28,387 nt of DNA, from the IMG/VR virus record IMGVR_UViG_3300030333_004845, positions 1 through 28,387 of that record; one strand, written 5' to 3'. Made by a program: the position numbers and the translations under genes. A model generated the notes under the pieces. That model worked only from the letters and a program-made list of their open reading frames with translations. It was not told where the DNA came from and searched no databases. This DNA comes from a virus. This document shows, piece by piece, positions 1 to 28,387 of the stretch. Within the stretch, counting starts at the first letter, position 1; every line of letters begins with the position of its first letter.

Positions 1-20
1 AAAGCAACCGCTTCTATCAC
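1..20 (-). CDS. 5' end of a gene cut by the window edge
   Basis: A GTG codon at 20-18 is preceded by a strong SD (GAGGAG, six bases upstream) and overlaps the stop codon of the gene before it in a GTGA junction, the coupling used throughout the window. Only six codons (MIEAVA) remain before the edge, so nothing can be said about the product. The call rests on the ribosome site and coupling alone. Confidence 0.3.
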
Positions 21-166
21 GCTACTCTCCTCTTTTCTCTATTCATAAAATAGTCATCATCTAACTCTTCCAAAATAAATTTCATTCTCACAATTGACTC
101 TTCCTTTGCCGTAAGTTTACTCTTTTTGATGTACTTTATAAATTCCTTTAATGTCTTTATTTTCAC
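17..166 (-). CDS. Small hypothetical protein, 49 aa, GTG start
   Basis: Unrecognised small charged protein with a Lys-rich first half and an acidic stretch (EELDDDYF) before a basic tail (REKRRVA). The frame also opens from a TTG at 217. I prefer the GTG at 166 because GGGAG (174-178) lies seven bases upstream of it, while the TTG has no comparable site. No domain, signal peptide or membrane segment is visible. The stop overlaps the GTG of the next gene. It lies downstream of the structured intergenic stretch at 231-365, which could be its 5' leader. It is real by ribosome site and coupling; its function is unknown. Confidence 0.55.
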   Translation of the reverse strand: MKIKTLKEFIKYIKKSKLTAKEESIVRMKFILEELDDDYFMNREKRRVA

Positions 167-230
167 AACATTTCTCCCAACTTGGATACAATCCAACCTT
201 GGATAACCAAACTCCAATGAAGTGTTACCT

Positions 231-365
231 TAACGGAGAGCCGCTATCCGTTATTTAAGTATTACTATTCTGGTGAAATCTCGTAAGAGATTTTACCTCT
301 GGTGTCAAACATTTCAAGCGACACACGTATTCGACATGCGTTTTCGTCACCCTTCCGTTGACACC
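231..365. ncRNA. Structured intergenic element, candidate RNA or leader
   Basis: The only sizeable non-coding gap (about 167-386) holds three inverted repeats in 135 bases: TAACGGA/TCCGTTA (231-237 with 247-253), an 11-bp stem with a four-base loop (272-282 with 287-297), and GGTGTCAA/TTGACACC (301-308 with 358-365) enclosing a 49-base loop with weaker pairing. The 11-bp stem is fully paired with one G-U and a GUAA (GNRA-class) loop if the plus strand is the RNA. On the minus strand that pair is an A-C mismatch. No U-run follows on the minus strand, so it is not a normal terminator. It could be a small RNA, a 5' leader of the 49-aa gene, or a DNA site. I recognise no known RNA family. Confidence 0.4.
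272..297 (+). repeat. 11-bp hairpin with GTAA tetraloop
   Basis: GGTGAAATCTC (272-282) pairs with GAGATTTTACC (287-297) over eleven positions, one of them G-T, around the loop GTAA. The pairing is better read as plus-strand RNA, although all genes here are on the minus strand. No T-run follows on either side. It is part of the element at 231-365. Confidence 0.6.
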
Positions 366-383
366 CCTTTGGTAATATATATT

Positions 384-391
384 TATTTATG
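384..391 (-). promoter_or_regulatory. T4-late-like -10 box (CATAAATA), weak
   Basis: Read on the minus strand, CATAAATA matches seven of eight positions of the T4 late promoter TATAAATA. It spans the stop codon of the 93-aa gene and lies about 19 bases before the first strong inverted repeat of the 231-365 element. It would therefore be placed to start a transcript over that element and the 49-aa gene. In DNA this AT-rich, such a match can occur by chance, and no factor gene for late promoters is in view. Confidence 0.2.
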
Positions 392-668
392 AAATAATAT
401 CGTAGATTTGTTTAAAAATTAAGCCAAAAAAACCTGTTCCAATGATTCCTCTCCATTTCTGAGAGTCCTGTCTGAATTGACTATTCTGTTTGGTCTCAGC
501 CCACAGTCCTTCATTCGGATTGAATAGATTTTCCTTAATGAATCTGAGATTATCATCGGTTTTAAGATGAGCCTTTTCCATATCTGCTTGCAATTTTAAA
601 ATGTCTTTTTTGAGTTCATCTATCTTTAAATGTACAATCTCAAATTCCTTTCGGTCTTGTTGATTCAC
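387..668 (-). CDS. Coiled-coil small protein with C-terminal membrane segment
   Basis: Hypothetical protein of 93 aa. Residues 1-45 are highly charged with heptad-like spacing (EIVHLKIDELKKDILKLQAD), suggesting a coiled coil. A polar middle (NLFNPNEGLWAETKQNSQFR) leads to a hydrophobic C-terminus from about residue 74 (GIIGTGFFGLIFKQIYDII) that could be a membrane anchor. The start is GTG at 668, with GGAG eight bases upstream. This layout is frequent in phage accessory membrane proteins, and a holin or spanin-like role cannot be excluded but is not shown. A short AT-rich gap (669-742) separates it from the next gene upstream, which also has one membrane segment. Confidence 0.6.
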   Translation of the reverse strand: MNQQDRKEFEIVHLKIDELKKDILKLQADMEKAHLKTDDNLRFIKENLFNPNEGLWAETKQNSQFRQDSQKWRGIIGTGFFGLIFKQIYDIIS

Positions 669-742
669 TATTCGATCTCCATTTAAGTTATTTACCTTGC
701 AAGTTTGTAACTTATTAATAATAAATATACGATTATATTTTT

Positions 743-982
743 TTATTTACCAATCTTCACCGTCTTTGCCCTAAGATTTCTTTTCTTACGGGGTTTTGGT
801 TTGGTTTGGTTTTCTAGCCTAAATATCTCTTCCTTTAGTGAGTCTCTTACAAACCTAAGATGTAAGTTCTCAGCGTCTAAGTCAGATTGTTTACTATTAT
901 TCATCATAGTATTTAATACAATACCAACTAACATTCCAACTATTATACCAAGCCATACCCAACCTATTGTAGCTATTTCCAT
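743..982 (-). CDS. Single-pass membrane protein, 79 aa
   Basis: The N-terminus is a strong membrane segment (residues about 5-26, WVWLGIIVGMLVGIVLNTMM). A charged helical middle (about 33-58) and a very basic tail (KPKPRKKRNLRAKTVKIGK) follow. There is no cleavage site or lipobox, so it is probably an N-terminally anchored inner-membrane protein with a cytoplasmic basic tail. The ATG at 982 has GGAG six bases upstream, and the preceding gene stops just before it, giving translational coupling. Family not recognised. Topology is inferred from hydrophobicity and the positive tail only. Confidence 0.65.
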   Translation of the reverse strand: MEIATIGWVWLGIIVGMLVGIVLNTMMNNSKQSDLDAENLHLRFVRDSLKEEIFRLENQTKPKPRKKRNLRAKTVKIGK

Positions 983-983
983 T

Positions 984-1523
984 TCACGCTCCTTCTATAT
1001 ATCGTTCTGATGCTGAAATCATTGAGTCTGTCATTTCATTCACTTCATCATAAAATTTATCTATTTCACCGTCATAGTCAAGACCTTCTTCTTCACACTC
1101 TTCTTCCCAAGGCCTTTCTGGTGAATCATCTTCATACCATTTAAATCCTTTTTTACTACCATAACCACCTACCAAGAAATCATCACTCTCTTCTTCAACA
1201 CCAAACTTTACAATAGCATCCTCATCTAGCTCTACCACCTTTTTAACAAACTCTTCCATATACCCTTCTGGAAAACTCCAAGCCGAACAGAAAGTGATAT
1301 ATGTTTCATTGTCATCCATTCTATCCATATCCTCAACCAATATCCATTTGGGTCCTATTTCATCCATTGGATACTTTTCGTATTTACCAAAGATAGGTTC
1401 TACTGTACCACGAATATGTGATTCATTCCATCCTGTTAAGTCTCCGAACCACTCAAATAATTGTTCATGAACTTCTACTTTCTCTGAAAGGACTTGTGTT
1501 CTAGTCCATACATGATTAGCCAT
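984..1523 (-). CDS. Acidic hypothetical protein, 179 aa
   Basis: A soluble, strongly acidic protein (runs such as WEEECEEEGLDYDGEID). The N-terminus (MANHVWTRTQVLSEKVEVHEQLFEWFG) recalls phage and plasmid Api92/YubB-type proteins with a ferredoxin-like fold (DUF1281), which often open with an N-x-C/V core strand and then a helix, but the resemblance is weak. Trp, Tyr and Phe are frequent. The ATG at 1523 has GGAG upstream and follows the TAA of the preceding gene by two bases. No catalytic motif or membrane segment is seen. Functional assignment is not possible; an anti-restriction or DNA-mimic role would be speculation based only on acidity. Confidence 0.6.
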   Translation of the reverse strand: MANHVWTRTQVLSEKVEVHEQLFEWFGDLTGWNESHIRGTVEPIFGKYEKYPMDEIGPKWILVEDMDRMDDNETYITFCSAWSFPEGYMEEFVKKVVELDEDAIVKFGVEEESDDFLVGGYGSKKGFKWYEDDSPERPWEEECEEEGLDYDGEIDKFYDEVNEMTDSMISASERYIEGA

Positions 1524-1525
1524 TA

Positions 1526-1699
1526 TTACTCCTCTTCTTCTAAAAATTCTGCATTCTGATGAACATATATAAGACTACCACTCTCTTCCGTTGGTGTAGG
1601 ATTATCTTCATAATCCAGCTTCATTTGGATAGCCTCAGCCTCTATCTCTAATGCGAGTTGTTCTAACTCTTGTTGTTGTTCTTTTGTTAAATCTTTCAT
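1526..1699 (-). CDS. Small acidic hypothetical protein, 57 aa
   Basis: Unrecognised, helix-rich acidic protein (KEQQQELEQLALEIEAEAIQ). The frame opens from a TTG at 1717, but the ATG at 1699 overlaps the TGA of the upstream gene in an ATGA junction and is the more likely start. There is no close SD, so translation would depend on coupling. It ends two bases before the next start. It is probably a small phage protein with a coiled-coil helix; nothing shows what it does. Confidence 0.5.
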   Translation of the reverse strand: MKDLTKEQQQELEQLALEIEAEAIQMKLDYEDNPTPTEESGSLIYVHQNAEFLEEEE

Positions 1700-1935
1700 T
1701 TGTCTATATCTAACCAATCCTCGTCATCTTTCCACCACTCATATTGTTTGTTTTGTAGTGATGCTGTAAGTTGACTATTGTATTCTTTTTCTGACATTAC
1801 TTTCCACATATTGTCAAATTCTTTCTCATCTATTTGTTTTCTTTTTATAAAGAATTTTTTAGCTTCTCTTAACTCGCTATTCAATTCCACTTTATCTATA
1901 ATATTATCCCCTTTATCCACCAACACATATTTCAT
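1696..1935 (-). CDS. Small hypothetical protein, 79 aa
   Basis: A charged soluble protein with a probable N-terminal beta-hairpin (MKYVLVDKGDNIIDKVELN) followed by helices and a Trp-rich acidic tail (YEWWKDDEDWLDIDK). The ATG at 1935 has AGGAG with seven bases of spacing. It is coupled to the next gene by an ATGA overlap. Proteins with this K-Y-V-L-V-D-opening layout occur as unnamed small proteins in T4-like marine phages, but I cannot name the family. Confidence 0.6.
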   Translation of the reverse strand: MKYVLVDKGDNIIDKVELNSELREAKKFFIKRKQIDEKEFDNMWKVMSEKEYNSQLTASLQNKQYEWWKDDEDWLDIDK

Positions 1936-1945
1936 ATGATTTCTC

Positions 1946-2497
1946 CTAATTAAAAATTACATTGAACTCCCCATAAATTTCTTCCGCTCTCCAATTATCA
2001 TAATAACCATAATAAATAGTTGCTGTATCACCTTTCATTGTTTTAACTGGCGCTATCATTGTATTTACATATCCATCATAGTCACTATAAGAAGCACCAT
2101 TAACAATAGGTACTTCAAATCCATTAAACCACGTTATAAAAGTAGTATCATATCCAACATACCACAATTGATCTGAACCTGTATTTTGTATAACATGACC
2201 AAATTCGTGACCTATTATCCAATACATATTACTCGCCCAAGCAAATTTAATTGTATTCACACCATCATTGTTACGAAGTACTCTGCCTTCAATACGATGA
2301 AGAGTTTGCCAGTTCGTAGTATCCAATGTCATATGGTAATAACCATTTGCATCTTGTACCAATCTAGTGTCTAGTTGAAATTCTATAGGCTCTGATTCAA
2401 TGTCCTCACAGCCAATGAATAGACTAAACCCTATTAGGGTGATTACGGCCTTTATCGTTTTTACGATAATCGAATTTTTGTTTAGGTTTATATTCAT
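1946..2497 (-). CDS. Secreted lipoprotein, 183 aa, with HEFGH motif
   Basis: Residues 1-29 form a basic, then hydrophobic signal peptide (IVKTIKAVITLIGFSLFIG) ending in a lipobox with Cys30. The residues after the cysteine are acidic (CEDIESEPIE), like the signal that sends Bacteroidota lipoproteins to the cell surface. The mature part is rich in Tyr, Trp, Thr and Asn and looks all-beta. HEFGH (about residues 97-101, in YWIIGHEFGHVIQ) fits the zinc-peptidase pattern HExxH, but no clear third ligand follows and 150 mature residues is small for a gluzincin, so protease function is unproven. The start overlaps the Lys-rich gene upstream by 74 bases. It may be a surface-exclusion or adhesion lipoprotein expressed in the infected host. 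Confidence 0.65.
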   Translation of the reverse strand: MNINLNKNSIIVKTIKAVITLIGFSLFIGCEDIESEPIEFQLDTRLVQDANGYYHMTLDTTNWQTLHRIEGRVLRNNDGVNTIKFAWASNMYWIIGHEFGHVIQNTGSDQLWYVGYDTTFITWFNGFEVPIVNGASYSDYDGYVNTMIAPVKTMKGDTATIYYGYYDNWRAEEIYGEFNVIFN

Positions 2498-2600
2498 TTT
2501 CCTTCCACTTTTTCTTTTGTTTTTTTGGTTTCTTTTTTGGTTTTATTTTATCATTATAAGCCTGTTCTTCAAGCTCTTCGTAATGATCGTATTTACCCAT
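2424..2600 (-). CDS. Lys-rich small basic protein, 58 aa, overlapping gene
   Basis: The ATG at 2600 has AGGAG with seven bases of spacing (TTTAGGAGTAGATAAATG), as good a ribosome site as any here. The product starts acidic (MGKYDHYEELEEQAYND), then becomes extremely Lys-rich (IKPKKKPKKQKKKWKENEY) and ends KFDYRKNDKGRNHPNRV. It overlaps the lipoprotein gene by 74 bases in another frame, so the same DNA encodes the basic tail here and the signal peptide there. It could be a nucleic-acid-binding or packaging-type small protein, but no family is recognised. The A-rich lysine run could be chance, yet the ribosome site and the filled gap behind the epimerase gene favour a real gene. Confidence 0.55.
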   Translation of the reverse strand: MGKYDHYEELEEQAYNDKIKPKKKPKKQKKKWKENEYKPKQKFDYRKNDKGRNHPNRV

Positions 2601-2638
2601 TTATCTACTCCTAAATATAAACATAATTAATACACAAG

Positions 2639-3478
2639 TCAAGACATTTCTTTAATAAAATCTATTACATCCCTTTTTGGATTCCACCCCAATATATCAC
2701 TAGCCTTAGTATCCTCGCAAAGTGTCTCTCTCATTTCACCAGGCCTCTCATCAATATACTTAATTGGTCCACCAAAAGCCTCAGCTATCTCATTAACTGA
2801 ATAGTTTTTACCTCTACCTAATTCATAATAGTAAAAGAATATATCATTAGCAGCTAATACCAATCCATCCACTATATCATCTACATGAGTAAAATCTCTC
2901 CTTTGTTCTCCGTCACCAGTAATAGTCAATGGTTCATTATTTTTATATTGTGTCTCAAATATACCTATCAATGTACAGTACTCTCCTTCTGTAAGCTGAT
3001 GTGGTCCATATACATTATAAAATCTACATATAGTCGCTGGCAAATTATACACCTTATTATATAGTTCTACCAATTGTTCACCCTGAGACTTACTAAGTGT
3101 ATATGGATTAGCAAACTTATCCCCATTAGATGATGATGAACCAGCATAAACTACTGGACATTCCTTACCTCTAGCCCATTCTAATACATTTAGTGTTGCT
3201 GTTACATTAGAATGAAATGTGTATGTTGGATGTTCAAATGATGGTTGTATTCTAGCTATAGCCGCTAGGTGATATATCACATCAGGTTTATCCATAAAAA
3301 AATCATAATTATCAGTCTGTACTAAATCGACATCAAAATACTGACAACCTTTCTGTTCATTCTCTTTTTTACCTGTAGTGTAGTTATCCAATGAGACTAC
3401 TTTATGACCATCATTCAATAGTCTCTTTATTAAATTAGTACCAATAAATCCAGCACCACCTGTAACTAAGACTCGCAA
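2639..3478 (-). CDS. NAD-dependent sugar epimerase/dehydratase (GalE-like)
   Basis: Extended short-chain dehydrogenase acting on a nucleotide sugar. The Rossmann motif GGAGFIG is at residues 7-13, an Asp for the NAD ribose ends strand 2 (Asp31), HLAA is at 70-73, and the catalytic pair YTLSK is at 126-130, preceded by a Ser-rich strand (AGSSSS). RFYNVYGPHQ follows. At 279 aa it is shorter than typical GalE or RmlB (310-350), the loss being in the substrate-binding C-terminus. The only start that keeps the whole Rossmann strand is TTG at 3478, with GAGGAG eight bases upstream. It overlaps the upstream glycosyltransferase by 13 bases and is the last glycan gene of the run. Whether it is a 4-epimerase, a 4,6-dehydratase or another member is open. 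Confidence 0.8.
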   Translation of the reverse strand: MRVLVTGGAGFIGTNLIKRLLNDGHKVVSLDNYTTGKKENEQKGCQYFDVDLVQTDNYDFFMDKPDVIYHLAAIARIQPSFEHPTYTFHSNVTATLNVLEWARGKECPVVYAGSSSSNGDKFANPYTLSKSQGEQLVELYNKVYNLPATICRFYNVYGPHQLTEGEYCTLIGIFETQYKNNEPLTITGDGEQRRDFTHVDDIVDGLVLAANDIFFYYYELGRGKNYSVNEIAEAFGGPIKYIDERPGEMRETLCEDTKASDILGWNPKRDVIDFIKEMS

Positions 3479-4689
3479 ACAATCAACTCCTCTTCATATG
3501 TATTTAAAGATTTGATATGAAATTTAAATATCTCATATTCCATCTCACCTATCTCGCCGCTATCCTGTAGTAACTCTGATATATTGACGATTACTTGAAA
3601 ATTCTGTGATGTTAGTTTCCTCGCATCAAACTCAACTACAATGTCATGACACTTTGTTATATCAGCATTACCATATAACTTTATTCTCTCATCTAAATTA
3701 AAATCTGTATCTGGCTGTTCTTCCTTCTTATACTCATGCATATAATCAGAACCAAAATCTAAATAAATACAACTACACCAAGGTTCTAACTCTCTGAGTA
3801 AAGTTTTATCGGTATTATAAACCTTGAATCCTATATCATACTTTGGTGGTATGATAGGTTTAAGATATTCATCATGTTTCACCATATGACCCCATTTCCT
3901 GATGAAATTTCGGGTACTCCTGAGGTTTTGTTTTAACCACTCACTTGATTCCCTACCCTTCATAAACACTTGACCTGCAGGATTTCTCAAAGCACCATCT
4001 TTAAATCTACTACCACGACAAGTCATATGATATACAAATCCCTGCCAAGTCTGTATTGTCTCATAACCAGCCAATTGAAACCTATTAAATATATCAGAGT
4101 CCTCTTTGGATTGTGGAGCGTATAACGGATCGTGTCCACCGATTGCCAGAAAGTCATCTTTGTATATAGCCCAAGGTGCAAATATACCATCAGTAGTTCT
4201 ACCAATATTCTTTGATACATTTATATCACCTTCTAACCAACTCATTAATCCCTGTTCATCAAACTCTTCAGGTTCTATACCAAAGTCTTGTAGTATCTTT
4301 TCAGGACCATCAGGGTGTAGTGGTGGCTCTATGCGTGTAGCTGAAACAACACTCCCACGCTGTAGATATTTTAATACTTCAACATCCATGCCAGGACAAG
4401 CATACATATCCGCATGATATATCATAACAATATCGTTAGTTGCCATATCTACTAACTTATCATATAGTATAGTGTGTCCTAACCTAGTGGGACCTTCATT
4501 CCTCATAATCTTTACATTTAAATCTACTTCAGCTATTCCTTGCATCCATTCCCAAGTTCCATCATCTGAAAAATCATCAGCCCAACATATCTCATGTTGA
4601 TGTCCTAAGTTCTTACGAATACTACTATAAGACCACTTTAAATACTTTAGATTGTTTCTACTTGGTTGTATAAAACTAATTTTTTTCAT
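3466..4689 (-). CDS. GT2-type glycosyltransferase, 407 aa
   Basis: An inverting GT-A glycosyltransferase. Numbered from the ATG at 4689, it opens KKISFIQPSRNNLKYLKWS, has the UDP-binding acidic loop ADDFSDDGT (37-45), the metal-binding HADMY (92-96, the DxD equivalent), an acceptor-side acidic pair (KEDSDI, 185-190) and HMTCRG near 211. About 160 residues after the GT domain are of unknown fold. AGGA is placed six to seven bases before 4689, so this ATG is preferred over the one at 4701. The start overlaps the upstream GT-B gene. Sugar and acceptor cannot be told from sequence. Confidence 0.8.
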   Translation of the reverse strand: MKKISFIQPSRNNLKYLKWSYSSIRKNLGHQHEICWADDFSDDGTWEWMQGIAEVDLNVKIMRNEGPTRLGHTILYDKLVDMATNDIVMIYHADMYACPGMDVEVLKYLQRGSVVSATRIEPPLHPDGPEKILQDFGIEPEEFDEQGLMSWLEGDINVSKNIGRTTDGIFAPWAIYKDDFLAIGGHDPLYAPQSKEDSDIFNRFQLAGYETIQTWQGFVYHMTCRGSRFKDGALRNPAGQVFMKGRESSEWLKQNLRSTRNFIRKWGHMVKHDEYLKPIIPPKYDIGFKVYNTDKTLLRELEPWCSCIYLDFGSDYMHEYKKEEQPDTDFNLDERIKLYGNADITKCHDIVVEFDARKLTSQNFQVIVNISELLQDSGEIGEMEYEIFKFHIKSLNTYEEELIVCES

Positions 4690-5662
4690 ATAAATCCTCA
4701 AATATCATTTCTAAATAATCAGAACATCTTTCTTCTGTGTACATTGACTTCTCATAATTCTCTCTACACATTAAACTACATTCTTCATAAAATTTATCGT
4801 CTTTTAACTTCCGAGCTAATTTAATAGCATTGTCCATATCCCCATCATCTACTGATAACAAAGGGTGTAACTCCTCTTGCGTATCCAATCCTTTATATCC
4901 AATACAAGGTATTCCGTGAAATGCACAATTCAATGTGAATGTACCAGCTGCATGTGTTGGCATCATATGAACACCAACGTGATATTGACTCAAACTGTTC
5001 ATCCATTCTACCCAAGTCATGTATGGTAAATGTTGTATATCCATTTCATCTTCTCTATCAATTTTCCTACCCATTGACGGAGCAGATATTGGCATATTAA
5101 ATTGTTGAGCTACCACATAAGAATCAAATCCACCATACCACCTAACCATATTACCACCAATCATTACAGCGTCACCCCACTCATTTCGTGGTATAATACC
5201 CAACCTTTCAGCTAACATTAGTGTTGGCATTTTTTGAACAGGTTTGTTAGTAATTCCTCTGTAGTAATTTACATCCTTCCAATTATGAGCAAATAACATA
5301 TCAAACTCTGTAAGAGAATTGTACCACCAAATCTGTTGTTCCATTGTGTAGTCTTGAAAATACCAATGAGGACCCTCTTGCATTGATATGGTTTTTCTAC
5401 ATAGCTTTTTCAAATCACCCATCATATCAAATGTCACCAATTTGTCCACATTCGTTTTAGGTAATGTTACTATACCAAAGTCAAAATGATTCTCACCAAA
5501 GTGTTGTAACACTTGTGGCAATTGAAAGATAGGATAATGTTCAGCCCCTAACAACCATTTTGTAGAGACATCATTTCTCATATTAGGATTGTCTAATGAA
5601 ACCTTACCTTGCCAACCACCTTCGGTAAACCAAGCTATTTTATATTTGTTCATCCACCCCAT
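4676..5662 (-). CDS. GT-B type glycosyltransferase, 328 aa
   Basis: Probable retaining GT-B enzyme. The N-terminal half opens KYKIAWFTEGGWQGKVS and is rich in aromatic residues. The C-terminal half has the nucleotide-sugar site arrangement of GT4-like enzymes: MMPTHAAGTFTLNCAFHG (about 233-250) followed by IPCIGYKG, comparable to the E-x7-E region plus the P-V-I-A/G strand, although the usual first Glu is replaced by His/Ala. It ends with a helix typical of GT-B (YTEERCSDYLEMIFEDL). The ATG at 5662 has AAGG upstream, with a second ATG nine bases on. It overlaps the dehydratase gene by 13 bases. Family assignment is moderate. Confidence 0.65.
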   Translation of the reverse strand: MGWMNKYKIAWFTEGGWQGKVSLDNPNMRNDVSTKWLLGAEHYPIFQLPQVLQHFGENHFDFGIVTLPKTNVDKLVTFDMMGDLKKLCRKTISMQEGPHWYFQDYTMEQQIWWYNSLTEFDMLFAHNWKDVNYYRGITNKPVQKMPTLMLAERLGIIPRNEWGDAVMIGGNMVRWYGGFDSYVVAQQFNMPISAPSMGRKIDREDEMDIQHLPYMTWVEWMNSLSQYHVGVHMMPTHAAGTFTLNCAFHGIPCIGYKGLDTQEELHPLLSVDDGDMDNAIKLARKLKDDKFYEECSLMCRENYEKSMYTEERCSDYLEMIFEDLYEKN

Positions 5663-6555
5663 ACTAATTCCTTCATTTCTTCTTTTGTCATTTTTGGTGC
5701 TGACTTAGAATTATATGGTTCTGTTAATTTATTATCACCATCATTTTCTTCCATTCTAATATGAATATCATGACCATAGAGATAAGTCCTATCTACTTCA
5801 TTTTTAGAAACCAAATCCTCATCATTCTTTTCCCCAGGCCTTCTTCCAATTATTTCAATATCAGATGAAACAACTTTAGCCAAATCAAACATATTAACAC
5901 ATTTCATTTTATACGACTTAACAAAACCACCACCATGTAGTTCTGTCCAATTAATAGTTCTCTTAATTAATTGAGCTGCATCCTTTTGTGTGAATATTAA
6001 TCTATTCATATCTTTACCTGTAAGTTTAACTGGCTTTCCCTCTTCCTTCAACTTCAACCAAAATGGTAATACTGAACCAGCACTATGAGCTACATTAGCA
6101 AACCTAGTCAACGCAAATCTATTAGTATCGTTATTACTATTCATAAAAACTCTTTCCATCAGATACTTTGAAGCACCATATACACTCTCAGCCAAACAAG
6201 CTTTATCTGTACTGATTCCAACTGTGATTGGTACATCATTAATAATACTAGCTTCTACTACATTCAAACTACCCATTACATTTATATGACACCCAGCAAT
6301 AGGATTCTTTTCCATCAAATCAATATGTTTCATAGCAGCTGCGTGTACCACTACATCTGGCTTCACATCTTTAAATACTCTAAGTAAAAGTCCTTTATCT
6401 TCTACATTACCCACATAAGATTTAACTGATGGATGTTCTCTTTTTAATTCGGCTATCTTCTCTTCGTTTCTACTGACATTGATATACTCATTGTCATTCA
6501 ATTGAATAAGTGATTTGCCAACTGTTCCCGTTCCACCTGTTATTAATACTTTCAT
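5650..6555 (-). CDS. CapD/PseB-like UDP-sugar 4,6-dehydratase
   Basis: Short-chain dehydrogenase of the polysaccharide-biosynthesis (FlaA1/PseB/CapD) group, which converts UDP-GlcNAc to a 4-keto-6-deoxy sugar. It has GGTGTVG (7-13), the family's HAAAMKHIDLMEKNP (71-85), ISTDKA (114-119) and YGASK (126-130). The residue before the Lys helix and the Thr-Asp-Lys triad fit the soluble PseB-like form, since there are no membrane segments. At 301 aa it is slightly short for PseB (about 330). The start is ATG at 6555 in an ATGA overlap with the gene before it. It supplies a 4-keto intermediate that aminotransferases or epimerases elsewhere in the run could use. Confidence 0.85.
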   Translation of the reverse strand: MKVLITGGTGTVGKSLIQLNDNEYINVSRNEEKIAELKREHPSVKSYVGNVEDKGLLLRVFKDVKPDVVVHAAAMKHIDLMEKNPIAGCHINVMGSLNVVEASIINDVPITVGISTDKACLAESVYGASKYLMERVFMNSNNDTNRFALTRFANVAHSAGSVLPFWLKLKEEGKPVKLTGKDMNRLIFTQKDAAQLIKRTINWTELHGGGFVKSYKMKCVNMFDLAKVVSSDIEIIGRRPGEKNDEDLVSKNEVDRTYLYGHDIHIRMEENDGDNKLTEPYNSKSAPKMTKEEMKELVWGG

Positions 6556-6815
6556 TTATCCCACACCGCAATTTGAGTTGCCAACTTAGCATCAACTAAA
6601 TTTATTATCATTTCCTTACAGCCTTCTCCATATCCCATTGTTGTTTCGTATGTAGAAAAAACTTCGTCTACAAGACTAGCTAACTTTATGAATAATTCAG
6701 TATTTTCAACTGTAGTCATTTTCAAGTTCAATTCTTTTTCTTTTTGTTCCAAAACAATAGCTTTCTTTTTTAATTCAGCTTCTATCTGTTTTAATTTATC
6801 TTTATCATTAGACAT
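6552..6815 (-). CDS. Coiled-coil hypothetical protein, 87 aa
   Basis: An unrecognised, largely helical protein. Residues about 4-36 form a strongly charged coiled coil (KLKQIEAELKKKAIVLEQKE), followed by a helical, mildly hydrophobic C-terminus (ELFIKLASLVDEVF, then MIINLVDAKLATQIAVW). The ATG at 6815 has AGGAG seven bases upstream; the in-frame ATG at 6842 has no such site. It is coupled to the dehydratase by ATGA and sits between a sulfotransferase and that dehydratase. It may be a scaffold or regulatory helix for neighbouring enzymes, but nothing shows this. Confidence 0.6.
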   Translation of the reverse strand: MSNDKDKLKQIEAELKKKAIVLEQKEKELNLKMTTVENTELFIKLASLVDEVFSTYETTMGYGEGCKEMIINLVDAKLATQIAVWDK

Positions 6816-6825
6816 CACATCTCTC

Positions 6826-7464
6826 CTATTTAAAAATTTCAAAATCCATACTATACAATTCTCTTACATATTTTTTAATATCTATATTATAATATTTTCT
6901 GTAGGATTCTTGTGTAGTCTTATTTTTATGTGGAATACTTCCTAAAAATGGTTTGCCAGATAACTTAAAAATTATATATTTTATCGAGCTACTTAACCTT
7001 TCAAATCTTCCCACATGATCTAACTTTAATTCTCCATTTAATAATCCCGTAGTTTGTGGCATCCAATGACTATCAGTAAAATTTCCATCTTCGTCTAATA
7101 TTTTGTCAAATACAAAATCTTTAAATGAACATCGTTCTACTAAACCAGCTTTTTGACTCCATTTGTAACAAGATACCAATCTATCATATGGATTTCTAAC
7201 TACAATAAATTTAAAATAATCATTCAATATTTCTTTATTTGTAATAATTTCCCCTTTCCCAGCTGGATGAAAACTATACTTATCGTATATCAAAGATTGT
7301 AATGTTGTTCCACCAGTTCTAGCAGGTTTAAACCAAATTGCTTTCTTTTTATTAGAAATTAGTATAGGAAGTTTTTCCCACGATTGTAAAATATTATTTT
7401 TTTCTGTTACTGTAGAATCATAATAATTATTTTTACTACACAGTCTATTCCACAAGGTACTCAT
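6826..7464 (-). CDS. PAPS-dependent sulfotransferase-like protein
   Basis: Sulfotransferase family protein, predicted to transfer sulfate from PAPS to a carbohydrate hydroxyl. The 5'-phosphosulfate loop reads KPARTGGTTLQSL (46-58), like the K-x-G-G/S-T-S/T of Golgi-type carbohydrate sulfotransferases. The 3'-phosphate site is VVRNPYDRLVSCY (88-100) with the conserved Arg and Ser. At 212 aa it is compact. The start is ATG at 7464, two bases after the upstream TGA; a TTG six bases earlier is less likely. It is unusual in a phage-like setting. It would need host PAPS and suggests a sulfated glycan. Confidence 0.75.
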   Translation of the reverse strand: MSTLWNRLCSKNNYYDSTVTEKNNILQSWEKLPILISNKKKAIWFKPARTGGTTLQSLIYDKYSFHPAGKGEIITNKEILNDYFKFIVVRNPYDRLVSCYKWSQKAGLVERCSFKDFVFDKILDEDGNFTDSHWMPQTTGLLNGELKLDHVGRFERLSSSIKYIIFKLSGKPFLGSIPHKNKTTQESYRKYYNIDIKKYVRELYSMDFEIFK

Positions 7465-7466
7465 AA

Positions 7467-8189
7467 TCAACTTCTAAATGCCATTTGGTTATTGTAATCT
7501 ACTTTCATTCTTGGATAAAACTTTTTTTCTATGTATCTGAATATGTCTTGGTCTTGTGAACCTCTCGGATAATCTACAGGTTCACTATTCAAATAATCTC
7601 TGTAATCATCCATAGTTACTCCATGTGGTATAGCATATTTCATAGCCTCTTCTATCATCTCTTTTACAAATGAAGTCTTACCAATATAAACACCACTATT
7701 CAAATATCTATTTTTAGAATTTATTGTATCAACCCACTCTTTTACTTCTGGCATACAATTGTATCCATCTCTTGAATGAGTAGACATAAACAAAGCATCA
7801 CAATCATACGACTCAAAAATATCTATCACTCTTTGTGGTTCATCTATCCATATAACATCAATAGCATCCAAGCACATAAAGTATTCAGTAGTACATTCGC
7901 CAGAGTTCAGATAGTTATGTAACATTTCAAACTTAAATGTATTTCTCCAAGGTAATCTACTATCTCTAAGTACAACCAACTCTAAACCTAAGTATCTCAT
8001 ATTACTCTCTAAGATAGATTCTTCCTCATAGCCTGATAGATGTGGTATAATTCTATCTTCTAATGTACCCTCATTTCTACAAGTCACTACTGTTAAATTA
8101 TCTGGCATTTGATATTCTATAGGACCATTCATTATTAAATTCTCAAATTCTTTCTTTACTACGTGCCTGTCATGAATTATTGGTTGCAT
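7467..8189 (-). CDS. PLOD-like (collagen-type) glycosyltransferase
   Basis: Resembles the glycosyltransferase domain of animal lysyl hydroxylases (PLOD1-3), which adds sugar to hydroxylysine-linked galactose, and bacterial or viral relatives. Numbered from the ATG at 8189, it has LTVVTCRNEG (32-41), a metal-binding CLDAID (106-111) that matches the family's C-F-D-V-I region, RYLNSGVYIG (161-170) and SQDQDIFRY (211-219), then MKVDYNNQMAF in the place of the family's L-D-x3-x-I-F end. All the usual blocks are present at about 240 aa. It starts in a TAATG overlap. Alternatives are other GT-A enzymes with the L-N-S-G motif. Two oxygenases lie in the same run. Confidence 0.65.
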   Translation of the reverse strand: MQPIIHDRHVVKKEFENLIMNGPIEYQMPDNLTVVTCRNEGTLEDRIIPHLSGYEEESILESNMRYLGLELVVLRDSRLPWRNTFKFEMLHNYLNSGECTTEYFMCLDAIDVIWIDEPQRVIDIFESYDCDALFMSTHSRDGYNCMPEVKEWVDTINSKNRYLNSGVYIGKTSFVKEMIEEAMKYAIPHGVTMDDYRDYLNSEPVDYPRGSQDQDIFRYIEKKFYPRMKVDYNNQMAFRS

Positions 8190-9088
8190 TATATCCAATC
8201 CATATCTTTCATTATCTTCCTAACATCTTCTACATAGACATTTCCATCTGCTTTATGGTTACTCAGAAATCCTCTCTCACCTTCGATACAATATTTACTA
8301 ACCCTTTTTGTATTTGATAACCATCGAGTCTTATCCACCAGCCCAAGTTCTGGTAATTCATTATATAAAAATTCTCTAAATGTTCCTGCATGAGTATTCC
8401 AAGCTGATATTCCTTGATGACCTACACTATCCGTTTTACCAACTCTATTAACAATACCCATACCACCCTCTTGGTACATATCAAATTTGTTATCTGGCAA
8501 CATATCTATCAACTCTCTTTTATAAAAACTAAAAGATCCTCTTGGTTCAAAAGCTTTTGGTATTTCTTTATTATAACCATTATCCAAAAATAACCAATCA
8601 TTTTCTAACTTAACCTTTTCGGTTTCAAACTGATGACCTGTTCCATACCTACTTTCTACTATTGGCTTATGCACATCAACACCTTCAACAATATCAACAA
8701 ATAATTGGTCTGATAATATCAAATTGTCATCGTGTGTAACTAAAATAAAATCATAGTCTTTGTAATCATAGTGTTCAGACCATTGATTGAAGCATTCCAT
8801 ATCACCTACTGTATTATCCTCAACCATAAAATGCCAACCCAAACGAGATATCTGCTGAGTGGTTATTGGATACTCATACATCATTTGATCTAATTGATTT
8901 AAGAAATTATCACCATCTAAGTTTCTAGCATCTTCTTTTTCTTGAACAGTATTATCATCCTCTGGAAGTCTATGTGCTACACAAAAGTAATCCACTTCCC
9001 AACCTTTAGGAACTATTTGTTTAATCATATTCTCATAGAAATGAGAACTAAAATGCCAGCCAGTAGCTATTACTAATATCTTATTCAC
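8189..9088 (-). CDS. Putative GT-A glycosyltransferase, 299 aa
   Basis: It has the outline of a GT-A enzyme: a first strand with turn (MNKILVIATGWHFSSHFYEN), a middle strand ending in an acidic metal site (FILVTHDDNLILS, Asp-Asp at 120-121), then a substrate-side region (FEPRGSFSFYKRELID), as in GT2 enzymes where a residue is checked after the DxD. No family name can be given with confidence. The GTG at 9088 is coupled to the upstream methyltransferase gene by GTGA. The SD is weak, so coupling probably drives translation. Confidence 0.5.
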   Translation of the reverse strand: MNKILVIATGWHFSSHFYENMIKQIVPKGWEVDYFCVAHRLPEDDNTVQEKEDARNLDGDNFLNQLDQMMYEYPITTQQISRLGWHFMVEDNTVGDMECFNQWSEHYDYKDYDFILVTHDDNLILSDQLFVDIVEGVDVHKPIVESRYGTGHQFETEKVKLENDWLFLDNGYNKEIPKAFEPRGSFSFYKRELIDMLPDNKFDMYQEGGMGIVNRVGKTDSVGHQGISAWNTHAGTFREFLYNELPELGLVDKTRWLSNTKRVSKYCIEGERGFLSNHKADGNVYVEDVRKIMKDMDWI

Positions 9089-9642
9089 GAAAAATCCAAA
9101 TCATACATATCAGTATTGTATATAGCAGACGCTGAATACTTAACATTACCAGTCAATATCTTATAACCTACCTTTTCTTTTATGTCATACATACTTCCAC
9201 CATTATGTCCATGTGAATCTCTCTCTTTTGAACCACCCTCAAAAAATACAACCGAACCATTTTTAATCTGTTCCTTTACTGTATTATAAAGTACTGTTAA
9301 TTTTTCAGATGTATTGTTGATATCAAAATAAAGAAAGTCGAAATCTGTTGGATTTTTTACCCAATCAAAAAAGTCAAGGTTTTCCAAAGTTATATAGTTA
9401 GCCACCCCCCAAGCATCATATTCTATTTGAGTCACAGTTTGTTTTCCCCAATACCTATCATCCCAAATATCGTATGAATTTATATGACCATCTATATTAT
9501 TTTCATCTAAAGCCTTAGCCATAGTTATTGTTGTATATCCCGCACCAGGACCAAACTCTATTATTTTCTTAGGTTTTAAAGTAACTATAAAATCATATAA
9601 AATAGGCATCCACTCATATTTTCCGTGTGTGGGTATGTTCAT
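9085..9642 (-). CDS. Class I SAM-dependent methyltransferase, 185 aa
   Basis: Rossmann methyltransferase with motif I EFGPGAGYTT (29-38) and a motif II acidic residue after strand 2 (SYDIW, 56-60). A motif III-like LENLDFFDWV and then FDFLYFDI form strand 4 with its Asp. A late strand carries SVVFFEGGS. The small size and GAGYTT motif resemble O-methyltransferase-type and class I enzymes of glycan clusters. AGGAG lies ahead of the ATG at 9642, which overlaps the upstream stop by one base. The substrate is unknown, probably a sugar hydroxyl given the neighbours. Confidence 0.7.
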   Translation of the reverse strand: MNIPTHGKYEWMPILYDFIVTLKPKKIIEFGPGAGYTTITMAKALDENNIDGHINSYDIWDDRYWGKQTVTQIEYDAWGVANYITLENLDFFDWVKNPTDFDFLYFDINNTSEKLTVLYNTVKEQIKNGSVVFFEGGSKERDSHGHNGGSMYDIKEKVGYKILTGNVKYSASAIYNTDMYDLDFS

Positions 9643-10574
9643 TATAAATTCTCCTTTACCTTATCTATTATGTATTCTATTTCTAAAAGTGATAATGTTT
9701 CATTCATTGGCAAACTAACAGTTCTTTTCTCCAACTTTTCAGATTTAGGACAATTGAATTCTACTCCATCATTATATATTGGATTCTTATGAAGTGCTGG
9801 ATAATGTACACCACAGACTATACCATCATTTCTCATATTATTAATAAATTTTTCATTATCTAAAACCTCTATTGTGTATAGGTGTTGACTTGAGTTTTCA
9901 TAACCTAATTCTCTATTATATATATCAACCAATTTCCTCAACACACCCATTTTTTTACCAAATGTTTTAAAATTTTCCATTAGTATTTCAGCTTGAACCG
10001 AATTCATATACATCTTATAACCTGGAAAAGATATATTCCTTTCCCAATTATTCTCAGCATAACTCATACCATTAAGTACAGCCTCTTTAAACCATTTATA
10101 TTTTTTGTAATCATCTGTAACGATTACTCCGCCATCTATACCACCTAAAGGTTTAGTTGGGTAATGACTAAATATCATCACATCATCTGGCTTACATTCC
10201 TTTCTAAATTGATTCTTCTCTAATTTTTGAGCAGAGTCTACCACCTTATATGTTCTGAATTTATGTAAAATATATGAATTACCAAACCACTTAACATTAT
10301 CTGTAAACTCTACTTTGTTATGACTTGTAATAATAGCATTAGCAACTACAGGTGGAATCATACTTGGTATTTTAATTATACGAGGTTTCAGGAAGTAATC
10401 CATAGTAAAAGTTAAGAAGATAGCATTGGTTGCACTATTAATAGCACAAGCATACTTAGCACCCACATACTCTGCTATTTTCTTTTCAAACTCTACTACT
10501 ACATCATCATGTAGAATATTAGAAAATTTAGAAGTGTCTATAATATGATTATTTATGTTAAACAGTTGAATCAT
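9642..10574 (-). CDS. DegT/DnrJ/EryC1 sugar aminotransferase
   Basis: PLP-dependent aminotransferase that aminates a keto nucleotide sugar. Numbered from the ATG at 10574, it has CAINSATNAIFLT (43-55, phosphate-binding turn), VVDSAQKLE (111-119, with the Asp that holds the PLP pyridine), and FSHYPTKPLGGIDGGVIVT (135-153), where Lys141 is the Schiff-base lysine. A SVQAEILMENF helix and a C-terminal domain ending in NETLSLLEIEYIIDKVKENL follow. At 310 aa it is somewhat shorter than the usual 360-390. It is next to RmlD-like, FdtA-like and RmlC-like genes, so a dTDP-3-keto-6-deoxysugar (as for FdtB/EvaB) is a reasonable substrate. Confidence 0.85.
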   Translation of the reverse strand: MIQLFNINNHIIDTSKFSNILHDDVVVEFEKKIAEYVGAKYACAINSATNAIFLTFTMDYFLKPRIIKIPSMIPPVVANAIITSHNKVEFTDNVKWFGNSYILHKFRTYKVVDSAQKLEKNQFRKECKPDDVMIFSHYPTKPLGGIDGGVIVTDDYKKYKWFKEAVLNGMSYAENNWERNISFPGYKMYMNSVQAEILMENFKTFGKKMGVLRKLVDIYNRELGYENSSQHLYTIEVLDNEKFINNMRNDGIVCGVHYPALHKNPIYNDGVEFNCPKSEKLEKRTVSLPMNETLSLLEIEYIIDKVKENL

Positions 10575-11280
10575 CAATAACCCTCATCATTTTATTTGTG
10601 TTCATAGAACAATCTGTAGCCATATTAACATCAGATATTTCTGATAGATAGATAGGTTCAATGTCTGGTTTTTCTTCTTTCACAAAATCATAAACAGATT
10701 GTGATTTGCCACCTACATTTATTATACCTTTCTCATCTAACAACTTCAAAGTTGCTTTAGCAGCATCCTCAATATACATAAGACTCTTTCTCATATCTTT
10801 TAAAGCTTTTGGATGTGGAAATGGTTTTCTATTCATAGCCATTCTTAATATCAAATGATTGTCGTGCATTTGAACTGCACACTCACCACCTAATTTAGAC
10901 CATCCATATTTTGTAAATGGTTTCATAGCATCAGTTTCTTTATAGTTTCCATCTTTACCTTCATAAACATAATCAGTAGATATATAAATTATTTTCTTAT
11001 TATATCTTTCACACATTAATACCACATTAGAAGTTCCAACTATGTTTGTTTGTATACTTAACGATGGATTATCTTCGTGTATAACCATAGGTCTTGTTAT
11101 AGCCGCTGCATGAATAACAATATCAAATTCAAATTGATGTGTATAAAAATATCTATCTAATTGCCAGTAGTGGCTTATATCGGCTTCTTCTTTAGTTGGT
11201 GTAAGAAATAAGTGTTCTTTACCTTGTTCAACCAAATGTTTACAAAACTCGCCATCGCCTCCTGTAATTAATATTCTCAA
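10558..11280 (-). CDS. RmlD-like sugar-nucleotide reductase
   Basis: Short-chain dehydrogenase like dTDP-4-dehydrorhamnose reductase. It opens MRILITGGDGEFCKHL; the third glycine of the usual GxxGxxG is Cys13. It has VIHAAAITRP (55-64), ISTDYVYEG (100-108) and YGWSKLGGE (125-133), the Thr/Ser, Tyr and Lys of the active site. At 240 aa it is shorter than RmlD (about 290). The start is TTG at 11280, GGAG five bases upstream and TTGA overlap with the gene before. It lies in the deoxysugar block and probably reduces a 4-keto group, as RmlD or EvaE do. Confidence 0.75.
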   Translation of the reverse strand: MRILITGGDGEFCKHLVEQGKEHLFLTPTKEEADISHYWQLDRYFYTHQFEFDIVIHAAAITRPMVIHEDNPSLSIQTNIVGTSNVVLMCERYNKKIIYISTDYVYEGKDGNYKETDAMKPFTKYGWSKLGGECAVQMHDNHLILRMAMNRKPFPHPKALKDMRKSLMYIEDAAKATLKLLDEKGIINVGGKSQSVYDFVKEEKPDIEPIYLSEISDVNMATDCSMNTNKMMRVIDDSTV

Positions 11281-11924
11281 TCAAACTCCAAATCATTGTT
11301 GAACTTAGCTTTAGTCTGAATCCCCTCATCACCTTTAGACCAATACATAACACCTAAAGACTTTCTATCTAACCCTTCTGTTATCTTATCAATACCATGC
11401 CAAGAATTCTCTGATGTTTTGAATGCCCATAAGGTATTAAATTTATATGGTACTCTAGCATGACTGTTTTTTCCATCGTGTATCAATAAATCAAAAGACG
11501 AATCATACTCTTCTGATAATCCGATTATAACACTATACTCTCTTTTCCAATCTTTATGTATTCCATGATGTGTGGCATCAACATGCATTCCTAAATAACC
11601 ACCTTCACCATTTGAGTTTGGTGTTACCATCATACCACCACCATAGTAAGATAAATCTGGAAATGCATTATCTGTTAAACCAAATACCTTATTTGGATCA
11701 AAATGAGTAACCATATAATCCATAACAATTAACGCTGGTGTTGGTATGTATTCACGACCTAATTTATTACACCATTGAACTTGACCTGAATCTTCTCCAC
11801 CATACTTAACCCAATCATACACATCATCATAACTCTCAGCAGCTGCTCTTAATAAAGATGTATTAGGAAAAAAATCTTCTACATAAACTGCTGGGTATGG
11901 AACATTTATTCTATTTACTTTCAT
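11277..11924 (-). CDS. 2-oxoglutarate/Fe(II) oxygenase, 215 aa
   Basis: Double-stranded beta-helix oxygenase with the HxD...H triad at His114-Val-Asp116 (in YLGMHVDATHHG) and His176 (SENSWHGIDKI), and Arg187 placed to bind 2-oxoglutarate. The opening (PAVYVEDFFP) is typical of prolyl-hydroxylase-like families. AGGAG lies eight bases before the ATG at 11924. Relatives in cyanophage and bacterial polysaccharide clusters hydroxylate unknown substrates. The setting between RmlD-like and FdtA-like genes suggests a sugar substrate, although a protein side chain is also possible. Identification of the fold is fairly secure; the substrate is not. Confidence 0.75.
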   Translation of the reverse strand: MKVNRINVPYPAVYVEDFFPNTSLLRAAAESYDDVYDWVKYGGEDSGQVQWCNKLGREYIPTPALIVMDYMVTHFDPNKVFGLTDNAFPDLSYYGGGMMVTPNSNGEGGYLGMHVDATHHGIHKDWKREYSVIIGLSEEYDSSFDLLIHDGKNSHARVPYKFNTLWAFKTSENSWHGIDKITEGLDRKSLGVMYWSKGDEGIQTKAKFNNDLEFD

Positions 11925-12327
11925 TTTTTAATCTCCTAAATTCATCATAATCTTCAATGTAATCATCGGGTTCGTAATTTGTATTCGATAAAACTAACAA
12001 AACTGAATCTTCACTTTGATATATCTGTTCATCCCAAATCATCTCTGGAATGTATAATGCTCTACTTGGTTCATTTAAAACATAATTCCTTCTTTCTTTA
12101 CCATCATCACATACGACAGTTACTCCACCACTTACAGCAATTAAAATCTGTTTAGTTTTATGATGACTGTGCTTTCCTCTATCATTTTGGTCGTGTACAT
12201 CATATACATAAAACATTCTTTTAACTTCAAATGGTATATCCCTGTCTAATTCAATTGGTGTCAATTTACCATCAGGCTCAATAAATGATTTTAAATTAAA
12301 TTCTTTTACATCTTTAAGGCTTGTCAT
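11911..12327 (-). CDS. FdtA/WxcM-like sugar 3,4-ketoisomerase (cupin)
   Basis: Small cupin of the FdtA/QdtA group, which isomerises dTDP-4-keto-6-deoxyglucose to the 3-keto form. The signature RGKHSHHKTKQ (50-60) aligns with the family's R-G-x-H-A-H-K-x-x-x-Q, carrying the two active-site histidines (His53, His55). The strand VKRMFYVYDV before it and YIPEMIWDE after it also fit. At 138 aa it has the usual length of a stand-alone enzyme. ATGA overlap with the gene before it; SD GGAG. FdtA enzymes feed a DegT aminotransferase, and one lies two genes downstream. Confidence 0.85.
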   Translation of the reverse strand: MTSLKDVKEFNLKSFIEPDGKLTPIELDRDIPFEVKRMFYVYDVHDQNDRGKHSHHKTKQILIAVSGGVTVVCDDGKERRNYVLNEPSRALYIPEMIWDEQIYQSEDSVLLVLSNTNYEPDDYIEDYDEFRRLKNESK

Positions 12328-12707
12328 TTATTCTCCGTTGTCCACTCTTCACCAAAGTGTCCTACTGGAACTCTAAACTCATCATCTGGATTATATTTCT
12401 CTGTTAGATAATAGAGTAGTATAGAACCTGGCTCCAATGCTTTATATCCGTGATATACTCCTGGTTTCATTTCAATAACTCTTGGGTCTTTATCTGATAG
12501 ATATACAAATTCACAACCATCTTCTTCTGTAGCCATTCCTACTTTGAATGAACCTTTAATACAAGTCCAATAATCAGATTGTATATCGTGTTTGTGCCAA
12601 GCGACAATGTGTTCTGTACTATTGACATATGAAACATTTATTTGTCCATCTATAACTTCAAATACATCTAATAACCTCTGAGCTCTGTCATCCTCATTAT
12701 AATACAT
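12324..12707 (-). CDS. RmlC-like cupin, sugar-nucleotide epimerase
   Basis: Resembles dTDP-4-dehydrorhamnose 3,5-epimerase-type cupins. VAWHKHDIQSDYWTCIKGSF (35-54) holds the histidine block at the place of the family's R-G-x-H-x-Q strand, PGVYHGYKAL (82-91) the second, and YLTEKYNPDDEFRVP matches the end of the RmlC core. At 127 aa it is shorter than RmlC (about 180), lacking the C-terminal extension. It is a 3- or 5-epimerase or an isomerase-like relative. AAGGAG precedes the ATG at 12707. Coupled to the FdtA-like gene. Confidence 0.7.
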   Translation of the reverse strand: MYYNEDDRAQRLLDVFEVIDGQINVSYVNSTEHIVAWHKHDIQSDYWTCIKGSFKVGMATEEDGCEFVYLSDKDPRVIEMKPGVYHGYKALEPGSILLYYLTEKYNPDDEFRVPVGHFGEEWTTENK

Positions 12708-12717
12708 ATCAATCTCC

Positions 12718-13896
12718 TTATGAAAATACCATTATTTCTGGCACATGCGTAATAAACTTCCCACCATTTTCTACAAACTCTCTTTCTTTATTAGCAATTA
12801 AATCTTTAAAGTTCCAAGCACCTAAGAAAGCATAATCATATTCTTTTAACCTAACACTATCTCTATCCACTACTGGTATTAAAGAACCAGGTGCCAAAGT
12901 TCCCTGTTTATCAGGTGTTGTATCTGTTATTAACTCTATTAAATCTGAACCGATTCCGCAGTAATTAAATACAGTTGTAGATTTTGATGTAGCACCAATA
13001 CTGATTACTTTCTTACCTTCATCCTTTAGTTTAGTTAATAAATTCACCAAGTCTTTCTTAGATTTTTCAATCCTTTCAGCAAATATCTGATATGTTTCAA
13101 ACTTATCAACTCCAAACTGCTTCTCTTCCATAAGATTTCGTGTAACACTATCCTTTACTACAACATCAGATGATTTACTAGCATATATTCTATTTGAACC
13201 ACCATGAACTGATAGATTGTCTACATCAAAAAGAGTCAAACCATTTTTCTTTAGTATATTATCCAAAGCTGTGACTGAGAATACATGTGCGTGTTCATCA
13301 TATATTTGGTCGTATGAACCTCTCTCTAACATTCTAAGTAATGAAGGATCTTCAAATACGAACACACCTTTTTCACTTAGTAAGTTAGCGACTGCTGAAA
13401 AACAATCATCCAAATCTTGTATATGACATATACAATTAGCAGAATAAATCAAATCCATATTCCCACATTCTGATTTTATTTTTTTAGATAGTTCTGTTGT
13501 CCAAAACTCTGCATATGTTTCATATCCCATATCATAAGTTATATCAGCAAAATTGCCACAAGGTTCAACACAAACTGCAGTTGTGGGATCAAATTGTCGT
13601 ATAAATGGTCCATCATTCGAGCCAATCTCCATTACATTTACTGGTCGAAACTCTTCCATCAACATATCAGCAGTTGATTTAAAATGATTAACCATAGGTG
13701 TAGACATTGAAGTATTGTAAGCATAATTCTCATTGAACATTAGCTCTGGTTTTACAAAATCTTTTAATGATACCAATTTAGTATCTTCATCAAATACAAC
13801 TTTCAAATCATAAAAGAATGGTGAACTATACTCATCTTCCTTTATAAAATCATTTGCAATAGGCTGTTTACCTAAATCTAAAAACTCTTTTTTCAT
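12718..13896 (-). CDS. Sugar C-methyltransferase (TcaB9/NovU/TylC3-like)
   Basis: Large methyltransferase that in relatives adds methyl to a ring carbon of dTDP-4-keto-6-deoxysugars. Numbered from the ATG at 13896, it has the family opening FLDLGKQPIANDF (5-17), FNENYAYNTSMS (54-65), SAM motif I VMEIGSNDGPFI (88-99), the signature YDQIYDEHAHVFS (195-207), HGGSNRIY (231-238) and a C-terminal Rossmann-like domain (VISIGATSKSTTVFNYCGIG) that usually begins the family's third domain. The N-terminal CxxC zinc site of the family is missing: the protein starts right at the -DLGKQP- segment. A clear GGAGG eight bases ahead supports 13896 as the start; the TTG at 13911 falls within this SD. It is 392 aa. 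Confidence 0.8.
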   Translation of the reverse strand: MKKEFLDLGKQPIANDFIKEDEYSSPFFYDLKVVFDEDTKLVSLKDFVKPELMFNENYAYNTSMSTPMVNHFKSTADMLMEEFRPVNVMEIGSNDGPFIRQFDPTTAVCVEPCGNFADITYDMGYETYAEFWTTELSKKIKSECGNMDLIYSANCICHIQDLDDCFSAVANLLSEKGVFVFEDPSLLRMLERGSYDQIYDEHAHVFSVTALDNILKKNGLTLFDVDNLSVHGGSNRIYASKSSDVVVKDSVTRNLMEEKQFGVDKFETYQIFAERIEKSKKDLVNLLTKLKDEGKKVISIGATSKSTTVFNYCGIGSDLIELITDTTPDKQGTLAPGSLIPVVDRDSVRLKEYDYAFLGAWNFKDLIANKEREFVENGGKFITHVPEIMVFS

Positions 13897-14630
13897 TTTA
13901 ATTTCCTCCAACCTGTACCATGTCTACCATGATACTCTTTATTTTCTTGACGTTCTTTATCCCAACCAATATAATTTGTGGACTGACTATTTTTAGTATG
14001 TGGTCCACTATGCTCTGAATAATAATAACAACTTATAACAACTCTCGAAACATTATCTGGACATCTGACTATATCAAATGCGTGATATGAAATATCAGAA
14101 GTATTAAAAATAACCACCGTATTAAAATCTGGTTTATAACTTTTAACTTTAACATACCCGCCATCATCATCATATCGGCCTAACTCATTATGACCACCCC
14201 ACTCATCTTTCCAATCCTTTGATAAAAATAATAACACATTAACTCTTCTCCAATATTTTTTATATTTATTAAAATCTGTATGAGGTTCTAGGTGGCTTCC
14301 TCTTTTTTCAAAATTAATTCCCGATCCTAACCAATCATTATCAGAAAAAAGATCGGGAATATCTGTCAATTTAGATAAAAAATCTACCCACTCATTTGAT
14401 ATTAAATAGTTAGTTAATTTTACAGTAGATTCTCCAAATTCTGAAAAATCTGAGCTTGTCGTGCAGAATCTATTCCATTCATAATCATCTTTAATTTTAT
14501 TAATATTATTTACAACATCATCTAATAACTTTTCTGGAAATAAATTTTCCAATCTTATATGTGAAAAGGGTTTATTAACCTTATATTTGTCTTTATTTTT
14601 TTCTAAAATTTCCTGTAAATTATCTATCAT
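13893..14630 (-). CDS. 2-oxoglutarate/Fe(II) oxygenase, 245 aa
   Basis: Second oxygenase of the run, prolyl-4-hydroxylase-like. HLEPHTDF (113-120) carries His117 and Asp119, SYHAFDIV (181-188) the distal His183, and Arg196 (DNVSRVVIS) would bind 2-oxoglutarate. The core sheet is seen in RRVNVLLFLSKDW and TVVIFNTSD. It differs from the 215-aa oxygenase in sequence, so they are not a recent duplication. It overlaps the upstream FkbM gene by ATGA and has a weak SD. The substrate is unknown: glycan or protein residue. Confidence 0.75.
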   Translation of the reverse strand: MIDNLQEILEKNKDKYKVNKPFSHIRLENLFPEKLLDDVVNNINKIKDDYEWNRFCTTSSDFSEFGESTVKLTNYLISNEWVDFLSKLTDIPDLFSDNDWLGSGINFEKRGSHLEPHTDFNKYKKYWRRVNVLLFLSKDWKDEWGGHNELGRYDDDGGYVKVKSYKPDFNTVVIFNTSDISYHAFDIVRCPDNVSRVVISCYYYSEHSGPHTKNSQSTNYIGWDKERQENKEYHGRHGTGWRKLK

Positions 14631-15277
14631 AATAAATCTCTGTTTAAAAATAATAAATCTTTCTGAACTGCTTCTTCTCCGTCATAGTGTTCACCTATAC
14701 TCATTTTTTCTTCAAATCCTATACTATTCATATAGTCTATAACTTCTTTATCATTTGGTGCACCCAAATTATATTCAATATAAGCAACTTCTAATATAAC
14801 AGCAGTTGCTCTACTAATCAAATTTTTACCACCTTTGAGAATATCCAACTCTGAACCTTGTGTATCTATTTTAATTAAATCAAATACTGAATCATTTTCA
14901 AACAAACTATCTAATGTCTGTAATTTAATTTTACTCTCTTGTATAAGTTGTGGTATATCCCAATAGTTAACTTCTTTATAATATGAATTACCCTCTGTAT
15001 GTGGTTTGTCGCTCCGAGTATAAAAAGTAACTTCCCTTTCCTCATCACCCAAAGCGGCTATAAGATATTCATCTTTAACATTATTGGTAATATTAATCAA
15101 AGCATTTTCATGTAGTGGATTGGCCTCAATCATAAAAATAAAAGAATTATACCAAACTGCTTTAGCCCAACTATAAAACTGACCTGAGTGTGCGCCTATA
15201 TCAAGTATAGATGAGGGATTAACACCCAAATCTCTAGCTTCATATAATCTCATCATTTCACCATTTCGATATGCCAT
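14627..15277 (-). CDS. FkbM family methyltransferase
   Basis: FkbM-type SAM methyltransferase, usually an O-methyltransferase acting on sugars or polyketides. SILDIGAHSGQF (23-34) is motif I, FMIEANPLHENAL (48-60) the strand-2 Glu, QTLDSLF (120-126) and FDLIKIDTQGSELDILKGG (132-150) are the family's most typical blocks. Complete at 216 aa. GGAG lies upstream of the ATG at 15277, which overlaps the DUF5672 gene by 20 bases. Such genes are common in cyanophage and bacterial surface-glycan clusters. Confidence 0.85.
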   Translation of the reverse strand: MAYRNGEMMRLYEARDLGVNPSSILDIGAHSGQFYSWAKAVWYNSFIFMIEANPLHENALINITNNVKDEYLIAALGDEEREVTFYTRSDKPHTEGNSYYKEVNYWDIPQLIQESKIKLQTLDSLFENDSVFDLIKIDTQGSELDILKGGKNLISRATAVILEVAYIEYNLGAPNDKEVIDYMNSIGFEEKMSIGEHYDGEEAVQKDLLFLNRDLL

Positions 15278-16013
15278 TTAAATACTCCAATATTTCTACT
15301 CCTTCACATACTCGTTTTATATCTTTATAATATCTACCATGACCTTTACTCGCATCTACTCCCCAAGGTTTATGTAATCCAAATGGAGCTTTATCATCCA
15401 AAGGATATATATAGCCATTATCTATAGAGAAATTCAAAACCTCTCTCACAGTTGGTTTGGTTCTTATTCTATCTGTAACGAAATAATCTTCACAAGGATT
15501 GCCACCTTCTTGTAAGTATGGTTCTAACTCATTCTTTATAATATCCAACATAAAACTTTTCTTTCTAATAGATACACCACCATTCATAACTCTATCATAT
15601 GATTCATTAACAGATTGCGGATTAAACTTCTTACCCCACCATCCACCTATATAATCAAAATGTTCAAAATCTTCAACCTTATATTCTGAATTAGGACATA
15701 GCATCGAATCACATTCAAAGTATAATACAGTTTCACCAACTACTTGATTCCAAAAATCTTCAGTTAACATAATTTCTGTACTTGAATCATCAGCACTAAT
15801 AGACTCTATGTTTAGATTAGTAAATGTAGTTTTCTTTTTAACATCACTCAAAAAATCATCATCAAACATAATGTCTTTAATATAGTCGTAGTTATCAGAC
15901 CCATGAAATATTTGTAACTCCCACTCATCTGGCAAAATAGACATAACATTACATAACACAAAGTGAAGAGCTTTATGTTTTCTAGTCTCTACTATTACTG
16001 CTACTTTTTTCAT
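15258..16013 (-). CDS. DUF5672-type glycosyltransferase-like protein
   Basis: Matches the layout of DUF5672, a family found in surface-polysaccharide clusters and thought to be GT-A-like: VAVIVETRKHKAL (4-16), ELQIFHGSD (32-40), LYFECDSML (97-105, acidic metal site), FDYIGGWWG (119-127) and VMNGGVSIRK (142-151). Numbering is from ATG 16013, which has GAGGAAGAA just upstream and an ATGA overlap; the in-frame ATG at 16046 is less likely. At 251 aa it is the usual size. The activity of the family is inferred, not shown. Confidence 0.75.
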   Translation of the reverse strand: MKKVAVIVETRKHKALHFVLCNVMSILPDEWELQIFHGSDNYDYIKDIMFDDDFLSDVKKKTTFTNLNIESISADDSSTEIMLTEDFWNQVVGETVLYFECDSMLCPNSEYKVEDFEHFDYIGGWWGKKFNPQSVNESYDRVMNGGVSIRKKSFMLDIIKNELEPYLQEGGNPCEDYFVTDRIRTKPTVREVLNFSIDNGYIYPLDDKAPFGLHKPWGVDASKGHGRYYKDIKRVCEGVEILEYLNGISKW

Positions 16014-16735
16014 TTCTTCCTCATAAAACATAACATAGTTGGCCATTGGTATGTTTGTCCTTTTGGACTAGTATATTTATCTACCCCAACTTTTGTTTCA
16101 CACCAATCTAATTCACTTCTAATTTTACTAATCATTCCAGCTGATATGTAATTTGTTTCAGTAACCATATCATCACCATTTCGTAAACTATATAATAAAT
16201 CTGTAGTCAAGGTATCCCCATCCTGTATAACTTTGTATCCGTACAACCAAGGCCATTGATTACTACAACTATGCAAATCTTCTATAACATACAGACCACC
16301 AGACTTCAAAGAGTTCCACAGATAATTTAATGAAGTTTGCATTTGTTCCATCGTATGTCCACCGTCATCTATTATCATATCAAAATCACCACCATGTTCT
16401 GATAGAAATTTTTGTAAATCATCAACATTTGATTGGTCTCCCTCAAACATAATAGACCTATCTAAATAAGGATTACCTTCTTGTAATCTATTGAATTCCT
16501 CAACACCATATTTAAATATATCATAACCATACACATTGGCATTAGGAAAATATTCTAACCACAACCTATGAGACCTTCCTGTTTCTACACCTATCTCTAG
16601 TACTTTTTTAAAGTCATCTCTTGGATTGTATTCAGGTGTGGTATTATTCTCTAATACATCAACGTAGTGTTGGGTATACCCTAATTCAAGAGCATCTACA
16701 TCATATTTAATTGTTAACTCTTTTAATAAACTCAT
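16010..16735 (-). CDS. MycE-like sugar O-methyltransferase
   Basis: Class I methyltransferase of the group containing macrolide sugar O-methyltransferases such as MycE and cephalosporin hydroxylase-like proteins. VLEIGVETGRSHRLW (45-59) is motif I, VYGYDIF (68-74) strand 2, FDMIIDDGGHTMEQMQ (118-133) the metal-binding Asp-Asp-Gly-His stretch of the family, and YVIEDLH (149-155) follows. The metal residues point to Mg-dependent O-methylation of a sugar. SD GAGGAG at the start, ATGA overlap with the previous gene. 241 aa. Confidence 0.75.
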   Translation of the reverse strand: MSLLKELTIKYDVDALELGYTQHYVDVLENNTTPEYNPRDDFKKVLEIGVETGRSHRLWLEYFPNANVYGYDIFKYGVEEFNRLQEGNPYLDRSIMFEGDQSNVDDLQKFLSEHGGDFDMIIDDGGHTMEQMQTSLNYLWNSLKSGGLYVIEDLHSCSNQWPWLYGYKVIQDGDTLTTDLLYSLRNGDDMVTETNYISAGMISKIRSELDWCETKVGVDKYTSPKGQTYQWPTMLCFMRKK

Positions 16736-17481
16736 ATTCTCCTCTCAAGGTAATGGTCTTGGACATTTGTATGACCAACATGCAATATTATTTCATTACC
16801 ACATCCTATATAACCACTTCCAACTCCCCATTGTTGTGGCATTGAATAAGGATGTATACCAGTATTCCAACTAGCCCTACTCATCTGTAATGGTGCTCTT
16901 TTTGGATTAGTCTCCATCAATCTACAGAACTCACTCAACCAAGCTCTACCTCTATTATCACTCACATCAAAACTACACCACCATAAATCATAGGTTAATA
17001 AATTACCCCTACTTTCATCTTCATCCAAATGGTAATCACCATCGTTTCCTCTTGTGTGTATACCATCAACCTTTACCATCTGCCTTTCATTGGTTGGAAC
17101 ACAAACACCAAACCTTTTTGTTATTGGTAAAATGGTTCTAACATCTGGTGAAACAAACATAAGGTCTGAATCAACCGATATAGCAACATCAGCAGTTGAC
17201 TCCAATAAACCTTTAGCTTCGTAGTAATCACAGCAATGCCAGCCCCATCTATGATTAGACTTTGTAAAAGGACTTTTGTCTATATCAACTAACCTCACTT
17301 CAACATCAGGATAATTCTTACCTAACTCTTCAATATCAGTATACAATGTTAACTTAGCTTCTGGAAAGAATTCTTTTACAGAAGAATATGTTGGGTCTAG
17401 TCTGTGTTCATCAGTAAAACTATCTGGTTGATTAGCAGTAGACCTTGAACCAAATTCTGAAAATATGAACTCTACATTCAT
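16732..17481 (-). CDS. GT-A fold glycosyltransferase, 249 aa
   Basis: Probable nucleotide-diphospho-sugar transferase. An N-terminal strand (MNVEFIFSEFG) with a segment on how the object is positioned (AKLTLYTDI) leads to ADVAISVDSDLMFV (97-110), the DxD metal site flanked by hydrophobic residues as in GT8-like enzymes. WNTGIHPYSM in the C-terminal half is like the N-T/S-G motif after DxD. The Cys pair HCCDYYEAK (82-90) aligns with a helix leading to DxD. GAGAGG lies before the ATG at 17481, TAATG overlap. No precise family name. Confidence 0.6.
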   Translation of the reverse strand: MNVEFIFSEFGSRSTANQPDSFTDEHRLDPTYSSVKEFFPEAKLTLYTDIEELGKNYPDVEVRLVDIDKSPFTKSNHRWGWHCCDYYEAKGLLESTADVAISVDSDLMFVSPDVRTILPITKRFGVCVPTNERQMVKVDGIHTRGNDGDYHLDEDESRGNLLTYDLWWCSFDVSDNRGRAWLSEFCRLMETNPKRAPLQMSRASWNTGIHPYSMPQQWGVGSGYIGCGNEIILHVGHTNVQDHYLERRI

Positions 17482-17906
17482 TAACCTCTCTCCTTAACAA
17501 TTTTAGCTATGGTATTAGTAGTACTATAATCATGATCTCTACTATTGAATATTATATCGATTGGCAAATCATCTCCTGTGAATGGTTTTCCTTTATGGTC
17601 TGCACCCAATATACGAACATCTATCATATCTACATTTTCAGATAGGTATTTATATAGTGCTGGTTCACCATCATATAGAAATGCATCATCTACATATTTA
17701 TTTGACTTCACCATAAATAACCTTTCATCAGGAGACCATATAGGTTCATTTTTAGCTCTACCATCTGGTTGACTAACTTTAGTTTTATATTCATTGACAC
17801 CAACTATTAAGTGTTCACAATACTGTTTACATTCCTCTAACATCATAACATGACCTGGATGCATGATGTCAAAATAACCACTTGTAAATCCCACGACCAT
17901 TCTCAA
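17481..17906 (-). CDS. Cytidylyltransferase-like nucleotidyltransferase
   Basis: Small HxGH nucleotidyltransferase of the TagD/GCT and RfaE C-domain group, which activates an alcohol or sugar phosphate as CDP or ADP. GYFDIMHPGHVMMLEE (10-25) has the HPGH site; a YSTTNTI (127-133) near the C-terminus stands where RTxGISTT occurs in GCT. DVRILGADHKG (about 91-101) is the middle strand. The start is probably TTG at 17906 (GAGG seven bases before it, TTGA overlap) rather than the ATG at 17900. It is the only activating enzyme in the run, so one donor may be a CDP-linked polyol, glycerol, or a heptose. Confidence 0.8.
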   Translation of the reverse strand: MRMVVGFTSGYFDIMHPGHVMMLEECKQYCEHLIVGVNEYKTKVSQPDGRAKNEPIWSPDERLFMVKSNKYVDDAFLYDGEPALYKYLSENVDMIDVRILGADHKGKPFTGDDLPIDIIFNSRDHDYSTTNTIAKIVKERG

Positions 17907-18667
17907 AATAGTTCCTCATAAGTTCTTTCTATCCAATAATTAGCATCTCTACCCATTGGATTTTGTGGTATTGAATTAAAATGATAAATCCAACCAGCAT
18001 CCAAATAATGTAACTCATCAGTCCACCACTCTTGACCATGAACCACCAACAAATTCTTTCTAAATAAATCTTGTAAGTTATAGCAGCTTGGTAAATACTT
18101 AACATCTACTTCTTCTTTATGTAACATATAATTTACTATAGTTTGATCAGTACCACATTTTAGTTCATCAATAGTCTTAGTAATCTTTTCACTATTTTCT
18201 TTATAATACGACTTCATAGCATTAAAAAAATCTTTATGATTATAGTTAACAATCTGAAATCCCCCGTTGATATAATTCCAAGGATGTATTCTCATACCAT
18301 CAAATAATTTATCACCAAATCCTCTGATACTCCTCAGTACCCATTCATAGCAACCATCAACTCTAACCCCACAATACTTACCTTCCGTTTCTTCAAAGAA
18401 ATTAGGACAATCAGGATGTACAATTGTATCAGCATCTACCATAAGAACTTGATCATATTGAATACCATTAGCCTCTAATATATCAAAAAGATAATACCTT
18501 TGCCAAGTAATTTTCATATACTCCACAGGGTACAATAAATCTTCCCATATCAATAACTCACAATTATTCTTATCACACCACCTTTTCCAACTCTTGACAG
18601 AATAAGAATAAGAATCACTTCTACCATTACCTAAATCTATATTTGGAATAAAAACTACATTCTTCAT
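17903..18667 (-). CDS. GT8-like glycosyltransferase
   Basis: GT-A enzyme resembling GT8/galactosyltransferase-type proteins. KITWQRYYLFDIL (52-64), QVLMVDADTIVHPD (73-86, DxD as DAD), YINGGFQIVNY (132-142, the N-G-G motif of the family) and CGTDQTIVNYML (C-terminal half, with the G-T-D-Q motif) are all in order. VVHGQEWW and IYHFNSIPQ (late His) complete the active site. 254 aa is complete. Start in ATGA overlap with the DUF616 gene; weak SD. Confidence 0.75.
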   Translation of the reverse strand: MKNVVFIPNIDLGNGRSDSYSYSVKSWKRWCDKNNCELLIWEDLLYPVEYMKITWQRYYLFDILEANGIQYDQVLMVDADTIVHPDCPNFFEETEGKYCGVRVDGCYEWVLRSIRGFGDKLFDGMRIHPWNYINGGFQIVNYNHKDFFNAMKSYYKENSEKITKTIDELKCGTDQTIVNYMLHKEEVDVKYLPSCYNLQDLFRKNLLVVHGQEWWTDELHYLDAGWIYHFNSIPQNPMGRDANYWIERTYEELF

Positions 18668-19350
18668 TTTTTGCCTATATGTGGATTTGTATCTCTGTAA
18701 AAATATTCGTTATCTCTAGAGTCACCATCCATATAATTAAACTTCAAATCATTCTTCCAAGCACAGTAATTAAAACTCAATTGGTCTCTCTTACTATTAT
18801 ACTTTATTTCAGTCCACCAATCTTCCATTGTCTTTATACAATCAGCCTCATTGTGCCTTCTCAATATAACCATACCTGTTATCAAACCATCATTTGCTGG
18901 ATACCTTAACATTCTATACCTTTCCATTTGTTTCTGTATAACAAACGGATTATCTTTATAATTTAAAATACCTCTTTCTGGACTCCTATTCATATTCTTC
19001 TCACCCAAAGCAAATATAGTTTGTGCTTCATCATAAGCAGAGTTTCTGGCATCCAAATGATTATTACCATGACTAAAAAATGCAACATTGGTATCACTTA
19101 AATACTTGTCAATCAAATCATCCAAGTTACCTCTAACAGTCATATTACCATCTATAAAAACACTATACTCATAGTTCTGAAAGTATCTATGTGGCAATAT
19201 CTTAAACCTCTTAGCGTTCCTATTATTATCTTCATATATAGGTAAACTATTTTCTTCACTAAAGCACTTCCAATCCCACCCCGAAGATGTTTGTTCTACA
19301 ACCTTATCGTAACCACCAAATACAGAAGTATAAATTATACGGTCTGACAT
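18664..19350 (-). CDS. DUF616-type glycosyltransferase
   Basis: Matches DUF616 (TOD1/MUCI70 family), a glycosyltransferase-like family of plants and bacteria. IIYTSVFGGYDKV (5-17) is the family's opening, RFKILPHRYFQNYEYSVF (48-65) the core, FIDGNM (65-70) the metal-binding site, and KRDQLSFNYCAWK the late helix with the conserved Arg-Asp-Gln. 228 aa. The SD is GAGGG before the ATG at 19350. It overlaps the upstream fusion gene by 16 bases. Confidence 0.8.
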   Translation of the reverse strand: MSDRIIYTSVFGGYDKVVEQTSSGWDWKCFSEENSLPIYEDNNRNAKRFKILPHRYFQNYEYSVFIDGNMTVRGNLDDLIDKYLSDTNVAFFSHGNNHLDARNSAYDEAQTIFALGEKNMNRSPERGILNYKDNPFVIQKQMERYRMLRYPANDGLITGMVILRRHNEADCIKTMEDWWTEIKYNSKRDQLSFNYCAWKNDLKFNYMDGDSRDNEYFYRDTNPHIGKK

Positions 19351-20774
19351 ATTATTCCCTCATAATCTTTCAATATTTTATGTGCCGTTTTCTCAAAGAC
19401 AACATTTTTCTTATGCCCTATTTTATTAATAACCTTTAACACTCCACCATCCACTAATTCGTTTATACATTTCATTACTGTATTCGGAAATAATCCGTAG
19501 TCATCAAAAAACAATAATGGTTTGTTAAAATAATTTATAGCATTTAAAATATCTCTCTTTACAAAATCATATTCATGTACACAATCAATAAAAACAACTT
19601 GATGATTTTTATCAAAATCCCACGCAGTACCATACACATCTTTGACAATATAATCTATATTTGTTTTACTACTATTGAACTCCCTAGCTGCTTGAATCCT
19701 AGCTGGGTCGTAATCCACAGCAGTTACCTTATTAAAATATCCACTTAATACATGAGTTGTATATCCTAAAGAACATCCTATCTCAATCACATTTTTATCT
19801 TTAAAATCATTCCCTAAAAAATCTATTAAATCACCTTTAAACTTTAATGAAGTAGTCGTCTTAGATTCAAACTTATCGGGAGCTGATAAATGGATTCTTT
19901 TGTATTCGTCATCTAAAAGATTCTCACCACGAACAAAATTATGAGCTATTGGAAATTGTCTCTGAACACTATGTACATCAGAATATCTAGTTACCAATTG
20001 AGTAGTTCCACATTGATTACCTACATTATATCTAGCTTTAGATTTAATATACAACTGAATCCGTACTGACATATTTCTCATATCTAATGCTTTATCTATA
20101 AAATCAAATTCAGTTTGTTCAAGTGGTCTCTCAGTCCAATAAAAATGTTTTAATCCTGTATCTATCTTTTCAATTATTAACTTATCCATAGTATAGTCAT
20201 ATCTATCTGATATCAACAAGCAACCAAAATCATTGTCGTGAACATACTCTTCTATGATAGCATCACCCAATTCTTTTTCCTCATCAGACCAATATAGTTC
20301 TGGTTGAGAATCTTCATATTCACTCTCTTTAAATTGCCAGAACTTCAACATCTGTTCAACCAATGGAATATCTGTATTATCTTTATCATAGACTCTGTAA
20401 TGATCGTGGAATACTTCACCATCATACTCATCTACAAAATCATCTACATATGGATTATGTTTAAATACATTCTCTACATTAGTAAATGGATTACCCCAAG
20501 CATTCCAATTACCAGCATACTGACTAAACAGCTTTTCTAAAAGAGTAACTGACGGAACATATACTTTACAATCAGGATATTTCTCTTTGAGTAAGCGTGG
20601 CATCGCTGATATGATTCCCCAATCACCTATACCATGAGCAGTTCTCATAACCATAAACTCTTTTCTATCTAAGTAATCATCTGGAATAGCTAATCCATCT
20701 GACTTTTCAAATCCTAAAGCATCTGTTTCTTCAACTGGATAAACCTGATTATCTACAATTCTCCAAAATATCAT
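19335..20774 (-). CDS. GT9-like glycosyltransferase fused to a methyltransferase
   Basis: A two-domain protein of 479 aa. Residues about 39-290 look like a GT9 (heptosyltransferase/ADP-heptose-type) GT-B fold: FMVMRTAHGIGDWGIISAMP (40-59) is the N-terminal loop of that family, and a second half contains NQCGTTQLVTRYSDVHSV (253-270), placed where the G-D/T-x-H donor site lies. Residues about 305-470 are a class I methyltransferase: KNVIEIGCSLGYTTHVL (327-343), VTAVDYD (350-356), then HQVVFIDCVHEYDF, and PLLFFDDYG. The linker sits near 290-310. The GT half is less certain than the methyltransferase. GAGAGG lies ahead of the ATG at 20774. Confidence 0.7.
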   Translation of the reverse strand: MIFWRIVDNQVYPVEETDALGFEKSDGLAIPDDYLDRKEFMVMRTAHGIGDWGIISAMPRLLKEKYPDCKVYVPSVTLLEKLFSQYAGNWNAWGNPFTNVENVFKHNPYVDDFVDEYDGEVFHDHYRVYDKDNTDIPLVEQMLKFWQFKESEYEDSQPELYWSDEEKELGDAIIEEYVHDNDFGCLLISDRYDYTMDKLIIEKIDTGLKHFYWTERPLEQTEFDFIDKALDMRNMSVRIQLYIKSKARYNVGNQCGTTQLVTRYSDVHSVQRQFPIAHNFVRGENLLDDEYKRIHLSAPDKFESKTTTSLKFKGDLIDFLGNDFKDKNVIEIGCSLGYTTHVLSGYFNKVTAVDYDPARIQAAREFNSSKTNIDYIVKDVYGTAWDFDKNHQVVFIDCVHEYDFVKRDILNAINYFNKPLLFFDDYGLFPNTVMKCINELVDGGVLKVINKIGHKKNVVFEKTAHKILKDYEGIICQTV

Positions 20775-21439
20775 ACACCTCTCCGTACATTCATTTCTCT
20801 ACTAAAGTTTTTATTGTAAAACATATTTTGTTCTTCTTGTTTTTGTATCGTCTTTGGGTGATACAAACTCAATTCCTCATGTGGTGGCAAATGTGAATAG
20901 GTTTTATATCCTCTTATTACTTCATGTAGAGGTCTTTCCCAACGAATTTCACTATCACGCCGAAATACACGAGCTTGATAATCGGGATAATTTACCCATT
21001 TATTTTCTGTAACTCTCCATCCCCATCTATTAATATGTTCGTCTTTCATACCTTCAATTGTATTTACTCTTGGCACCCACACCAAATCCACATCATTAAT
21101 TTCTAATATCTGTTTCAATTGTTGTAGTAATATTTCATTAGGATATTCATCAGCATCTATATGAAAGATGTAATCACCTTTTGAGTTTTCTATGATTGAA
21201 TTCTTTTGTGCAGCAAAGTCTTTATTAAGTTTCCTCTGATATACCTTTATCATTTTGGTATGAGCATATTGTTGAGTCCAACTGTCTAATACAAATCTTA
21301 CCGCGTCATCTTCACCATTCGTATCATCAACACAAACTATTATCTCATCTTCAGCATCTGTCTTATGTACAAGTATCTCTAATAACTTATTTAATTCATC
21401 TGCCTCATTGTAGACTGTAATGCCATAACTAATATTCAC
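20771..21439 (-). CDS. GT2 family glycosyltransferase, 222 aa
   Basis: Short GT2 enzyme of the type with a single GT-A domain. ITVYNEADELNKLLEIL (7-23), IVCVDDTNGEDD (34-45, UDP loop), AAQKNSIIENSKGDYIFHID (76-95) and the metal DADEY (95-99), then WVPRVNTIEG and YPDYQARVFRRDSEIRWERP, typical of the WaaE/KdtX-like group in which R-x-F-R and a late H-E follow. The late PLHEVI is the family's active-site His-Glu. GTG start at 21439 with AAGG upstream. ATG-GTG overlap with the next gene. Confidence 0.8.
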   Translation of the reverse strand: MNISYGITVYNEADELNKLLEILVHKTDAEDEIIVCVDDTNGEDDAVRFVLDSWTQQYAHTKMIKVYQRKLNKDFAAQKNSIIENSKGDYIFHIDADEYPNEILLQQLKQILEINDVDLVWVPRVNTIEGMKDEHINRWGWRVTENKWVNYPDYQARVFRRDSEIRWERPLHEVIRGYKTYSHLPPHEELSLYHPKTIQKQEEQNMFYNKNFSREMNVRRGV

Positions 21440-21875
21440 CGAGAAGATCCTTTACATAAGCTGGTGGCAATCTCAAATCTTCCAAAAATACCTGACTCTT
21501 AGTAGCTTTATCGTAGTTATAAGTTCTGTATATTCCATGTTGTTTTATTAATGACTTCAATGATGTATAAACCTGTTGGGTTTTTTCTTCTATATCTACT
21601 CTATACACTTGTTTATCTTCATCAACTACTTCAACTAAACCAGCAGTCTCTAATATATTCTGCATTACATTCGGCGCATTTACAGCTTGATTGGAAACCT
21701 CTAATTGTATTCCATGTATTAAAAACTTACTTGATGGATTCTTAGCTTCATTCATTAGTTTCGGTTCTAATACTAATATACTTCTTCTTAAAATACGACC
21801 TTCCTTATTCGGATATCTGAATGAGATTATATCTCCTCGTTTAACTCTACTCCAACTATAAGTTAACTTACCCAT
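21429..21875 (-). CDS. Phage-type hypothetical protein with SH3-like N-terminus
   Basis: A 148-aa soluble protein. The N-terminal part (WSRVKRGDIISFRYPNKEG and RRSILVLEPKL) has the strand pattern of small SH3-like barrels such as the MazF/PemK fold, though none of the toxin catalytic residues is evident. The middle and C-terminus are helical (KTQQVYTSLKSLIKQ, then YRTYNYDKATKSQVFLEDLR). Function unknown. It interrupts the glycosyltransferase run with the zinc-ribbon gene before it. It is joined to the previous gene by a TAATG overlap. I recall similar unnamed proteins in marine T4-like phages, but cannot confirm that here. Confidence 0.6.
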   Translation of the reverse strand: MGKLTYSWSRVKRGDIISFRYPNKEGRILRRSILVLEPKLMNEAKNPSSKFLIHGIQLEVSNQAVNAPNVMQNILETAGLVEVVDEDKQVYRVDIEEKTQQVYTSLKSLIKQHGIYRTYNYDKATKSQVFLEDLRLPPAYVKDLLGEY

Positions 21876-22348
21876 TAGAGATCAACCTTATCACCAACAT
21901 CTTCCATCATAATTCCCATAGCTTTACAAGCATCAAGAAATTCAAATTGGCCAAATATTTGTGGATTTTCTATATCCAATTTTTTGTCATGGCCATCATA
22001 TTGATCTCTTTCTTCCTCAGGCACATCAACTACTTTAGCATAATTCCAGTACCAATCAGTAAGTTTACCATCTGGATATATTATACCTCTTTCTCCCATA
22101 TTAACTACTGATGGAAACCAAACAAGACCTCTTTCTTCATCCACTATCTTTAAATCATTCATTAATTGGGTATTATTTTCAGTAGCTTTCTCCAAGTGTT
22201 CACTATCTATAGCCATATAAGAATTGGTAGTCATACCACAACCAAAACACATATATGACTCAAATGGCTTTTCATCGACTACAGTTTGTTCTACAAAACA
22301 ATTATTGTGTAAATCTTGACATAATGGACAATTAGTTTTACTTTCCAT
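21875..22348 (-). CDS. Zinc-ribbon hypothetical protein, 157 aa
   Basis: The N-terminus holds two CxxC knuckles (CPLC, Cys7 and Cys10; CFGC, Cys34 and Cys37), the spacing of a zinc ribbon. The rest is acidic and unassigned, with aromatic-rich stretches (DGKLTDWYWNYAKVVDV) and a helix (IFGQFEFLDACKAMGIMM). No DNA-binding or catalytic motif is seen. It sits between a GT-B gene and the SH3-like hypothetical. The ATG at 22348 has AAGG a suitable distance upstream and overlaps the GT4 gene by 11 bases. Possible roles are binding of nucleic acid or protein. Confidence 0.6.
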   Translation of the reverse strand: MESKTNCPLCQDLHNNCFVEQTVVDEKPFESYMCFGCGMTTNSYMAIDSEHLEKATENNTQLMNDLKIVDEERGLVWFPSVVNMGERGIIYPDGKLTDWYWNYAKVVDVPEEERDQYDGHDKKLDIENPQIFGQFEFLDACKAMGIMMEDVGDKVDL

Positions 22349-23702
22349 GATTAACCTTCTTCAATTGTGGTAATTTTTTAGTAGGAACGCCCATCGAACC
22401 TTTATCATTATCTGGCGTATTAACTTTTCTAAGCTTTGGAAGTTTCAAGTTTACTGCCTGTGGAATCTCTTCAAATTTAGGAAGATATTTATTCAGTATT
22501 TCCTCGAACTTCTTATCCATACCTTCTAATGAAAACTTAGCTCTATTAGATATAGCTAACCTTTTAGCTGGTAAAGTATATTTTTTATATTCTTTAAAGA
22601 CCTTAAACATCATCTGACCAGCATACTGATAATTAACAGCGAACCATTGAGCACCTGATTGTAACATTTCTTTTGGAACAGCCGACTTATGAACATCAAT
22701 CAAAGTACCTGGCAAAAGAACAGCGTTCTTATTATTAAGAAAATCCTTTTGCCCACCCCAATCTGGAGCTATAATAGGCTTCTCAGAAAAACAAGCTTCC
22801 AATAATGGTCTTCCAAATCCTTCACCATGAGTAAAAGTTATATGCACTTTAACCTTTGGATGATTATAAAGTTCATTTATTTCTTCATCAAGGAGATCTC
22901 CATGTAACAAATAAACATTAGGTAACTTACCTTTCACCGACCTTTTTATATCTTCAATTTTTTCTAACATTGTATTTCTATCTATAACAGAAAATGTAGC
23001 ACCACTTGTTTTCATTATTAAAGCTGGTGGATTTTTCTTATTCTTAAATGTTTCAAGAAATACCTTAAGCAACATACCTGTATCTTTTCTATCTTGACCT
23101 AAATCACCTTGCAACCAATGTCCTGTATAAAGAAATGCAAATTTCTCTGGAATCTTTTCCATTTCATCTACCAACTCTTTAGAAAACTCTTTGGTTTTTT
23201 TATAGATGTTTAAGTCAGCACCCTCAAATAAAACTTCCATTGGCTTAGTCATTCTTAATTCACCAACTTTTTGTTTTTGTTCATTCAACTTATCATAAAC
23301 AACACTATCGAATGTGTTTTTGACGAATTCAGATACAGCAATATTCATATCCATTCTGTTTAAACCTTCAATCCATTCAGCTTTTGGTGCTGTATTTTCT
23401 ATACCAGCGGTTACACCAATATTATATTTACCAACTCTAGTAAATTCATTTGGTACACTTACTTGAAAATGAATGTCTGGCTGTCTTGGCAAGCTATTAT
23501 CTGACATTAGCCTATCAATAATCAACTTATCTTTAGGATCTTTTTCATTAAGAGCATTCATAGGTGTATTTCCCCACCTCAAAGAATTTACATGAATGTC
23601 AAATCTATCCATATTAATTAATGAATGAATTAAATCTCTTGTGTGAGCACCATAACCACTTCTGGTTGCTGGTGGCCCTGTAACTAATACTAATGGTCTC
23701 AT
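22338..23702 (-). CDS. GT4-like glycosyltransferase with C-terminal motif repeat
   Basis: GT-B enzyme of the GT4/group 1 type. The glycine-rich N-terminal loop is TGPPATRSGYGAHTRD (8-23); FLYTGHWLQGDLGQDRKDTG (190-209) begins the C-terminal domain; ITFTHGEGFGRPLLEACFSE (288-307) is the E-x7-E nucleotide-sugar motif (Glu294 and Glu302), followed by KPIIAPDWGG. After the fold, a low-complexity tail carries two copies of a nine-residue motif: KLPKLRKVN (420-428) and KLPQLKKVN (443-451). AGGAG before the ATG at 23702. 454 aa is longer than the core fold needs. Confidence 0.8.
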   Translation of the reverse strand: MRPLVLVTGPPATRSGYGAHTRDLIHSLINMDRFDIHVNSLRWGNTPMNALNEKDPKDKLIIDRLMSDNSLPRQPDIHFQVSVPNEFTRVGKYNIGVTAGIENTAPKAEWIEGLNRMDMNIAVSEFVKNTFDSVVYDKLNEQKQKVGELRMTKPMEVLFEGADLNIYKKTKEFSKELVDEMEKIPEKFAFLYTGHWLQGDLGQDRKDTGMLLKVFLETFKNKKNPPALIMKTSGATFSVIDRNTMLEKIEDIKRSVKGKLPNVYLLHGDLLDEEINELYNHPKVKVHITFTHGEGFGRPLLEACFSEKPIIAPDWGGQKDFLNNKNAVLLPGTLIDVHKSAVPKEMLQSGAQWFAVNYQYAGQMMFKVFKEYKKYTLPAKRLAISNRAKFSLEGMDKKFEEILNKYLPKFEEIPQAVNLKLPKLRKVNTPDNDKGSMGVPTKKLPQLKKVNHGK

Positions 23703-23710
23703 CCTATCTC

Positions 23711-25105
23711 CTATCCTTCAAAAATTGTAAATCGTTTACGTGGTGTCCATTTTTCAAAAGCTGTGTTCATATGTTCTTTAAACAAATTACACATAGCAGC
23801 TGCTGACATCATAGCATCATCACTCATAACAAATTCATGACCTTTCATACCACACTCTTTCCGTTTTTCTGGTCCCATATCATACCACTCTTTAAGAGCA
23901 TCAGCAAAATCCTCAAATCGAGGTCTGTCATCAAAAATATATGGTGTTGGTATTGAACCTTGTAAACTTCTATTAGAAGGCCAGACTGGTTTAGCCCACT
24001 CACCATGAGTAAGGTCTGGATTATCTTTCCATTTTTTCTCATCATGTAATGAATGAACCCAACTGTAATCTTCATAGGTTAATAACTTATCCTTATACTT
24101 AAATCCACATTGGTCTTGTAATCCACCAGTAACATTAACTGATATTGGAGTACCACACATTAAAGACTCACAAGTACCTAAACCAAATCCTTCATTAGAA
24201 GCCATATTGATTGTAACATCAGCTATATTGTAAAGATAATTAAGTTGTTGGTCAGAGAGTTTTTTATGAGAAAATATAACATCGTAATCTGGACAAACAT
24301 TTTTTACAACCTCTGGTAAATTAGTTCCATTAGGATCTTTAGGTTGGGTGTGCATTATTAGAGCACATCTCTTAGCTTTTTCCTCAGGTAACATATCACA
24401 AAATGTTTTAAATGCAAGTATAACATCACCAGGAAGCTTTCTACGAATATTACGATTATTCCAGAACACTATAAAATCATATTCCCTATCGTCAACCACA
24501 TTTCGTTTAAAGTTTAATAAGTCTCCCCACTCTTTAACATCCAGTTCATCAATAGGATAGAAATTATCTGAATTGATTCCATGTGGAACATAAGTATTAT
24601 TCCAATCATTCGTTGGAACATTCTGGCGGACATTCTTAACAATATTGTGAGTCTGTTTTGAAATATTCATAATCAAATCACAACTCTCATAGAATGGTTC
24701 ATTCCACATTGGATAAGGCAAGTCATCCCAAATATTATAATAGAATATTGGTATTTCCATTCTAATCTCATGTTCCATTTGATATAACCATTCCCAAAAT
24801 CTTGGGTCTGTGTAGTGAAGTATAGCATCTGGCTTTTCAGTTGCTATCATATGCCTTAATAATTCAGGATTTCCATAACCACTAACAGGAACTATTTTTA
24901 GATATGCATCTTCTATACCAGTTTCTTTACGAACCGAATCATTCATATCAATAAATTTACCAGCATCTGGATGTTTAATAGCACCACCAATCTGAACCCA
25001 TTGGAAATGTTCTAAAGTACCCATAACTATTTCTCGAGACATTGTACCGACACCAGATGACATTCTCAAATCATCTGACAATAACAGAATCTTCTTCTTA
25101 TCCAT
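23711..25105 (-). CDS. GT4-like glycosyltransferase, 464 aa
   Basis: First glycosyltransferase of the run, GT-B type. KILLLSDDLRMSSGVGTMSR (5-24) is the N-terminal acceptor loop; YVPHGINSDNFYP (172-184) and FIVFWNNRNIRRK (211-223) are the linker and the start of the C-terminal domain with the phosphate-binding basic residues; NMASNEGFGLGTCESLMCG (300-318) is the E-x7-E motif (Glu305 and Glu313), then TPISVNVTGG. The last 130 residues include WAKPVWPSNRSLQGS, an insertion relative to ordinary GT4 enzymes. A GAGGG SD precedes the ATG at 25105. Substrate unknown. Confidence 0.8.
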   Translation of the reverse strand: MDKKKILLLSDDLRMSSGVGTMSREIVMGTLEHFQWVQIGGAIKHPDAGKFIDMNDSVRKETGIEDAYLKIVPVSGYGNPELLRHMIATEKPDAILHYTDPRFWEWLYQMEHEIRMEIPIFYYNIWDDLPYPMWNEPFYESCDLIMNISKQTHNIVKNVRQNVPTNDWNNTYVPHGINSDNFYPIDELDVKEWGDLLNFKRNVVDDREYDFIVFWNNRNIRRKLPGDVILAFKTFCDMLPEEKAKRCALIMHTQPKDPNGTNLPEVVKNVCPDYDVIFSHKKLSDQQLNYLYNIADVTINMASNEGFGLGTCESLMCGTPISVNVTGGLQDQCGFKYKDKLLTYEDYSWVHSLHDEKKWKDNPDLTHGEWAKPVWPSNRSLQGSIPTPYIFDDRPRFEDFADALKEWYDMGPEKRKECGMKGHEFVMSDDAMMSAAAMCNLFKEHMNTAFEKWTPRKRFTIFEG

Positions 25106-25113
25106 ATAACCCT

Positions 25114-25353
25114 CTAATCTTTAAGTAACGATTTTACATTTTTTGTTTTCCCATCATCACCGAAATATGTCTTTAAATTATCTAAATTTTCTGTAGCTTG
25201 AGATAATTTATTAGTCCATTCGTGAATTTCATCTGAGATTTTTGAGTGCTCCCCAATACCTACTGAATCATTGAAATATAACTCTAAAGTAGCTAATGCT
25301 GTTGAGCGTTGTGATTTCCAATAATCCAACTCTGCTTTTAACCATTTATTCAT
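25114..25353 (-). CDS. Small helical hypothetical protein, 79 aa
   Basis: An unrecognised, charged helical protein (WLKAELDYWKSQRSTALATL, then HEWTNKLSQATENLDNLKTY) with a Lys-rich end. Two helices with heptad spacing may form a hairpin or coiled coil. The ATG at 25353 has GGGAG and overlaps the ribbon-helix-helix gene in an ATGA junction. It ends eight bases before the glycosyltransferase run begins. Nothing shows function. Confidence 0.6.
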   Translation of the reverse strand: MNKWLKAELDYWKSQRSTALATLELYFNDSVGIGEHSKISDEIHEWTNKLSQATENLDNLKTYFGDDGKTKNVKSLLKD

Positions 25354-25538
25354 AATGCACTCCCGCTTGGTTTAAGGTTTTTCCATTCATTAATAGTTTT
25401 TCTGAAATCATCATTATGAACATACAAGTCCATTGAACGATTTACTAACTTTTGTAATGTAAAGCTATCATCTAAATTACTTATTTTGAATTTTTTATAT
25501 AGATTGTCTAATAACTTTACGGATGTCAATTTTAACAT
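25350..25538 (-). CDS. Ribbon-helix-helix-like small protein, 62 aa
   Basis: The pattern is a short N-terminal strand (MLKLTSVKL), a helix (LDNLYKKFKISNLDDSF), then a turn and second helix (TLQKLVNRSMDLYVHND), as in Arc/MetJ-type DNA-binding proteins, where the strand contacts DNA and the two helices make the dimer. The sequence TSVKLLDNLYKKFK matches the usual S/T-x-K/R-L-x-x-x-L-x-x-x-F pattern. If correct, it may repress its own or the downstream glycan genes. The start is ATG at 25538 with GGAG upstream. AT-rich DNA just upstream (25539-25577) could hold a promoter or operator. Confidence 0.5.
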   Translation of the reverse strand: MLKLTSVKLLDNLYKKFKISNLDDSFTLQKLVNRSMDLYVHNDDFRKTINEWKNLKPSGSAL

Positions 25539-25577
25539 AACATTAATCTCCGTATATACATATATAAATATATAAAA

Positions 25578-25979
25578 CTAATTTATTATAACATATTTTT
25601 TTTCTTTTTTCTCAGCTTCTTTTAGAGCACTTTCAGTTCCCTTTGATATGTGATTTTTCGGTATGAATGCAACCATTACATCTGTATATTCAGCTATTTC
25701 TTTATTTCGATTGTGGTAATGCCAGACAGCATAAGGTTTACCATAGTTATAACTTTCCAATACACAATGTTGATTATACTGATAATGAGCGGGTGGAAAT
25801 TCTGAATATTTTGTATCAAATTCTAAAGCATACTTTTTAGCATATCCATCAGCACCTTGTTTCTGTCCACCACTTACTATTTCTAATTCATCACCATATT
25901 TTTCTTTTAATTTATAAATAAACTCTTGTATTCTTCTTTTATTTGTATATTGTCTACTTCCTACTATTGCTACTTTCAT
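25578..25979 (-). CDS. SLOG-fold DUF2493 protein (YspA-like)
   Basis: SLOG-domain protein of the cpYpsA-related (DUF2493) group, which is thought to bind nucleotides or nucleotide-derived ligands. Numbered from ATG 25979: VAIVGSRQYTN (3-13, the G-S-R strand-loop), IVSGGQKQGADGYAKKYA (34-51, the S-G-G-x5-G-A-D loop) and a C-terminal VMVAFIPKNHISKGTESALK with the conserved K-G-T-x-S/x-A. GAGGA lies six bases before 25979; the in-frame ATG at 26033 has nothing comparable. 133 aa is usual. Such genes are frequent in phages, role uncertain. Confidence 0.8.
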   Translation of the reverse strand: MKVAIVGSRQYTNKRRIQEFIYKLKEKYGDELEIVSGGQKQGADGYAKKYALEFDTKYSEFPPAHYQYNQHCVLESYNYGKPYAVWHYHNRNKEIAEYTDVMVAFIPKNHISKGTESALKEAEKKEKKYVIIN

Positions 25980-26385
25980 AATCATTCCTCTTCTGCCTTT
26001 TAGGTGGCTTTTCTGATGTGCAGAATTTAGCACATTTATGAAATTCTTTTAAACCATCCAGTATATCTTCTTCCCTATTATAAGTATATTGAAATCGAAC
26101 TCTATTAGTCTTATCAGCATTTTTTTGATCAATAATATCGTACCAAACAAAATCATTATACTTTAATTCATCACCCACTTTTATATTAGTCTTAAAATGT
26201 AAATGAGATTCATATTTTATTAAAAAATTCTTTATATCATCTGGCTTTAAAGATCCATCCTCATACCACAATGTTAAATAATATGTAATACTATCCTTAT
26301 GAATACTTTCCAATTTATCTATAACTGATTCTTCAATTGCTTTATCTAAAAAATGAGATAGATTCATTCTAAGATTTACTTTCAT
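25954..26385 (-). CDS. Hypothetical protein, 143 aa
   Basis: Unrecognised, mixed alpha/beta protein with an opening MKVNLRMNLSHFLDKAIEES, a central alternation (SHLHFKTNIKVGDELKYNDF) that looks like a beta-barrel or OB-like stretch, and a very basic, disordered C-terminus (KPPKRQKRNDYESSNSRK). Two Cys (CAKFC) lie just before that tail. ATG at 26385 is joined to the nuclease gene by a TGATG overlap, with GGGAG upstream. It overlaps the SLOG gene by 26 bases. No function can be given. Confidence 0.6.
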   Translation of the reverse strand: MKVNLRMNLSHFLDKAIEESVIDKLESIHKDSITYYLTLWYEDGSLKPDDIKNFLIKYESHLHFKTNIKVGDELKYNDFVWYDIIDQKNADKTNRVRFQYTYNREEDILDGLKEFHKCAKFCTSEKPPKRQKRNDYESSNSRK

Positions 26386-27251
26386 CACTTTACTCCCGCG
26401 TCACAATATTCTGTCTGATTGAACTCGCAAAATCTGCAGTTCTTTTTAGATGCTTCTTTTCTATAAATATGTTCTACATTATATTCTCCATCAGAAGTAA
26501 AACATTCTGTCATAAATTCATCCAACCTAGCAACTACTTTATTAATTGATGGTTTACCATTTGCTGGTACAAACTTCTGAACTCTCTTTTGTGGGTAATC
26601 TGTATGTTCCCATAACTTACGTTTAACTATAAAAAACTCAACTTCAATTTTATCTATTGGATGATTGTATTGTTTGGCATAAAATTGTTTATACAATAAT
26701 AATTGGTCACTCTTTAACTTATCAGCCTTCATATATTTATTCCAACCCATAGTAGAAGTCTTTATATCATATATTTTGATTACATCTCTAACTGTATCCT
26801 TTATCACTACATCCAAGTAACCAACAAATTTAATATTATTTGGCAAATCATAATTTAATGGAACTTCGATACCAACTAACTCATAACCTCTTTTACTAAA
26901 ATATTGTGATCTCTTCTTTCTAAGAAATTTAAGTATCTCTACACCTTGACTATAAAACTCAACCATATCACTTTCAGTACAAAACATTTCACCACCATTA
27001 GCTTCTACAATCTGTTCAAAGTTTCGTTTCATTCTAGTCCGTAACATATCTTCTAATGGTAATTGTTCTGCTAGCTTAGCAGTATCGTTATACATTACTG
27101 TTAGAAAAGTTTGTATAACCTCATGCATTGATGTTCCAAACATTGTATGAATACTATCAGAGTATTCTCTCTGTTCATCTATGTATGCAGTTTTCCATCT
27201 ATGTGGACATTGAGCCCACATTGAATACTGACTATATGATATATTCTTCAT
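26385..27251 (-). CDS. PD-(D/E)XK nuclease with predicted 4Fe-4S cluster
   Basis: Cas4/RecB-family nuclease-type exonuclease, 288 aa. The N-terminus SYSQYSMWAQCPHRWKTAY (5-23) is the family's S-x-x-x-x-x-x-x-C-P-x-x-x-x-x-Y block. MHEVIQTFL (42-50) gives the helical His; GYLDVVI (144-150) supplies the metal Asp147 and YDIKTS (161-166) the D-x-K (Asp162, Lys164). Four cysteines, Cys15, Cys272, Cys275 and Cys283 (NCRFCEFNQTEYC), match the one-plus-three arrangement of Fe-S clusters in AddB and Cas4. It may process DNA ends during phage recombination or replication. ATGA overlap with the upstream gene. Confidence 0.85.
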   Translation of the reverse strand: MKNISYSQYSMWAQCPHRWKTAYIDEQREYSDSIHTMFGTSMHEVIQTFLTVMYNDTAKLAEQLPLEDMLRTRMKRNFEQIVEANGGEMFCTESDMVEFYSQGVEILKFLRKKRSQYFSKRGYELVGIEVPLNYDLPNNIKFVGYLDVVIKDTVRDVIKIYDIKTSTMGWNKYMKADKLKSDQLLLYKQFYAKQYNHPIDKIEVEFFIVKRKLWEHTDYPQKRVQKFVPANGKPSINKVVARLDEFMTECFTSDGEYNVEHIYRKEASKKNCRFCEFNQTEYCDAGVK

Positions 27252-27652
27252 TTACCCCACTTACCATTCTTTACTATTGTAGCCATAATACCATAGTTAG
27301 ATACATCAAGAAATGCATCTTCCATTGGTTCACCTTCTACAGCATTACCACGACCACTCATTAGTAAATTCTTTAATCTCTGTATCTTATCGTTCATACG
27401 AAACCAAAGACCAGTAAGTGATAATTGTATCTCTTCTGGCGTCTGTAATTGTGTACCAACTGAAATATTACCAGGACCATAGTCATGTTGTTTGTGTAGA
27501 AACAACTCATATTGTTCTCGTTGTAATCTACGAAACTCAGCTGTCATCTGTGGCCATTCTTCTTCCATCATTGAAACAATATCACCACCCTTTTTATTTT
27601 CATATTGGGTAGCATACTTCTTTTTTGTTTTAGATTCTTTTATAGTTTTCAT
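27248..27652 (-). CDS. DUF1599 (Nmad1) predicted nucleotide-modification protein
   Basis: A DUF1599/Nmad1-domain protein, a family predicted from gene neighbourhoods to act with base-modification systems. Numbered from ATG 27652, it has EFRRLQREQYELFLHKQHDY (39-58, with the K-x-x-D-Y-G loop at 54-59), LWFRMNDKIQRLKNL (82-96, R-x-x-D-K-x-x-R motif) and EDAFLDVSNYGIMA (111-124, the E-D-x-x-x-D-x-x-N/x-Y-x end). The fold is helical and MazG-like. GGAG is well placed before 27652; the ORF-opening ATG at 27676 has no SD. A sigma70-type promoter candidate lies just upstream. 134 aa. Confidence 0.8.
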   Translation of the reverse strand: MKTIKESKTKKKYATQYENKKGGDIVSMMEEEWPQMTAEFRRLQREQYELFLHKQHDYGPGNISVGTQLQTPEEIQLSLTGLWFRMNDKIQRLKNLLMSGRGNAVEGEPMEDAFLDVSNYGIMATIVKNGKWGK

Positions 27653-27675
27653 TATAACACTCCAATTTACATGCA

Positions 27676-27705
27676 AATATACACATTTTTTAGTATATTA
27701 GTCAA
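27676..27705 (-). promoter_or_regulatory. Candidate sigma70-type promoter before the Nmad1 gene
   Basis: Read on the minus strand: a TTGACT -35 box (27700-27705), an 18-base spacer, and a TATATT -10 box (27676-27681), one and one mismatch from TTGACA/TATAAT. It overlaps the stop end of the Mom/DUF4338-like gene and is placed for transcription of the Nmad1 gene and everything downstream. It lies in one of the few gaps in the window (27653-27697). The match could be chance in AT-rich DNA. Confidence 0.4.
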
Positions 27706-28297
27706 GTCTTTTTATAAAAATTATTTTCTTATTTTCACCAGTCGGTGGTAAAAAAGTTTCTTTCAAATATTCAGCACTACTCCACTTTACTGAAAATGAT
27801 TTTCTCTCTTTCGCTAATCCAGCAGTTTCACCAATCTGTTTCCAGTTATCTGCCTTATAAACAGCACCATTATTGCCACCAGCTACGAAAGTAATTAACC
27901 ACTTCAAATCATCTCCATACTTTTTCTTCCACTCTATAGGTGCTTGTTTTCTAACCTGTTTCAATATCTGCGTTCCTGCATTTTTTATTGATTTTGTCAT
28001 ACAGAATCTCCAGTTATTCGCTATAGTATTAAAATATGCTGGTTCTTTATATTCATCTGCCTTCTTACCTAAATGATTTAATATATCTTTAGGACAAGGA
28101 TAAACAGAAGAACCAATTCCAATCATACCAATAGGTTTTTCAACACCTAATATATTAGTATAATCAGAATGGTATACTAACCAATCAATTCTTCTTCCGA
28201 CAGATTTATGACTAGGAACATAAGAATGATGGTTATTAATAATCTTCTTTACTAAGTTTGCGGCTGATTCTGTATTAACCATTTCTAGCGATATCAT
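27698..28297 (-). CDS. Mom/DUF4338-like (GNAT-fold) protein, 199 aa
   Basis: Resembles proteins of the DUF4338 (DruA) and Mom group. The second half has NNWRFCMTKSIKNAGTQILK (positions about 106-125), then WKKKYGDDLKWLITFVAG (141-158) and GAVYKADNWKQIGETAG (162-178), matching the N-x-R-F-L...Y-G...L-x-T-F-V-x...G-T-x-Y-x-A-A-N-W-x-x-x-G-x-T-x-G series of DUF4338 and the related Y-K-A block of Mom. The N-terminal half (IINNHHSYVPS) recalls Mom's entry motif. In phages such proteins can be DNA-modifying (Mom adds an acetamido-type group to adenine), and the Nmad1 gene next to it fits that. Start uncertain: ATG 28297 without SD, or ATG 28282 overlapping the upstream gene. Confidence 0.5.
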   Translation of the reverse strand: MISLEMVNTESAANLVKKIINNHHSYVPSHKSVGRRIDWLVYHSDYTNILGVEKPIGMIGIGSSVYPCPKDILNHLGKKADEYKEPAYFNTIANNWRFCMTKSIKNAGTQILKQVRKQAPIEWKKKYGDDLKWLITFVAGGNNGAVYKADNWKQIGETAGLAKERKSFSVKWSSAEYLKETFLPPTGENKKIIFIKRLD

Positions 28298-28387
28298 TTT
28301 TTATTTGTCTTTTAATTTTTTTATTTAGATAGTATGTATAAATATGTTTTGGTTTTCTCTTCTTAAAAAATATATTCGGGTCTCCTT
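28275..28387 (-). CDS. 3' end of a gene cut by the window edge
   Basis: An open frame enters from the right edge and ends at TAA (28277-28275), overlapping the beginning of the Mom/DUF4338-like gene. The last 36 residues (for example DPNIFFKKRKPKHIYTYY, then NDIARNG) are basic and aromatic, look like coding sequence, and contrast with the two other frames, which close soon after the edge or run without such content. Too little is left to name a family. Support is compositional only. Confidence 0.4.
   Translation of the reverse strand, partial: GDPNIFFKKRKPKHIYTYYLNKKIKRQIKNDIARNG

Follow-up and report, generated by a model that had tools for sequence, protein, structure and literature searches.

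A variable glycan biosynthesis cassette without membrane export genes in a T4-like marine phage lineage

Reports of glycan gene clusters in marine T4-like phages go back to at least 2010; their function was left open, and even 'stuffer DNA' was considered (PMC3037559). The hli03-proximal 'LPS' cluster of Prochlorococcus phage P-SSM2 (NC_006883, 193.4-205.5 kb) resides in a T4-like phage, similar to the locus described here, and combines overlapping epimerases, GT2/GT1 enzymes, a 2OG oxygenase, and a methyltransferase with no transmembrane proteins. However, P-SSM2 belongs to Kyanoviridae, and its cluster has another genome place and ~15 genes. In Flavobacterium phage vB_FspM_immuto (Immutovirus, MW353176), a cassette at ~49.1-59.9 kb, also without transmembrane proteins, occupies the equivalent place and follows the order found here: a PD-(D/E)XK gene, a small leader with the same motif, a glycosyltransferase (GT) pair, the g10 homologue position, and GT2. 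DegT, methyltransferase, epimerase, and GT genes follow, the last two matching g36 and g35 (Table 1). In contrast to the 29 genes described here, the Immutovirus cassette has ~13, with no sulfotransferase or C-methyltransferase annotated. The GT cluster of Microcystis phage Mel-JY01 (~83-90 kb) similarly contains a PD-(D/E)XK gene, two GTs, and a small methyltransferase cluster, with no transmembrane proteins, whereas it has ~8 genes, a first GT split into two annotated ORFs, and other flanks. Bacterial O-antigen/capsule loci of the E. coli O16 type resemble the cassette in their conserved ends, variable middle, segment exchange, and similar sugar enzymes, but the E. coli locus possesses Wzx and Wzy. 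Mycobacteriophage virion glycosylation, as cited in PMC12619734, involves phage GTs and glycan observed on the capsid and tail tube; a virion-protein acceptor is likewise proposed here, for what would be a large decorated-sugar pathway.

The analyzed DNA (the window) comprises positions 1-28,387 of IMG/VR record IMGVR_UViG_3300030333_004845, which is a fragment. The cassette (2639-25105) consists of 29 consecutive ORFs on the minus strand, with overlaps at 26 of the 28 gene junctions and gaps of <20 nt at the other two; overlaps were found at 55/140 junctions outside the cassette in the relative G008. The sequence-only reading had described about 29 minus-strand genes, nearly all overlap-coupled, and proposed that one transcript builds a complex decorated glycan. 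The gene count and the pathway held, and co-transcription is probable. Since nearly every ORF of a 125-kb relative is also on one strand, the shared strand of the cassette genes is uninformative and was dropped as operon evidence. The features are summarized in Table 1. Three cassette genes (g10, g11, and g32) have no recognizable glycan-enzyme identity. PADLOC gave weak matches only, for g03 and g05, and the Rfam search returned no match.

Table 1. Features of the cassette and its flanks in the window.
Feature	Position	Strand	Basis
g37-g42, conserved 3' flank (g37 lipoprotein-like, g41 single-span)	387..2497	-	synteny, hydrophobic segments
Sigma-70-like promoter at cassette 3' end, before g37	2614..2642	-	predicted; equivalent place in many relatives
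g36, nucleotide-sugar epimerase/dehydratase, cassette 3' end	2639..3478	-	PF01370; 55% to Immutovirus
g35, GT2 GT, conserved 3' anchor	3466..4701	-	PF00535; family in 16/20 records; 47% to Immutovirus
g34, GT-B-fold GT, family in many viral contigs	4676..5662	-	AlphaFold2 pLDDT 91.5; 80 loci
g33, UDP-sugar 4,6-dehydratase, nearest PseB	5650..6555	-	PF02719; TIGR03589 below cut-off
g32, small protein	6552..6842	-	no family match
g31, sulfotransferase, varies among close relatives	6826..7470	-	PF03567; replaced in G002
g30, PLOD-type GT domain	7467..8198	-	PF25342 above cut-off
g29, putative GT-A-like GT	8189..9088	-	weak GT-A-like fold; AlphaFold2 pLDDT 87; Foldseek TM <=0.48
g28, methyltransferase	9085..9642	-	PF13578
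g27, DegT-type sugar aminotransferase, nearest PseC	9642..10577	-	PF01041; TIGR03588 below cut-off
g26, RmlD-like sugar reductase	10558..11280	-	PF04321
g25, 2OG-Fe(II) oxygenase	11277..11924	-	PF13640
g24, FdtA-type sugar 3,4-ketoisomerase	11911..12327	-	PF05523
g23, cupin, RmlC/WbuC-like	12324..12707	-	PF00908 and TIGR04366, both below cut-off
g22, sugar C-methyltransferase	12718..13911	-	PF08421+PF13489+PF08484
g21, 2OG-Fe(II) oxygenase	13893..14630	-	PF13640; absent from close relatives, family in this record only
g20, FkbM-type methyltransferase	14627..15277	-	PF05050; TIGR01444 above cut-off
g19, DUF5672 protein, possible GT	15258..16046	-	PF18922
g18, methyltransferase	16010..16735	-	PF13578
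g17, putative GT	16732..17481	-	conserved DSD motif only (alignment A3); 33 viral loci
g16, HIGH-type nucleotidyltransferase, nearest RfaE-II	17481..17906	-	PF01467; TIGR02199 below cut-off
g15, GT8-like GT	17903..18667	-	PF01501 E 6e-4, below cut-off; family in 18/20 records
g14, TOD1/MUCI70-type GT	18664..19350	-	PF04765, phrog_26101
g13, two-part protein, C-terminal methyltransferase domain	19335..20774	-	PF13578/PF13649 at 330-426
g12, GT2 GT, end of conserved front	20771..21439	-	PF00535
g11, conserved protein	21429..21875	-	alignment A4; no PDB match
g10, conserved protein, invariant Cys residues	21875..22348	-	alignment A5; no family match
g09, GT4-type GT, conserved 5' anchor	22338..23702	-	PF00534; in 20/20 records
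g08, GT4-type GT, conserved 5' anchor	23711..25105	-	PF00534; 83 loci; 48.7% to Immutovirus
g06, small conserved leader gene	25350..25538	-	in 76 loci; small gene at equivalent place in Immutovirus
Late-type promoter-like motif TATATTTATA before g06/cassette	25563..25572	-	function inferred
g03, PD-(D/E)XK nuclease, conserved 5' flank of cassette	26385..27251	-	PF12705, phrog_69; syntenic in Immutovirus and relatives
Sigma-70-like promoter TTGACT-N18-TATATT ahead of g02, where the upstream read-through unit probably begins	27676..27705	-	predicted; motif strand-biased, intergenic in relatives

Six GTs exceeded the Pfam cut-off (two GT2, two GT4-type, PLOD_GT, and TOD1/MUCI70), and as many as five others are likely (g15, g34, g29, g17, and g19). 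Since only six are firm, the roughly twelve GTs proposed from the sequence represent an upper figure. Foldseek matches of g29 were mostly GT-A or sugar-nucleotide enzymes, and those of g34 included Gtf3 and BshA (E ~1e-9 for each) as well as SenB; a PDB sequence search with g34, g29, g17, and g11 gave nothing convincing. The five methyltransferase domains, the sulfotransferase, and the two oxygenases (both of the 2OG type) were confirmed, as were six of the six or seven sugar-nucleotide enzymes, while the cytidylyltransferase corresponds to g16, a cytidylyltransferase-like/nucleotidyltransferase protein. A collagen-type acceptor, an idea derived from the PLOD-type GT and the oxygenases, was rejected as no GXY repeats were found. 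With several GTs and nucleotide-sugar enzymes in one phage block, the cassette is a phage-borne glycan cluster of the P-SSM2 kind, and the P-SSM2 clusters are its precedents. The view that marine phage glycan genes are usually fewer and less varied was overstated; the T4-like cyanophages P-SSM2, S-SSM7, and S-SM2 carry a comparable mix (PMC3037559).

The phage-like character of the genome was substantiated by hallmark genes in relatives sharing its gene order. These relatives represent a T4-superfamily myovirus related to Immutovirus. The 125-kb relative encodes terminase, portal, and baseplate genes; identities to Immutovirus were 54% for TerL, 51% for gp20, and 39% for the baseplate wedge in G008, and 53% for gp23 in G014. 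The T4-type head and tail genes sought in the flanks were thus located in relatives with a syntenic cassette and not in the window record, which is a fragment. An independent record, G002, shows near-identical gene order from end to end, with ~80-99% nucleotide identity for most genes. The phage hallmark genes and the relatives with the same order rule out a chromosomal locus, and these relatives, including G002, also rule out an assembly join or chimera.

The cassette sits at a fixed place among the relatives, with conserved ends around a hypervariable, exchangeable middle, as in a serotype-like variable locus. Its length ranges from ~15 to ~36 kb, and the 18 distinct cassettes together contained 184 gene families, of which 108 occurred in a single record. 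Cassette genes are under purifying selection (dN far below dS). Gene blocks were exchanged recently between phages, including g23 (dS 0.25-0.37 vs ~1 in adjoining genes).

Across the 20 cassettes scanned, none of the 531 ORFs had more than one transmembrane segment. ORFs with at least two numbered 0/182 in cassettes vs 7/250 outside in the non-redundant set (p 0.023); the positive controls, E. coli Wzy and Wzx, yielded 6 and 9 segments, respectively. Therefore, a flippase, polymerase, and transporter are absent from the cassettes, and an initiating membrane transferase was found in none of the 20. The cassette is not a Wzx/Wzy or ABC-transporter surface polysaccharide locus. The sugar is thus most likely attached inside the cell, for example, to the phage particle. 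However, the missing export genes are not proof because cytoplasmic GTs can act on lipid-linked precursors exported by host proteins.

The motif TATATTTATA showed a strand bias (54 vs 2 intergenic). It precedes g06 in 29 of 52 distinct relatives, its strict form being missing in the other 23, and lies at 48909 in Immutovirus. It was enriched before virion genes in Immutovirus (p 0.013) and in the marine relatives (p 0.002); the motif is AT-rich and was discovered in the data used for these enrichment tests. The canonical T4 late promoter TATAAATA showed no enrichment on the coding strand, and a generic sigma-70 and terminator scan returned sites no more numerous than in shuffles. Given the weak points of the late-type motif and the early-type promoter further upstream, the cassette may instead be expressed early. 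With its purifying selection, lack of export machinery, and promoter-like motif enriched before virion genes, this lineage supplies testable facts on the glycan clusters of marine T4-like phages.

We tentatively favor a soluble, late-expressed pathway whose glycan is placed on an acceptor in the cytoplasm, with a virion protein as the likeliest candidate, and we infer late expression, a virion acceptor, and a serotype-like role for the cassette. Soluble enzymes made late in infection would take nucleotide sugars of the host and turn them into unusual ones by dehydration, keto-isomerization, transamination, and C-methylation. These sugars would be strung together on the acceptor, most likely a cytoplasmic capsid, fibre, or tail protein, after which methyl and sulfate groups, and perhaps hydroxyl groups, would be added to complete the product. 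Common steps would fall to the conserved GTs g08/g09 and g34/g35, and the exchangeable middle may generate a variable outer glycan; therefore, particles of related phages would differ like serotypes. It is conceivable, if doubtful, that the phage lineage coats its particles with lineage-specific glycans made wholly in the cytoplasm, with genes and blocks swapped between conserved ends as the counterpart of an O-antigen locus. The virion-glycan idea is directly testable because cultured Immutovirus (Flavobacterium sp. LMO8) has a smaller cassette.

The virion, the host surface, and DNA had all been suggested as targets, and the first is favored by the absence of membrane export genes and by the late-type motif. 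The main rival is host-envelope modification, in which a lipid-linked O-unit, core, or capsule precursor would be built or decorated on the cytoplasmic face and exported by host proteins, and the altered surface would block superinfection or readsorption. We regard this as a genuine possibility: it is the literature reading of similar clusters (PMC7824862, PMC7029224), the cassette enzymes resemble O-antigen enzymes, the promoter upstream of g02 could give early expression, and a gene for a TonB-dependent receptor, likewise an envelope function, occurs in the relatives. However, the missing export and initiating functions and the position of the late-type motif directly before the cassette argue against it. 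An improbable reading is a small glycosylated metabolite or host-protein modification. A related cyanophage cluster has been suggested to make a metabolite (PMC7824862), and sulfotransferases, oxygenases, and methyltransferases also tailor small molecules, but no scaffold maker (polyketide or peptide synthetase) was present among the family matches and the many GTs point to an oligosaccharide.

T4 glucosyltransferases glucosylate modified bases in phage DNA. That the cassette glycan is similarly attached to modified bases appears quite improbable, although the GT pair lies near DNA-metabolism genes and T4 alpha-glucosyltransferase was among the fold matches of g34, but not the best. PF00303 (thymidylate synthase/hydroxymethylase) was found in none of the 16 marine records (~0.9 Mb in fragments), which makes T4-type glucosylation unlikely as far as a hydroxymethyl-nucleotide supply by the PF00303 route is concerned. 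The relatives have Mom-family DNA-modification genes instead, and the pathway size and hypervariability are unlike known DNA glucosylation systems. Non-functional filler padding the genome for headful packaging, an idea raised for cyanophage clusters, would suit the variable cassette length but is scarcely credible: it is largely contradicted by dN far below dS, a sign of strong purifying selection, and the intact frames with their overlaps and the conserved anchors also speak against it.

The host probably belongs to Marinimicrobia, uncultured ocean bacteria. A Bacteroidota host, considered by analogy with Immutovirus, was disfavored by Shine-Dalgarno use; Immutovirus has almost no Shine-Dalgarno motifs. 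The cassette lineage points to phages of Marinimicrobia, on which a phrase search found few papers in the literature searched.

The window covers most of a 29,427-base IMG/VR virus record, in which genes were numbered in the direction of transcription from g01 to g42, and the cassette comprises g08-g36. The unbroken run of glycan genes described in the sequence-only reading was recovered as 29 ORFs, with 26 of the 28 junctions overlapping and the other two measuring less than 20 nt. Five methyltransferase domains, two oxygenases, and one sulfotransferase were also confirmed, as were six of the six or seven sugar-nucleotide enzymes proposed. Since the nearest NCBIfam assignments of g33 (PseB), g27 (PseC), and g16 (RfaE-II adenylyltransferase domain) were all below equivalog cut-offs, we named these genes by the nearest family, without exact reactions. 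The estimate of roughly twelve glycosyltransferases is best read as a maximum, and at most eleven could be counted: six (g08, g09, g12, g14, g30, and g35) exceeded the Pfam cut-off, g15 matched below it, g34 and g29 were included by fold, g17 by a conserved DSD motif, and g19 as a DUF5672 protein. g34 had no sequence match in Pfam, PHROG, the phage collection, or PDB; however, its predicted structure, a high-confidence model (pLDDT 91.5), has a GT-B fold, with Gtf3 (protein glycosylation), BshA, and SenB among the best Foldseek matches. Its family is large among viruses (at least 80 loci, on contigs of up to 303 kb). The g29 model showed weak likeness to GT-A folds (TM ≤0.48).

Locations of the features discussed
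Feature	Location	Description
Cassette	2639-25105, minus strand	g08-g36
g01	27698-28297	phrog_1384 (Mom-like) match, weak DruA match
g05	25578-26033	DprA/SLOG-type likeness (phrog_289, phrog_768), weak ShosA match
Gap before g06	25539-25577	AT-rich element
Late-type motif	25563-25572	before g06
g23	12324-12707	
g37	1946-2497	3' flank
g42	387-668	last numbered gene
G001 receptor	L094:2047-4770:-	907 aa, CarbopepD_reg and Plug domains
G001 Mom-family (PF25680)	L093:17899-18663:-	
G001 Mom-family (PF25680), second	L093:15657-16292:-	
G012 fibre-like	48268-53070 (oriented)	1600 aa, 28% Ser+Thr
G008 fibre-like	L091:480-13889:+	4469 aa, C-terminal Peptidase_S74 domain

A g08 query against IMG/VR retained 80 loci. 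Its relatives among phage records were the cultured Flavobacterium phage Immutovirus, Microcystis phage Mel-JY01, and, more distantly, Rhodothermus phage RM378. Structural genes are absent from the window record, and its placement relies on synteny with related marine records. G008 (125 kb) carries the cassette together with a baseplate wedge, TerL (54% to Immutovirus), and gp20; G014 encodes gp23, sheath, and tail genes; and gp23 lies within about 3 kb after the G012 cassette. Because these relatives join the cassette to T4-type head and tail genes, the gene content indicates that the carrier is a T4-superfamily myovirus.

The position of the cassette was constant in the records compared. The front order was g02-g06, the glycosyltransferase pair g08/g09, g10, often g11, and g12, followed by a variable middle; g35/g36 and then g37-g42 formed the rear in records reaching that far. 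The shortest cassette measured about 15 kb and the longest about 36 kb. Among 184 gene families, 108 were confined to one record (18 distinct records), while the families of g08, g09, g10, g12, g15, g34, and g35 were each present in 15 to 20 of 20 records. Other cassettes encode NeuB, cytidylyltransferases, GDP-mannose dehydratases, UDP-sugar dehydrogenases, and TPP enzymes. Gene swaps separate even close relatives; G002 lacks g21 and has a different gene in place of g31. dN was far below dS in nearly all genes compared (high dS values being saturated and imprecise), which indicates that the cassette is functional and rules out filler. The dS values against G002 were 0.03-0.20 for g15-g19 and 0.67 and 0.41 for the adjoining g14 and g20, and g23 showed 0.25-0.37 against G006 and G016, with neighbours near 1 or higher; we regard the low values as signs of recent exchange. 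At the DNA level, g23 is 94-95% identical to both records and its neighbours about 72-76%, as in a single-gene exchange.

A simple hydrophobicity scan, which detected both E. coli Wzx and Wzy as positive controls, found no ORF with at least two transmembrane segments in the cassettes of 20 records. In the non-redundant set, cassettes differed only modestly from other parts of the genome (0/182 vs 7/250, p 0.023). Multi-transmembrane proteins are likewise missing from the P-SSM2, Immutovirus, and Mel-JY01 clusters.

Phage glycan clusters of this general kind are already known because large ones were described in T4-like cyanophages, with their function left open (PMC3037559). One proposed role is superinfection defence (PMC7824862), and a change of the host O-chain was proposed for pelagimyophages (PMC7029224). 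As far as the literature surveyed shows, the lineage-wide serotype-locus architecture (conserved ends and an exchangeable middle), the systematic lack of export genes, the signs of selection and exchange, the late-type motif common to the cultured phage, and the likely host are new. The virion-serotype reading of the cassette is a hypothesis.

Strand bias singled out two promoter-like motifs. TTGAC-N-TATATT lies upstream of g02, g37, and many small genes. The late-type motif, [GT]ATATTTAT[AT], had 54 vs 2 intergenic matches by strand outside cassettes and was enriched before virion genes (p 0.013 in Immutovirus, p 0.002 in marine relatives). It directly precedes g06, a small gene leading into the cassette, in the window, Immutovirus, and 29 of 52 distinct relatives. 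This suggests late expression of the cassette, on moderate evidence only, the motif being AT-rich and discovered in the same data. The gap before g06 and its equivalents contain a longer conserved element, TATATATTTATATATGTATATA; it may be an operator because its near-palindromic second half is kept where the late-type motif is altered.

Seven relatives (G001, G008, G011, G013, G016, G017, and G018) carry a TonB-dependent receptor gene upstream of the cassette, which in G001 sits between a B12-type ribonucleotide reductase and DNA polymerase. The nearest bacterial homologues of the receptor belong to Candidatus Neomarinimicrobiota (best identity 69%; almost every one of the top 24 listed). Relatives of g08 were present in contigs of 3/245 Marinimicrobia-phylum genomes (82%, 55%, and 43%) vs 0/396 Bacteroidota genomes, a split with a chance of about (245/641)^3 = 0.06; two of the three contigs clearly carry cassette genes. 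Genes preceded by a Shine-Dalgarno motif make up 36-59% in the marine phages, 29% in Marinimicrobia contigs, 3% in Immutovirus, and 0/25 in Bacteroidota contigs. Binning errors could account for the three contigs, and Marinimicrobia are therefore a predicted, likely host.

A search of 16 marine records for PF00303 enzymes gave none, which counts against T4-type DNA glucosylation. The giant repetitive Ser/Thr/Gly-rich fibre-like proteins of G012 and G008 could be glycan acceptors, without a tie to the cassette. Two Mom-family DNA-modification proteins are encoded just upstream of the G001 cassette, the second having a counterpart in the window's own record past the window end. g01 is present in only four relatives. 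g05, resembling nucleotide-binding proteins, is conserved and adjoins the cassette. In the conserved 3' flank, g37 has a lipoprotein-type signal (a hydrophobic stretch, then GC-EDIE), and its product could reach the host envelope.

Follow-up and report, generated by a model that had tools for sequence, protein, structure and literature searches.

Mom of phage Mu, the product of a late gene, carries out an adenine carbamoylmethylation of DNA with an anti-restriction role. Several Mom genes may occur in a single jumbo phage (five in PA5oct), where protection of the phage DNA has been proposed and where Mom is typically fused to a REase-fold domain (PMC7824862). The DUF4338 domain, to which DruA of the type I Druantia system belongs (PF14236), has already been stated to be a GNAT domain (PMC10853773), and a structure-based annotation has presented a protein of phage S-PRM1 as resembling Druantia DruA and as defence-like (PMC12774648). 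For Druantia DruA itself, no function was found in the literature that we searched. The families of Mom, through which phages protect themselves with an unusual base, and of DruA are usually treated apart. Here we describe a viral family, MDru, that links them. We read it, at a probability of about 0.55, as a Mom/DruA-superfamily enzyme of GNAT fold that modifies DNA, or as a partner of an adjoining Mom, marking new phage DNA against host restriction. New in this work are the bridging family, as judged from alignments and a predicted fold, and its recurrent placement beside replisome genes; the catalysis of MDru is predicted.

A tightly packed replication operon

The DNA analyzed (hereinafter the window) comprises bases 1–28387 of a 29,427-base IMG/VR record, itself a fragment. 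At its distal end lies a tightly packed run of genes, all on the minus strand. The first of these, Mom2 (28275..28387), is a canonical Mom gene of which the window includes only the part for the C-terminus. The last 36 codons of Mom2 (28275–28385, C-terminus GDPNIFFKKRKPKHIYTYYLNKKIKRQIKNDIARNG*) overlap the start of MDru by 23 nt; the remainder lies outside the window, continuing to about position 28910 of the record and interrupted by an NNNN gap, and its family is assigned on its homologues. MDru (27698..28297) has an ATG start and codes for a 199-aa protein predicted to adopt the GNAT fold. It is followed by Nmad1/DUF1599 (27248..27652), whose ORF reaches a TTG at 27676 (142 aa from the TTG); translation probably begins at ATG 27652, as a GGAG site precedes it and the conserved alignment starts there. 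Next come a PD-(D/E)XK exonuclease of the RecB/Cas4 type (26385..27251), which overlaps Nmad1 by 4 nt, a conserved 144-aa protein (25954..26388), and a SLOG-fold protein related to YAcAr/DprA (25578..25985; the ORF extends to 26033, with ATG 25985 as the likely start), all three of them core genes of the operon. The initial annotation had reported Nmad1 beside a Mom/DUF4338-like gene, with SLOG and PD-(D/E)XK genes in the same coupled block: both ORFs were confirmed on the minus strand and the other two genes were found in the same run. It had missed the canonical Mom 5′ of MDru and the clamp loader beyond that.

The wider gene order was read in the distal part of the record (L044), where the clamp loader is seen beyond Mom2, and in the sister contigs L002–L007 and L009–L012 as far as each extends. 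In these relatives it runs PolB, clamp, Mom1, clamp-loader large (CLlg), clamp-loader small (CLsm), Mom2, MDru, Nmad1, PD-(D/E)XK, 144-aa protein, SLOG, and two glycosyltransferases. Relatives of MDru are encoded in 292 viral contigs and those of Nmad1 in at least 564, and MDru homologues evolve under purifying selection (dN/dS of 0.08–0.26); hence, the MDru and Nmad1 ORFs are not chance ones. Beyond the replication operon, the window continues with a long run (2639–25105) of glycosyltransferase, sugar-nucleotide epimerase, aminotransferase, and methyltransferase-like genes; the GT4 pair at the start of this run also adjoins the PD-(D/E)XK gene in Flavobacterium phage immuto.

Sequence and structural affinities of MDru

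As a single sequence, MDru is a borderline case: it scored 26.4 bits against DruA/DUF4338 (PF14236; cut-off 27, E=4.6e-6) as a protein and 27.3 bits in a six-frame search, matched the Mom-like phrog_1384 at 9e-7, and reached 14.1 bits with the Pfam Mom profile PF25680, under its cut-off of 27.1. A 26-member alignment, used as input for AlphaFold2, gave a model with a pLDDT of 87 and a pTM of 0.84. When this model was searched with Foldseek against 350,542 PDB chains, its best match was Mu Mom (8bv8; E=6.9e-6, TM 0.54–0.60), with other GNATs next; these TM-scores are moderate and those of other GNATs nearly as high. Profile–profile comparison with hhalign aligned MDru to Mom at 97.1% (E=5e-11) and to the long DruA-like proteins of phages (hereinafter DruA-long) at 96.9% (E=1.3e-10), and between Mom and DruA-long no direct homology was detectable by such comparison without MDru. 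We took family relations from the single-sequence and hhalign results, loosely iterated profiles of MDru and Mom being prone to mix. On these alignments, MDru is a family bridging Mom and DruA/DUF4338 and aligning about equally well with each. The label ‘Mom/DUF4338-like’, borderline on the single sequence, is clearly right when judged on the alignment and the predicted fold. GNAT-like blocks as in Mom and DUF4338 had been proposed earlier on sight of the translation; the profile alignments bear this out, and the model, examined for a structure outside the GNAT fold, is a predicted GNAT closest to Mu Mom.

The residues invariant across the 26 members are H24, Y26, R97, N106, G108, Y147, A149, and N151. 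Columns common to MDru and Mom include the His of the HY/HxY motif, located where helix 1 ends, a strand-4 Arg, the Asn of N-x-(E/G)-(S/T), and YxAxN, which is followed by W/F in MDru and Mu Mom alike. Both also have a hydroxyl residue at the putative catalytic-serine column: T109 of MDru, replaced by Ser in some members, aligns with the serine of the Mom N-x-E-S motif. This column is nearly always Ser in the Mom set and Ala in 8bv8; as that entry is described as ‘inactive mutant S124A’, the Ala would be the mutated catalytic serine, with the numbering inferred. Unlike Mu Mom, MDru scores under the Mom cut-off and lacks two acidic residues present without exception in the Mom set, namely the Glu of ELxRL (N94 in MDru) and the Asp of SxAD (A139 or Gly in MDru); hence, its catalysis may differ or be lost. 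MDru, related to Mom yet not classed as Mom, may accordingly have a different chemistry or give help to Mom.

Association with canonical Mom genes

The Mom genes beside MDru are unambiguous members of their family, with 150 bits for Mom1 and 138.9 bits and more for Mom2 homologues against PF25680, and an E-value of 1.5e-37 for the Mom-group alignment against the solved Mu Mom structure (8bv8). Like Mom2 in the window, which lies 5′ of MDru, canonical Mom directly adjoins MDru in at least four arrangements: CLsm-Mom2-MDru-Nmad1, UvdE-Mom-MDru, MDru-Mom2-RNR, and a DruA-MDru-Mom-Mom-Mom array. This array (L008:8075–11315, on the same contig as L132) comprises five Mom-superfamily genes in tandem and is a concrete instance of their kinship; its 233-aa DruA-like member, which adjoins MDru, scored 60.6 bits with DruA/DUF4338. 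Several Mom genes per phage are thus a feature shared with the jumbo phages; however, the Mom and MDru proteins here are free-standing rather than fused to a REase-fold domain, their genes are coupled to those of the clamp, clamp loader, and polymerase, and a DruA-type branch is included (compare PMC7824862).

Many MDru phages carry no canonical Mom on contigs of 54–177 kb (G001–G003, G005–G007, G009, and G012); hence, MDru must often work without Mom. This bears on the idea that MDru is an inactive or regulatory paralogue of Mom that binds DNA and lends the neighboring Mom specificity or an extra subunit. Such a role would suit the tandem Mom-MDru pairs with overlapping frames and the loss of the acidic residues; yet it sits poorly with the phages that have MDru alone and with the retention of the Thr/Ser and the YxAxN motif, invariant or nearly so in MDru, and we regard it as quite improbable.

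Recurrent placement beside replisome genes

In contrast to mom of Mu, a late gene, MDru sits in the replisome operon. Among 72 distinct MDru copies, 42 directly adjoin a replisome gene (PolB, clamp, clamp-loader, gp59, gp32, or primase), a count with some bias as the gp59 and gp32 labels were added after one locus had been seen; by our own estimate, with 7 replisome genes among about 240, a random gene would adjoin one in at most about 6% of cases. The MDru tree shows 17 changes of neighbor context. Besides the window-type operon, MDru occupies at least six positions, most of them beside replication genes: in addition to the UvdE and RNR arrangements given above, we recovered PolB-MDru-clamp-DruA-long-clamp loader, CLlg-MDru-CLsm, PolB-MDru, MDru-gp59, and primase-MDru. 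The reading frames at these loci mostly overlap by a few bases, typical values being –4 nt for CLsm/Mom2, MDru/CLsm, and MDru/gp59, –11 nt for PolB/MDru, and –23 nt for Mom2/MDru.

Recruitment of MDru to the clamp by a C-terminal motif was considered and rejected: the phage polymerases end in an FF-type motif, which MDru, Mom, and DruA-long lack, and no clamp-binding peptide was found in these. Separately, a distant relative of MDru (33%) occurs in a Persephonella MAG (L211:6538–10179). It lies near an N4/N6 DNA methyltransferase, is followed by an HTH protein and a DnaC-like ATPase, and has an integrase-like gene in its vicinity.

Slots shared with DNA methyltransferases

At the positions of this operon that Mom/MDru fill here, sister phages encode N6/N4 DNA methyltransferases, which have a fold unrelated to that of MDru and a different, SAM-based chemistry. 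In the Nmad1-bearing lineage, the clamp-CLlg gap is empty in 21 loci and occupied in 16; of the latter, 15 have either Mom (8) or an N6/N4 methyltransferase (7), and the remaining one has a different gene. The CLsm-Nmad1 gap, visible in 75 Nmad1 loci, contains Mom in 14 (only 3 of these with MDru as well) and a methyltransferase in 12, with another gene or none in the rest. Where both gaps are visible (35 dereplicated contigs), we found Mom in both in 12, a methyltransferase in 6, neither in 17, and the two together in 0. As slot states change only 3–4 times on the tree of the Nmad1 lineage, this exclusivity rests on few independent events and is suggestive rather than statistically strong; it is also limited to these slots, since in the sister contig G008 a methyltransferase accompanies the Moms at another location.

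ClpP, kinases, and oxidoreductases likewise enter these operons. For instance, a ClpP-type protease (L122:4582–5196 and 50 homologues) is found in three slots, CLlg-CLsm, CLsm-Nmad1, and Nmad1-PD-(D/E)XK. A cluster of 202-aa Fe(II)-dependent dioxygenase-like proteins (L100:7390–7998 and relatives; NF003974, 1e-8), with four copies in one locus, lies within the replisome operon and might represent further base modifiers or unrelated hydroxylases. The CLsm-Nmad1 slot, elsewhere holding Mom or a methyltransferase, is also filled by a protein of 123 aa that matches nothing in Pfam or NCBIfam (L125:7579–7950 and 14 homologues), a candidate modification or replisome protein.

Restriction pressure on the contigs of the Nmad1 set looks real from their composition: the observed/expected ratio of 4-mer palindromes is 0.77 with Mom, 0.83 with a methyltransferase, and 0.81 with neither. 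GATC is very strongly avoided in the Nmad1-bearing viral loci L047–L126 irrespective of carriage, with ratios of 0.26 (Mom), 0.29 (methyltransferase), and 0.17 (neither). We looked for relaxed palindrome avoidance in Mom carriers and saw none; as contigs lacking Mom avoid palindromes to much the same extent, neither relaxed restriction pressure nor a protective effect shows in composition.

A possible role in marking nascent phage DNA

The overlap of Mom with MDru in the operon, and the methyltransferases held by the same slots in relatives, support the DNA-modification and anti-restriction context that the initial annotation had suggested. Its further idea of hypermodification or nucleotide salvage was not supported for the pre-replicative, thymidylate-synthase type: no thymidylate-synthase-family gene (PF00303) was detected in 15 related contigs, which are fragments and possibly incomplete, and this argues against that route to a base modified at the level of the free nucleotide. 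As far as the fragments allow, we rejected such hypermodification.

Under the preferred reading, MDru would be translated together with the clamp loader, clamp, and polymerase, and Mom and MDru would mark phage DNA as it is made by an acyl-CoA chemistry on the base, as the analogy with Mom suggests; the marked DNA would then be protected from host restriction. Mom/MDru or, in relatives, DNA methyltransferases would be inserted as exchangeable protection genes in an operon where Nmad1, PD-(D/E)XK, and SLOG are permanent. Here, we infer the catalysis, substrate, timing, and anti-restriction effect of MDru, its activity being most likely, by analogy, an acyl-CoA-dependent base modification.

A GNAT in a replisome operon might instead act on proteins, for example by acetylating the clamp, the polymerase, or host factors, and so regulate the replisome or a host protein. 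RimI and Naa60 are among the close Foldseek matches of MDru, and its location and the missing acidic residues of Mom would be consistent with such an acyltransferase. Nevertheless, Mom is both its sequence-profile match and its top fold match, MDru repeatedly stands directly beside canonical Mom genes, and the slots are shared with enzymes that modify DNA; we consider action on proteins unlikely and continue to favor DNA as the target. The presence of a relative of both Mom and DruA in the replication cluster suggests chemical marking by the phage of its newly made DNA as a safeguard against host defences, and the clamp/clamp-loader cluster is a place to seek new DNA-modification genes.

Nmad1 and the core genes of the operon

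Nmad1 matched PF07659 (DUF1599/Nmad1) with 25.8 bits, just over the cut-off of 25 (E=1.4e-5), and phrog_1485 at 6e-13. Its model is all-helical, of low confidence (pLDDT 75), and without a significant match in the PDB; iMazG/DR2231 appeared in the fold search only at E-values of about 2–3 on this low-confidence model. As a candidate MazG-like hydrolase, it was compared by sequence, by profile against the neighboring MazG-like protein, and by fold, with nothing significant in any of these searches.

The initial annotation had paired Nmad1 specifically with the MDru gene, a proposal under which one protein would prepare a modified nucleotide and the other complete it. In its favor, the two genes adjoin in the lineage of the window, 14–36 nt apart, and Pfam calls the Nmad1 family ‘nucleotide modification associated domain 1’. 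The gene neighborhoods speak otherwise: Nmad1 relatives mostly lack Mom and MDru, as the slot counts above already indicate, and MDru mostly occurs without Nmad1, the two being neighbors in only 10 of 111 MDru loci. An obligate pair was rejected on these counts and, considering also the lack of a thymidylate-synthase-family gene in the 15 relatives and the poorly modeled Nmad1 structure with no PDB counterpart, a dedicated pair is highly improbable. In individual genomes, Mom lies 3′ of Nmad1 on contig G004, whereas on the 216-kb contig G014 Nmad1 is about 73 kb from two replisome Moms. Relatives that lack Mom retain the PD-(D/E)XK and SLOG genes, and Microcystis phage Mel-JY01 shows the order clamp loader-Nmad1-S-adenosylmethionine synthase, with PD-(D/E)XK later and no labeled Mom in the stretch read. 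Nmad1, PD-(D/E)XK, and SLOG are core genes of the replication operon, not an MDru module, and the key partners of MDru are the neighboring Mom and the replisome, not Nmad1.

DruA-like proteins of marine phages

Many viral contigs encode the intermediate family, and a search of 50,697 phage records (E 0.001–0.01) recovered no short MDru. Long DruA-like proteins were found in Synechococcus and Pelagibacter phages, at about 370–430 aa against the 199 aa of MDru. In S-PRM1 and S-SCSM2R the DruA-like gene has a clamp-loader gene on either side and is not part of a defence island. The S-PRM1 protein is of the long form and was read as defence-like (PMC12774648), whereas MDru is of the short form; both are phage DUF4338-family proteins, and the position of the S-PRM1 gene within the clamp-loader pair suggests a replication-linked role instead of defence.

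The initial annotation had offered, as a second option, a DruA-like defence element carried by the phage; such an element would act against competing phages. MDru does share homology with Druantia DruA, by the hhalign match and borderline Pfam score given above, and the Synechococcus phage proteins have been presented in that light (PMC12774648). Set against this, MDru lies in a virus replication locus rather than a defence island, no DruB–E partner, including the large DruE helicase, was seen in the window, whose longest ORF is 479 aa and whose record is a fragment, and PADLOC returned no hit for MDru. Together with the clamp-loader position of the S-PRM1 and S-SCSM2R genes, this leaves a Druantia-like function very little likelihood, and modification of phage DNA remains our preferred account of MDru.

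A broader proposal, which we advance tentatively and as a possibility that could well fail, is that Mom, short MDru, and long DruA-like proteins form a replication-coupled system, integrated in the polymerase-clamp-clamp loader operon, that marks nascent DNA. It would extend to the DruA-like genes of marine phages, so far labeled defence-like; if true, Druantia DruA would itself be a DNA-base modifier or descend from one, and MDru would have a new base chemistry, distinct from that of Mom. The kinship of MDru with both Mom and DruA suggests a route to the function of DruA. Outside phages, a DruA-like domain also occurs in a protein annotated as an ISAs1 family transposase on the plasmid pTs485 (L216:2396–3730), upstream of a DNA methyltransferase gene.
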